NCBI GenBank assembly: GCA_902799705.1
Contig: CADCBP010000023.1
Coordinates: forward strand, 1 to 46,582
Length of the DNA: 46,582 bases
Direction: 5' to 3'
Source of the DNA: an uncultured Bacteroidales bacterium
Lineage (GTDB): Bacteria; Bacteroidota; Bacteroidia; Bacteroidales; Paludibacteraceae
Shown: piece by piece, positions 1 to 46,582 of the stretch
Numbering within the stretch: the first letter of the stretch is position 1
How the letters are laid out: each line of letters starts with the position of its first letter
Made by a program: the position numbers and the translations under genes
The notes under the pieces: model-generated
Database searches by the model: none
Told to the model about the DNA's origin: nothing
Seen by the model: the letters and a program-made list of their open reading frames with translations, nothing else

Positions 1-2528
1 CGCAACTTGGCGCCGTTTCCGGTAATATTCACTTCCGTCAGCGCGCTACAACCCTCGAAAGCGTTGTTGTCGATGAACTTAACCGCCGAGAGGTTGATGC
101 TTTTCAGTGCCGTACAGCCCTTGAAGCAGTTCTGCCCGATGCTGTCCACGTTCTCCAAATTGATGGATTTGAGTTTTGTCAGCCCTTTGAACACCTCGTT
201 GCCGAGTTTGTGCATAGCCGGAGAGAGAACGATCTCCTCCACGTTGGGCAGGTCGGTCGCGGCAAAGCCCGTCCATGTCAGTTCGGTGGCGCCGCCCATC
301 AGTTCGACGCGTTTGACAGTAGCGTCATTGTAAAATCCGTCGATGTTGCCGGTCGAAGTCTCCGAGCTGGCGATGAGCGTGCCGTCCTCGTAGATCACCC
401 AGACGCCGTCGTAGTACTGGCCGCTGCGGACGATACCGCCGTGCTCGCCGATGTACTCAAACGAGAAGAGGTTCCAGTACTGCGCTGCCAGATATTTGGC
501 AATGTAGTCGTCCGGCACGTCGAGACTAACGGCTTTCTGACCCGTAGCGTTCTTCGCCTTACGCGCCGCATATTTGGCTTTGGCTTTGGCAGGTGCGTTG
601 GACGACATGCGACCAAGACCGACGAAAGTCTGCGCGGTTACTGCCGGAGGCGTAGCCGCTTTCACTGCCATAGCGTCTATCAGACCGCAATAATTGAAGG
701 CTTTGTCTCCGATACTGCTCAGATCCTTTCCGAATTTCACTTTCTCAAGAGACGAGCAGTTCTCAAAGGCTTGGCTGGCAATCGTCTGCACACCCTCGGC
801 TTTTACCTCTTGCAATTCATCGTTGTTCTTAAACGCATTCTCGCCAATAGAAGTTACCGTAGCAGGGATTTCTACAGAGGTAATCTTTGATTCTCCTTCA
901 TTCGGAAAACAAAATGCATTCTTACCAATCATGGTAATTCCGCTACCGACAACCACTCTGCGGATGTATTTACGGTAGGGATACCAAGGTACACTTTGTG
1001 CATTGTCCCAGAAAAGGTTATTCGCAGTACCTTGTATCGTCAACGTACCATCACCAGTTAATTGCCAAGACCAATTATTCTGCACAAATTTAACAGGAAA
1101 GTTCACAGCTATCACCTGTTCAAATACATTCCATGGTGCTTGTTCGTACTGAGCAGAATAGTACGGCGGGACATCTATTTTTTTCTGTGTAGATGTCAGC
1201 GATTGAAATGCGGTGCTACTGGTTTGCGGGCAGTCACCGAAAACTTCAACACGCGCCAACGGCGTGTTCTTAAAGGCGTTGTTACCAATAGATTTGAATC
1301 CCAACTCATGATTCTTGTTGCTGACAATGCTGTTAAAGCGTACATTTGTCAAACCGGAATTTTCAAAAGCACTACTGCCTATTTCTTGAATACGCGGCAT
1401 ATCAACCATCTTCAGTTGTTGGCAACCATAGAATGCGTTTTCCCCGATTTTAGTGATATTATCCAAATGTGCCTCGATACCGCTTGAATTAACAAAATGC
1501 AAGGCACTACAACCGCTAAAAGTGTTTTTACCAATAGTGGTAGTATTAATCTCCGCTACCGTGATATTGCCGGCAATAGAATGCCACGGTCTGTCCGATG
1601 GACTTGCATAGTCCTTATCACGATAGATACGAAGAAAACCATTGGAATAAAACCAATATCCGGGTTCTCCATAGTATAACTTGAAATCTTGATTACCCGC
1701 ATATGATGTATAGATGCCGTATGCACTCATCGGAGCAATGTATGTGACCCAGTAGTCTGTCTCGTATTTCTCCATCGGCAAATAATCTTTCCATTGTTCG
1801 GCAGTTCCAAACCGAACGTTTTTAGATACCATATGGGTCTCAGAATCAAGCTCACTTTTCCGATCTGGTACAAGTTGATGCCAAGTGGAAGCAAGAGTAT
1901 TATTGTTTGGTAAAATGATATAAGACCCTTCCTTGAAAAGTTTCTCGCTATAAGCAAAAACTTTTGAACCTACTTGCTGCAAACCGTCACCCAATTTAAC
2001 CGTTCTAATCTCAAAACAGCAAGCAAACGCTTCGTCACCTATAGTCTTAACATTCGACAATTCCAATGAGGTTAGATTTGAACAAGAATGAAATGCATAT
2101 TTTTTGATTACAACATTATTGGAGGAACGTGCTGTAATAGTTAGTTTTTTAGCATCACCAAGTCCTGCGAAAGCGGCTTCTCCAATAGTTACTACATTGG
2201 CGGACAATCTAATAGAAGTGATACGGCTCCTATAAGCCATCCAAGGAGCATTACTTTCTACACATGGTACAATATAGTAAACCCCATCACCTCCATTGAG
2301 TACGGTGTTAATGTAGTTGTACAACTTATACATACCGATAAGTACTTGTTGCTGAGATTTTCTATAAGAAAAATCAGGTACTGTCACAGCGTCCACATAC
2401 AACTCCCCTTGGTCGTTGATGCGCCAAGTACCGCCGTTTTTGAACGAACCGGACGCGAGGTCCTTCGCGCCGGCGAATGATATTGCCGCTATGAAAGCCA
2501 GCAATAATGTAAATAACTTTTGTTTCAT
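1..2528 (-). CDS. Secreted BspA-like leucine-rich-repeat protein (3' end outside window)
   Basis: The frame is open from the ATG at 2528 to the window edge, about 842 residues with no stop. Residues 1-21 form a signal peptide (MKQKLFTLLLAFIAAISFAG). The rest carries repeated BspA/LRR_5 units with the pattern ITSIxLxxxVxxIGExAFxGCxxL, for example ANVVTIGEAAFAGL, NVKTIGDEAFACC, NTTTIGKNTFSGC, NITKIGENAFYGC and VDSIGQNCFKGC, separated by spacer blocks such as WQLTGDGTLTIQGT. A lysine/alanine-rich stretch (APAKAKAKYAARKAKNA) lies near 540-600 and is odd for the family. Such proteins are surface-exposed adhesin-like proteins, often exported by T9SS, but the C-terminus that would show a sorting domain lies outside. 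All rightward ORFs overlapping it are shadows. The family call is firm; the ligand is unknown. Confidence 0.9.
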   Translation of the reverse strand, partial: MKQKLFTLLLAFIAAISFAGAKDLASGSFKNGGTWRINDQGELYVDAVTVPDFSYRKSQQQVLIGMYKLYNYINTVLNGGDGVYYIVPCVESNAPWMAYRSRITSIRLSANVVTIGEAAFAGLGDAKKLTITARSSNNVVIKKYAFHSCSNLTSLELSNVKTIGDEAFACCFEIRTVKLGDGLQQVGSKVFAYSEKLFKEGSYIILPNNNTLASTWHQLVPDRKSELDSETHMVSKNVRFGTAEQWKDYLPMEKYETDYWVTYIAPMSAYGIYTSYAGNQDFKLYYGEPGYWFYSNGFLRIYRDKDYASPSDRPWHSIAGNITVAEINTTTIGKNTFSGCSALHFVNSSGIEAHLDNITKIGENAFYGCQQLKMVDMPRIQEIGSSAFENSGLTNVRFNSIVSNKNHELGFKSIGNNAFKNTPLARVEVFGDCPQTSSTAFQSLTSTQKKIDVPPYYSAQYEQAPWNVFEQVIAVNFPVKFVQNNWSWQLTGDGTLTIQGTANNLFWDNAQSVPWYPYRKYIRRVVVGSGITMIGKNAFCFPNEGESKITSVEIPATVTSIGENAFKNNDELQEVKAEGVQTIASQAFENCSSLEKVKFGKDLSSIGDKAFNYCGLIDAMAVKAATPPAVTAQTFVGLGRMSSNAPAKAKAKYAARKAKNATGQKAVSLDVPDDYIAKYLAAQYWNLFSFEYIGEHGGIVRSGQYYDGVWVIYEDGTLIASSETSTGNIDGFYNDATVKRVELMGGATELTWTGFAATDLPNVEEIVLSPAMHKLGNEVFKGLTKLKSINLENVDSIGQNCFKGCTALKSINLSAVKFIDNNAFEGCSALTEVNITGNGAKL

Positions 2529-2613
2529 AAGCTCTGTTGGCGGTTATATCCCATCGCCCCATCGGTTTTAAAGATTGTTTGTTAATATAGTTGGTTAGTA
2601 ATATGTTAGTTCA

Positions 2614-2649
2614 CAAAGTGTATAAATAAGCTTCATTATCTGACAAAAA
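2614..2649 (-). promoter_or_regulatory. Possible promoter of the LRR protein gene
   Basis: On the minus strand TTTTTG (2649-2644) is followed about 21 nt later by TACACTTTG (2622-2614). This is a near match to the Bacteroidota -7 box TAnnTTTG with one extra base. It would leave a leader of roughly 80 nt. Weak call. Confidence 0.3.
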
Positions 2650-2680
2650 TGCGTATTTACGCAAAAATATCACATAAATT

Positions 2681-2710
2681 CTTGCGTATTCCAAATATTT
2701 GTTGTACCTT
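2681..2710 (+). repeat. Upstream copy of a 30-bp promoter repeat
   Basis: These 30 bases are identical to 2822-2851, 141 bp downstream. Both copies carry TTG, 20 nt, then TACCTT. This copy continues as TACCTTCG instead of TACCTTTG, so its -7 box is weakened. Between the copies there is no gene, only two small hairpins: TGCC-TTT-GGCA near 2720-2731, and one at 2744-2769 with the arms TCGCAC and GTGCGA. Confidence 0.85.
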
Positions 2711-2821
2711 CGGACGCCGCCTGCCTTTGGCATTCCCCCGAAAGTACGTTCGCACGTTTGTGCGAGTACTCAAGTCTTTTAGCTAAAAAAACAAATAAAT
2801 TTACTTTTTTCAGCCAAAATC

Positions 2822-2853
2822 CTTGCGTATTCCAAATATTTGTTGTACCTTTG
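2822..2853 (+). promoter_or_regulatory. Promoter of the abiE operon
   Basis: TTG (2823-2825), 20 nt, TACCTTTG (2846-2853) matches the Bacteroidota sigma consensus exactly. It lies downstream of the first possible start of the antitoxin frame (2840), which is why the later ATG at 2894 is preferred. It is the second copy of the 30-bp repeat at 2681-2710. Confidence 0.8.
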
Positions 2854-2893
2854 TGCGCTGAAAGTGCAAAATATTTGTAGTTACAGCTCTCAT

Positions 2894-3460
2894 ATGGAAA
2901 TACTGAATACAATTTTGACCAGTCCAAGGACGGTAATTACACCTCAATGGTTAACGCTGGTTTCCGGAACCCAAGACAGAGTGTCTATCCAGCGGTCGCT
3001 CATGTATTATGCGCGCAAAGGCACGTTAGGCAATCCACGCAAAGGTATCTACACCAAGCATAATTACAATGAGCAGGAAATGGCTTGTGCCTTGCTTAAA
3101 CCATCGTACATATCTCTGGAGTACGTTCTATCGCGCGCAGGCGTTACCTTTCAATATAGCAGCGATATCACTTGCATCAGTTATCAAAACCGCACGATTG
3201 AGGTGGATGGCAAACAATACGTTTTTCGCCGCATCAATCCTATGATCTGGACCAATATGGTAGGAATTGAGCAACGCGACAATATTGCTATCGCATCGCC
3301 GGAAAGAGCGTTTCTGGATATGATGTACCTCTCTGCAGGGCAATGTTATTTTGACAATCTGCATCCTCTTGACAAGAAAACCATCCGGCAAATACTGCCG
3401 ACCTATTCATCCCCAACCCTGGCTAAGCGTGTGGAGGCGCTATTCAATGGACATCAATAA
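2894..3460 (+). CDS. abiEi: Type IV toxin-antitoxin system antitoxin, AbiEi family
   Basis: This 188-residue protein has an N-terminal winged-helix part (about 1-60, TPQWLTLVSG...GNPRKGIYTK) and the AbiEi core with PSYISLEYVLSRAG and the signature ASPERAFLDMMYL near residue 135. Known members neutralise the AbiEii nucleotidyltransferase and repress their own promoter by binding repeats upstream. The 30-bp duplicated promoter sequence fits as an operator, though that is inference. The ATG at 2894 is chosen because the frame's earlier part overlaps the promoter. The gene overlaps abiEii by 14 nt, which indicates translational coupling. Confidence 0.9.
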   Translation: MEILNTILTSPRTVITPQWLTLVSGTQDRVSIQRSLMYYARKGTLGNPRKGIYTKHNYNEQEMACALLKPSYISLEYVLSRAGVTFQYSSDITCISYQNRTIEVDGKQYVFRRINPMIWTNMVGIEQRDNIAIASPERAFLDMMYLSAGQCYFDNLHPLDKKTIRQILPTYSSPTLAKRVEALFNGHQ

Positions 3461-4151
3461 ACATAGGTATTATCTGATACAAGTTCTGCTTGCTATCTTC
3501 CGCGATCAGGAACTGAGCCGGCTTCTTGCTTTCAAAGGTGGCACATCGCTCATGTTGTTCCATAACTTGACGCGTTTCTCCACGGATCTGGATTTCAACC
3601 TGTTGGACCCTTCGCAGGCTGATAAAGTCTATCAGCGGCTCCATCAACTGCTACTCCGTTTCGGCACTATTGATGATGAGGCGAACAAGTTCTATGGTCC
3701 GATATTAGTGCTCAACTACGGCAAAGGCGAGCGGATGCTTAAAGTAGAAGTCAGTTCCCGCGAATACCCCAACCATTATGAGGTGCGTACGCTCATGGGA
3801 GTAAACATCCGCGTCATGACCATGCCGGATATGTTTGCTCACAAGCTTTGCGCGCTGTCGGAGCGTATCACACCGAGAGATATTTATGATGTATGGTTTT
3901 TCTTGCAGCAACGTACCGAAATCAATGAGGAAATCGTCCGGCTGCGTACCGGCAAATCCGTCTCTGACTTTGCGTCCGACTGCGCTCAATTAGTCAAAAC
4001 CTACAGCCCTCGGATATTAATGCAGGGACTGGGAGAAGTGCTATTGGACAATGCTTCCAAAAACTTTGTCCGCAAGCAGTTGCTTCAGGAAACAGCCTCT
4101 TCTCTGGAACTTTTTGCGATGGTTCCGCTGATTGCCGGAACACAGGCATAA
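3447..4151 (+). CDS. abiEii: Type IV toxin-antitoxin system toxin, AbiEii family nucleotidyltransferase
   Basis: This 234-residue protein belongs to the DUF1814/AbiEii fold. Motif I is FKGGTSLM (about residues 28-35), followed by the metal-binding STDLDFN (about 45-51), LKVEVSS near residue 98 and the C-terminal FAHKLCALSER/PRDIYDVWFFL block. These match the GS-x9-DxD, K and D residues of MNT-type nucleotidyltransferases. Characterised AbiE-type toxins block growth by modifying RNA or nucleotide substrates and give phage abortive infection. The ATG at 3447 lies inside the antitoxin gene. The catalytic residues look intact, so the toxin is probably functional. Confidence 0.92.
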   Translation: MDINKHRYYLIQVLLAIFRDQELSRLLAFKGGTSLMLFHNLTRFSTDLDFNLLDPSQADKVYQRLHQLLLRFGTIDDEANKFYGPILVLNYGKGERMLKVEVSSREYPNHYEVRTLMGVNIRVMTMPDMFAHKLCALSERITPRDIYDVWFFLQQRTEINEEIVRLRTGKSVSDFASDCAQLVKTYSPRILMQGLGEVLLDNASKNFVRKQLLQETASSLELFAMVPLIAGTQA

Positions 4152-4216
4152 CCCTTCCTCTCCGGATTCGCACTTGCGCAACTGAAGCTTATTTATCACA
4201 ATATGTCAAAGATCGT

Positions 4217-4245
4217 TGCGGGCCGTCGCGCCCGCATTTTTATTT
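4217..4245 (+). terminator. Rho-independent terminator of abiE
   Basis: A perfect 7-bp stem, TGCGGGC (4217-4223) with GCCCGCA (4230-4236), has a 6-nt loop and is followed by TTTTTATTT. It lies 66 bp after the abiEii stop. Confidence 0.8.
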
Positions 4246-4306
4246 ATGACGCTTTTATTTGATTTCTTAATCAGAGTACATTTCGTATAGGGTTACTATA
4301 CCCTTG

Positions 4307-4484
4307 CTATACCTTTGCAGCCACTCTCGAACATATACAAAAAGACGGCACGCGACAAAAGTCACGCACCGTCACGGTGTTATTTCGCCCGCCTTCCAGC
4401 TTGCGAATAATCATACCACCTCTATTTACGACATATTCGTACTGGGGGGGTAAAATTAAACATTTGTTTTACAATCAGTTGCAT
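4307..4484 (-). other. Possible small reading frame split at a C7/G7 tract
   Basis: No gene can be named between 4246 and 4560. On the minus strand an ATG at 4484 opens a 20-residue frame that runs into seven C (G7 on the plus strand, 4444-4450) and stops at 4422. Removing one C would join it to a second frame (ATG at 4414, preceded by AGAGGTGG, 35 residues, stop at 4307), giving about 58 residues. Upstream sits a strong leftward promoter (4564-4594) and a 13-codon frame at 4490-4531. This could be a decayed gene, a phase-variable peptide gene or chance. Confidence 0.25.
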
Positions 4485-4563
4485 AGGGGTTATATCCAGT
4501 CATCATGCTGTATAGGAACTAGATCATTCATTTGGTTTATTTAAGCTTTGCAACTTTCGGCTG

Positions 4564-4594
4564 CAAAGTTACAGTTTTTTTTTCATATATGCAA
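4564..4594 (-). promoter_or_regulatory. Leftward promoter, proximal copy
   Basis: On the minus strand TTG (4594-4592), 20 nt, TAACTTTG (4571-4564) is a full consensus match. The next bases (TTTGCAGCCGAAAGT) are the same as after the distal copy at 4737-4768, so promoter and start region are duplicated 173 bp apart. It points into a stretch with no recognisable gene. Confidence 0.65.
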
Positions 4595-4736
4595 GAAAAT
4601 GGGCGAGAAAGTGAGAAATCTCTGCGTTTTGTTATTGAAACTGCTTGAAATTGCGGATAAGCACGGAAGTCCAGATAACACCTTTTTGTAGCGACTTTTG
4701 ACAGAAGTTACACATTTTCCTAACGACTTTCGGCTG

Positions 4737-4768
4737 CAAAGATACACAAAAAAAATGACATACGCAAG
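4737..4768 (-). promoter_or_regulatory. Leftward promoter, distal copy
   Basis: On the minus strand CTTG (4768-4765), 20 nt, TATCTTTG (4744-4737). The -35-like element sits in the loop of the terminator hairpin at 4754-4781. Confidence 0.6.
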
Positions 4769-4781
4769 CACGCATGTCATT
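4748..4781 (-). terminator. Terminator of the nucleoside-recognition gene
   Basis: An 11-bp stem AATGACATGCG/CGTATGTCATT (4781-4771 with 4764-4754, one G-T pair), loop TGCTTG, is followed by a run of T on the minus strand. It lies about 20 bp after the stop at 4802. Confidence 0.8.
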
Positions 4782-4801
4782 TTAGGGGGATTTTATTGAT
4801 T

Positions 4802-6034
4802 TTAGCCGAAGAAGATAGGAGCGATGGCGAAGGCGGCAATGGCACCGGCGAGGTCAGCGAGCAGGCAGCATACCACGGCGTGGCCTGTATCTTTGATATT
4901 TACCGACCCGAAATAGACAGCGAGCACATAGAACGTGGTGTCCGTCGTGCCTTGCAGGATGCAGCATAGGCGTCCTACCAGACTGTCTGCTCCGTAGGTT
5001 GTCATCGCCTCTAACATCAGTCCGCGCGCACCACTACCGCTCAGCGGTTTCATCAATGCCGTCGGAACAGCACCCGCGAGGTCGGGATTGATGCCGCAAG
5101 CTGCGAAAAGCCAGGCGATACCGTGCTCGAGCAGACCCATTGCTCCGCTGGCGCGGAACATGCCTACGGCCACAAGAATGGCGATGAGGTATGGGATGAT
5201 GCCGATAGCAGTCTGGAACCCGCCTTTGGCGCCGTCAATAAACGCATCATAGACGTTGATCTTCTTTGCTGCTGCCTGCAAGATAAACCAGCAGATAACG
5301 CCGAGAAGCAGTATAGCCGCTATGGCCGCAGATGCCACGGACAAAATATGCGGAGAAAGGAGTGTGGCACCCCATACCAGCAAACCCACGAGCGACGTGA
5401 GACCGATTACGGTACCTAACACCACGGGGTCTCTCATCTTGATCTTCTGCGCTACACACACGCAAATCAATCCTACAAGCGTCGCTACATACGTAGCAAT
5501 CAATATAGGCAGGAAGACATCGGCGGGGTTTGCTGCACCCAATTGGGCGCGGTAAGCCATGATGGTCGTCGGGATGAGCGTCAGACCACTTGCACCCAAT
5601 ACCACAAACATAACCATTGCATTGGATGCCTTCTGCTTGTCAGCGTTCAGTTCCTGCAATTCCCCCATCGCTTTCAGCCCCATCGGAGTAGCCGCATTAT
5701 CCAAACCGAGCATGTTCGCTGCGAAATTCATCAGCATCGAGCCATAGACGGGATGACCCTTCGGAATCTCCGGGAATATACGACTGAAGAAAGGATTGAT
5801 AGCCCTTCCGAGCGTGTTCACAGCCCCTGCTTTCTCGCCAATCTTCATGATACCCATCCATAATGAGAGTACACCCGTCAAACCTAATGAGAGTTCAAAG
5901 CCTGTTTTTGCACTGTCGAAAGTAGAGTTCAGAATCGCAGAGAAGATATCCACGTTTCCGTAACAAATAGCTTGCACCAATCCTGTCAGAACGGCAAGTA
6001 AAATGAGCAAAATCCAAATATAATTCAAAATCAT
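4802..6034 (-). CDS. Nucleoside recognition (Gate) domain membrane protein, SpmA/SpmB-like fusion
   Basis: This 410-residue integral membrane protein has two Gate domains (about residues 40-190 and 250-400), matching the single-chain SpmA-SpmB arrangement of Bacteroidota. Visible pieces are NFAANMLGLDNAATPMGLKAM in the first half and GAVPTALMKPLSGSGARGLM plus LQGTTDTTFYVLAVYFGSV in the second, both typical of the family. The substrate is not established; homologues are linked to nucleoside or small-molecule transport and, in spore formers, spore maturation, which does not apply here. The ATG at 6034 is the only sensible start and lies only 4 nt from the -7 box, so the transcript may be leaderless. 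It ends in a clear terminator. Confidence 0.88.
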   Translation of the reverse strand: MILNYIWILLILLAVLTGLVQAICYGNVDIFSAILNSTFDSAKTGFELSLGLTGVLSLWMGIMKIGEKAGAVNTLGRAINPFFSRIFPEIPKGHPVYGSMLMNFAANMLGLDNAATPMGLKAMGELQELNADKQKASNAMVMFVVLGASGLTLIPTTIMAYRAQLGAANPADVFLPILIATYVATLVGLICVCVAQKIKMRDPVVLGTVIGLTSLVGLLVWGATLLSPHILSVASAAIAAILLLGVICWFILQAAAKKINVYDAFIDGAKGGFQTAIGIIPYLIAILVAVGMFRASGAMGLLEHGIAWLFAACGINPDLAGAVPTALMKPLSGSGARGLMLEAMTTYGADSLVGRLCCILQGTTDTTFYVLAVYFGSVNIKDTGHAVVCCLLADLAGAIAAFAIAPIFFG

Positions 6035-6038
6035 GCGA

Positions 6039-6086
6039 CAAAATTACATTTTTTTTTGGATATGTGCAAAAAAAATAGTATTTTTG
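6039..6086. promoter_or_regulatory. Overlapping divergent promoters
   Basis: Leftward: TTTG (6070-6067), 20 nt, TAATTTTG (6046-6039), serving the gene starting at 6034. Rightward: TTTG (6055-6058), 20 nt, TATTTTTG (6079-6086), serving the gene starting at 6095. The two -33 elements lie within 16 bp, so the promoters interleave. Both put the start point within a few bases of the ATG. Confidence 0.75.
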
Positions 6087-6094
6087 CGCCATAA

Positions 6095-6907
6095 ATGGCA
6101 AAAAAAGATATCACACATCGTTTTTTGGCGTATGTCCGGCATGTTTTTAGTGCATGGAATACAACTGGTGAAGGCATTCATTCTCCGTACCTGTTTGAAT
6201 TGGTGCGGTTCGTGCTACGCGACAAAAATGCCTACTATTGTTTCGCTGATATAGAGCGTCGGCGAGAGTCACTGTTGGCTTGTGAAGATGTATTAGACGT
6301 AATGGATTTCGGATCGGCTGGTTCTCCGGAAGGAAAGCTGGTTAAGCGTCGTGTATGCGATATCGCCAAAACACATCTGGAACGACCGGTTATTGGACAA
6401 TTGCTCTTCCGATTAGTCAATTTTATTGGACAACATGAGAAGCGACCTCTGGAAATCCTTGAGTTAGGTACGTCTTTGGGCGTGACAACAGCATATCTGG
6501 CGAGTGCAGACAGCCGTCACCGCGTGCTGACGTTCGAAGGTAGCGAAGCGGTGCTACGCGTGGCACAAGGCGTTTGGCGGGCATTGCGGTTAGAGAATAT
6601 CGCGTGGCAACAAGGCAATATTGACGATACCTTATATAAATGCGCGCGCGAGGGAATTGATGTGGCGTATGTGGATGCAAACCATACGTTCGAGGCAACG
6701 ACACGGTATGTTGATTTTTTGCTCCCGCGGATGAACGAAAGGGGGGTGGTGGTTCTCGATGATATACACCATTCCGAACAAATGGAGTTAGCATGGAATA
6801 CACTCAAAAATGATAAACGTGTTACAACCAGCATGGACCTCTACTACGTTGGACTGCTGTTCGTTGATCCGCATTACCTGAAACGACATTACAGGATAAG
6901 AGTTTAG
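6095..6907 (+). CDS. Class I SAM-dependent methyltransferase (O-methyltransferase-like)
   Basis: This is a 270-residue Rossmann-fold methyltransferase of the Methyltransf_24 type. Motif I (LEILELGTSLGVTTAYLA, about residues 117-134) binds S-adenosylmethionine, followed by the acidic motif II (VLTFEGSEA), AYVDANHTFEAT (about 196-207) and VVVLDDIHHSEQM (about 219-231). The substrate is unknown. The N-terminal part (HVFSAWNTTGEGIHSPYLFELV) is the extension seen in Bacteroidota members. It has its own promoter with almost no leader and is followed 16 bp later by the adenosyltransferase gene, so the two are probably co-transcribed. Confidence 0.85.
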   Translation: MAKKDITHRFLAYVRHVFSAWNTTGEGIHSPYLFELVRFVLRDKNAYYCFADIERRRESLLACEDVLDVMDFGSAGSPEGKLVKRRVCDIAKTHLERPVIGQLLFRLVNFIGQHEKRPLEILELGTSLGVTTAYLASADSRHRVLTFEGSEAVLRVAQGVWRALRLENIAWQQGNIDDTLYKCAREGIDVAYVDANHTFEATTRYVDFLLPRMNERGVVVLDDIHHSEQMELAWNTLKNDKRVTTSMDLYYVGLLFVDPHYLKRHYRIRV

Positions 6908-6923
6908 TGTAAAGTATAAAATT

Positions 6924-7454
6924 ATGGCAATTTATACAAAGACAGGAGACAAAGGTGAGACCTCTCTGGCGAATGGCCAGCGTATCTCGAAAGCCGATGC
7001 GCGTATCGAGGCCTATGGAACTGTGGATGAACTCAACAGTTGGCTTGGCTTGCTGCGCGCCGGATTAAAGCAATCATCCACCAACAACCGGTCAGTTGAT
7101 GAACAGTTAGCATGGATGCAAAATAAATTATTCAACTTAGGTGCAACGCTGAGTCTGGCTCCCGGAAACTGGGTGAATGCAGCTGACGTGCAGCTGATAG
7201 AGACTTGGATTGACGCGATGCAGGCGGTCGTGCCGAAACAGCGATCATTCATCTTGCCTGCCGGCTCGGAATGTGTAGCGCGATGTCATGTTTGCCGCAC
7301 TGTTTGTCGCCGAGCAGAGCGTCGAATGATTGCTCTGGGGTGCCCCGAAGATGCACTGCGAATAATGAACCGAATTAGCGATTATTTGTTCGTTCTAGCA
7401 CGCTATATCGGCTATCAGAACAATGAGACGGAAGAAGCTTGGCATAATGAGTAA
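6924..7454 (+). CDS. pduO: Cob(I)yrinic acid a,c-diamide / cob(I)alamin adenosyltransferase, PduO type
   Basis: This 176-residue protein has the PduO-family signatures TKTGDKGETSLANG (about 4-17, ATP binding), YGTVDELNSWLGLLRA (about 32-47), CRTVCRRAERRM (about 117-128) and NRISDYLFVLARYI (about 146-159). It transfers the adenosyl group of ATP to the cobalt of reduced corrinoid, giving adenosylcobalamin for enzymes such as methylmalonyl-CoA mutase. It is cytoplasmic and acts as a trimer in characterised members. Length and motifs are complete. It lies 16 bp after the methyltransferase gene. No other corrinoid genes are nearby. Confidence 0.9.
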   Translation: MAIYTKTGDKGETSLANGQRISKADARIEAYGTVDELNSWLGLLRAGLKQSSTNNRSVDEQLAWMQNKLFNLGATLSLAPGNWVNAADVQLIETWIDAMQAVVPKQRSFILPAGSECVARCHVCRTVCRRAERRMIALGCPEDALRIMNRISDYLFVLARYIGYQNNETEEAWHNE

Positions 7455-7528
7455 AATGTGGAAAAATTGACAGAAAAGAGTGGATTTGTGTAAAAAACAC
7501 CAAAAAATGTGAAATATTCCAAGAAATA

Positions 7529-7560
7529 TTTGCATGAATCGAAGTTTTTTACTACTTTTG
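7529..7560 (+). promoter_or_regulatory. Promoter of the DUF2795/T9SS run
   Basis: TTTG (7529-7532), 20 nt, TACTTTTG (7553-7560). It leaves a leader of about 50 nt before the ATG at 7619. No other match is seen before porN, so this is the likely main promoter for the por genes. Confidence 0.75.
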
Positions 7561-7618
7561 CACGCTATTTTGAAAAACTATGCCCATAGAGGGTCAATTT
7601 GTTATTGAAAAATAAACT

Positions 7619-7846
7619 ATGTATTGGACGCTTGAATTGGCTTCGAAATTAGAGGATGCCCCATGGCCAGCAACGAAGGATGAATTGCTTGATTATGCCA
7701 ATCGTATTGGCGCTCCTGCGGAGGTAATTGAGAATTTGCACGAGCTGGAGGACGAGGATGATGAACAGTATGAGAGCATCTTGGATATATGGCCGGACTA
7801 TCCTACACAGGATGAAGACTTTTTCTTCGATGAGGAAGAGTATTAG
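7619..7846 (+). CDS. Small acidic DUF2795 protein
   Basis: This is a 75-residue acidic protein. The conserved core is MYWTLELASKLEDAPWPATK followed by DYANRIGAPAEVIENLHEL, and the tail is rich in Asp/Glu (DEDDEQYESILDIWPDYPTQ, then DFFFDEEEY). It matches the DUF2795 family widespread in Bacteroidota; its molecular role is not known. It overlaps the porP start by 17 nt, which suggests translational coupling to the T9SS operon and makes it worth considering as an accessory or regulatory partner (inference). Confidence 0.85.
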   Translation: MYWTLELASKLEDAPWPATKDELLDYANRIGAPAEVIENLHELEDEDDEQYESILDIWPDYPTQDEDFFFDEEEY

Positions 7847-8780
7847 CCTTCTGTTGGGGCTATTTGCCGTTGTAACTGTGAGTGCGCAGTTCGATCCACA
7901 GATGGGCCAATATATGTATATGCCGACAGCCTATAATCCTGCAGCGGTGGGAGAAGGCGATTTGATGAGAGTGGTTGGTATGCATCGCATGCAATTTGTG
8001 GACATCACCAACGCGCCAATGAGTACTTGGTTCACTTTCTGCTCGCCGTTTGTTATAGGCAAGACGCGCCACGGTGCCGGAGTAAGATTCCTCAATGACC
8101 GTTTCGGATTATTCACGACACAATCACTGTATGCTCAATATGCGTACCGACAAAAATTGGGGAACGGGTATCTGGGCATTGGAGTGGACCTGGGATTTGT
8201 GAATGTAGGATTCAAAGGTGATTCGATTAATCTCAGTAAGATGGGTGATGATTATCATGAAGCGACCGGCGAGTCGGTGCCTACTGGCAGTAAATCGGGC
8301 ATGAAATTCGACATGGGGTTTGGCTTGTACTATAGTACACCGACTTGGTGGGTAGGTGCAAGTTACAGCCATCTGACACGCCCTACAGTCGATTGGGATG
8401 AATATACGGCAGTTTCCTTGATAGGAACAATGCATATAACAGGCGGATACCATTTCCGGTTGAAGAATTACAAAGACTGGATGTTAACGCCGAGTATGAT
8501 GGTGATGAGTGATTTCATCAGTTGGGATATCAACCTGACGCTGATGTGCGACTACAAAGACCGTTATCGGTGGGGACTCGGGTATCGTATCGCCGGAAGT
8601 GTGAATATATTGTTAGGCATGGATATTATTACCGGCCTGCAGATAGGATATAGTTGTGAATTACCGACCAACAAACTATTGTTGGAGAGTTATGGAAGTC
8701 ATGAAATATATTTGGCTTACGGATTTGACATCCTGAAACCGAAAAGAACGAATAAATATAAATCAATTCGATACTTGTAA
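7830..8780 (+). CDS. porP: Type IX secretion system membrane protein PorP/SprF
   Basis: This 316-residue outer-membrane barrel protein of the PorP/SprF family has a signal peptide MRKSISLLLGLFAVVTVSAQ and the family opening FDPQMGQYMYMPTAYNPAAVGEG, alternating beta-strand segments, and the typical end HEIYLAYGFDILKPKRTNKY. Family members attach T9SS substrates or machinery to the outer membrane. The ATG at 7830 gives the signal peptide directly; in-frame starts further upstream would add residues from the overlapping DUF2795 region. It is followed 2 bp later by porK. Confidence 0.92.
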   Translation: MRKSISLLLGLFAVVTVSAQFDPQMGQYMYMPTAYNPAAVGEGDLMRVVGMHRMQFVDITNAPMSTWFTFCSPFVIGKTRHGAGVRFLNDRFGLFTTQSLYAQYAYRQKLGNGYLGIGVDLGFVNVGFKGDSINLSKMGDDYHEATGESVPTGSKSGMKFDMGFGLYYSTPTWWVGASYSHLTRPTVDWDEYTAVSLIGTMHITGGYHFRLKNYKDWMLTPSMMVMSDFISWDINLTLMCDYKDRYRWGLGYRIAGSVNILLGMDIITGLQIGYSCELPTNKLLLESYGSHEIYLAYGFDILKPKRTNKYKSIRYL

Positions 8781-8782
8781 GT

Positions 8783-10129
8783 ATGAAAGTAACAAAGATT
8801 TTGCCATTAATCGTATTTGCGATTGTATTGGCGAGTTGCAACAAGCCGGCCGGTGAATTAGTCGGAGTCGGCAAAAGTGCCAACTTTAAAGAGGCGAATC
8901 CTTATGGAATGTTATTCATTAAGAAGGGTTCCTTCATGATGGGTGCAAACACGCAATCTGCAGTGTTTGAGCAACCGGACAACATCTTGATGGTGACAGT
9001 TGACGCGTTCTGGATGGACGAGACTGAAATCACCAACAATGAGTATCATCAGTTCGTAAATTGGGTGCGTGACTCGATTGCTTTGACCAGCCTGATTGCG
9101 GCTGGTATGACCGATTATGCTATCCAACCGAAGGATGAGGATTTTGATGAGAATAATTTCCGTATTAATTGGCGCAAGAAAGTGCCATGGAACAGCAAGG
9201 AGGAAGACATCGTCGATGCCTTGTCCATGATGTATTATTCGGATGGTAAGCTCAACACCAACAACCTGCACTATCGTTATAATTGGGTGAATATGGACGA
9301 GGCCCTGCCGCAACGTAACAAATTCGATGTGGCTACCAGTACCTATCCTCCTGGAGCAACGGCACGTGTAGATACTTTCTGGGTAAACGCTAACAACGAG
9401 ATCAAGGATTCGACAATCATACGTCCGTTGCGTGAGCCGAAAGACCTGTTGACTGAAAAGATTATCAGTATCTATCCGGATACATTGGTTTGGGCTCGTG
9501 ACTTCCAGTTCTCGTACAATGATCCGTTGCTGCATATGTATTTCAAACATCCTGGTTACGGAGAGTATCCCGTGGTGGGAGTTACCTGGGAGCAGGCTCA
9601 TGCGTTCTGCAACTGGCGTACAAAACTTTTCAACATGTATTCGGATACCGAGGTTAACGCTTACCGTCTCCCGACGGAGGCACAGTGGGAGTACGCAGCT
9701 CGTGGAGGTCGTAAAATGGCAATGTACCCTTGGGGAAGTAACTATGCCCGTGACGGAAAAGGTTGTTTCTTTGCCAACTTCAAGCCGTACCGCGGTGCAT
9801 ACAACGATGATACCGGTACAACAACTATGAAGGTTGCTCAGTTCCGCCCGAATGATTTCGGTTTGTTCGACATGGCTGGAAACGTTTCTGAATGGACAAA
9901 CTCTGCTTATCAGAGTGCTGCCAATACGCATATTCATGACTTGAATCCTGACTATAGTTATATGGCTCGTAAGGCTGATCCGGACATCCTGAAACGCAAG
10001 GTTGTCAAGGGTGGTAGCTGGAAGGATATCAGTTATTTCATGCAGTGCGGTGTTCGAACCTATGAGTATCAGTTCGAGAGCCGTCCGTACATTGGATTCC
10101 GTTGCGTTCGCGCATATATAGGAGATTGA
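8783..10129 (+). CDS. porK: Type IX secretion lipoprotein PorK/GldK
   Basis: This 448-residue outer-membrane lipoprotein has the signal peptide and lipobox VLASC at about residues 15-19. The rest is a formylglycine-generating-enzyme-like (SUMF1) fold with GSFMMGANTQSAVFEQPD, VDAFWMDETEITNNEYHQFV, YPVVGVTWEQAHAFCNWR, YRLPTEAQWEYAARGG, FGLFDMAGNVSEWTNSAYQS and the C-terminal VVKGGSWKDISYFMQ and YIGFRCVRAYIG. With PorN it builds the periplasmic ring under the outer membrane that surrounds the T9SS motor. The long antisense frame over it is a shadow. Confidence 0.95.
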   Translation: MKVTKILPLIVFAIVLASCNKPAGELVGVGKSANFKEANPYGMLFIKKGSFMMGANTQSAVFEQPDNILMVTVDAFWMDETEITNNEYHQFVNWVRDSIALTSLIAAGMTDYAIQPKDEDFDENNFRINWRKKVPWNSKEEDIVDALSMMYYSDGKLNTNNLHYRYNWVNMDEALPQRNKFDVATSTYPPGATARVDTFWVNANNEIKDSTIIRPLREPKDLLTEKIISIYPDTLVWARDFQFSYNDPLLHMYFKHPGYGEYPVVGVTWEQAHAFCNWRTKLFNMYSDTEVNAYRLPTEAQWEYAARGGRKMAMYPWGSNYARDGKGCFFANFKPYRGAYNDDTGTTTMKVAQFRPNDFGLFDMAGNVSEWTNSAYQSAANTHIHDLNPDYSYMARKADPDILKRKVVKGGSWKDISYFMQCGVRTYEYQFESRPYIGFRCVRAYIGD

Positions 10130-10177
10130 TTACAAATAAAGTCAAAATATACATTAACATATAAGTTATAACAAACT

Positions 10178-11125
10178 ATGGCTACAGAAAAAGCTACAGA
10201 CCAAGGTTTTGGTGCAAGATTCTTCCACTGGTATGAATCCTATCAGGGAAAGAACGTGGTTAACATCGTTTATTCAGTAGGTGCATCGGTCGTTATTATC
10301 GGTGCGTTGTTTAAGATTTTGCACTGGCCGGGAGCCAGTCAGGTGTTGATGGTCGGAATGTTTACCGAAGCATTCCTGTTCCTCATCGGAACATTGGAGC
10401 ATCCGCACCCCGAGTTTCACTGGGAGAACGTATTCCCGCAGTTGTTGGAGTTCGGTACAAAACCGGAATTGCTCGAGGAGAAGTCTCATCAAGCTCGTCC
10501 GACGCTGTTAGGTGCAGGCGTTGCCGGTGAAGCAACCGCAGCAGTTACCGGTTTCAGCGCAAGTGCAGCAGCTGCTCCGGCTGCTGTTGCAACTGCAGCA
10601 TCTTCAGCTAAAGTACCTTCTTTGAAAGACGAAGATCTCAAATCATTGAAGGATGGCATCGCCGATTTGGCCAAAACTGCTTCCCAACTGAGTGAGTTGA
10701 ACAAGGTTGCTGCAACAGGTGTGAAGTTGAACGACCGCCTTGTGGCAGCAGAGGCTGCTACGATGGAGTATACCTCGAAGATAACCGCAGTTGGTCTGTC
10801 CACTGATTCGCTGACAAAGGCTACAGAAGGCTTGTCCGGTTCGTATGCGCAGATTGGTGCGGACATCAAAGCTGTAGCAGAAGAGACAAAAGCTTACAAA
10901 CAAGGTGTTGAGTTGGTAGGTAAGAACATCGCTTCGTTGAACTCGGTCTATGAGATTCAGTTGCAAGCTGTCAACGCACAAGTAGAGGCGCAAAAGAACG
11001 CCGCTGCTTCTGCGAAAGAGGCAGCAGAGGCTCAGTTAGCATTTGCTAATGGTACTAAGCAGTTGCAAAAGCACGTAGCTGACCTGAATGCGATCTACGG
11101 TAACATGCTCAATGCACTCGCATAA
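10178..11125 (+). CDS. porL: Type IX secretion inner-membrane motor protein PorL/GldL
   Basis: This 315-residue protein has two N-terminal transmembrane helices (about 26-46 and 53-73). The second carries the glutamate (Glu64 in MFTEAFLF) at the position expected for the proton-conducting residue of GldL/PorL, and the loop HWPGASQ is conserved. Residues 105-135 are alanine-rich, then a long coiled-coil cytoplasmic part follows. PorL forms a pentamer around the PorM helices and turns proton flow into rotation. Length fits PorL rather than the shorter GldL. Its partner porM, 24 bp downstream, lacks an intact membrane helix in this sequence. Confidence 0.94.
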   Translation: MATEKATDQGFGARFFHWYESYQGKNVVNIVYSVGASVVIIGALFKILHWPGASQVLMVGMFTEAFLFLIGTLEHPHPEFHWENVFPQLLEFGTKPELLEEKSHQARPTLLGAGVAGEATAAVTGFSASAAAAPAAVATAASSAKVPSLKDEDLKSLKDGIADLAKTASQLSELNKVAATGVKLNDRLVAAEAATMEYTSKITAVGLSTDSLTKATEGLSGSYAQIGADIKAVAEETKAYKQGVELVGKNIASLNSVYEIQLQAVNAQVEAQKNAAASAKEAAEAQLAFANGTKQLQKHVADLNAIYGNMLNALA

Positions 11126-11149
11126 GTTTAACTTTTAAACACTTCAGCA

Positions 11150-12683
11150 ATGGGTGGAGCAAAAAACTGTCCGGAAACCCCGAGACAAAAAATGATAGGT
11201 ATGATGTACTTGGTGCTCCCTCAATGGTTTTACATTGGTGGACAATAGTCTGCATTCCTCTATCGCTGCTTCGGATAAACGTAACGCGAAACTCTATCAG
11301 GATTTCCAAACTGCTAATGCTGATAATCCAGAGAAGACGCAAGAGTGGTTCGATAAGGCCAAAGAGGTACAGTTGCGCGCAGACTCGTTGTTTAACTATA
11401 TTCAAAACTTTAAGGAGCACATCGCCATATTGGCCGACAGCAAGAAGAAAGTAGATGAGTTGAAGGCACAAGGTATTGATCCGACGATGCATATTGAAGG
11501 AAACTCAAACCTGGACGTGACAGCTCAGTACGCTATTGTGCAGGGTAATGGCGCAATCTTGAAAGAGATGGTGTCTTACTATCGCGATTATGCAGCAGGA
11601 TTAGTAGAGGCTGATGCTGAGTTGCGCAGCTCGATTCTTCAAAATCTCGCTACCGAGCGCGGATACAATGCGCACGAGAAAGACTCTTGCGACTGGGAAG
11701 TGGCGATTTTCGAAGGCATGCCGGTTGGCGCTTCGATTACGATTCTAACGAAAATGCAGAACGATGTTCGTACCACAGAGAGTCAAGTGATACAATATTT
11801 AATGGATCGTACGGACGCGGGTGACCTGCGCGTGAATAAACTTAATGCGTACGTGATTCCGAATTCAAACTACGTGATCAGAGGAGGTAAATATTCGGCG
11901 CAGATTATCTTGGCCGCTATTGACTCGACGCAACGCCCGGAGTATTATATCGAGGGGCAGCGCATCAATGATCAGGGCCTCTACGAAGTAGCTGCATCTG
12001 GTGTCGGATTGAAGAAATACTCTGGTTGGATTGCTTACCAGAACCCCTCAACTGGCGAGATGGAGAATCTGCCGTTTTCGAGTGAGTATAGCGTAGGCGA
12101 GCCGGCTGTGACGATTTCGAATACCGATCTTAACATCATGTACCGCGGATACGAGAACAAATTCTCGATTTCCGTTCCGGGTGTGTCTAACGACAAGGTG
12201 AAAGTATCTGTTAATGGAGCAGCTGTTCGTCAGCAAGGTGGTTTGTGGATTATCAAACCGGGTGATGGCTCGAAGAGTGTATCCATCTCTGTCAGTGCGG
12301 AATTGGACGGCCGTATGCAGCCTATGGGAAGTAAGGAATATCGCGTAAAAGCTCTGCCGAAACCGGGCGCATATTTCAAGTCCGGCGAGAAGGAGTATTC
12401 TGATGGAAATATCTCCCGTGGCGCATTGTTGAATAGTTCTGCCACCGTGATAGCTTCGTACGGACCCGACGGATTGTTGGATTTGCCGTACCGTATTACG
12501 AGTTTTAAGGTGAATATCAACGGTATATTGACAGAATCCCGTGGAAACAAGTTTACAAGAGATCAGTTGGACCGACTGGGTAAACTGAAAATGGGTGCAA
12601 TAGTCGTTATCACCGATATCCGTGCTCAAGGTCCGGATGGTAAAGAGACACGTCTGTCTCCTATTCCTCTATCATTGAATTAA
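11150..12683 (+). CDS. porM: Type IX secretion motor protein PorM/GldM, frameshifted by a ~35-nt deletion near the start
   Basis: The normal start is the ATG at 11150: MGGAKNCPETPRQKMIGMMYLVL, the conserved N-terminus of GldM. After codon 23 the frame runs into PQWFYIGGQ and stops at 11246-11248. The remaining 482 residues continue in the next frame from about 11220 (NGFTLVDNSLHSSI onwards to 12683). The family normally has 13 residues (TAMLALNVSADIL-like) between MMYLVL and NGF. Only 4 nt remain, so 35 nt are missing, which removes the membrane helix and shifts the frame. The periplasmic domains D1-D4 are intact. Translation from TTG at 11235 would give a protein without membrane anchor. This is either a pseudogene or a sequence/assembly error. 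Confidence 0.9.
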
Positions 12684-12695
12684 TACCAAAAGAAT

Positions 12696-13643
12696 ATGAT
12701 AAAGAAATTTAGTATTATCGCATGCATGTTGCTGGGAGTGGTAATGGCCCAAGCACAGCATAATGTAGTCTCATTCTTCGATGAGGTGGGTAGTGCTCGT
12801 ATCCAAACGGAGGAGTTTTCTCAGGCGCATGATACGATTGTTATGATTGACCACCGTATCGATGACGTGATATGGGCTCGTTATGTATATCGTATCATCG
12901 ATATGCGCTACAAGCAGAACTACCAACTCTATTTCCCGACGAAGTCAGACGATGCAGATTATCGTAACCTCTTCAAAGTGATTACCGATGCAGTGGTAGA
13001 TGGGCTTCCTATCTTCGAGAAGAACATGGAAACAATCAAACCTGATTTACATCAGGATCCGATTTCGCGGAATGTGATTCCTACGATGTTCATGGCCGAT
13101 GACCCATTGGCTGACTATTCGGATGATCCATCGCACTTCGATATCGCTACTTCAGATGCTATGTTGGTGCACTACGACAGCATCGCGGATGAGTTGTCAT
13201 TCCACTTCTATCCCTTTGAGCAATTGGTAAAGAACCAGTTGAAGTACCTTATTCAGGAAGTGGTATTCTTTGACAAGCATACATCACGCCTGCATACGAA
13301 GATTATGGCGATTGCACCGCTGCAATCCGATAAGATTTCAACACGTGACGACTCAAATATCATGGCTTCACTACGTGAGTCCATCATGTTTTGGATTGCC
13401 TTTGATCAACTTCGTCCATATTTGGCTATGCAGTATGCAATACCGAACCGCAATGAGGTTAAACGCGTAACTTTTGACGAGTTCTTCCAGAAACGTCTTT
13501 TCACCTCATACATTGTTGGCGAAGGAAACATGTATAACCGCTGGATTCCTGACTATTCAGGTACGGCAGCTGAAGTGAAGAAAGAGCAAGAACGTATTGC
13601 TACAGAGTTGCTCAATTTTGAACAAGATCTTTGGGAATATTAA
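12696..13643 (+). CDS. porN: Type IX secretion ring protein PorN/GldN
   Basis: This 315-residue periplasmic protein has a signal peptide (MIKKFSIIACMLLGVVMAQA) and the GldN/PorN core: DTIVMIDHRIDDVIWARYVY, RIIDMRYKQNYQLYFP, FKVITDAVVDGLPIFEKN, and the late segments IQEVVFFDKHTSRL and VTFDEFFQKRLFTSYI. PorN binds PorK to form the outer-membrane-associated ring and contacts the periplasmic end of PorM. It begins 12 bp after porM, and ftsX starts directly after its stop, so all belong to one transcript. Confidence 0.94.
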   Translation: MIKKFSIIACMLLGVVMAQAQHNVVSFFDEVGSARIQTEEFSQAHDTIVMIDHRIDDVIWARYVYRIIDMRYKQNYQLYFPTKSDDADYRNLFKVITDAVVDGLPIFEKNMETIKPDLHQDPISRNVIPTMFMADDPLADYSDDPSHFDIATSDAMLVHYDSIADELSFHFYPFEQLVKNQLKYLIQEVVFFDKHTSRLHTKIMAIAPLQSDKISTRDDSNIMASLRESIMFWIAFDQLRPYLAMQYAIPNRNEVKRVTFDEFFQKRLFTSYIVGEGNMYNRWIPDYSGTAAEVKKEQERIATELLNFEQDLWEY

Positions 13644-14504
13644 ATGCGGAAACATCGTTTTCGGAATTCCTATTTAACTTCCGCCGTCAGCGTTTCGCTG
13701 GTGTTGTGCCTTATTGGCTTGGAATGTGTGCTCCTGCTTTCTGCAGGAGCGCTTGTTACGCGCATGCGCGAGAATATCACCCTAACGGCTGTATTGGCTC
13801 AAGAGGCTGATAGTGCGCAGTGTGCACGTCTCGAGAAGTTGCTGGATGTAAGCGAACGCTATAGCGGCTATCGCTATGTGTCGAGAGAAGAAGCACTACA
13901 GGAGCATATTGCGTCTTTAGGAGAGGATCCCAGCGCTTTCTTGGGGTATAACCCTCTCTCTGCCAGTTATGAGATTCATCCGTCAGGGGCATATAGTGCG
14001 CCGGATAGTTTGACGGTTTTGGCAAACCAATTGAAAGCCTTACCGTATGTATCGGAAGTAATCTACCCGCGTGATTTAGCAGATTTGATGAGCAGTAATA
14101 TCCATGATTTCTCACTAATTCTGTTTGGCGTGGCTTTGGCGCTCTTGTTGGTGTCGATGGTACTTATCGTGAATACCATCCGTCTGCAGATATATGCGAA
14201 GCGGTTCCTGATCAATACAATGACACTTGTGGGGGCTACTTCCTGGGTGACCCGCCGTCCGTTTGTGTTGCGTAATATGCTGATGGGCTTTTTCTCAGGC
14301 ATCGCTGCCTTGGTCGTTCTGAGCGGAGTGGTGTATTACGTGGAAAACCGCTTGGGCGTATTGCTTTTCCCGTTGACGTGGCAGAATATTACTTTTGTAT
14401 CCGCTGTTGTGCTGATAAGCGGATTGCTCATCACGCTCTTCGCCTCGCTGATTGCCACCGGACGTTACATCCGCATGGATAACAACTCGTTGTACGAGAT
14501 TTGA
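13644..14504 (+). CDS. ftsX: Cell division protein FtsX
   Basis: This 286-residue permease-like protein has the FtsX layout: first membrane helix at about 12-38, a periplasmic domain (about 40-155, with TAVLAQEADSAQ and YRYVSREEALQEHI), then three helices (about 155-180, 212-235, 252-275). The family motif IVNTIRLQIYAKRFLINTM and LVGATSWVTRRPF is visible. With the ATPase FtsE it controls peptidoglycan hydrolases at the septum; ftsE is not in this window. The ATG directly follows the porN stop with no gap. Confidence 0.9.
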   Translation: MRKHRFRNSYLTSAVSVSLVLCLIGLECVLLLSAGALVTRMRENITLTAVLAQEADSAQCARLEKLLDVSERYSGYRYVSREEALQEHIASLGEDPSAFLGYNPLSASYEIHPSGAYSAPDSLTVLANQLKALPYVSEVIYPRDLADLMSSNIHDFSLILFGVALALLLVSMVLIVNTIRLQIYAKRFLINTMTLVGATSWVTRRPFVLRNMLMGFFSGIAALVVLSGVVYYVENRLGVLLFPLTWQNITFVSAVVLISGLLITLFASLIATGRYIRMDNNSLYEI

Positions 14505-14535
14505 TAGATAACAATTTATAACAGACAGTTTGTGT

Positions 14536-14751
14536 ATGAAACATACATTGCCCAAACTCAACCTCATCTTGATAGCGGTTTCATTCGTAATTATCGTGAT
14601 TGGTTTTTGCTTGATGGTTGGTTCTCCTTCCGGTGAGGAATATTATAATCCGGATATCTTTTCTGTCCGCCGTATTACGGTGGGACCTATGATTGCTTTA
14701 TTCGGTTTTATAAGTATGATTTTTGCCATTTTATTCCGCGGTAAGAAATGA
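14536..14751 (+). CDS. Small DUF3098 membrane protein
   Basis: This is a 71-residue protein with two predicted membrane helices (about residues 8-28 and 48-66) and the DUF3098 signature [20 protein letters not shown]. It is usually found next to ftsX in Bacteroidota, as here; the function is unknown. The ATG at 14536 is preferred over a TTG six bases earlier. It overlaps uppP by 4 nt. Confidence 0.88.
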
Positions 14752-15554
14752 GTTGGGTGCAAGCGCTTATACTGGGTATCGTGCAGGGACTTACAGAGTT
14801 CCTGCCCGTTTCGTCTTCCGGACATTTGGAAATTGGTCATGTGTTGCTTGGTACATCAGGTGAAGAGAATCTGACGTTTGCCGTCATCGTCCATGCCGCA
14901 ACCGTGTTATCTACGCTGGTAGTGCTCTGGCGCGAAGTGGCGCAGCTTTTCCGCGGCACCTTTACTACTATGCAGTGGAATGCAGAAAAAGACTATGTGG
15001 CGAAGATTCTCGTCTCCATGATACCGGTATTCATCGTCGGTGTCTTTTTCAAGGATACCGTAGAGTCGTTCTTCGGAAACGGATTGTTGCTGGTCGGCGT
15101 CTGCCTGCTTGTTACGGCGGCATTGCTGGCTTTGAGTGAGTGGCTTCAAAAGAAGCGTCAAGAGACCGGTCATGAGGTAGGATATAAAGATGCAATCATC
15201 ATCGGTATTGCCCAAGCCTGCGCTGTATTACCCGGATTGAGCCGTTCGGGAACGACTATTGCTACTGGTTTGCTTTGCGGCGTGAAGAAAGAGAGCGTGG
15301 CTCAATTCTCCTTCCTGATGGTGCTTATCCCGATCTTAGGCGAAGCATTTCTCGACTTGCTGGATCTGCTCCAAGGCGAGGTAGTCTCTGATCTGGGGAT
15401 TCTTCCGGCTATGGTGGGTTTTGTTGCCGCATTTGTTACCGGTTGTTTTGCATGCCGGTTTATGATAGAAATCGTTCGACGCCAACGACTGGTGTGGTTT
15501 GCTATCTATTGCGCCATCGTGGGATCGATAGCTATCATTACCACTCTTTGCTGA
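14748..15554 (+). CDS. uppP: Undecaprenyl-diphosphatase UppP (BacA family)
   Basis: This 268-residue polytopic membrane protein dephosphorylates undecaprenyl diphosphate to the carrier lipid used for peptidoglycan and O-antigen synthesis; loss raises bacitracin sensitivity in model organisms. The two active-site blocks are present: [18 protein letters not shown] (about 14-31) and [16 protein letters not shown] (about 161-176). About seven to eight hydrophobic helices are seen. It overlaps the DUF3098 gene by ATGA and is followed at once by truB. Confidence 0.95.
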
Positions 15555-15555
15555 T

Positions 15556-16251
15556 ATGTGGGATTTTGAAGAAGGTGAAGTATTGGCATTTGATAAGCCA
15601 TTGCATTGGACATCATTCGATTTGGTGGCGAAGGTGCGATGGAATCTATGCCGGAAGTTAGGTCGTAAGAAACTGAAAGTAGGCCATACAGGTACGTTAG
15701 ACCCTTTGGCCACAGGAGTGGTAATCATCTGCACGGGTAAGAAAACCAAACTGATTGACCGGTTGCAGTACGACGTGAAGGAGTACATCGCTACGTTGCA
15801 ATTAGGCGCTACTACACCGAGTTATGATTTGGAGAAGGAAATAGACGCGACTTATCCAACGGAACATATCACTCGTGAGTTGATAGACCAAACAATCCCC
15901 CAGTTCACAGGAGAGCAATGGCAAGTACCGCCGATATTCTCAGCTGTACAAATCAACGGGAAACGCGCGTACGAGTTTGCCCGCAAGGGAGAAGAAGTGG
16001 AGTTGAAACCCAAGCTGTTGGTGATTGACGAGATAGAGGTGCTGTCTTTTGATGCCTCCACGATGCAACTTACGATACGTGTCGTATGCTCGAAGGGCAC
16101 ATATATACGGGCGTTGGCGCGCGACATCGGTGAAAGGTTAAACTCCGGCGCACACTTGACAGCCCTGAGACGTACACGCGTAGGAAATACCCGAGTGGAA
16201 GATTGCTATACGATTGAACAATTTTTAGAAAAACTGAATGCTGACGGCTGA
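15556..16251 (+). CDS. truB: tRNA pseudouridine(55) synthase TruB
   Basis: This 231-residue enzyme converts U55 in the T loop of tRNA to pseudouridine. Motifs visible are the N-terminal AFDKPLHWTSFDLV, the catalytic loop GHTGTLDPLATGVVIIC with its aspartate at about residue 48, KEYIATLQLGATTPSYD, and VVCSKGTYIRALARDIGERL. The family's C-terminal PUA domain is absent or minimal, which is normal for Bacteroidota members. The gene starts 1 nt after the uppP stop. Its end merges into a short repeat (CTGACGGCTGACAGCTGAAAG). Confidence 0.94.
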   Translation: MWDFEEGEVLAFDKPLHWTSFDLVAKVRWNLCRKLGRKKLKVGHTGTLDPLATGVVIICTGKKTKLIDRLQYDVKEYIATLQLGATTPSYDLEKEIDATYPTEHITRELIDQTIPQFTGEQWQVPPIFSAVQINGKRAYEFARKGEEVELKPKLLVIDEIEVLSFDASTMQLTIRVVCSKGTYIRALARDIGERLNSGAHLTALRRTRVGNTRVEDCYTIEQFLEKLNADG

Positions 16252-16291
16252 CAGCTGAAAGCCCATAAAGAATATGTACAAAACCAATGAT

Positions 16292-17395
16292 ATGAAACTC
16301 AGCCAGTTTAAGTTTAAACTGCCTGAAGAATTAATTGCACAGTTCCCGGCTTCGTACCGCGATGAGGCCCGTTTGATGGTGTTGCACCGTAAGTCCGGAG
16401 AAATAGAGCATAAGAAAGTCTCTGATTTAGTGGAGTATTTTGAGGAAGGAGACTTGTTCGTAATGAATGACAGCAAGGTTTTTCCTGCGCGTCTTTACGC
16501 GCATAAGGAAAAGACCAATGCTTTGATCGAGGTGTTTCTGTTGCGCGAATTGAATCATAGATCGCGTTACTGGGATGTATTGGTTGATCCGGCTCGTAAG
16601 ATTCGCATCGGTAATAAACTAACTTTTGATGATGACCCGTCCATCGTAGCCGAGGTGATTGACAACACGACCAGCCGCGGTCGTACCTTCCGTTTCCTGA
16701 CAGACTATAGCAACGAAGAGTTCGTCCCGCGTTTATATGCCTTAGGTAGTGCACCGCTGCCGAAGTACATCCGTCGTCCGATGGATGCCGCCACCCAAGC
16801 GGCTTACGAAGAGGTGTTCCACGACCTGCCTGTGCATGAAATGGATACTGAGCGCTATCAGACAATCTATGCCGATAAGATAGGTGCAGTAGCCGCTCCG
16901 GCAGCCGGACTGCATTTCTCCAAACAATTACTCAAACGGATGGAGATTCGGGGGATCGAGACAACCTTCATGACCAGCCATGTGTCGCTTGGTATCTTCA
17001 AAGATATCGATGTGGAGGATCTCACGAAGAATAAAATGGAGTCGGAGCAGATTATATTACCGGAGTCAATGACGGATGCGGTGAACAAGGCGCGTGAAGA
17101 GATGCACCATGTATGTGCTGTGGGCACAGAGGTGATGCGCGCTTTGGAGCATGTGGCCGGAACGAATGGTGCGCTCAAGCCATTTGACGGATGGACGAAT
17201 AAGTTTATTTATCCTCCGTACCGTTTCATGGTCGCCAATAGTTTCTTTGTGAACTTTTACATGCCGCAGTCGAGCCAATTGCTGATGGTCGCTGCTTTCG
17301 GAGGTTTCGAAGAGACCATGCATGCGTACGAAGAGGCTGTTAAGGAAGGCTATCGTTTCGGAGATTACGGAGACGCAATGTTAATTGTTGATTGA
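16292..17395 (+). CDS. queA: S-adenosylmethionine:tRNA ribosyltransferase-isomerase QueA
   Basis: This 367-residue enzyme makes epoxyqueuosine in tRNA from preQ1-tRNA and S-adenosylmethionine. The start MKLSQFKFKLPEELIAQFP is that of the family; an in-frame ATG six codons earlier (16274) is possible but less likely. Other family blocks are GDLFVMNDSKVFPARLYA, VAAPAAGLHFSKQLL, THVSLGIFK-like SHVSLGIFKDIDVEDL, and YPPYRFMVANSFFVNFYMPQ plus YGDAMLI at the end. The stop overlaps the ung ATG by 1 nt (TGATG). Confidence 0.94.
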   Translation: MKLSQFKFKLPEELIAQFPASYRDEARLMVLHRKSGEIEHKKVSDLVEYFEEGDLFVMNDSKVFPARLYAHKEKTNALIEVFLLRELNHRSRYWDVLVDPARKIRIGNKLTFDDDPSIVAEVIDNTTSRGRTFRFLTDYSNEEFVPRLYALGSAPLPKYIRRPMDAATQAAYEEVFHDLPVHEMDTERYQTIYADKIGAVAAPAAGLHFSKQLLKRMEIRGIETTFMTSHVSLGIFKDIDVEDLTKNKMESEQIILPESMTDAVNKAREEMHHVCAVGTEVMRALEHVAGTNGALKPFDGWTNKFIYPPYRFMVANSFFVNFYMPQSSQLLMVAAFGGFEETMHAYEEAVKEGYRFGDYGDAMLIVD

Positions 17396-18057
17396 TGCAG
17401 GTACGAATAGATCCATCTTGGCAGCGCGTGTTGCAGACGGAGTTTGACAAACCTTATTTCGAACTCCTCACCGATTATGTGCGCCAGCAATATAAGACCC
17501 GTCGGTGCTTTCCTCCGGCAGGTCTTATTTTTAATGCCTTTGACTCCTGTCCGTTTGATAAGGTGCGGGTGGTGATCATCGGGCAGGACCCGTATCACGA
17601 GCCTGGACAGGCAATGGGACTCAGTTTCTCTGTGCCCGAAGGCGTGCAGATTCCTCCATCACTCATGAATATCTACAAAGAGATTCACCGTGACTTGGGC
17701 ACACCCATTCCCGCTACCGGAGACTTGCGTCGTTGGGCGGCTCAAGGAGTACTGCTCTTGAATGCCACGCTGACAGTGGAGGCGCATAAAGCCGGTAGTC
17801 ACCAGGGAAAAGGATGGGAAGAACTCACGGATGCAGCTATTGCTGCCCTGAATAAAGAACGCGAACATTTGGTGTTTATGCTCTGGGGATCTTATGCCCA
17901 GCGAAAAGGTCAAATCATCGACCGACGAAAACATCTCGTTCTGCAAACTTCTCACCCCTCACCACTCTCCGTTTATCGCGGATTCGACGGATGCGGACAT
18001 TTCTCCGCTGCCAATAAATACTTGGAGAACCACGGTCTGCAGCCCATTAACTGGTAA
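17395..18057 (+). CDS. ung: Uracil-DNA glycosylase (family 1)
   Basis: This 220-residue enzyme removes uracil from DNA. The water-activating motif VIIGQDPYHEPGQAMGLSFS (Asp in GQDPYH, about residue 64), the middle block GVLLLNATLTVEAHKAGSH, and the leucine-loop motif QTSHPSPLSVYRGFDGCGHF are all present. The ATG at 17395 overlaps the queA stop; the TTG one codon earlier is less likely. It is the last gene of the long rightward run. No clear hairpin terminator follows. Confidence 0.95.
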   Translation: MQVRIDPSWQRVLQTEFDKPYFELLTDYVRQQYKTRRCFPPAGLIFNAFDSCPFDKVRVVIIGQDPYHEPGQAMGLSFSVPEGVQIPPSLMNIYKEIHRDLGTPIPATGDLRRWAAQGVLLLNATLTVEAHKAGSHQGKGWEELTDAAIAALNKEREHLVFMLWGSYAQRKGQIIDRRKHLVLQTSHPSPLSVYRGFDGCGHFSAANKYLENHGLQPINW

Positions 18058-18231
18058 TTGTTACTGGGGCTCGGTCATAGGCGGTTTACCCCTTCGCTGT
18101 CCGCCCTCTGCAATTACACTCGATGTTATCGGGCATTCTGCTCTTGTTTTTGTTGTTGAGGGGTGTACGCTTTGCGTTTGTCCCTTTCGTAAGTACGTAA
18201 TCCCGTAATTACGACAAAAAATAAAGTTTTA

Positions 18232-18263
18232 TTTGCATATATCAAAAAATCTTTGTAATTTCG
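18232..18263 (+). promoter_or_regulatory. Promoter upstream of the structured RNA
   Basis: TTTG (18232-18235), 20 nt, TAATTTCG (18256-18263). One base differs from the -7 consensus. Transcription would begin near 18270, about 290 nt before the lipoprotein ATG. The stretch 18058-18231 holds nothing recognisable. Confidence 0.55.
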
Positions 18264-18350
18264 CACCGCAAAATCGATTTGCCGTTAAATCTTAGACGTA
18301 AAATAGGATGACAAGCGCAAGCGTGCGCTATATAGATAAAACAAAGCATA

Positions 18351-18503
18351 CAGCTAAGAACTTGGGGTGTTGAAAACTGGACACTTTCGAACATTACCAA
18401 CCAAGAATAAGGCTTTTATGCTCACGCCTTGCGTGAGCCTTGTTCGGTAGATATTTGGTTGGTAAAGGTAGTCCAGAAATCCTCAACACTCCGATTGAAG
18501 CTG
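18351..18503 (+). ncRNA. Long rod-like structured RNA (6S-like, or long leader)
   Basis: Nested pairings give one extended hairpin: CAGCT/AGCTG (18351/18499), GGGGTGTTGA/TCAACACTCC (18364-18373 with 18483-18492), CTGGAC/GTCCAG (18377-18382 with 18471-18476), an 11-bp perfect stem TTACCAACCAA/TTGGTTGGTAA (18394-18404 with 18455-18465), AAGGC/GCCTT, and the tip CTCACGC-CTT-GCGTGAG (18421-18437). This is interrupted by internal loops. A rod with internal bubbles, transcribed from its own promoter and about 150-240 nt long, resembles 6S RNA or a Bacteroidales ncRNA family. It could equally be the 5' leader of the lipoprotein gene, since no T-rich terminator follows. Confidence 0.55.
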
Positions 18504-18557
18504 ACAAGTCTCACGTTTTATTATAGAAAAATGTGTAATTATATAACTTAATTTTAT

Positions 18558-19742
18558 ATGAAAACAAAACTTTTTATCTTTTGTGCTTTATGCGCTGCCC
18601 TGTTGATTTGCAACGCTTGTGAGGATCCGGTGTCCCAAAACTACTATGAGGACACTACGAAACTTTGGCCCGCGGGAGACTCAATTGGCGAGAAGTACGG
18701 CTATATAAATGAGAAAGGGGAAATGGTCATACAGCCCCAATTTGCAAGTGCGAATTTCTTTTGCAACGGAGTGGCAAAAGTCCGCACGCTGGATTATCAT
18801 ATCCAATTCATTAACAAGAAGGGTGAGGTGGTCTTTACGCTTCCAGAACAGCATGACTGCGACACTTATTTCTACAATGGATACCTAAGGTTCTATGAAT
18901 ATTATATGGCAAGTTTGGGGATCCCGGACAAATATGGACTATATGATAGCAACTTCAATGTTGTACTGCCGAATATTTTCCTGAAAATAGGCTATATGAG
19001 CAAAGAGGGATTAGTGGCTGCTGGAGCCGGTTATTATAACAAAAAAGGAGAACTCGCATTGACGTTAGATACAGACACCTTTGACTTGAGTTCTATGACA
19101 GGAACTGTTTATGAATACGGTGATTTCTGCGATGGAGTGGCGGTAGTTAAAGTCTTGCGCTATAATAAAGGACATATTTCTTCTACTGTCGGCGCTATCA
19201 ATACAAGGGGGGAGTGGGTTATTGATACGACCTCTTACTCCGACTTGAGATCTATCGGAGGAGGTCTGCTTGCATATACGAATAATCACGTATTGTATGG
19301 CCTGATTGACACGTATGGCAATAAAGTAACAGAGCCTGTCTTTTCTATGGTTGGTCACTTTGAAGATAATGATTTGCTTCCGGTAAACATGTCTGACCTG
19401 TTGGGAAAAGCGGGTTATGTGGACAAAACAGGAACTTTCAGAATTGCGCAGCAGTTCTATTATTGTGAACCATTCTTCGAAGGTGTCGCTTGGGTTAATA
19501 ATCTGGATGGAATTTATTCCTTGATTGATACAAAGGGCAATGTGCTTTTCACTCTGGAACAAGGTGAGATGCCAAGTGGAGGTTGTCACAATGGCTTGAT
19601 GTGTATAAGAAACTATACCAACAAAGTTGTCAAATATATTGATAAAAACAACAAGGTGATTTATAGTTGGAAAATGAAGGGAAGTGCCGCTTCCTGTCCC
19701 GGTGTGCCACCTGCACGTTTCCCGAAGAACGTTCAACCATAG
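18558..19742 (+). CDS. WG-repeat lipoprotein
   Basis: This is a 394-residue protein. The signal peptide ends in a lipobox (ICNAC, Cys at about residue 21). The body holds seven to eight WG/KWG-type repeats, such as YGYINEKGEMVIQPQFASAN, QFINKKGEVVF, AGYYNKKGELAL, VGAINTRGEWVIDTTSY, YGLIDTYGNKVTEPVFSMVG, AGYVDKTGTFRIAQQFYYCE and YSLIDTKGNVLFTLE. These repeats form a beta-propeller-like surface domain. The specific function is unknown. It follows the structured RNA and may share its transcript. No terminator is evident after it. Confidence 0.85.
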   Translation: MKTKLFIFCALCAALLICNACEDPVSQNYYEDTTKLWPAGDSIGEKYGYINEKGEMVIQPQFASANFFCNGVAKVRTLDYHIQFINKKGEVVFTLPEQHDCDTYFYNGYLRFYEYYMASLGIPDKYGLYDSNFNVVLPNIFLKIGYMSKEGLVAAGAGYYNKKGELALTLDTDTFDLSSMTGTVYEYGDFCDGVAVVKVLRYNKGHISSTVGAINTRGEWVIDTTSYSDLRSIGGGLLAYTNNHVLYGLIDTYGNKVTEPVFSMVGHFEDNDLLPVNMSDLLGKAGYVDKTGTFRIAQQFYYCEPFFEGVAWVNNLDGIYSLIDTKGNVLFTLEQGEMPSGGCHNGLMCIRNYTNKVVKYIDKNNKVIYSWKMKGSAASCPGVPPARFPKNVQP

Positions 19743-19794
19743 GTCCCTTCAACTACCAACAATCTGCTATGTTTTAAAAAAAACTGTACAATTT

Positions 19795-19826
19795 TTTGCA
19801 TATCTCAAAAATTATTCGTAATTTTG
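19795..19826 (+). promoter_or_regulatory. Promoter of polA
   Basis: TTTG (19795-19798), 20 nt, TAATTTTG (19819-19826), followed by an ATG 22 nt later at 19849. Full consensus match. Confidence 0.8.
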
Positions 19827-19848
19827 CCTCGCAAAATTGGGACATGTC

Positions 19849-22179
19849 ATGAAAAAATTGCTTCTTATAGACGCTTACGCGATGATCTTTCGCGCGTACT
19901 ATGCTTTTATTCGCGCGCCGCGCATGAACAGTAAAGGTGAGAATACCTCGGCTATCTTTGGTTTCGCTATTACGTTGGATGACCTGTTGAAGAAAGTCAA
20001 TCCGACGCATGTCGGTGTGGCATTCGACCCGAAAGGTGGAACGTTCCGTCATGAAGCATACGAGCAATACAAGGCACAACGCGAGGAAACGCCGGAGGAT
20101 ATTCGCAAGGCCGTGCCGGTGATAAAGCGACTATTAGAGGCTATGAATATACCGGCATTCGAGGTGCCTGGTTTTGAGGCAGACGATGTCATCGGTACAC
20201 TTGCCAAACAAGGAGAAGAGGCAGGATTTGAAGTTTATATGGCTACGCCGGATAAAGACTACGGTCAGCTCGTCTCCGAGCATATTTTCATGTATCGTCC
20301 GCGTCATACCGGCGGCTTCGAGGTGATGGGACCAAAAGAAGTATGCGAGAAATACGGTCTGCAAGACAAGACGCAAGTCATAGATTTGCTGGGTTTGATG
20401 GGCGATGCAAGTGATAATATACCGGGATGCAAGGGAGTAGGGGAGAAGACAGCCGTTTCATTACTTCAGCAATTCGGCTCGATTGAAAACATGCTCGCCC
20501 ATACAGACGAGATCAAAGGTGCTCTGCGTACCAAAGTGGAATCCCAAATCGAGGATATCCAATTCTCAAAATTCCTCGCTACCATCCGCACAGATGTACC
20601 CATTACTTTGAATGAGGAGCAGTTGGCGAAGAAAGAACCCGACCTTGAAGCCCTTGCGAATCTGTACCGCGAACTGGAATTCAATACCTTGCTCAAGAAA
20701 CTCAATTTGAATACTCAAAAGAACCAGACAAGCTTACCTGCGGCATCGAATACGCCGAAAAAGTCCAAACCTACCGATTCGAATCAATTGGATTTGTTCG
20801 GCGACTTCAACGAATCAACAACTACTCCTGCTACTCAGGAGAAGCCGGTGTATGACACGATAGAGAATCGCCTGTGTCAGTACCTCCTTAATCCGGAGGT
20901 GGCATTCAATCCCGAGATCGCTCCGAATTGGACGGCGCTGAAGGCAGACCCGGATTTATGGAATTTGTACAATGATGTTGAGTTGCCGTTAGTGCCGGTG
21001 TTACGTGAGATGGAGGCAGCCGGTGTGCGGTTTGACGTGAATAAACTGCATGAGGCGGAGCAACAACTGACGGCGGAACTGCATGAACTCGAACAACACA
21101 TTTACGAACTGGCTGGTGAGACGTTCAATATCAATAGTCCGCGGCAGGTTGGTGAACTTCTTTTCGACAAACTCAAGTTAGACTCCAAAGCAAAAAAATC
21201 ACGCACAGGGCAGTATTCGACTTCCGAAGAAGTGCTGGTCGCATTGAAGGAGAAGCACCCCGTGGTCGGCGCAATTCTTGACTATCGAGCATTGAGCAAG
21301 CTTATCTCCACTTATATATCAGCACTTCCCGGGTATATTGCAGCGGACGGGAAAATTCATACTACGTACAACCAGACAGTGACGGCCACCGGACGTTTGA
21401 GTAGCAGTAATCCGAACTTGCAGAATCTACCTATCCGCTCCGAACGTGGCAAGCTGATCCGTGAAGCCGTTATTCCGGATAAAGGATGTCTGTTCCTCAG
21501 CGCGGACTATAGTCAGATTGAATTACGTCTTCTCGCGCACATGAGTAAGGACGAACATTTGTTGCATGCCTTCCGTTCAGGACAGGACATCCATGCTGCA
21601 ACGGCTGCACGAATCTTCAAGAAACCTATCGAAGAGATAACTAAAGACCAGCGCCGTAAGGCCAAGACCGCCAATTTCGGTATCATTTACGGAATCTCGG
21701 CATTCGGCTTGGCGCAACAACTGGATTGCCCGCGTGCCGAAGCACGACAACTGATTGATGATTATTTTGCGGCCTTCCCTGGCGTGATTCGTTATATAGA
21801 GCAACAAAAAGAAATAGCGCGGCAGCGCGGATTTGCTGAGACACTCTTTGGCAGGAAACGCTACTTGCCGGATATCCTTTCGAATAACGCTACGGTGCGC
21901 TCTTTTGCCGAGCGTAATGCCGTCAATGCGCCGATACAGGGCACCGCAGCCGATATCATCAAAATCGCCATGGTAGCGATTCATCGCCGGTTGAAAGAAG
22001 AAGGACTGAAGGCGCAGATGATCATGCAAGTCCACGACGAACTCAATTTCAATGTCCCAGCCGCTGAAATCGACCGTGTACGCGAGATAGTTGTTTCCGA
22101 AATGCAGAATGCAGTACATCTGTCTATCCCCTTGATAGCTGATTGCGGCGTAGGAAAGAACTGGCTCGAAGCCCATTAA
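19849..22179 (+). CDS. polA: DNA polymerase I, apparently lacking the 3'-5' exonuclease domain
   Basis: This is a 776-residue protein, about 150 residues shorter than typical PolA. The 5' nuclease domain (about 1-290) has FEADDVIGTLA, DKDYGQLV and GDASDNIPGCKGVGEKTA. The polymerase domain (about 375-776) has GRLSSSNPNLQNLPIRS, motif A DYSQIELRLLAH, the O-helix RRKAKTANFGIIYGIS and motif C MQVHDELNF. Between them there is only a short linker rich in Pro/Thr/Asn (NTPKKSKPTDSNQLDLFG) and a remnant ENRLCQYLLNPEVAF. None of the exonuclease DxE/NxxxD/YxxxD motifs is visible. It would be a nick-translating enzyme without proofreading. The ATG at 19849 is chosen over a TTG at 19837. It has its own promoter. 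Confidence 0.93.
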   Translation: MKKLLLIDAYAMIFRAYYAFIRAPRMNSKGENTSAIFGFAITLDDLLKKVNPTHVGVAFDPKGGTFRHEAYEQYKAQREETPEDIRKAVPVIKRLLEAMNIPAFEVPGFEADDVIGTLAKQGEEAGFEVYMATPDKDYGQLVSEHIFMYRPRHTGGFEVMGPKEVCEKYGLQDKTQVIDLLGLMGDASDNIPGCKGVGEKTAVSLLQQFGSIENMLAHTDEIKGALRTKVESQIEDIQFSKFLATIRTDVPITLNEEQLAKKEPDLEALANLYRELEFNTLLKKLNLNTQKNQTSLPAASNTPKKSKPTDSNQLDLFGDFNESTTTPATQEKPVYDTIENRLCQYLLNPEVAFNPEIAPNWTALKADPDLWNLYNDVELPLVPVLREMEAAGVRFDVNKLHEAEQQLTAELHELEQHIYELAGETFNINSPRQVGELLFDKLKLDSKAKKSRTGQYSTSEEVLVALKEKHPVVGAILDYRALSKLISTYISALPGYIAADGKIHTTYNQTVTATGRLSSSNPNLQNLPIRSERGKLIREAVIPDKGCLFLSADYSQIELRLLAHMSKDEHLLHAFRSGQDIHAATAARIFKKPIEEITKDQRRKAKTANFGIIYGISAFGLAQQLDCPRAEARQLIDDYFAAFPGVIRYIEQQKEIARQRGFAETLFGRKRYLPDILSNNATVRSFAERNAVNAPIQGTAADIIKIAMVAIHRRLKEEGLKAQMIMQVHDELNFNVPAAEIDRVREIVVSEMQNAVHLSIPLIADCGVGKNWLEAH

Positions 22180-22208
22180 AATCAATCAACTGCAAATAGT
22201 TAACAGCC

Positions 22209-23018
22209 GTGAAGCTTTCAATTTTATTACTCATCCGTATCCTCTGTATTGGCAACAGTTTCTCTTGGGATGCAGTAGAACAGGAGTTGGTGCCGTTATG
22301 CGATGCCAAGGGAGTCCAAGTGGAGGTGCATAACCTTTATTATGGAGGCTGTTCGTTGCAGCAACATGCGGAATTTCTTGCGAAAGATACGGCGGCTTAT
22401 TCGCATCGTGTGTGTACCAACACCTGCCCGCGACTCGTTAAGGATACCATTTCCCTTCGTCAGGCACTCAAGGACGGGCAGTACGATTATATCTCACTCC
22501 AGCAAGCAAGCCACGACTCCGGCATTCGGAGTACGTACGAACCTTGGCTCTCAATCCTCATGGATACCATAAGTGCTTACCAACCCAATGCACAACTCTG
22601 TTGGATGCAGACTTGGGCGTACAGCCGCGATGCCAAGCATCCTGCTTATTCGCGTTATCAATCGAATCAACAAGTCATGTGGGATAGTATTCAATCCTGC
22701 ACAAACTATGTACTAAGTACAATGAATCAAAAACTCCATTCCTTACAGAGAGGGAGTGAGGAGAAGAAAACTCTCCTTATTCCTTGCGGCACGGCGATAC
22801 AGTTAGCGCGGCAAACGAAATTAGGAGATACGTTATGCCGGGACGGATACCATTTGAACTATGTTTACGGTCGATACACTGCCGCGGCTGTATGGTATGA
22901 ACTGCTGACCGGAAAAGACGTGCGCTGCAATCGCTATAAGAATGCGCAAATGACTTTCAGCCAGCGCCGTATAGCGCAACGCGCCGCTCACCAGGCAAAC
23001 AAAAAGAGGATGCCATAA
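22209..23018 (+). CDS. DUF4886 SGNH-type hydrolase
   Basis: This 269-residue protein of the SGNH/GDSL hydrolase class (DUF4886) has the first block ILCIGNSFSWDAVEQ with its serine at about residue 17. The C-terminal catalytic pair lies in DGYHLNYVYGRYTAA (Asp-x-x-His). The start is a GTG at 22209 because a stop lies just upstream at 22197-22199. This leaves an unusually short hydrophobic N-terminus (MKLSILLLI) instead of a full signal peptide, so either the protein is not exported or the start has been lost. The substrate is unknown, probably an ester on a sugar or lipid. It overlaps the terminator of the convergent tRNA transcript. Confidence 0.8.
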   Translation: MKLSILLLIRILCIGNSFSWDAVEQELVPLCDAKGVQVEVHNLYYGGCSLQQHAEFLAKDTAAYSHRVCTNTCPRLVKDTISLRQALKDGQYDYISLQQASHDSGIRSTYEPWLSILMDTISAYQPNAQLCWMQTWAYSRDAKHPAYSRYQSNQQVMWDSIQSCTNYVLSTMNQKLHSLQRGSEEKKTLLIPCGTAIQLARQTKLGDTLCRDGYHLNYVYGRYTAAAVWYELLTGKDVRCNRYKNAQMTFSQRRIAQRAAHQANKKRMP

Positions 23019-23030
23019 CTGACATCCTCT
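23005..23030 (-). terminator. Terminator of the tRNA-Asp/tRNA-Arg transcript
   Basis: On the minus strand AGAGGATG (23030-23023), 10-nt loop, CATCCTCT (23012-23005), then TTTTTG. One arm lies in the last codons of the convergent DUF4886 gene, so the hairpin may serve both strands. Confidence 0.8.
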
Positions 23031-23032
23031 TG

Positions 23033-23106
23033 TGATCCATGCAGGATTCAAACCTGCAACCCCCACATCCGTAGTGTGGTACTCTATTCAGTTGAGCTAA
23101 TGGACC
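23033..23106 (-). tRNA. tRNA-Arg(ACG)
   Basis: Acceptor stem GGTCCAT pairs with ATGGATC, with discriminator A. The anticodon stem is CCACA/TGTGG with loop CTACGGA, giving anticodon ACG. The T arm is GCAGG-TTTGAATC-CTGC. No CCA is encoded (CAA follows). Transcribed leftward after tRNA-Asp. Confidence 0.93.
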
Positions 23107-23198
23107 CGGAGGTGTCCCCGTTAATCGGGGAAACCGGCCTCCGCCGGAAGGGGCATTCCCCTTAACTTTGAAAAGGAAACCAGCTTTCGCTGGTCCTG
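23107..23198 (-). other. Hairpin-rich spacer between two tRNA genes
   Basis: Within 92 nt there are four consecutive short inverted repeats: CCCCG/CGGGG, CCGG/CCGG, AAGGGG-CATT-CCCCTT and ACCAGC-TTTC-GCTGGT. They probably form separate stems between the tRNAs in the precursor, and may guide processing. No reading frame is present. Confidence 0.6.
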
Positions 23199-23272
23199 CG
23201 GTGCGGACGAGACTCGAACTCGCGACCTACGGCGTGACAGGCCGGTATTCTAACCAACTGAACTACCGCACC
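23199..23272 (-). tRNA. tRNA-Asp(GTC)
   Basis: Acceptor stem GGTGCGG/CCGCACC with discriminator G. The anticodon loop is CTGTCAC with anticodon GTC, and the T arm contains GTTCGAGTC. First gene of the leftward tRNA pair. No CCA encoded. Confidence 0.95.
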
Positions 23273-23298
23273 AGTAGTCTTCTTTTCAAAAGCGGGTG

Positions 23299-23330
23299 CA
23301 AAAGTACTGCTTTTTTTTGACATGACCAAA
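23299..23330 (-). promoter_or_regulatory. Promoter of the tRNA-Asp/tRNA-Arg pair
   Basis: On the minus strand TTTG (23330-23327), 20 nt, TACTTTTG (23306-23299), with A8 and GCAG just before the -7 box. About 48 nt around it are nearly identical to the tRNA-Lys promoter at 40811-40858 (three differences). Confidence 0.85.
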
Positions 23331-23370
23331 TTTTTTAGCAATTTTTTTCAAAAAAAGTGCATTTTCATGT

Positions 23371-23398
23371 AAAAAGGCCACCTTGCGGCAGCCTTTTT
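23371..23398 (-). terminator. Terminator after the TrpB2 gene
   Basis: AAAAAGGC (23371-23378) pairs with GCCTTTTT (23391-23398) around a 12-nt loop, 6 bp after the stop at 23405. It is A/T-flanked on both sides, so it can work in both directions. Confidence 0.8.
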
Positions 23399-23404
23399 AC
23401 GTCT

Positions 23405-24727
23405 TTATCCTTTGAATTCGGGATCGGTGAGGTCTCCGTTCAGATAACTGTCGTAGGCCGTCATGTCAATCAATCCATGCCCGCTGAGATTGAAGAGAAT
23501 AACTTTTTCTTCTCCTGTCTCGATGCATTTCTTCGCTTCGCGGATTGTAGCTGCGATGGCATGGCAACTCTCCGGTGCAGGGATGATACTCTCTGTTTGG
23601 GCGAAAAGCAGTCCTGCTGCGAAAGATTCCGTCTGAGGGATATCTACGGCACGCATGTATCCGTCTTTGAGTAATTGGCTGACAATCGTACCGGCTCCGT
23701 GGTAGCGCAGACCGCCTGCGTGGATATTTGCCGGTTTGAACTCATGGCCCAAAGTGTACATCGGCAGTAAGGGTGTATAACCGGCTTCGTCGCCGAAGTC
23801 ATATTCAAACTTGCCGTGCGTCAGTTTGGGACAACTCGATGGCTCGGCTGCTATAAAGTCGATTTTCTTTCCTTCTTTCAATGTATGACGCATGAAGGGG
23901 AAGGCGAGTCCGCCGAAGTTACTACCGCCACCGAAACAAGCGATGATGGTATCCGGATATTCCCCGGCTTTCTCCATCTGCTTCTCAGCCTCGAGACCAA
24001 TGACAGTCTGGTGCAAAGAGACGTGACTCATAACGGAACCGAGTGTGTATTTGCAGTTCGGCGTGGTAGTGGCCAGTTCAACAGCCTCTGAGATAGCTGT
24101 GCCCAGGGAACCGGGATGCAACGGGTCGCGGGTGATGATGTCTTTACCTGCACGCGTGGACATAGAAGGCGAACCCTCAACGGTCGCACCAAAGGTGCGC
24201 ATGATGGAACTGCGGTAAGGCTTTTGCTGCATGGATATCTTCACTTGATACACAGCGCACTCGAGTCCGAAAGCCTTGGCGGCATAACTCAGTGCAGCTC
24301 CCCATTGCCCGGCACCCGTCTCGGTGGTGACATTGGTCGTTCCTTCCTGTTTGCAATAGTAACATTGCGGCAGCGCAGAGTTGATCTTATGCGACCCTAA
24401 AGGGTTGACACTTTCATTCTTGAAATAGATATGTGCAGGTGTGCCCAATGCCTTCTCCAATGCATATGCACGAACGAGCGGCGTTGAACGGTAGTATTTA
24501 TATCGCTCCAGTACTTCTTCGGGAATATCTATCCAGGCATGCTCTTGGTCTAACTCTTGTTTTGCGCACTCCGCCGCGAAAATATGTGCGAGATCTTCCG
24601 CGGTCAACGGCTCTTTTGTTGCGGGGTTCAATAACGGAAGCGGTTTGTTAATCATATCCGCTTGGATGTTATACCATTGGCGAGGCAGCTCGCTCTCGTC
24701 CAATAAAAACCTTTTTTGTTTGCTCAT
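23405..24727 (-). CDS. TrpB2-type tryptophan synthase beta-like PLP enzyme
   Basis: This 440-residue fold-type II PLP enzyme belongs to the TrpB-like (TrpB2) branch. The PLP lysine is in NPLGSHKINSALPQCYYC (about residues 104-121); TETGAGQWGAALSYAAKAFG and the phosphate-binding CFGGGSNFGGLAFPF follow. The long N-terminal extension (FLLDESELPRQWYNIQADM) and the insertions are typical of TrpB2, which condenses indole or its analogue with serine, often without a TrpA partner. No other trp genes are nearby. The ATG at 24727 is chosen over an in-frame start further upstream at 24775, which would overlap the promoter. Confidence 0.9.
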   Translation of the reverse strand: MSKQKRFLLDESELPRQWYNIQADMINKPLPLLNPATKEPLTAEDLAHIFAAECAKQELDQEHAWIDIPEEVLERYKYYRSTPLVRAYALEKALGTPAHIYFKNESVNPLGSHKINSALPQCYYCKQEGTTNVTTETGAGQWGAALSYAAKAFGLECAVYQVKISMQQKPYRSSIMRTFGATVEGSPSMSTRAGKDIITRDPLHPGSLGTAISEAVELATTTPNCKYTLGSVMSHVSLHQTVIGLEAEKQMEKAGEYPDTIIACFGGGSNFGGLAFPFMRHTLKEGKKIDFIAAEPSSCPKLTHGKFEYDFGDEAGYTPLLPMYTLGHEFKPANIHAGGLRYHGAGTIVSQLLKDGYMRAVDIPQTESFAAGLLFAQTESIIPAPESCHAIAATIREAKKCIETGEEKVILFNLSGHGLIDMTAYDSYLNGDLTDPEFKG

Positions 24728-24772
24728 AGTAGAAAAAATGTAAATATTGTACCTTTTATTCGTAAACGACCG

Positions 24773-24803
24773 CAAAGGTACAACAAAAAATGGAAATATG
24801 CAA
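24773..24803 (-). promoter_or_regulatory. Promoter of the TrpB2 gene
   Basis: On the minus strand TTG (24803-24801), 20 nt, TACCTTTG (24780-24773). It leaves a leader of about 40 nt to the ATG at 24727. Confidence 0.75.
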
Positions 24804-24844
24804 GAGTAGAAAGATATTTTTGTGATTAAAATGTTCTAAAAGTC

Positions 24845-24899
24845 GAGTTGCCTCCGAGTTGCCTCCGAGTTTACTCCGAGTTGCCTCCGACTTGCCTCT
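24845..24899 (+). repeat. Five tandem copies of an 11-bp unit
   Basis: GAGTTGCCTCC occurs exactly at 24845, 24856 and 24878, with degenerate copies at 24867 (GAGTTTACTCC) and 24889 (GACTTGCCTCT). The array lies between the stop of the rRNA methyltransferase gene and the TrpB2 promoter, both leftward. On the transcribed strand each unit carries GGAGG. Function unknown. Confidence 0.9.
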
Positions 24900-24913
24900 A
24901 ACAAGATTTTAAG

Positions 24914-25681
24914 TTATTCCCTTCTGCGAAATTCCGCCAAAACGATAGCCGTGGCAATTGCTACATTCAAACTCTCCGATGTCTCCGCATCGGCGGGATA
25001 CGAAGGGATACGAATCGGGTGGGTGATGAATGGTCGTACGGCTTGCGAGATGCCATTGCCTTCGTTGCCCATGATGATAATTGTTTGGCTATTTTGTTTT
25101 TTGCACGTCTTGGCTTCGCCTTCAAGAAGATGGTACATGTCTTTTCCTTCGAGGAGTGTGCCGTAAATAGTTGTAGCTGGTGCTTGCTTATTGGTTGTAA
25201 GTAAACGGAACCATGCAGGAAGGTCAAGATAGTAAAGGCGTACGCGCGCCAACGCCCCCATCGTTGCCTGCACTACCTTCGGATTATAGCAGTCAGCCGT
25301 TTCTTGTGAACAGAGTACGGACCGGACTCCGAACCAGTCGCAAGTGCGGATGATAGTACCTAAGTTTCCCGGATCCTGAATACCGTCAAGGACCAGGGTG
25401 AGGGAGTCAGTGAATTCGTGAGTAACGGTATTGTCATTTAGCGCTTCGCGTTTACGGAAGACTCCGATTATACCTTGCGGATTTTTCAAACCACTCATCT
25501 GCTCAATCTCCGTTCGTGTGGCATTCTCACCTTCACGATACAAGTGAACGAGTGCAAAACCCTTACGCAATTCCTCTACGCATTTCTCGCCTTCGGCGAC
25601 AAAGAGCCCCGTCTCGTCGCGGTATTTTTTCTGCTGCAAACTTCTGACAAGTTTGATTTGCGCTTTACTGATCTTTTCCAT
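24914..25681 (-). CDS. SpoU/TrmH-family rRNA 2'-O-methyltransferase
   Basis: This 255-residue methyltransferase has an N-terminal RNA-binding substrate domain (about 1-90, starting MEKISKAQIKLVRSLQQKKY) and a C-terminal knotted SPOUT domain. The three SpoU motifs are visible: LDGIQDPGNLGTIIRTCDWF (about 107-126), TIIIMGNEGNGIS (about 197-209), and IPSYPADAETSESLNVAIAT (about 222-241). Members methylate a ribose in 23S rRNA or tRNA; the exact nucleotide cannot be told from the sequence. The start at 25681 is preferred because the earlier in-frame start at 25702 would lie in the -7 box. It is divergent from the TamL-like gene. Confidence 0.88.
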   Translation of the reverse strand: MEKISKAQIKLVRSLQQKKYRDETGLFVAEGEKCVEELRKGFALVHLYREGENATRTEIEQMSGLKNPQGIIGVFRKREALNDNTVTHEFTDSLTLVLDGIQDPGNLGTIIRTCDWFGVRSVLCSQETADCYNPKVVQATMGALARVRLYYLDLPAWFRLLTTNKQAPATTIYGTLLEGKDMYHLLEGEAKTCKKQNSQTIIIMGNEGNGISQAVRPFITHPIRIPSYPADAETSESLNVAIATAIVLAEFRRRE

Positions 25682-25701
25682 AGATACACTCAAAAACGCC
25701 A

Positions 25702-25749
25702 CAAAAGTACAAAAATATTTTGATATATCAAAATTTTTTGCTAATTTTG
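25702..25749. promoter_or_regulatory. Symmetric divergent promoters on a 16-bp palindrome
   Basis: TTTTGATATATCAAAA (25718-25733) is a perfect palindrome that supplies the TTTG -33 element of both promoters. Rightward: TTTG 25719-25722, 19 nt, TAATTTTG 25742-25749. Leftward: TTTG 25732-25729, 19 nt, TACTTTTG 25709-25702. The geometry is identical in both directions. Confidence 0.85.
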
Positions 25750-25759
25750 CACGCTCGTT

Positions 25760-27985
25760 ATGTTAGGGACATTACGTACATATAAGAAATTAAGTGTCCG
25801 GGAACCGGAAATCAGGATAAAAACGCCCCGATTGGTGGTACTCTGCCTTTGTTCTTTGTTTCTTATTCTTTGTTCCTGTAACACGACGAAGTTTGTGCCG
25901 CAGGACAAGTATCTGCTGAACAAAGTTCGTGTGAAATGTGTGGATGACAAGAATGTATCCACCGCCACGTTGGGCAGTTATGTGCGTCAGAAGCAGAATA
26001 CGGAGATATTCGGTTTCTGGAAACTGCAGTTGCATGTGTATAATACGGCTCCTTTGGATACGACTACCAAAGCGCGTGCCCGCGCGGCGCGCAATGCGAA
26101 GAAGATGGGCGAAGCGCCAATCATCTATGACGAGGAACTGACGGAAGTAAGTATGCAGCAGATTCGTCAACAGATGAATAATATGGGCTATTTCCAAGCG
26201 GAAGTGGACACGCAGTTGCGATTCAAGAAACGCAAAGTGGAAGTGACGTACTTGGTGACGGCGAACCAACCGTATTATGTACGCCAATATGAAGTGGATA
26301 TCCCTATTCCGGAGATATGCAAGATTGCGCGAGACGAGCGGTGTAAGGTACACCCCGGAGAACAATTCTCGACATCCAACTTGGATGCGGAGCGTGAACG
26401 TATCACGAGTACGCTGCGTAATCAGGGATATTACTATTTCGAGAAATCTATTCTGGAATTTACGGCCGACAGTTCGTTAAATTCGCATCAAGTGGACATA
26501 CGGTTGCATTTGGCACCGTATGTGTCGCAGTTGGACTCAACGGAAATCAGGCGGCTGAATACGCGTTATTCGATACGGGATGTGAATTATTCGCAGGATA
26601 TTCCGTTTTTGCGAAAGGGTGCGTTGCGTCGCGCGAGTCGTATCCGTTCCGGCGAGCGCTATGCGGAATGGCGCGTCGAGCGTACGTACGCGAAAATGAA
26701 CGCCTTGCCTCCGGTGAAATATGTCGATATCGCCTTCGTGCCGGTGGGGGATACATTGCTCGATTGCAATATTACGGTATCGCGAAGTCGTCTGAACTCC
26801 GTGACGGCGGAGATGGAAGGCACGTATAGTGCCGGAGACTGGGGTATAGCGGCTGGCTTGCGATACAGTAACAAGAATATCTTCCATGGCGCAGAAGTGC
26901 TGACGGTTGGTGCGCGTGCTTCATACGAATGGCGTGCAAACGGAGGACGGGCTATCGAGGCGCGGGCCGATGCCAGTCTCCTCTTCCCGTCGAACGTAAA
27001 AGTGGAGGTCGCATATAATTATCAGCAGCGGCCTGACGAATATACGCGGACAATCGCCAACGCGAGTCTGTCGTATCGGATTCCCCGCACTCCATCCAGC
27101 CGGTGGACGCATGAGTTCAATCTTGTGGACATCAACTATATATACGTTCCGTGGATGTCGGAGGAGTTCAAGCGGCAGTTCATAGACCGCTCTTCGGTGC
27201 TGAAAGCCAGTTACGAGGACCATTTTATCGTTGACTGGAGTTATACTTGTACGTACTCTACTTTCAACCCGCGCTTCCCGAACCGTTCCTATTTGCAATT
27301 CGCCCTCCGTGCCGAGACGGCAGGTAACTTTCTGTATGCCCTCGGTGAGTTGTTCCGTTTTCCGAAGAACGGGGACGGCTCGTACATTATGGGTAATATA
27401 CCCTTTTCTCAATACGCAAAAGGTGATTTTAACTTCACCTACCACGGCATCATCACACAGAAGCATCACTTAGTGACCCACATCGGATTCGGAGCCGCTG
27501 TTCCGTATCTGAATGCGAAGGTGATTCCGTTTGAGAAACGCTACTTCGGTGGCGGCGCGAGTGGTGTGCGCGGGTGGCAAGCACGCACCTTGGGCCCGGG
27601 TACTTTCCGTAATTATGGAAGCACCATGGCTTACGACCTGCAAGTAGGAGATATTCACCTGGAGATGAACCTCGAGTACCGCTTTAAGGTGCTGAGATTT
27701 CTGGAACTGGCGGCTTTTACGGATGCAGGAAATATCTGGACAATTTATGACTACGACTCGCAGCCGGGCGGCGTCTTCACGGCGGACTTCTACAAACAGA
27801 TAGCATGGAGTTACGGTGTGGGACTGCGTTTTGACTTGTCGGTGATGATCTTCCGTGTTGATTTCGGTGTGAAGTTATACGATCCGAGTCGTATAGATAT
27901 GGGCTCGCAGTGGCGCACCGCGTACAACGGGTTGTGCTGGAAGGATGACATGACGTTTCATTTTGCTATCGGATATCCGTTTTAA
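25760..27985 (+). CDS. BamA/TamA-family outer-membrane lipoprotein (TamL-like)
   Basis: This 741-residue Omp85-family protein has a lipobox (LILCSCN) at about residues 35-41, followed by [18 protein letters not shown], the characteristic opening of Bacteroidota TamL. POTRA-like segments span about 45-300 and a C-terminal 16-strand barrel about 330-741, with the lid motif [18 protein letters not shown] (about 595-612). It is expected to insert or assemble outer-membrane proteins or lipoproteins. The N-terminal extension before the hydrophobic segment is long (about 25 residues). The ATG at 25760 lies only 10 nt after the -7 box. First gene of the run to mnmA. Confidence 0.88.
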
Positions 27986-27986
27986 T

Positions 27987-28598
27987 ATGTTGAAGCTGCA
28001 AATGATACAAGGGCTTATTGAAGCAGGATGCGACGAGGCAGGGCGGGGGCCGTTGGCGGGAAGTGTGTTTGCTGCGGCCGTCATACTGGACCCGCAGCGC
28101 GCAGCGCAGGTGCCGGAATTCGAATGGCTTAATGACTCGAAGCAACTGACGGACAAACAGCGCTACGCCCTCCGGCCGGTCATCGAACGCGAAGCAGTCG
28201 CATGGGCGGTCGTGGATGTAAGTCCGCAAGAAATAGACGAACGGAATATACTGCAATGTTCCATCATAGGCATGCAGCGCGCATTGGACCGTTTGCACGT
28301 GCGTCCGCAACATATCCTGGTGGACGGCAACAAATGGAAACCCTACGTACCGGACGGGGAACTATTGGAAATTCCGGCAGACACAGTGGTGCATGGCGAC
28401 GCAACGTACATGTCCATCGCGGCAGCGAGCGTGTTGGCTAAGACCTATCGCGACGATTACATGCAGCGGTTGCATGACGAGTTCCCGCAATATGGATGGG
28501 CAAATAACAAAGGTTACCCAACAGCCGAACACTACGCGGCAATACAAAAATACGGTGTAACACCTTATCATAGATTAACGTTTAATTTAAAATTGTAA
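27987..28598 (+). CDS. rnhB: Ribonuclease HII
   Basis: This 203-residue enzyme cuts RNA in RNA-DNA hybrids and single ribonucleotides in DNA. The acidic active site is visible: [14 protein letters not shown] (Asp and Glu near residues 16-17), [24 protein letters not shown] (Asp), and [21 protein letters not shown]. The C-terminal block [23 protein letters not shown] is conserved. The ATG at 27987 follows the tamL stop by 1 nt; a second ATG at 28002 is possible. Confidence 0.94.
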
Positions 28599-28602
28599 CA
28601 TT

Positions 28603-30384
28603 ATGTTTTTTACTCGAAAAACAGTAGTGGTAGAAGGACAGGAACGTCCTCGCCGCAAAGTTGGCTGCCTCGGTGGCTGCCTGATTTTCTTCGCTGTGTA
28701 TTTCATCTGCAGTGCCATCCTCGGATGGATTATGGGAGACTTTTTCTCGTCTTCGGAAGTGAAACTGCAAGACAAAACGATTTATCGTCTGGAGATGAAA
28801 GGCATGCTGATTGAACAGGCAAAAGAATCCAATCCGTTCGCAGGATTGATGAAATCGATGCCGGCCGTACCTTTCGTCGGGAATCAAAATATCGAGACCG
28901 TGGGTTTGGATGAAATACTGAGTAATATTCGTTTGGCTAAAAATGACGATAAGATTCTCGGTATCTGGCTCGACGGCGCTGAGTTATCGGCTGCCCCGGC
29001 AAGTGCAAAAGCAATCCGTGACGCCTTGCTTGATTTCAAGCAGAGCGGCAAATGGGTAATAGCGTCTGCCAAGAGTTATGGCCAGACCAATTACTACATT
29101 GCTTCTGTTGCAGACCGTATCTGTCTGGATCCGACGGGGGCTGTATCATGGCACGGCCTGGCGGCGCAGAAGATGTACTACACACGAGCAATGGAGAAAA
29201 TCGGTGTAGAGATGCAAATCCTAAAAGTCGGTACCTTCAAGTCTGCTGTTGAACCGTTCTTCCGTACCAGTATGTCGGACGCTGACCGTATGCAGACTAT
29301 GCAGTACCTGGATGGAATTTGGAGCGAGTACAAGAAATCTGTAGGCGAGGCACGTCACTTGAGCGAAGAACAACTCAATGCTCTCGCGGACCGTTTCATG
29401 GACTTGCAACCGGCAGAAGACCAATTGACAGCAGGTCTGGTGGACACGATTGTATATACCCAGGATATCGACTCGTTGCTGCGTATTTATGCCGGAACGA
29501 AGGACTATCATCTTCTTTCTACTGCCAAGATGGCAAATGTGAAACGTCCGGAGTCGAAGGCGAAGGATAAGGTGGCAGTGCTCTATCTGGAAGGTGAAAT
29601 CACCGATGATTCCGGTGACGGAATAGTTGGTAAAGAAGTCGTTAAGACGATCAAGAAGATCCGTAAAGAAGATGATGTCAAAGCTCTCGTGCTGCGTGTG
29701 AATAGCCCGGGTGGCTCAGCGGATGCCAGCGAACAAATATGGCATGCCATCCAGAATATCAAATCCGACAGCATCCCTGTTGTAGTTTCGATGGGTGACT
29801 ACGCCGCTTCGGGTGGTTATTATATCTCTTGCGGCGCGGATTATATTTTCGCCGAGCCGACGACATTGACCGGTTCTATCGGTATTTTCGGTACAGTACC
29901 TAATGTGTCGAAGATCCGTAACAAAGTGGGTCTTGACATGGACGGCGTGGCAACGAACCGTCATTCGGCTTTGGAAACGAATATGATTTACAATGGCATG
30001 AACGATGAAGAACACGACCTCATGCAGAAGATGGTAGAGCGTGGCTATGACTTGTTCACAAGCCGTTGTGCGCAAGGCCGTCACGTAGAACAAGACTATA
30101 TCAAGTCCATCGGCGAAGGTCGTGTATGGCTTGGAGAGAAAGGCAAAGAGATAGGTATCGTGGATGAAATAGGAAATATCGACGATGCTATTGCCAAAGC
30201 GGTTGAACTCGCAGGACTGGAGAACTACAAGCTGGTTTATTATCCGGAGAAGGAAGACCCGTATCAGGAATTGCTCAAGATGCTTGACAACTCCACGGAG
30301 GAGGAACGCCTCATCATGAAGGTGCGTGAATTATGCTCCAAACCGCGTATCATGGCCCTCATGCCGGAAATAAAGATTCAATAA
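28603..30384 (+). CDS. sppA: Signal peptide peptidase SppA, 67K type
   Basis: This 593-residue membrane serine protease degrades cleaved signal peptides. One N-terminal membrane helix (about 24-46) is followed by two tandem S49 domains. The catalytic lysine lies in VGTFKSAVEPF (about residue 211) and the nucleophile serine in GDYAASGGYYISCGADYIFA (about residue 405), as in E. coli SppA. VNSPGGSADASEQIW and LTGSIGIFG are also conserved. It starts 4 bp after rnhB. Confidence 0.94.
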   Translation: MFFTRKTVVVEGQERPRRKVGCLGGCLIFFAVYFICSAILGWIMGDFFSSSEVKLQDKTIYRLEMKGMLIEQAKESNPFAGLMKSMPAVPFVGNQNIETVGLDEILSNIRLAKNDDKILGIWLDGAELSAAPASAKAIRDALLDFKQSGKWVIASAKSYGQTNYYIASVADRICLDPTGAVSWHGLAAQKMYYTRAMEKIGVEMQILKVGTFKSAVEPFFRTSMSDADRMQTMQYLDGIWSEYKKSVGEARHLSEEQLNALADRFMDLQPAEDQLTAGLVDTIVYTQDIDSLLRIYAGTKDYHLLSTAKMANVKRPESKAKDKVAVLYLEGEITDDSGDGIVGKEVVKTIKKIRKEDDVKALVLRVNSPGGSADASEQIWHAIQNIKSDSIPVVVSMGDYAASGGYYISCGADYIFAEPTTLTGSIGIFGTVPNVSKIRNKVGLDMDGVATNRHSALETNMIYNGMNDEEHDLMQKMVERGYDLFTSRCAQGRHVEQDYIKSIGEGRVWLGEKGKEIGIVDEIGNIDDAIAKAVELAGLENYKLVYYPEKEDPYQELLKMLDNSTEEERLIMKVRELCSKPRIMALMPEIKIQ

Positions 30385-30390
30385 ATCTGA

Positions 30391-31398
30391 ATGCTGAAAG
30401 CTCTTTCTATACCGCTCAGTTGGCTTTACGCCTTAGGCGTATCCATCCGCCACATGCTGTTTGACCAGCATCTGTTACCCTCGTTTACCGTCCGTGTTCC
30501 GACGATATGCGTGGGTAACTTGGCGGCGGGTGGTACAGGCAAGACGCCGATGGTGGAATACCTGCTGCAACTGCTACTGGATAACGGATATCATCCGGCC
30601 GTCCTCTCGCGTGGATATAAACGCAAGACACGCGGTTTTCTGCTGGCGGATAGTTTCGCAACGGTTGAGACGATCGGCGACGAGGCGATGCAGCTGCACC
30701 GTAAGTTTCCGGACGTACCTGTGGCGGTGTGCGAGAATCGTGTGCGCGGCATCAAACAACTGCAACGCCAGTTGACGCAGTTGGATGTAGTGGTTTTGGA
30801 TGACGCGATGCAGCATCGTGCACTGCGCTGCGGCTTTACCATCCTTCTCACTCCTTACGACCACCTCTATATAGACGATCACATGTTGCCTTGGGGCACA
30901 TTGAGAGACCTGCCGCACCGTGCGTTAACGGCGGAAGCCGTGGTCGTCACCAAGTGTCCGGAAAATATACGCCCCATAGACATGCGCGTGGTGGATAACC
31001 GGCTGCATTTGCCTACGTACCAACAACTGCATTTTGCAGGACTCAGTTACGCATTTATGGAGCAGGAAGGAACGCCGCTCGTTCTATGCGGCATCGCCCA
31101 GCCGCAGTATATGATGGAGTATGTGCGGACAATCTATCCGAAATCCGAACTGATGGCTTACCCGGACCATCATCACTACACGCCGGCAGATATCGAAGCC
31201 ATCATGCAGCGGGCGGAGGATTTTGATTTTGTTCTCACTACGGAGAAAGATATCCAGCGTCTGCGTACTACCGCTCTCGTGGACCGCTTGCATGCGCAGA
31301 ACAAACGCCTCATAGCACTGCCTATCCGGGTGCGTTTCTATACGCCTGAAGAAAACTTTGACCGGCAAATACTCACTTATGTTCGCGAAAACAGCTAA
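30391..31398 (+). CDS. lpxK: Tetraacyldisaccharide 4'-kinase LpxK
   Basis: This 335-residue inner-membrane-associated kinase phosphorylates the lipid A disaccharide precursor at the 4' position. The start (LSIPLSWLYALGVSIRHMLF) is the membrane-binding helix. The P-loop is CVGNLAAGGTGKTPMVEYL (about 48-66), followed by AVLSRGYKRKTRGFLLA, IGDEAMQLHRKFP, VVLDDAMQHRAL and the late VLTTEKDIQRL. It overlaps msbA by 20 nt, a lipid A export gene, which is a sensible pairing. Confidence 0.95.
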   Translation: MLKALSIPLSWLYALGVSIRHMLFDQHLLPSFTVRVPTICVGNLAAGGTGKTPMVEYLLQLLLDNGYHPAVLSRGYKRKTRGFLLADSFATVETIGDEAMQLHRKFPDVPVAVCENRVRGIKQLQRQLTQLDVVVLDDAMQHRALRCGFTILLTPYDHLYIDDHMLPWGTLRDLPHRALTAEAVVVTKCPENIRPIDMRVVDNRLHLPTYQQLHFAGLSYAFMEQEGTPLVLCGIAQPQYMMEYVRTIYPKSELMAYPDHHHYTPADIEAIMQRAEDFDFVLTTEKDIQRLRTTALVDRLHAQNKRLIALPIRVRFYTPEENFDRQILTYVRENS

Positions 31399-33241
31399 AA
31401 TACTATGCCGTTTTGTGCCGCCGTATCGTGCGCAGATGGGATTGAACATCTTCTTCAATCTCCTCTCGACGCTTTTGTCGCTCTTCTCGTTTGCGGCGAT
31501 TATTCCGGTGCTGCGCATTCTCTTCGGCTTGAACACCGCAGAGGTGACGCGCATTCCGCTGAAGGAGGTACACGGGTTGCAGGACACCATCGCTGCACTG
31601 CGCACCGACATGTACTGCGTCCTCAACGAGCAGATAGCGATGCATGGCGCAGGGTATGTATTGCTGCTTTTGGGGCTTTTCCTTATCGTCATGACGGGGC
31701 TCAAAGTATTTACGGCATGGCTCGCCAACTATTTCATGGTACCTATCCGGACAGGTGTGTTACGCGATCTCAGGCAACAACTGTACGACAAGGTGCTCTC
31801 GCTGCCTATGGGCTACTTCACTCAGGCGCGGCGCGGGGACATCATCTCGCGTATGACGAGTGACGTGAATGAAGTGGAAGCATCTATCATGTCGGCTCTT
31901 GATATCCTGTTCAAGGACCCCGTCATGATCCTCGTCTATCTCATTACGCTTTTTATCATCTCATGGCAACTCACGCTTTTCGTGTTGTTGCTCATGCCCG
32001 TCGCGGTCTTTCTTATCGGACGTATCGGACGCAGCCTGAAGCGGGCGTCGAAACGCGGACAGGAACAGAATGCAGAGATTCTCTCGTCTATTGATGAGAC
32101 TTTGCTGGGCTTGCGCATAGTGAAAGGATTCAATGCGCAGAGCAAGCTGCGCGCGCGCTTTGGGACGCTCATCAATGCGACGCGCGAGACATTCAACCGC
32201 ATCAACCGCCGCTATTACATGGCGCATCCCTTGTCGGAATTCCTTGGCACGGTTCTGATAGCCGTCATCCTGTGGTTCGGGGGATTGCTGATTCTATCCG
32301 ACCATGCGACGATTGATGCCGCGACATTCATCTACTACCTCGTCATCTTCTATTCCATCATCAATCCTTCGAAGGATCTCAGCAAGGCGGCGTATGGTAT
32401 CCGTCGTGGCATGGCTTCTCTCGAGCGTATCGATGCCATCCTCAACACCCGGTCGGATATCATTGAACCGGCTAACCCCCAACCGGTACATTTTGAACGG
32501 CAGATTGTGTTCGATCATGTGTCCTTTGCGTACCAACCGAATTGCGAAGTGTTGACCGATATCTGCCTGACGCTGCCGAAAGGAAAGACGGTGGCATTGG
32601 TAGGGCAGTCTGGTAGTGGCAAGACGACTCTCACGGACCTTTTGCCGAGGTTCTATGATCCGGCGAAAGGCGTCATCTCAATGGATGGCACTGACATCCG
32701 GAAGCATACGACGCATGACTTGCGCGAACTCATGGGCATAGTATGCCAGGAACCCGTCCTCTTCAATGATACCGTGCTGAATAATATCACTTTTGGCGTT
32801 GATACGGCCTTGCCCGCCCCGAACGGTCTTACATGGCGCGAGGCGGCGGAACAGGCTGCGCGTATCGCCAATGCTCATGAGTTCATTGCGGCTATGCCGG
32901 ACGGGTACGATACTTTCATCGGTGACCGCGGCTCGCGTCTCTCCGGAGGGCAGCGGCAACGACTGTCTATCGCGCGGGCTATCCTCAAGAACCCGCCCAT
33001 ACTCATCCTCGATGAAGCTACGTCCGCTCTCGACAGTGAGTCCGAAAGACTGGTGCAGGAGGCTCTTGAGCATCTCATGCGCGAGCGGACAACCCTCGTC
33101 GTGGCGCACCGGCTGTCCACCATCCGTCGCGCTGACCTTATCTGTGTGATGCATGAGGGACGTATCGTCGAGCGCGGCACGCACGACGAACTCTATGCCC
33201 TCGGCGGTTACTACACTAAACTTGTGGACATGCAACAGTAA
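31379..33241 (+). CDS. msbA: Lipid A export permease/ATP-binding protein MsbA-like ABC transporter
   Basis: This 620-residue half-transporter has an N-terminal six-helix domain (about 1-340) fused to an ATPase domain. Walker A is LVGQSGSGKTTLTDLLPRFY (about 406-425), the signature is SRLSGGQRQRLSIARAIL, and Walker B is ILILDEATSALDSESERLV, followed by the H-loop VVAHRLSTIRRAD. Position directly overlapping lpxK supports a lipid A flippase rather than a drug exporter. The ATG at 31379 lies inside lpxK; the TTG seven codons earlier is unlikely. mnmA follows with no gap. Confidence 0.92.
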   Translation: MFAKTAKILCRFVPPYRAQMGLNIFFNLLSTLLSLFSFAAIIPVLRILFGLNTAEVTRIPLKEVHGLQDTIAALRTDMYCVLNEQIAMHGAGYVLLLLGLFLIVMTGLKVFTAWLANYFMVPIRTGVLRDLRQQLYDKVLSLPMGYFTQARRGDIISRMTSDVNEVEASIMSALDILFKDPVMILVYLITLFIISWQLTLFVLLLMPVAVFLIGRIGRSLKRASKRGQEQNAEILSSIDETLLGLRIVKGFNAQSKLRARFGTLINATRETFNRINRRYYMAHPLSEFLGTVLIAVILWFGGLLILSDHATIDAATFIYYLVIFYSIINPSKDLSKAAYGIRRGMASLERIDAILNTRSDIIEPANPQPVHFERQIVFDHVSFAYQPNCEVLTDICLTLPKGKTVALVGQSGSGKTTLTDLLPRFYDPAKGVISMDGTDIRKHTTHDLRELMGIVCQEPVLFNDTVLNNITFGVDTALPAPNGLTWREAAEQAARIANAHEFIAAMPDGYDTFIGDRGSRLSGGQRQRLSIARAILKNPPILILDEATSALDSESERLVQEALEHLMRERTTLVVAHRLSTIRRADLICVMHEGRIVERGTHDELYALGGYYTKLVDMQQ

Positions 33242-34363
33242 ATGACAGATTTCAATTCACAAATCACAAATGCAAAACCAAGGGTTTTGCTGGGTATGTC
33301 CGGTGGCATTGACTCTACCGTCAGTGCCATGCTCCTTCTTGAGCAGGGCTGTGATGTAGTGGGGGTCACCTTCCGCACGTTCGACAGTATCAAAGAGTCA
33401 TGCCTCGCTAAAGAGAAAGGCTGTTGCTCCATCGATTCCATCATGGAGGCAAAGCATAATGCGGAGCGGATGGGATTTGAACATCATATAGTGGACTTTC
33501 GTGACACTTTCCGTCGTTGTGTCATACAGAATTTCATCGACGAGTACATGGCGGGCAGGACACCCAATCCCTGTGTGCTGTGTAATAGTCATATCAAATG
33601 GGGTGAACTGATGCGCGTAGCCGATGAGTTTCATTGTGATTATATCGCTACCGGCCATTACGCCCGCATAGCCGAGAGGAACGGACACATGTTCCTGCGC
33701 ACGGCTGCCGATACGCATAAAGATCAGACCTATTTTCTCTGGATGCTGACGGAGGAACAACTGCGAAGAACAATTTTCCCATTGGGTAACCTCACCAAAG
33801 ATCAGGTGCGGGATATAGCCCGGCAGCATGGCTACGAGAAGTTGGCTGTCAAGCGAGAGAGTCAGGAGATTTGTTTCATTCCTAATGATGATTACCGTGC
33901 CTTCCTGCGCGCGAACGTACCCGATTATAAGGAACGCGTGCGCGCGGGCGAGTATGTCGATAAGGACGGTAAGGTCTTGGGACGTCACGAAGGGTACGTC
34001 AATTATACCATCGGTCAACGCAAGGGACTTGGTATTGCGCTTGGGCATCCGGCATATATCACCTCGATTGATGCTGCAAGCAATCGCATCACCCTTGGTA
34101 CCAATGACGATATGTATGCAACAGAACTGTGCTTTAATCCGTTATCGTCATGGCGCGAAGAGGTACTGACGTCTTCGCCGGTCTATGCGAAAATCCGTTA
34201 TCGTACCAAAGCGATACAACTAAAAACCCCTCCTTTTAGGGAGGGGAATGGGGTAGGCCGCCTTCTTTTCTGCGAGCCTGTCTGGGGTGTCACTCCTGGC
34301 CAGTCGGTCGTTCTCTATCAGGACGACCTCGTGGTCGGAGGGGGTATAATAAGCAATCGCTGA
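33242..34363 (+). CDS. mnmA: tRNA 2-thiouridine(34) synthase MnmA with a translated palindromic insertion
   Basis: This is a 373-residue enzyme. The PP-loop is LLGMSGGIDSTVSAMLL (about 16-32). The catalytic cysteines are in TPNPCVLCNSHIKWG (about 110-124) and SQEICFIPNDDYR (about 205-217), so thiolation of U34 is expected. The N-terminus carries extra residues TDFNSQITNAKP encoded by a short repeat. Near residues 322-338 a palindrome (34227-34246) encodes KTPPFREGNGVG in the C-terminal beta-barrel before LLFCEPVWGVTPGQSVVLY. The insertion keeps the frame. The ATG follows the msbA stop with no gap, and the stop abuts the convergent rubrerythrin stop. Confidence 0.93.
   Translation: MTDFNSQITNAKPRVLLGMSGGIDSTVSAMLLLEQGCDVVGVTFRTFDSIKESCLAKEKGCCSIDSIMEAKHNAERMGFEHHIVDFRDTFRRCVIQNFIDEYMAGRTPNPCVLCNSHIKWGELMRVADEFHCDYIATGHYARIAERNGHMFLRTAADTHKDQTYFLWMLTEEQLRRTIFPLGNLTKDQVRDIARQHGYEKLAVKRESQEICFIPNDDYRAFLRANVPDYKERVRAGEYVDKDGKVLGRHEGYVNYTIGQRKGLGIALGHPAYITSIDAASNRITLGTNDDMYATELCFNPLSSWREEVLTSSPVYAKIRYRTKAIQLKTPPFREGNGVGRLLFCEPVWGVTPGQSVVLYQDDLVVGGGIISNR
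34227..34246 (+). repeat. Palindromic repeat inside mnmA
   Basis: CCCCTCC (34227-34233) pairs with GGAGGGG (34240-34246) around TTTTAG. Followed by AATGGGGTAGG, it resembles the dispersed intergenic palindromes often seen in Bacteroidota. Here it sits in frame inside a coding region. Only one copy is in the window. Confidence 0.75.
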
Positions 34364-34912
34364 TTACTTTCCGAAATAGCGTTTGTACAATCCTTCGAAA
34401 CCTTTGCCGTGGCGAGCTTCGTCGCGTGCCATCTCATGTACGGTGTCATGAATCGGGTCGAGGTTCAACTCTTTCGCACGCTTAGCGATATTCAACTTGT
34501 CTTCGCATGCGCCGGACTCCGCTAACATGCGTTTCTCGAGGTTGGTCTTGGTATCCCATACAATCTCTCCGAGCAGTTCAGCGAAACGGGAAGCATGGTC
34601 AGCCTCTTCATAAGCGTAGCGGCGGAAAGCTTCAGCTACCTCAGGATAACCTTCGCGGTCAGCCTGACGAGCCATCGCCAGATATTGACCTACTTCGGTA
34701 CATTCACCGATGAAGTGCGCACGCAGGCCTTCTGCGATGATCGGGTCCTTCTCGTCTTTGGCTACTCCCAAAATGTGCTCGCATGCGAAAGAGAGTTTGT
34801 CGTCGGATGCTACTTTCCATTCAACGATTTGCTTACATTGCGGACAACGCTCAGGTGCCTCTGTGCCCTCGTGAACATAACCACAGATCGGGCAGATAAA
34901 TTTCTTTACCAT
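34364..34912 (-). CDS. rbr: Rubrerythrin with N-terminal rubredoxin domain
   Basis: This is a 182-residue protein. The rubredoxin iron site comes first ([12 protein letters not shown]...PERCPQCKQ, about residues 5-27), and the ferritin-like di-iron domain follows (about 40-182) with [36 protein letters not shown] and [18 protein letters not shown]. This is the order of reverse rubrerythrins, which reduce hydrogen peroxide in anaerobes. The organism is therefore likely an anaerobe (inference). The 3' end abuts mnmA with zero spacing, so no separate terminator exists between the convergent genes. Confidence 0.93.
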
Positions 34913-34949
34913 AAGATAAATATTTAAAAGGTTAATAAAAAGGGTTATT

Positions 34950-34979
34950 ATAAATTACAAATTTCAAATTACAAATCAC
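34950..34979 (-). repeat. Short AT-rich junction repeat after the CotH gene
   Basis: ATTACAAATTTCAAATTACAAATC, a degenerate repeat of about 8 nt units, overlaps the last codons and stop of the CotH-family gene and lies just upstream of rubrerythrin. It belongs with the other junction repeats in the window. Confidence 0.6.
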
Positions 34980-36732
34980 CAATAAGCGTCCCCGACGCTG
35001 TATAAGTTTTTCCGTTACGAATGATAACGAGTTGTCCGTCTTGAATACGCTTGATGCTCGTGTCGGAAAGGGGGCTTGCCGCCTGTTCTACATCGTAGGT
35101 GGCGGGACGTGTGCCCTCTCCCCACTGTTGATAGAGCCATTCTGTTCTCCAATTGAATTTGTTGACGAACTCGTTATGCTTGGCGGTCATGTTACTGTTG
35201 TCGCAATAATTGAGCGTACCGCCCCACTTGGCGGCATCGTTTTTCGCGCCTTGCTTAATCAGTGTGGCGAGTTTGTCCATCGCCGTGAGAAAATCGCTTT
35301 GCTGGTCATGTCGGAACATATACCAGATCTCCCGCAGTCTGGCTTGGAACTGTGGCCATGTAGCCAGTTGGCCGATCCAGTATTGGGGGAAGGTAGGGGA
35401 GTCGTATATCCAGGTGTTCCAGCCGCGGTTGTATGCGTTGCCGAAGTCCCACACAGGACCGAAATACCATTTCTCGGACATGCCGTTGCGGTCGCGCTCT
35501 TTATAGAGATAGCAACTGCCGTGATAACTCTCGCAATCTTCCATCAGTTCCTGCACAAGGTAGAATTTGACAGCCTCGTCCAGATCCATCATCTCCCATA
35601 AGGGGTAATCGGTGTTGCCCCAGATAGCCTCATTCAGACTATGGAGCTGGCTTTCGATATATGTACGTTGCGACGCGGAGAGCAGTTCGGGACTCTTCAT
35701 GGTAAACCATACTTCCTGTGCGTTCTGCTCGAAGAGGGTCACGTTGCCTTCCTCTTCATAGTTGTCTATCTCCACTAACCAACCACCGCTGACGGAGTCG
35801 GTCGCATAATCCTCCTGCTCGGTGACGTTCACGCGATTGGAGCCTACGCGCACTTGCTCGGTGAGGAAATACAAACCGTAATATTCGCCGTTCATCACCA
35901 GTTCTACCGGTACGGCCTTTGGCGTCCATTTCAGCCCGAGGGCTTCGCTCAGTTGGTATCCTGCGTAGTTCTTGAGGAATCCTAAGCAGTCATCCGCGTG
36001 AGCCATCAAGCACCAATGTTTATTGCTCGGCATGCCTAAGACAGCCTGCTTCTTGTCAAACTTGATGCGGTAGGGTTTCTTGTCAAAACCGGTCCACGTC
36101 CAGTTGCCGCGTCCTTTGAATTGTCCGGCAATAGGAGCTTCCGCCGAACCTAAGGCTTTATAATTTGTGCTGAGCGGGTCTATATAGAGACTGCCGGTGA
36201 CGTATTCTTCTTTGCTGGTGATGGCTACGTTACCGGTGGTGTTCAGATATACGACGGGTAGCGTGCCGGAGATAGAGGCGGTGCCGGGGGTGGTCTCCTG
36301 TTGCGATTCCCAATAACCCAATGACTGCCACGCACCTTGCGCCCAGTTATCGCCCGTCTGGGGTACGAAAATGTCTCCGGCATTCATCTGCGCCTCGGAG
36401 GTCGCGGTGCGGTTGTAATTCAAGGTGTGGCTCACGTACTCCTTGAAATCGCTGAACCGCTGGTCGTACGTACCGGCTTGGATATCTCCGCCCACGAACG
36501 TAAAGCGATAGATGTCATTGACGGCCAGAGCGATGGAGACCGCCCATTTCTGCCCGTCAAAACTCATATCCAACACATGAGTCTCGGAGACATCGTCTCT
36601 GCCGTACACCATCTTGACGGTGGAATATCCGGTCTTAGAGTTGTCAAAATAGAGCGATCCCTGCGGAATCGTCATCGCCTGCATCCCTACGCTCAGCAGG
36701 CAAACCCAAAGGAATACTAAATACTTTTTCAT
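34969..36732 (-). CDS. Secreted CotH kinase family protein with short C-terminal sorting-like tail
   Basis: This is a 587-residue protein. The signal peptide is MKKYLVFLWVCLLSVGMQA. Residues about 20-130 form a beta-rich domain (SLYFDNSKTGYSTVKMVY). The CotH domain (about 195-545) has FKGRGNWTWTGFDKKPYRIK, VPVELVMNGEYYGLYFLTEQ, VEIDNYEEEGNVTLFEQNA and YFGPVWDFGNAYNRGWN. CotH proteins are protein kinases in spore coats; in Bacteroidota most are secreted and uncharacterised. The C-terminal IKRIQDGQLVIIRNGKTYTA is shared with the protein at 41117-42532 and may be a reduced T9SS sorting tail. The ATG at 36732 lies after the promoter and gives a normal signal peptide. Confidence 0.87.
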   Translation of the reverse strand: MKKYLVFLWVCLLSVGMQAMTIPQGSLYFDNSKTGYSTVKMVYGRDDVSETHVLDMSFDGQKWAVSIALAVNDIYRFTFVGGDIQAGTYDQRFSDFKEYVSHTLNYNRTATSEAQMNAGDIFVPQTGDNWAQGAWQSLGYWESQQETTPGTASISGTLPVVYLNTTGNVAITSKEEYVTGSLYIDPLSTNYKALGSAEAPIAGQFKGRGNWTWTGFDKKPYRIKFDKKQAVLGMPSNKHWCLMAHADDCLGFLKNYAGYQLSEALGLKWTPKAVPVELVMNGEYYGLYFLTEQVRVGSNRVNVTEQEDYATDSVSGGWLVEIDNYEEEGNVTLFEQNAQEVWFTMKSPELLSASQRTYIESQLHSLNEAIWGNTDYPLWEMMDLDEAVKFYLVQELMEDCESYHGSCYLYKERDRNGMSEKWYFGPVWDFGNAYNRGWNTWIYDSPTFPQYWIGQLATWPQFQARLREIWYMFRHDQQSDFLTAMDKLATLIKQGAKNDAAKWGGTLNYCDNSNMTAKHNEFVNKFNWRTEWLYQQWGEGTRPATYDVEQAASPLSDTSIKRIQDGQLVIIRNGKTYTASGTLIGDL

Positions 36733-36757
36733 ACTAACTTCTCCTTCATATCCGGTG

Positions 36758-36788
36758 CAAAGATAATATAAAAAAATGATATACACAA
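36758..36788 (-). promoter_or_regulatory. Promoter of the CotH-family gene
   Basis: On the minus strand TTG (36788-36786), 20 nt, TATCTTTG (36765-36758), about 25 nt before the ATG at 36732. Confidence 0.75.
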
Positions 36789-36888
36789 GGGCGTGCGCGT
36801 TTTTCTTGATAATTTGTGTGTAATTACTTGCGGAAATGTGTATTTTCTGACGCATTTTATGAAAAAAACAAAAATAATTCATGAAAAA

Positions 36889-36920
36889 TTTGTGTATTTC
36901 AAAAAAAAGCAGTACCTTTG
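36889..36920 (+). promoter_or_regulatory. Promoter of the rpmB-rpmG-DUF4295 operon
   Basis: TTTG (36889-36892), 20 nt, TACCTTTG (36913-36920), with the A8-GCAG sequence before the -7 box that is also seen at the two tRNA promoters and at 44499-44518. Confidence 0.85.
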
Positions 36921-36987
36921 CGCGATTTTTCGTGTAATTATGCGAAAAGTCCCCGAATTTGAACGAAAATATAAAATATATACTACA

Positions 36988-37221
36988 ATGTCAAAGATTT
37001 GTCAAATTACAGGCAAGAAAGCCATGGTCGGCTGCAATGTCTCACACTCGAAGCGCCATACAAAGCGCAGTTTCGATGTGAACCTCTTCCGCCGCAAGTT
37101 CTACTGGGTAGAACAAGATGTATGGATCGAGCTGAACGTGAGTGCAGCAGGTCTGAGAACTATTAACAAGATCGGTCTCGACAACGCGCTGAAACAAGCT
37201 GCGGAGAAGGGCTATCTCTAA
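36988..37221 (+). CDS. rpmB: 50S ribosomal protein L28
   Basis: This is a 77-residue protein beginning [20 protein letters not shown], with [19 protein letters not shown] and a terminal [12 protein letters not shown]. It binds 23S rRNA in the large subunit. The ATG at 36988 matches the family start; the frame extends upstream only by chance. First gene of a three-gene operon. Confidence 0.96.
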
Positions 37222-37239
37222 AACGAAAGGAGCTAAACA

Positions 37240-37428
37240 ATGGCAAAGAAAACAAAAGAAGCACGCGTTCAGGTTATCCTCGAGTGCACGGAACAAAAAG
37301 CCAGCGGTGTTCCCGGAATGTCTCGTTACATCACCACCAAGAACCGCAAGAACACTCCGGATCGTTTGGAACTCATGAAGTACAATCCCTACTTGAAGAA
37401 ATACACGCTTCATAAGGAGATTAAGTAA
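37240..37428 (+). CDS. rpmG: 50S ribosomal protein L33
   Basis: This 62-residue protein has [40 protein letters not shown] and [15 protein letters not shown], the full L33 pattern. The zinc-binding cysteine pairs are absent, so it is the C-minus form. It lies 18 bp after rpmB with AAAGGAG before the ATG. Confidence 0.95.
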
Positions 37429-37456
37429 TTAACCCTAATTAGAAAGGCTTAGAACT

Positions 37457-37555
37457 ATGGCAAAGAAAGCGGTCGCAACACTGCAAACCGGTAACTCCGG
37501 ACGCGCGCACTCAGAGATCGTTCTGAACGAAAAGGTGAACGAGTTCTTTAAGTAA
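37457..37555 (+). CDS. Very short DUF4295-type ribosome-operon protein
   Basis: This is a 32-residue protein starting MAKKAVATLQTGNSGRAHSE and ending IVLNEKVNEFFK, 28 bp after rpmG. Position and both ends match DUF4295, which always follows L28-L33 in Bacteroidota and is about 50 residues. Compared with my memory of the family, the middle lysine-rich part (KVIK...TGAY) is missing here. The frame is intact, so this is an internal shortening, not a frameshift. The function of the family is unknown; it probably binds the ribosome. Confidence 0.75.
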   Translation: MAKKAVATLQTGNSGRAHSEIVLNEKVNEFFK

Positions 37556-37564
37556 CAAACCTAA

Positions 37565-37605
37565 CAATTAGCGCACTACATCTTTCGTGGTGCGCTAATT
37601 GTTTT
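37565..37605 (+). terminator. Strong terminator of the ribosomal-protein operon
   Basis: A perfect 12-bp stem, CAATTAGCGCAC (37565-37576) with GTGCGCTAATTG (37590-37601), has a 13-nt loop and is followed by TTTT. Confidence 0.9.
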
Positions 37606-37607
37606 CG

Positions 37608-37635
37608 CTAAACACTAAACACTAAACACTAATAC
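37608..37635 (+). repeat. 7-bp tandem repeat before the lipid kinase gene
   Basis: CTAAACA is repeated three times and then degenerates (CTAATAC). It lies between the terminator and the ATG at 37645. It carries TAA stop codons and is one of the short-period junction repeats of the window. Confidence 0.8.
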
Positions 37636-37644
37636 CTGTCCGCC

Positions 37645-38568
37645 ATGCTGGGCATCATCATCAATCCGAAATCGGGAAAGAATTACTTCCGCGCACAACG
37701 TATCTACTTGTGGCACTTGTTGCGTAAACGGCATCTGCCTTTTGCCTACCGTGTTACCAAATATGCGGGGCATGCAATCGAGTTGGCGCGCGAATTGGTA
37801 GAGAAAGGATATGACGAAATTCTCATCCTCGGCGGAGACGGCACGCTCTCCGAAGCCGTTAACGGCATCATGAAATCCGTTCTTACGCCGGAACAGAAGG
37901 CGAAAGTACAAGTTGGACTCATGCCCCGCGGCACGGGAAATGATTGGGCTCGGTATTGGAACCTGACCAAGAATCACAAGGAATCGCTTCGCCGCTTCTT
38001 TGAGGGCGAAGGACATCCTATCGACATTGGTTGTCTCACATATTGGCGTAATAACATCGAGCACCATCGCTATTTCATCAACTCCGTTGGATTCGGAGTG
38101 GATCCGCTGACCTGCAAGAAAGCCGAGACGCTCAAGTACTATATTGGTTCCCACCACGTCAATTATGTGTTCGGACTGATTGGAGCCATCATTCAGCATA
38201 AGGCGCAGCACATGGTCCTGACAGTGGACGGCAAAGAAACCGTCAATGACCTGCTCTTCACCATGAATGTCGGAAACGGGCCGTTCTCCGGCGGAGGTAT
38301 CCGGCAAAACCCCGAAGCTGATCCTACAGACGGTATCTTCCACGCGATGTTTGTCAAGAAACCGACGTTCGGACAAGTTATCAAGGCGCTGCCGAATTTG
38401 TTCAACGGACGACTTACCGAACTGCCCTTCGTCTATCCTGTCGTTGGACGGGAGATAGAGATATCCTATCGCAAGCATATTCTCTTTGAGGCGGATGGTA
38501 TTTTGGAGAACATCATTGGTCCGTGCAAAGTGACGTGCCTGCATAACGCATTGCAGTTCCGGTGCTAA
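37645..38568 (+). CDS. Diacylglycerol/lipid kinase family protein
   Basis: This 307-residue enzyme of the DAGK catalytic family (YegS-like) has IIINPKSGKNYFRAQ at the N-terminus, the nucleotide-binding ILGGDGTLSEAVNGI (about 62-76), LMPRGTGNDWARYW (about 92-105), and the C-terminal VGNGPFSGGGIRQNPEADPTDG block. It phosphorylates a lipid alcohol such as diacylglycerol or a sphingoid base; the substrate cannot be decided here. A short repeat leads into its start and another follows its stop. Confidence 0.9.
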   Translation: MLGIIINPKSGKNYFRAQRIYLWHLLRKRHLPFAYRVTKYAGHAIELARELVEKGYDEILILGGDGTLSEAVNGIMKSVLTPEQKAKVQVGLMPRGTGNDWARYWNLTKNHKESLRRFFEGEGHPIDIGCLTYWRNNIEHHRYFINSVGFGVDPLTCKKAETLKYYIGSHHVNYVFGLIGAIIQHKAQHMVLTVDGKETVNDLLFTMNVGNGPFSGGGIRQNPEADPTDGIFHAMFVKKPTFGQVIKALPNLFNGRLTELPFVYPVVGREIEISYRKHILFEADGILENIIGPCKVTCLHNALQFRC

Positions 38569-38596
38569 CTTTCCCTTTCACCTTTCACCTTTCACT
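38569..38596 (+). repeat. Pyrimidine-rich junction repeat
   Basis: CTTTCACC-type units of about 8 nt are repeated three to four times between the lipid kinase stop and the ATG at 38598. Degenerate. The strand is purine-poor, so there is no ribosome-binding site of the usual kind. Confidence 0.7.
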
Positions 38597-38597
38597 T

Positions 38598-39971
38598 ATG
38601 CCAAAGCAGCAAGGCAGTAACCGCATCTATACCCGCGAGACGGACGCGAACGGTCGTACGTTCATTCGTGTGCAGGGTACGAACCGCGATGAGAATCGCG
38701 CGTTCATCTACATGGCGCGCCATTTTCATGACTTGGGACTACCGGTGCCCGAACTCTATTCGGTGAGCGAAGACGGGATGAGTTATACGCAGGAGGATCT
38801 GGGAGATACGATTCTTTTCGACCATCTGGATGACTATACCTTATTGGAACGCACGCTGCGCGCGCTCGCGCATATACAGGTTGAGGGCGCGGTGGATTTC
38901 GACTGGTCTGTGTGCTTCCCTGTGCCCGCGTTCGACGAACGTACCATCCGGTGGGATCTCAACTATTTCAAGTATTGTTTCCTCAAAGCTACGAAGATCG
39001 AGTTCTCCGAACCCCGACTCGAGGACGATTTCGACCGCCTCGTCCAGCGTCTGATTTCTGACAGCGGCAGCGGTCTTTCAACTTTCCTCTACCGCGATTT
39101 CCAGAGCCGCAATGTGATGATCAAAGACGGGCAACCGTATTTCATTGATTTCCAGGGCGGTCGCCGCGGACCCACCCAGTATGACGTGGCATCCTTCCTC
39201 TGGCAGGCAAAGGCGAACTTCCCGCCCGAACTCCGCAATAAACTGATAGATGTGTATCTGGATGAGTTGGAGAAAGTCATCAATTCATCATTCCATCAAT
39301 CCATCAATAAAGCCGCTTGGCGTGCGGTCTTGCCTCATTTCGTGCTCTTCCGGACACTTCAGGTCCTCGGCGCTTACGGATTCAGAGGCTATTTTGAACG
39401 CAAACCCCATTTCCTGGAGTCTGTTCCGCTCGCCCTCAAGAACCTGAAAGAGATTTTTGAGCAAAATCAGGAATTGCGGCAGGACTATCCGGCACTCTTT
39501 TTGCTCTCCAAACAGTTCCCGATTCCGACGGTCAACCGACGGTCAACCGACGGTCAAAGCCAGCGTGCAAGCCTGGTTGTTTCCGTCTATTCGTTCTCCT
39601 TCAAGCGCGGAATTCCGGAGGATGAGTCCGGTAACGGTGGAGGTTATGTCTTCGACTGCCGCAGTACCCACAACCCCGGCAAATACGAGGAATACAAGTC
39701 CCTTACCGGCCTGGATCAGCCGGTGATTGATTTCCTGGAGAAAGACGGCGAGATCTTGACGTTCCTGGAGAGCGTATATCGCCTGGTCGATCAGCATGTG
39801 GAGCGGTTTATCGAACGGGGTTTCAGCCATCTGCAGGTCGCTTTCGGTTGTACCGGAGGACAGCACCGTTCCGTCTATTGCGCCGAGCATCTGGCCAGGC
39901 ACCTCAAAGAGAAATATAACGTCACCATCCACCTCATCCACCGCGAACGCGGAATATCCCGTAAATGGTAA
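38598..39971 (+). CDS. Sugar kinase-like phosphotransferase fused to RapZ C-terminal domain (AmgK-RapZ-like)
   Basis: This is a 457-residue fusion. Residues 1-308 form an aminoglycoside-phosphotransferase fold like the cell-wall sugar kinase AmgK: N-lobe FIRVQGTNRDENRAFIYMAR, hinge YTQEDLGDTILFDHLDD, catalytic loop FLYRDFQSRNVMIKDGQ (Asp near 166) and metal site FIDFQGGRRGP (about 183). Residues about 322-457 are the RapZ C-terminal domain (VSVYSFSFKRGIP, YVFDCRSTHNPGKYEEYKSL, FGCTGGQHRSVYCAEHLARH), which in E. coli binds glucosamine-6-phosphate. The linker is encoded by three exact 11-bp repeats. RapZ's N-terminal P-loop domain is absent. The next gene is MurU-like, which supports an amino-sugar salvage role (inference). 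The ATG at 38598 is chosen because the upstream part lies in a repeat. Confidence 0.87.
   Translation: MPKQQGSNRIYTRETDANGRTFIRVQGTNRDENRAFIYMARHFHDLGLPVPELYSVSEDGMSYTQEDLGDTILFDHLDDYTLLERTLRALAHIQVEGAVDFDWSVCFPVPAFDERTIRWDLNYFKYCFLKATKIEFSEPRLEDDFDRLVQRLISDSGSGLSTFLYRDFQSRNVMIKDGQPYFIDFQGGRRGPTQYDVASFLWQAKANFPPELRNKLIDVYLDELEKVINSSFHQSINKAAWRAVLPHFVLFRTLQVLGAYGFRGYFERKPHFLESVPLALKNLKEIFEQNQELRQDYPALFLLSKQFPIPTVNRRSTDGQSQRASLVVSVYSFSFKRGIPEDESGNGGGYVFDCRSTHNPGKYEEYKSLTGLDQPVIDFLEKDGEILTFLESVYRLVDQHVERFIERGFSHLQVAFGCTGGQHRSVYCAEHLARHLKEKYNVTIHLIHRERGISRKW
39278..39310 (+). repeat. Translated short repeat in the kinase domain
   Basis: Units of the type (TT)CCATCAAT repeat about four times and encode INSSFHQSINKA in the C-lobe of the kinase. 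The composition differs from its surroundings and resembles the junction repeats. Confidence 0.7.
39525..39557 (+). repeat. Three exact 11-bp repeats between kinase and RapZ-C domains
   Basis: CCGACGGTCAA occurs at 39525-39535, 39536-39546 and 39547-39557 without mismatch. The 33 nt keep the frame and encode about 11 linker residues (PTVNRRSTDGQ). Gain or loss of one unit would shift the frame and remove the RapZ-C domain. Confidence 0.95.
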
Positions 39972-39996
39972 ATGGTAAATGATCAAATGGTACATG
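39961..39996 (+). repeat. Junction repeat containing stop and start codons
   Basis: AAATGGT units (GTAAATGGTAAATGGTAAATGATC, then AAATGGTAC) include the stop of the kinase-RapZ gene (TAA 39969-39971) directly followed by the ATG of the nucleotidyltransferase (39972). Confidence 0.75.
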
Positions 39997-40781
39997 GTTT
40001 GATTTTTGCTGCGGGTTTAGGCACGCGTCTCAGACCTCTCACGGACACGATGCCGAAGGCGCTGGTTCCTCTGGCCGGCAAACCTCTGCTGCAGTGGCAG
40101 GTGGAGAAACTGCGTGATGCCGGTATCACAGACATCATCGTCAACGTGCATCATTTCCCGGATATGATTATCGATGCCGTCCGCGCCAATGACGGCTGGG
40201 GATGTAATATCACCATCTCCGACGAACGCGATGGTCTTTTGGATACAGGTGGCGGCCTCAAAAAAATCAAATCAGAAATCATAAATCATAAATCAGAAAT
40301 CATAAATGCTCCTATCCTCGCCTGCAACGTGGACATCCTCTCCAATATCGATATCCACGCGCTTATTGCCGAATATGAACGAACGGGCGTGAGTCAACTG
40401 GTTGTCTCGGAACGTCAAACGCAGCGGTATCTGCTTTTTGATGAAGAGGGACTATTACGCGGATGGACGAATATCGCTACCGGCGAAGTGCGTCCTACCA
40501 ATCTCCAATCTTCAATCTCCAATTTCCAAAAACTCGCCTTCTCCGGCATGCAGATTCTCAGTCCCGGAGTGCTTTCGTGCTTGTCGCAGATGCCCCAAGA
40601 CAAATTTTCACTCATCGACTTCTATATGTCCGTCTGTGAAAAACAAATCATAAATCACAAATCTGAAATCATCAATCTGAAAGCTTACATTCCGGAAGCT
40701 TTCAAGATGATGGATGTCGGAAAAATAGACCAGATTGATGAAGCGGAATCCTTTGCAGAGAATCTTTTCTGTAAAAAATGA
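39972..40781 (+). CDS. Sugar-1-phosphate nucleotidyltransferase, MurU-like
   Basis: This is a 269-residue protein. The nucleotide-binding signature is LIFAAGLGTRLRPLTDTMPK (about 9-28), followed by PLLQWQVEKLRDAGITDIIV, DERDGLLDTGGGL and the metal aspartate in ILACNVDILSNIDIH. Its closest functional match is MurU (N-acetylmuramate-1-phosphate uridylyltransferase), and an AmgK-like kinase gene ends where this one begins. Together they would turn recovered MurNAc or GlcNAc into UDP-sugar (inference from the Pseudomonas AmgK-MurU pathway). Three AT-rich repeats are translated inside it; two encode the same peptide IINHKSEIIN. The start is ATG 39972 (MVNDQMVHG); ATG 39987 is an alternative that removes the repeat-derived residues. 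Confidence 0.85.
   Translation: MVNDQMVHGLIFAAGLGTRLRPLTDTMPKALVPLAGKPLLQWQVEKLRDAGITDIIVNVHHFPDMIIDAVRANDGWGCNITISDERDGLLDTGGGLKKIKSEIINHKSEIINAPILACNVDILSNIDIHALIAEYERTGVSQLVVSERQTQRYLLFDEEGLLRGWTNIATGEVRPTNLQSSISNFQKLAFSGMQILSPGVLSCLSQMPQDKFSLIDFYMSVCEKQIINHKSEIINLKAYIPEAFKMMDVGKIDQIDEAESFAENLFCKK
40265..40306 (+). repeat. Translated 21-bp tandem repeat in the MurU-like gene (copy 1)
   Basis: Two near-perfect 21-nt units encode KSEIINH and KSEIINA, inserted after DTGGGLKKI and before the conserved PILACNVDIL. Reads as AAATCAGAAATCATAAATCAT-type sequence. Confidence 0.85.
40499..40530 (+). repeat. Translated short repeat in the MurU-like gene (copy 2)
   Basis: CAATCTCCAATCTTCAATCTCC-type units of about 7-8 nt encode NLQSSISNFQK before LAFSGMQIL. 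Confidence 0.8.
40641..40682 (+). repeat. Translated short repeat in the MurU-like gene (copy 3)
   Basis: AAATCATAAATCACAAATCTG-type sequence encodes QIINHKSEIINLK before AYIPEAFKMMDVG. It shares the peptide IINHKSEIIN with the first copy, 375 nt upstream. Confidence 0.85.
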
Positions 40782-40810
40782 CCCCTTAAGTGCATTTTTT
40801 TGCGATTTTA

Positions 40811-40842
40811 TTTGCTCATGTCAAAAAAAAGCAGTACCTTTG
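40811..40842 (+). promoter_or_regulatory. Promoter of tRNA-Lys
   Basis: TTTG (40811-40814), 20 nt with A8-GCAG at its end, TACCTTTG (40835-40842). The transcript has a long leader of about 130 nt before the tRNA; a 40-codon frame (40871-40993) in it runs into the tRNA and is probably chance. Confidence 0.85.
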
Positions 40843-40983
40843 CACCCGCTTTTCAAAAAACACGATCCGCATGGTTCCTCAGTACGTAAACCAGCGAAGC
40901 GTTTGCGGACTGAAAAGCGTAGCACAATACGTAGCACTATACAAGCGCAGAGCGCGCAGTCGTGCGAGTATTAGTGCAAGCGA

Positions 40984-41056
40984 GTCTCCCTAGCTCAGTT
41001 GGTAGAGCAACTGACTCTTAATCAGTGGGTCGAGGGTTCGAGCCCCTCGGGGGACA
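40984..41056 (+). tRNA. tRNA-Lys(CTT)
   Basis: Acceptor stem GTCTCCC/GGGGGAC with one G-T pair, discriminator A. The D arm is GCTCAGTTGGTAGAGC, the anticodon stem ACTGA/TCAGT with loop CTCTTAA (anticodon CTT), and the T arm CGAGG-GTTCGAGC-CCCTCG-like. No CCA encoded. Confidence 0.95.
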
Positions 41057-41063
41057 CTAAAGG

Positions 41064-41100
41064 CCGCTGACCCTAACAAACGGGTTGGCGGTTTTGTTTT
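41064..41100 (+). terminator. Terminator after tRNA-Lys
   Basis: CCGCTGACCC (41064-41073) pairs with GGGTTGGCGG (41082-41091), two wobble pairs, followed by TTTTGTTTT. It lies 8 bp after the tRNA. Confidence 0.8.
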
Positions 41101-41116
41101 ATAAAAGACCAAATCC

Positions 41117-42532
41117 ATGAGAAAAATTTTCCTTTTGTTTCTGGCTGCAGTGCTGAGTTTGAGCGTGACGGCAGAGATGACTCCTCTTTTCTACGAGGGG
41201 TTTACGCGTTGTATTGATGAAGAGGATGAGAACTACGGCTATACCGGAGGCAACGACAACCGGTGGGGTGGAGATGTTGCGACGGCTGTCGTGGTCTATC
41301 AGGACGCTCCGGAATGGACGCTCGACTACTGTAACGGCGGGTTGCAGTGCCTGAAGGTGGGTACCTCCTCCAAGCAAGGAAAGGCGACCACGCCGTTCAT
41401 ACCATGCGAGGGGGAGGCGGTGCTCTCTTTCCGCGCCGCGCCATGGGAGGGAGACTCAATCATGACCGTCTCTATATCCGGAGGCAACACCCAGGACCCC
41501 ACGGCTTTTAACCTCAAAAAACACCAATGGACGGATATCACCATCCGCATCTCTGATATCACGTCGGGCATCAAAGTGACCTTCAGTTCCTATTACAAGC
41601 ATCGTTTCTTTCTCGATGAGGTCTATGTGCGTCCGCAGGACCCCACAGTGGGAGTGATACGTGTGCCGGACGGTACAACGGTGGACTTCGGACTGGTCGG
41701 ATGCAATTACAAAGCGGACTCGCGAATCGTGCGGGTGGAAGGAGTAAACTTGAAAGGCAATATATCTGTTAAACTGGAAGGCGGCAATGCTTCGCAAGGC
41801 GTGTTTGACCTGAGTACCGCTTCTCTGCCCGCCGCAGGCGGCAGTCTCACCGTCACTACGCGTCCGGGAGCGGCATCGGGGAGTATGTTCGGTACGACTC
41901 TCATGTTGCAAGGCAAGGATGCGAAGACGAATGAGACGGTGCTGAAGAAGGTGTCTCTGATGATGGAGGTGTCATCCCTAAACCTCGAGGGAGCGGGTAC
42001 CAAACCCGATCCTTATACCTGCGGGGACGTCTTGTTGCTTGCCGCGAACGAGGGTACGGTATGGAACGACACCTATTATTGGGTGACGGGCTATGTCCTT
42101 GGCGGCGTGAAACGCTATCAGGAGCAGTACAACGGTATCAGTTACACGGATAACCTCTCGCTCGTTCTGGCGGCTGATCCTGCCGAGACAAACGACAGCA
42201 AGTATGTCCTGGTACAGATTAGCGGCAATGCGCGCGCGGCACTCAATGTGGTTGATAATCCCGAACTCATCGGACAGCAGATCAAGGTCAACGGGCTGCT
42301 GCTCAATGACAATCTTAACCCCAACTATCTCGGCAAACCCGGCGTGCGCGATGTGCGCACCGATGCACAATATGTGCGTCCGGCTAAGCCCGGACTGGAA
42401 GAAATAGAGGAAGTCTTCGGAGAAGGGCATGCCGGCACACGGAAAATCCTCTATGACGGACAGTTGTATATCCTTCGCGGAGAAACATTATATACTATCA
42501 CCGGTCAACTCATCCATAATGGTAGTAATTGA
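41117..42532 (+). CDS. Secreted beta-sandwich protein with DUF6359-like domain
   Basis: This is a 471-residue protein. Signal peptide MRKIFLLFLAAVLSLSVTA. Residues about 22-175 look like a choice-of-anchor/lectin-like jelly roll (LFYEGFTRCIDEEDENYGYT, GGLQCLKVGTSS, HRFFLDEVYVRP). Residues about 180-290 form an Ig-like module (VDFGLVGCNYKADSRIVRVE). Residues about 295-430 resemble the OB-fold DUF6359 domain (PYTCGDVLLL, YYWVTGYVLGGV, GQQIKVNGLLLNDN). The end, TRKILYDGQLYILRGETLYT, matches the tail of the CotH-family protein and may be a sorting signal for the T9SS. Function unknown. The stop overlaps the next gene by 14 nt. Confidence 0.8.
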   Translation: MRKIFLLFLAAVLSLSVTAEMTPLFYEGFTRCIDEEDENYGYTGGNDNRWGGDVATAVVVYQDAPEWTLDYCNGGLQCLKVGTSSKQGKATTPFIPCEGEAVLSFRAAPWEGDSIMTVSISGGNTQDPTAFNLKKHQWTDITIRISDITSGIKVTFSSYYKHRFFLDEVYVRPQDPTVGVIRVPDGTTVDFGLVGCNYKADSRIVRVEGVNLKGNISVKLEGGNASQGVFDLSTASLPAAGGSLTVTTRPGAASGSMFGTTLMLQGKDAKTNETVLKKVSLMMEVSSLNLEGAGTKPDPYTCGDVLLLAANEGTVWNDTYYWVTGYVLGGVKRYQEQYNGISYTDNLSLVLAADPAETNDSKYVLVQISGNARAALNVVDNPELIGQQIKVNGLLLNDNLNPNYLGKPGVRDVRTDAQYVRPAKPGLEEIEEVFGEGHAGTRKILYDGQLYILRGETLYTITGQLIHNGSN

Positions 42533-43202
42533 ACATATTAACAAGTCTTTCGGGCGTCAACAGGTGTTGCGCGATGTGACGCTGTCTATTCCGGAAGGAC
42601 AGGTCCTCGGACTGTTGGGACCTAACGGCGCCGGCAAGTCCACGCTGATGAAGATACTCATCGGTCTCTGGCGGGCTGACAGCGGAACGGTCTCCGTACC
42701 CGAACGTATCGGATATCTGCCCGAGAGCAATCCTCTTTATGAAGAGATGTACGTCGCCGAGTACCTGGAGTTCATGGCGGGTCTCACCCTAAACAGCGAA
42801 GCTATCAACGGCACAGCCAATAAACGCGAAGCTATAAACTCCCTCATCGAACGCGTAGGCCTGACCCCGGAGCGCCACAAGCATATCCGCGAACTCAGCA
42901 AGGGCTATCGCCAGCGCGTAGGCCTCGCGCAGGCTTTGCTCGGAAACCCGCAACTGCTCATCCTCGACGAACCCACTACCGGACTCGACCCTAACCAACT
43001 CGTCGAGATACGAACCCTGATCAAGGAACTCGGCAGGGAGCGAACGGTAATCCTCTCCACGCATATCATGCAGGAGGTGAGTGCCATGTGTGACAGAGTG
43101 GTCATCCTCGACCACGGCACCATCAAGGCCGACCTACCTATCAACCAGATACCCGATTTAGAAACCCTCTTCCACGAGGCTACTAAATGGCAAAATGGCT
43201 AA
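42519..43202 (+). CDS. ABC transporter ATP-binding protein (ABC-2 type, no permease nearby)
   Basis: This 227-residue ATPase has Walker A LLGPNGAGKSTLMKIL (about 33-48), signature RELSKGYRQRVGLAQALLG, Walker B LLILDEPTTGLDPNQL and H-loop ILSTHIMQEVSAMC. It resembles the GldA/ABC-2 export ATPases but is shorter, and no membrane partner is encoded next to it. Residues about 92-107 (NSEAINGTANKREAIN) come from an imperfect repeat (AGCGAAGCTATCAAC and AACGCGAAGCTATAAAC, 42792-42839), another case of repeat-derived coding sequence. The ATG at 42519 lies within the end of the upstream gene. Confidence 0.88.
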   Translation: MVVIEHINKSFGRQQVLRDVTLSIPEGQVLGLLGPNGAGKSTLMKILIGLWRADSGTVSVPERIGYLPESNPLYEEMYVAEYLEFMAGLTLNSEAINGTANKREAINSLIERVGLTPERHKHIRELSKGYRQRVGLAQALLGNPQLLILDEPTTGLDPNQLVEIRTLIKELGRERTVILSTHIMQEVSAMCDRVVILDHGTIKADLPINQIPDLETLFHEATKWQNG

Positions 43203-43203
43203 A

Positions 43204-43256
43204 TAAATGACCAAATCGTAAATGACCAAATCGTAAATGTCCAAATGGTAAATGAT
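43204..43256 (+). repeat. 15-bp junction repeat before ruvB
   Basis: AAATGACCAAATCGT occurs twice exactly, followed by AAATGTCCAAATGGT and AAATGATT. It contains the ruvB start codon (43245) and several other ATGs. A related array lies at 46343-46381. Confidence 0.9.
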
Positions 43257-44264
43257 TTTGATATCCGACAACAAATGTCCGAGAAGGAGCAGGATAATGC
43301 GCTCCGCCCTCTATGCTTCGCCGACTTTGCCGGACAGAGCAAGGTGACCTCCAACCTCAAGATCTTTGTGGAGGCTGCTAAACTGCGTGGCGAGAGTTTG
43401 GACCATGTACTGCTTTTCGGACCTCCGGGACTGGGAAAGACGACCCTCAGTAATATCATCGCGAACGAATTGGGTGTGGGCTTTAAGGTCACTTCCGGTC
43501 CGGTGCTCGACAAACCCGGTGATTTGGCTGGGTTGCTCACGTCGCTCGAACCCAATGACGTGCTCTTCATCGATGAGATTCATCGTCTGAGTCCTATCGT
43601 CGAGGAGTATCTCTATTCGGCGATGGAGGACTACCGTATCGACATCATGATCGACAAAGGCCCCTCGGCGCGCACCATCCAGATAGACCTGAATCACTTC
43701 ACCCTTATCGGTGCTACCACGCGCAGCGGTTTGTTAACGAGTCCGCTCCGCGCGCGTTTCGGTATCAACTGCCATCTCGAGTACTATGATGCAGATATCC
43801 TCGCCGGTATTGTGAAGCGCAGCGCGCGGCTCTTGGGAGTGGAGATCAACGAGAAGGCGGCAGGCGAGATAGCACGCCGTTCACGTGGTACGCCGCGTAT
43901 CGCCAATGCACTTCTGCGGCGCGTGCGTGACTTCGCGCAGGTCAAGGGCGACGGCACGATAGACCTTGAGATAGCGCAGTATGCCCTGGAGGCGCTCAAT
44001 ATCGATACCTTCGGCCTGGATCAGATCGACAACAAACTGCTCACTACCATCATCGACAAGTTCCGCGGAGGACCTGTCGGACTTAACACGATCGCTACCG
44101 CTATGGGCGAAGATGCCGGTACCATCGAGGATGTCTATGAACCCTATCTTATCAAGGAAGGTTTCATCAAACGCACTCCGCGCGGACGAGAAGCGACCGA
44201 ACTCGCCTACAAGCACCTCGGCAAGACACCTCTCAGCCCCGACGGCCAGCAGAGCATTTTCTGA
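43245..44264 (+). CDS. ruvB: Holliday junction branch-migration helicase RuvB
   Basis: This 339-residue AAA+ motor has [19 protein letters not shown] at the N-terminus, Walker [21 protein letters not shown] (about 66-85), Walker [21 protein letters not shown] (about 105-124), sensor [10 protein letters not shown] and the winged helix [20 protein letters not shown]. It drives DNA through RuvA at Holliday junctions. The start [10 protein letters not shown] is repeat-derived in its first residues; an internal ATG (MSEKEQ) at 43275 is an alternative. A terminator follows. Confidence 0.96.
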
Positions 44265-44326
44265 ACAGCATAAAACCTGCAGATAATAAGCATAAAATAA
44301 GCATAAAACCTGTATAAACTTTACGG

Positions 44327-44352
44327 AGCCGAATTTTTTCGGCTTCTTTTTT
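44327..44352 (+). terminator. Terminator of ruvB
   Basis: AGCCGAA (44327-44333) pairs with TTCGGCT (44338-44344) around TTTT, followed by TCTTTTTTT. Just upstream the phrase GCATAAAACCTG occurs twice with GCATAAAATAA between. Confidence 0.85.
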
Positions 44353-44498
44353 TGTACGCGGGTGTTTTTTACGTGCGTTAATGGTTGCGGATTATAATTG
44401 ATTGTTATATTTTTGTGGAAAAAATGACATTTTTGTAAAAAACATGCAGATTGTAAGAAAATGATTATTTTTTTCGAAAAAATGATTACTGATTATTG

Positions 44499-44518
44499 AA
44501 AAAAAAGCAGTACCTTTG
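44499..44518 (+). promoter_or_regulatory. Promoter of the TPR-AraC regulator gene
   Basis: A8-GCAG followed by TACCTTTGCG (-7 box 44511-44518). The same extended box as at the tRNA and L28 promoters, but no good TTTG lies 20 nt upstream. The ATG is 20 nt downstream. Confidence 0.6.
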
Positions 44519-44537
44519 CGCCAAATTTCTAACATCT

Positions 44538-46259
44538 ATGGGTAAAACACGAATCATATTTCTTCTTTTGGCGGCGTGGATGGTCCTTCCGGTGGTGGCA
44601 GAGGAAGGTGTAGATGCGCAGATGAAGCACTATGGTGAGAACTATGCTGAGACGTCGGATGCGCAAAAACGTATCCGGTTGGCAAATGATTTCTTTGCTT
44701 ATTTGAATAAGATAGACTATTTGGACGATTCTATCGTCTTTCCGGGTGATGCGCATATCGATTCTGTGGATGTGAATGTCTATTACTATATCGGAGAGTG
44801 GTACTATGGCGACGGGCAATACAGCCAGGCAACAGCGTATTGCTCCCGTGCTGCGAAGGCATGTTCGGACAAGGTGGACGACAACTCGAAGGGGGATGTC
44901 TATAGTCTGCTTGGCGCGGCGTATTTCCGGTTAGGGGAGTTTGACAAGGCGGCGGATGCGTTGCATGTATGCTATGAGATAGACAGCAAGAGCGGTGACT
45001 ACGACCAGCTGAGTTCGACGCTGAATAATATAGCCGGTATCTTTGTCGCGGCGGGTAAACCGCAAGAGGCGGAGAAATATATCCAGGAGGCAATCGCCGC
45101 CAACAGTCTGACTCAGAACATGGCTCGCAGGGCGGTGTTGTTCGGCACGGCGTCGGAGATGTACCGCGGCATGGGTGATGAGGAGCAGTCGCTGTCCTAT
45201 GCACGTCGGGCATTGGAGATAGAGCGTCAGCGTGGCGACAGTGCCAAGATCGGCGTGCGGCTATCCCAAGTGGCGAGTGCTGAATTAGGGCTCTCGCATA
45301 TAGACGAGGCGCAGCGGTCGCTCGAAGAAGCCATGCCGCTTCTGGAGGCTGCCGGCAACAAGCACTCGTTGGGTATATGCATGAACCAGATGGGCGACAT
45401 CCTCGCTTCCAAGGGAAAAGACTTAGAGGCGGCGGAATACTACCGTGAAGCAGCCGCATTGTTCTTCTCGCAAGGCGATATGTATAATGAATCGCACGCG
45501 CGTGAAGGGATGTACAAGACGCTCAAACATAGTGCTCCGGGCGAGGCGATGTTGCATCTGGAGCGTGCCAAACAACTGCGTGACTCCGTCTATCAGCAGC
45601 AGACAAGTGAGACTATCAGCCGGTATAACGCCTTGTACTATAACGACTTGTTGCAGAAAGAGGCGGAACGCGCCGAGAAGAAACGGCATGTCATTTTGAT
45701 GATAGTTCTGTGCTTGTCGGGATTAGTGGTGTTGTCCTTGATCGGCGCATGTATCACGTATCTCAAAAGCAGACGCAAGGAGCAGAGCTACCAGCAGGAT
45801 ATCCATTCTCTTCAGACCCGTTACAACGAGATTAACCGCCTCTACAGAAATATCGCTATTGAGAGTGTCCCGAATCAGAATGTGCTCACGGATGACGACC
45901 GTGTTTTCCTGGAAGAACTGACGCGTACAGTCGATGAAGAGATGGAGAAGGGCAACACGGATATCAAGTCTGTGTCAAGCCGCATGCATACCACGGAGCA
46001 GACCCTCCGGCGCAGGCTGACCAAGACCTTAGGCATCACCCCGCAGGTTTATTTCACGCAGGTGAGGATGAAGAAGGCGAAATATCTGCTTCTCAACTAC
46101 CGTGATATCACGATAGCCGAGGTGGCGGAGAAGTGCGGCTATACATTGATGACCAATTTCACCCGTGCTTTCACGCGCTTTTATGGTATCAAGCCGAGTG
46201 AAGTGAGGTTACAAAAACCGGATACTGAATTACCCCCCCCCATGCGAAGAGCGGCGTAG
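44538..46259 (+). CDS. Membrane-bound TPR sensor with cytoplasmic AraC-type DNA-binding domain
   Basis: This is a 573-residue protein. Signal peptide MGKTRIIFLLLAAWMVLPVVAEE; a TPR array at about residues 70-365 (YSLLGAAYFRLGEFDKAADA, LSSTLNNIAGIFVAAGKPQE, AEYYREAAALFFSQGDMYNE); a transmembrane helix at about 385-410 (HVILMIVLCLSGLVVLSLIG); a coiled coil; and an AraC/XylS helix-turn-helix at about 470-570 (DIKSVSSRMHTTEQTLRRRL, DITIAEVAEKCGYTLMTNFT, RAFTRFYGIKPSEV). It would sense something in the periplasm and act directly on DNA from the membrane. This architecture is known in Bacteroidota but targets are not recognisable here. The ATG at 44538 is chosen because the upstream part lies in the promoter. 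Confidence 0.9.
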   Translation: MGKTRIIFLLLAAWMVLPVVAEEGVDAQMKHYGENYAETSDAQKRIRLANDFFAYLNKIDYLDDSIVFPGDAHIDSVDVNVYYYIGEWYYGDGQYSQATAYCSRAAKACSDKVDDNSKGDVYSLLGAAYFRLGEFDKAADALHVCYEIDSKSGDYDQLSSTLNNIAGIFVAAGKPQEAEKYIQEAIAANSLTQNMARRAVLFGTASEMYRGMGDEEQSLSYARRALEIERQRGDSAKIGVRLSQVASAELGLSHIDEAQRSLEEAMPLLEAAGNKHSLGICMNQMGDILASKGKDLEAAEYYREAAALFFSQGDMYNESHAREGMYKTLKHSAPGEAMLHLERAKQLRDSVYQQQTSETISRYNALYYNDLLQKEAERAEKKRHVILMIVLCLSGLVVLSLIGACITYLKSRRKEQSYQQDIHSLQTRYNEINRLYRNIAIESVPNQNVLTDDDRVFLEELTRTVDEEMEKGNTDIKSVSSRMHTTEQTLRRRLTKTLGITPQVYFTQVRMKKAKYLLLNYRDITIAEVAEKCGYTLMTNFTRAFTRFYGIKPSEVRLQKPDTELPPPMRRAA

Positions 46260-46293
46260 CGGAAAACAACAGGCCTTCGCAGACCATATAGAC

Positions 46294-46325
46294 GGTGCGC
46301 ATGAATAATGCGCCCCGCCTTTTTG
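46294..46325 (+). terminator. Possible terminator after the AraC-type regulator
   Basis: GCGCAT (46297-46302) pairs with ATGCGC (46308-46313), with G/C flanks, followed by CGCCTTTTT. Weak to moderate. Confidence 0.45.
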
Positions 46326-46342
46326 CGTTTTACGCACTTATA

Positions 46343-46381
46343 ACCAAATGGTACATCGTAAATGACCAAATGGTAAATGAA
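46343..46381 (+). repeat. Short repeat related to the pre-ruvB array
   Basis: ACCAAATGGTACATCGTAAATGACC-type units, about 15 nt, recur here as at 43204-43256 and 39961-39996. It lies between the convergent ends of two genes. Confidence 0.8.
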
Positions 46382-46410
46382 TTGATCTTTGACATATTGG
46401 ATTACCGAAA

Positions 46411-46582
46411 TTACAGCAGCCCGGTCATATAGACAGGGAGGTAGAGAATGTCGTCTTTGATTTCCAGATCCTTGGTATGAAGGACAACGGGGCGGGTGAC
46501 GTATTGGCTGAATTTGGCTATGCACTTCTTCAGGGACGACAGCGCATAGCGTGGGGAAGATTTGACTTCTATCGGGCATATA
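46411..46582 (-). CDS. C-terminus of an AAA/DUF4143-type ATPase (5' end outside window)
   Basis: The frame is open from the window edge to the stop at 46411-46413, giving 56 residues: ICPIEVKSSPRYALSSLKKC, later VVLHTKDLEIKDDILYLPVY and MTGLL. The pattern IEVKSS-x-RY near the start, then HTKDL and a final LPVYM, matches the C-terminal nuclease-like domain of DUF4143 ATPases, which are common in Bacteroidota genomes and of unknown role. Other frames over this stretch are shadows. Confidence 0.7.
   Translation of the reverse strand, partial: ICPIEVKSSPRYALSSLKKCIAKFSQYVTRPVVLHTKDLEIKDDILYLPVYMTGLL

Follow-up and report, generated by a model that had tools for sequence, protein, structure and literature searches.

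Short tandem repeats, mostly of seven-base units, are scattered through the genome of an uncultured Paludibacteraceae bacterium and through close genomes, where they gather at gene junctions and enter protein ends and loops in frame. They are a known kind of element, the dispersed heptameric simple repeat. Their repeated units (here called words) are largely species-specific; imperfect stretches of several units turn up at more than one locus, and individual sites hold different words in different species. The analysis followed up a first-pass annotation of a 46,582-nucleotide stretch of DNA (the window, whose own genome is referred to as G000), which had described a common repeat style at gene junctions, translated in frame into protein ends and loops. 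That description is borne out by the comparisons given below, in which orthologues also differ in length.

Arrays in the window and their excess over chance

All twelve arrays listed in the first-pass annotation are real. Eleven were recovered by TRF (minimum score 30), with starts at 33253, 34947, 37608, 38569, 39278, 39525, 39961, 40269, 40498, 40643 and 43204. The twelfth, a degenerate array at 46343–46381, is too irregular for TRF and came from a 22-mer pattern search; it holds, at 46358–46379, the dispersed 22-mer GTAAATGACCAAATGGTAAATG, a variant of a pattern that has 9 matches across the genome. All coordinates refer to the plus strand and every array in the window is shorter than 60 bp. 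Among the arrays that are not heptamers are those starting at 39278 (8 nt), 39525 (11 nt) and 43204 (a 15-nt compound, 7+8).

Repeats no commoner than in shuffled sequence were looked for and not found, as the shuffles fall short of the observed counts. In a period scan, the window yielded 6 arrays of period 7, whereas 50 dinucleotide shuffles averaged 0.00 each; periods 8, 11, 14 and 15 were likewise above the shuffles. A 446,582-bp sample of the genome contained 138 short-period arrays, 64 of them heptamers, and five-unit heptamer windows numbered 87 against 2 in local shuffles. Tandem 7-nt units exceed chance, as heptameric SSR do.

The arrays had also been described as concentrated in the right third of the window. 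Within the window this stands (11 of 13 scan arrays lie right of 33241, p = 4.5e-5), but arrays are found throughout the sampled genome, with moderate clumping: 20 tiles of 20 kb held 1 to 15 arrays each (variance/mean 2.2). The arrays are a feature of that genome and of close genomes, not of the right third of the window. The nearest named relatives of the organism are from animal guts. Array strand bias tracks local GC skew, C-rich arrays being found 22 times at negative and 18 times at positive skew and G-rich arrays 14 and 49 times (p = 0.001); the window is an exception to this trend, as its skew is slightly positive yet it holds one G-rich and seven C-rich arrays. A link between orientation and gene strand was weak (p = 0.057), and local GC skew, with exceptions, gave the better fit.

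Gene junctions, protein ends and loops

Arrays lie close to gene ends. Among 112 arrays, 61% were at most 50 nt from an ORF end, compared with 11% of 2,240 random placements, the gene models being mechanical ORFs and the position classes approximate. Another view of the same set places 45 of the 112 inside ORFs, and those that were followed are translated as loops.

In the window, several arrays lie between genes. A heptamer array of ATTACAA/AAATTAC (34947–34983; TRF, period scan and ORF ends) separates a rubrerythrin-like gene from the next minus-strand gene and touches the 3' end of the latter. Upstream of a diacylglycerol-kinase-like (DGK-like) gene stands CTAAACA, repeated 3.6 times (37608–37632; TRF and cross-genome comparison); the same site carries a CTGAATT-type array in G021 and none in G061 or G064, and is unreadable in G063. 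A CTTTCAC array (38569–38595; TRF and cross-genome comparison) lies between the DGK-like and kinase-RapZ genes, and other genomes have different words or no array there.

The claim that arrays supply starts and stops proved correct. The GTAAATG array at the kinase-RapZ/MurU-like junction (39961–39996; TRF, ORF ends and orthologue comparison) provides the last codons and stop of kinase-RapZ and the first codons of the MurU-like gene. Between the ABC ATPase and RuvB genes, the compound 15-nt array (TAAATGACC AAATCG; 43204–43256; TRF and cross-genome comparison) includes the RuvB start codon and, at 43218–43239, a copy of the 22-mer. A weak CAAATCA array (33246–33273; TRF 33253–33271, score 31) encodes some of the first MnmA residues (MTDFNSQITNAKPR by translation). 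Among the matches listed as loci, local matches of MnmA to other genomes start at query residues 4–14, which hints that its N-terminus may be an addition.

Inside genes, TRF and orthologue comparison identify an in-frame octamer array, CATCAATC (39277–39308), within the kinase domain ORF; its site is 15 nt longer than in 9 of 15 other genomes, 3 nt longer than in 5 and equal in 1. The linker joining the kinase and RapZ C-terminal domains contains three copies of the 11-nt unit CCGACGGTCAA (39525–39557), with a similar array in G090 and G070 and a short linker or other repeats in the remaining genomes. The MurU-like ORF holds three heptamer arrays, likewise supported by TRF and orthologue comparison: AAATCAT/AAATCAG in loop 1 (40265–40307), CCAATCT in loop 2 (40498–40530) and AAATCAT in loop 3 (40641–40682). 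Relative to most orthologues, the protein has gained 6 residues in loop 1 and 9 in loop 3, in frame. The loop 1 word is AATGGCG in G021, AATGGAC in G061 and AAATCCT in G090. One array architecture is common to G000, G090 and G138 in this loop, its units changed in concert, a pattern that shows inheritance with homogenisation, not birth and death, at that point. Whether the loop 1 array follows a genome-wide choice between AAATCAT and AAATCCT was also asked, and no decision was possible as G000 and G090 each contain both. Palindromic families, distinct from the direct-repeat arrays, are also present in the loops that were compared.

Insertion, replacement and reuse of sites

Compared with close genomes (15 genomes, or 30 at the RuvB junction), the arrays are insertions or replacements. 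Of 127 placed comparisons, 67 had an array site exceeding the orthologous interval by 10 nt or more (controls, 7/453) and 24 had one falling short of it by that margin (controls, 20/453), the shorter sites being those where the other genome's interval is longer or the array replaced sequence. Orthologues without length variation at these sites were looked for and not found. Inside genes, 75 of 77 intervals had lengths divisible by three, which codon-based mapping itself favours.

Where one species has an array, another often has one built from a different word. In a first test, which queried 548 array sites (87 placeable in another genome), 45 of 127 comparisons against 12 of 453 controls had an array at the orthologous position, with reciprocals and overlapping loci counted and context unmatched. 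A stratified test, which merged reciprocals and left out queries from three loci that overlap, gave 9 of 41 in-gene comparisons against 3 of 392 controls (one pair counted twice, so that one of the nine repeats another). Near gene ends the reuse was marginal (17/62 vs 5/45, p = 0.05). Words at reused sites had 4.38 of 7 letters in common (n = 13), and pairs drawn at random between genomes had 4.10. Orthologous sites conserve neither the word nor the strand nor the length of the array. Turnover is also seen at the ABC–RuvB junction, where an array was detected in 14 of 30 genomes, with 12 changes on a RuvB tree, no fewer than under shuffled labels (mean 10.2, range 7–14).

These observations bear on two other explanations. 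The first takes the arrays as functional, either heptad-spaced sites bound by a regulatory protein or RNA, or elements acting in translation at start codons, in the manner proposed for TAACTGA in Beggiatoaceae. The strong bias toward ORF ends and the reuse of sites among species would suit it; the variability just described does not, nor do the arrays inside ORFs that are translated as loops. At the RuvB junction 16 of 30 genomes are without a detected array, two of these having other short repeats by eye. We regard a functional role as improbable. The second explanation, an artefact of assembling or binning a metagenome-assembled genome, draws on the titles of the nearest named relatives, most of which are metagenome assemblies or uncultured isolates, and on the difficulty of assembling short repeats. 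Against it, separate assemblies of separate species have arrays at the same sites with flanking genes intact, in-gene intervals keep to multiples of three (within the mapping preference noted above), and the window arrays are under 60 bp; an artefact is extremely improbable.

Shared words, precedents and a proposed origin

Words are shared within genomes far more than between them. Identical words made up 318 of 7,150 within-genome pairs (4.45%) against 250 of 29,453 between-genome pairs (0.85%), while letter-shuffled words were identical in 0.31% and 0.17%, respectively; the species bias has a permutation p of 0.0005. Pairs of arrays within a genome that have an imperfect 24-mer in common, some of them neighbours, numbered 18 in G000, 75 in G021, 9 in G061, 13 in G064 and 5 in G063. 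Of 37 genus genomes, 15 contain the compound 22-mer, with up to 15 matches and on both strands; it is in 0 of 24 genomes of other families and 0 backward controls. Words overlap partly between species: AAATCAT/AAATCCT arrays are present in 17 of 61 genus genomes, and G090 has words in common with both G000 and G021. The words AAATGGT and AAATCCT equal themselves when reversed, which contaminates the backward controls (121 vs 15 matches; 32 vs 19 in G000); for this reason the first contrast is conservative, and the second, from the AAATCAT/AAATCCT search, is unusable. A heptamer grammar of constant tetramer plus variable trimer, prompted by arrays such as CTGA-NNN, was set aside as weak in a phase test to which array extension added noise (G000, p = 0.0004 with a small effect, 0.612 vs 0.589; G021, p = 0.77; 80 named loci, p = 0.05).

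A rival account has each array arise by independent local polymerase slippage, with word likeness due to base composition and mutation bias and no copying between loci. Heptamers are the commonest 5–11 nt repeats in many bacteria and have been explained by slippage (Mrazek 2007, cited in PMC4679880), and a strand bias following GC skew would be expected if the process were linked to replication. Over all genomes, 138 of 662 comparisons find identical one-step variants, against a uniform expectation of 4.8%; this sharing is driven by G021 and is modest in G000 (7/63; five word classes listed), and a biased mutation spectrum could be a partial cause. Composition-matched shuffled words nevertheless match far less often than real ones, and the imperfect 24-mers and the compound 22-mer recur at different loci. 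Slippage on its own is accordingly an unlikely account.

We consider it probable, on balance, that these heptamer repeats are born by slippage, copied in patches between loci, turned over in their words, without site-specific function, and tolerated at junctions, ends and loops. The class would comprise small dispersed tandem repeats of 20 to 60 bp, mostly of heptamer words, throughout the genus. Replication slippage in seven-base steps would give birth to an array (the comparisons cover one genome per species); short patches would then be copied from locus to locus within the genome, in either orientation and without a transposase of their own, with repair-associated template switching or ectopic gene conversion as the simplest means. 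Such copying would keep a small set of words in circulation, and for this reason each species would have a largely private vocabulary. Loss and replacement of arrays would keep pace with the divergence of species, and the arrays would serve no function tied to their sites. Selection would purge them from most coding sequence; those spared would sit close to gene ends, or in linkers and surface loops, where they stay in frame and add residues. Of this account, the excess, the bias in position, the insertion into orthologous genes, the refilling of sites with other words, the species-biased words and the imperfect stretches common to several loci come from the comparisons; birth by slippage, repair-linked spread and lack of function are inferences.

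Enzymes acting in trans offer another route. REP/REPIN elements, palindromic dispersed elements with a cognate Y1 transposase, are moved by RAYTs, and Y1-like (HUH) proteins might act likewise here. A 355-residue protein matches Y1_Tnp weakly (21.8 bits, cut-off 23), and a search with this protein hit five places in G000 and three in G021; among 61 family genomes any match occurs in 17 and one with E < 1e-40 only in G000, G021, G009 and G041. Arrays of five word classes that were inspected have variable ends with no apparent shared end or inverted repeat of the kind that bounds a MITE or a Rickettsia palindromic element. G050, which lacks a Y1 match, has 7 period-7 arrays in 69 kb, and G009, which has such matches, shows no period-7 array in 40 kb; the palindromic families in the same loops suit such an enzyme better. 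We think a transposase of this type improbable. A telomerase-like or retro-mechanism was dropped because RVT_1 (reverse transcriptase) had no match in G000 (94% complete), while it was found in 3 of 14 control genomes. Loss of mismatch repair is unsupported by MutL, the one gene looked for, which is present, and phage origin, tried with the 22-mer pattern only, is unsupported by 0 exact matches in viral_contigs.

The first-pass annotation regarded the process as unusual. Heptamer excess and adjacency to starts and stops have precedents (PMC4692102, PMC4679880); what is added is a vocabulary that is largely species-specific, recurs between loci as imperfect runs of units, and changes from species to species at one site. 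Bacterial heptamer repeats have been described as over-represented and little studied (PMC4692102). Xanthomonas GGGAATC and Nostoc GGGGA(C/T)T form dispersed arrays, often of four units, near start and stop codons as here, and in two Xanthomonas species most GGGAATC arrays lie between the same genes and vary in length and sequence (PMC4692102). Those organisms have one dominant G-rich word each, with proposed G-quadruplexes (PMC4692102), whereas the genomes here have many words each, a site can hold different words in different species, and copies are translated within the loops of enzymes. The run of at least three G that marks G-quadruplex heptamers is not typical of our units, words with GGG or CCC numbering 2/67 in G000, 18/76 in G021, 0/54 in G061, 1/37 in G064, 0/32 in G063 and 0/7 in G050. 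The heptanucleotide repeats of Calothrix PCC 7601, known as STRR, are similar in having several words per genome; three are mentioned (PMC4692102).

TAACTGA repeats form arrays upstream of start codons in Beggiatoaceae, cyanobacteria and a few Bacteroidetes, patchily across species, with other heptamers noted in intergenic regions of some Bacteroidetes (PMC4679880). They differ from our many-word arrays in being a single word with rare relatives and a proposed regulatory role (PMC4679880), and their unit is absent from all 273 period-7 arrays of six genome samples. Prokaryote satellite families can be species-specific and scattered, as our arrays are, and transposition has been inferred for some, among them a family of 14-nt repeats in Chloroflexus aurantiacus; transposed families are called rare, with clear long-repeat cases in Leptospira interrogans and Methanocella conradii, and heptamer-derived families are mostly ascribed to local duplication (PMC6749651). 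The passages on these families describe no word turnover at orthologous sites (PMC6749651). Rickettsia palindromic elements are similarly small dispersed in-frame insertions in unrelated proteins, but are palindromic, about 150 bp long and of conserved peptide (PMC10969869), where ours are direct repeats of 20–60 bp with a changing peptide.

Among the titles and abstract openings returned by searches for such repeats in a largely open literature, none describes this genus. The many-word species vocabulary, the turnover of words at reused sites and the repeated use in enzyme loops look new within this known kind of element. With more than 60 genomes in the genus, one can count at orthologous sites how often small insertions are born, copied, turned over and tolerated, and the arrays give a handle on how bacterial genes and proteins acquire them. 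The filling of the same junctions and loops with different words shows how repeat DNA can furnish enzymes with loops, linkers and ends. A stronger version, which we put forward tentatively and think possible rather than likely, is that a copying process acting in trans holds the hundreds of tiny arrays of each genome to a single, species-biased vocabulary, with sites kept or refilled through speciation and words rewritten in coding and non-coding DNA alike. If true, this would amount to concerted evolution of microsatellites in a bacterium, and to a standing supply of new protein loops, termini, and start and stop codons.

Occurrence and placement of the arrays

The genome containing the window (G000) comprises 2.325 Mb in 45 contigs and is 94% complete; the window is its contig C23. 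The six nearest named relatives of its RuvB, titled Bacteroidales or Paludibacteraceae, are 90–97% identical, and among their titles three mention an animal setting (cattle rumen, goat rumen, red deer). Pfam places at the arrays MnmA, a diacylglycerol-kinase-like (DGK) protein, an APH-type kinase fused to a RapZ C-terminal domain, a nucleotidyl transferase, an ABC ATPase and a TPR-AraC regulator. The nucleotidyl transferase profile matched 17 PDB sequences, the third being N-acetylmuramate 1-phosphate uridylyltransferase, MurU; the name RuvB rests on strong full-length matches and the genomes of titled relatives rather than on a family search. The kinase and RapZ domains form a single ORF (38562-39971) in the window and many congeners; other genomes (e.g. 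G061, G064 and G098) have a short linker, and both parts match as separate, overlapping pieces.

The short-period arrays listed in the first-pass annotation are real: TRF recovers 11 of the 12 places, the twelfth holds a dispersed 22-mer, and dinucleotide shuffles yield essentially no such arrays, contrary to the refuting result it had named, a frequency no higher than in shuffled sequence. The concentration it describes in the right third holds within the window, but the same kind also occurs elsewhere in the genome: a sample of 446,582 bp, made up of the window and twenty 20-kb stretches, contains 138 arrays. In this sample 64 arrays have period 7, 19 period 8, 16 period 11, 9 period 14, and 8 each periods 15 and 16, while none has period 5, 10, 17, 18, 19 or 22. 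Five-unit heptamer windows numbered 87 against 2 in local shuffles. In samples of 69 to 504 kb from six genomes, period-7 arrays stood at 10 to 22 per 100 kb.

When 112 arrays of periods 7, 8, 14, 15, 16 and 21 were set against mechanically called ORFs (90 residues or more), 41 overlapped an ORF end, 26 lay between ORFs and 45 inside them, as against 3.8, 6.7 and 89.5% of random placements. The arrays therefore avoid coding sequence and favour gene ends, yet 40% of those tested are in ORFs. Their strand bias tracks local GC skew, which points to replication.

Other repeat families are found in the window and elsewhere in the genome. An 11-nt family, CGAGTTGCCTC, stands five times at 24844-24898, with similar arrays in four further stretches of the genome (L146, L147, L150 and L152), which makes it a second word family, of a different period, that is dispersed in this genome. 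Another stretch (L155, C20:60001-80000) holds a cluster of much longer arrays at its positions 8966-9080, 12654-12752 and 17484-17934, built of octamers TCTTTCAT and TTTCATCA and a 14-mer, AAATCCTAAATTTG, found again on contig C4 (L157).

Insertion and reuse of orthologous sites

Judged from aligned orthologues, the arrays are insertions or replacements. The comparison proposed at first pass bore this out for the MurU-like protein, which, aligned with 29 other family sequences and its own copy, is longer at array sites than most relatives: by 6 residues at the 40265 array and 9 at the 40641 array, with about 6 extra residues at the N-terminus. In its predicted structure (mean pLDDT 87.7), two inserts lie in the two lowest internal ten-residue blocks, residues 101-110 and 221-230. 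Genome-wide, 127 comparisons could be placed: the array site exceeded the orthologous interval by 10 nt or more in 67 (controls 7/453) and fell short of it by 10 nt or more in 24 (controls 20/453).

Five syntenic genomes were compared: the window's own, G021 of the same genus, and G061, G063 and G064 (the genomes behind L001, L003 and L004), close by RuvB. At loop 1 of the MurU-like protein (40265-40307), G021 carries a different insertion from the window's; the words are AAATCAT in the window, AATGGCG in G021 and AATGGAC in G061, with no array in G064 and G063 unreadable there. The DGK-kinase junction has CTTTCAC in the window, the same word family on the other strand in G061, a long CTGANNN array in G021 and no array in G063 or G064. 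The loop-1 arrays of G000, G090 and G138 (40256-40311, L264, L269) have one unit order in common; because their first-type and second-type units vary in concert between species, homogenisation in 21-nt steps or conversion may have acted there.

Within genes, an array stood at the orthologous site in 9 of 41 comparisons (controls 3/392); near gene ends the difference was marginal (17/62 against 5/45). Words at paired sites were hardly more alike than random between-genome words (4.38 vs 4.10 of 7 letters, n=13). For the ABC-RuvB junction (array at 43204-43256 in the window) 61 genomes were searched, and 30 of the genus, own included, were read; 14 have a detector array, with words including CCCATAA, GTTAAAC, AAATTGT, CAATCGT, ACACCTT and an 11-mer. 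Inspection by eye adds L299 and L306, which carry short repeats of other kinds, and the remaining 14 show none. Array presence requires 12 changes on a weakly supported RuvB tree, not fewer than with shuffled labels (mean 10.2, range 7-14).

Across 16 genomes (the window's, 12 of the same genus, G061, G063 and G064), the kinase and MurU-like loops and linkers also take in the palindromes CTCTCCCTTGAGGGGAGAG and TTCAGCCAAGCTTGGCTGAA, the CAGCGAAGCGGTC family, and 9- and 11-mers. Interval lengths there were divisible by three in 75 of 77 cases, although codon-based mapping favours such lengths. The reused sites therefore have the look of tolerant sinks, not of functional elements. The mnmA gene contains a REP-like palindromic stretch, CCCCTCCTTTTAGGGAGGGG (34221-34260), with a similar element at the ABC-RuvB junction of L004 and related ones in the kinase sites of L271-L273.

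Shared words between loci

Words are species-biased and common to different loci of a genome. When arrays of different loci were paired, 318 of 7,150 pairs had the same canonical word if both came from one genome, and 250 of 29,453 if they came from two, as against 0.31% and 0.17% for letter-shuffled words (permutation p = 0.0005). G000 favours AAAGGTG, AATCTCC, AAAAATT and AAATCAT; G021 favours AAAGTCG, AACCCGT and AACCCAT; and G064 favours AATCACC, mostly within one 20-kb stretch. Among the matches listed, the flanks of same-word arrays were unrelated in the five word classes checked, with two exceptions: three G021 arrays with short matches to one another, and a neighbour pair in G064.

Sharing extends beyond single words. 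Array pairs with common imperfect 24-mers, some of them neighbouring arrays, numbered 18 in G000, 75 in G021, 9 in G061, 13 in G064 and 5 in G063. One-step variants were identical in 138 of 662 comparisons (4.8% if uniform), mostly from G021 (106/427 in its printed classes), with 7/63 in G000. The compound 22-mer GTAAATGACCAAATSGTAAATG, with copies at the junction array and at 46343-46381, was found in 15 of 37 same-genus genomes, with up to 15 matches and on both strands; the 24 genomes searched from other families lack it, and a backward control never gave it. Independent slippage alone does not predict such a vocabulary and such shared stretches, and copying of patches between loci does.

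Reach, machinery and known systems

Beyond the genus the findings are mixed. Of 80 named Bacteroidales loci, 26 hold arrays of period 7, 14 or 21, so arrays of this kind are not confined to the genus; stretches from six other genera of the family, 151 kb in all, held 6 arrays, of which one has period 7. A profile search found no reverse transcriptase. MutL is present, as are Y1-like proteins, which array density does not follow among the few genomes compared. One Y1-like (HUH) protein of 355 residues (L343:802-1869), a candidate mover of palindromic repeats, has diverged relatives at four more genome places, one with an internal stop.

Published work on Xanthomonas and Nostoc describes heptamers as the commonest longer simple repeats, which stand close to start and stop codons and occupy the same intergenic places in sister species (PMC4692102), and a similar description exists for one word in Beggiatoaceae (PMC4679880). 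In-frame insertion is known for the small, dispersed Rickettsia palindromic elements (PMC10969869). A prokaryote satellite survey describes transposed families as rare and heptamer-derived ones as mostly local, and reports for Chloroflexus a 14-nt family that is scattered and species-specific (PMC6749651); another survey gives Bacteroidota a high repeat density, genes included (PMC12699852). Set against this cited work, the many-word species vocabulary, the turnover of words where sites are used again and the recurrent use of enzyme loops look new.
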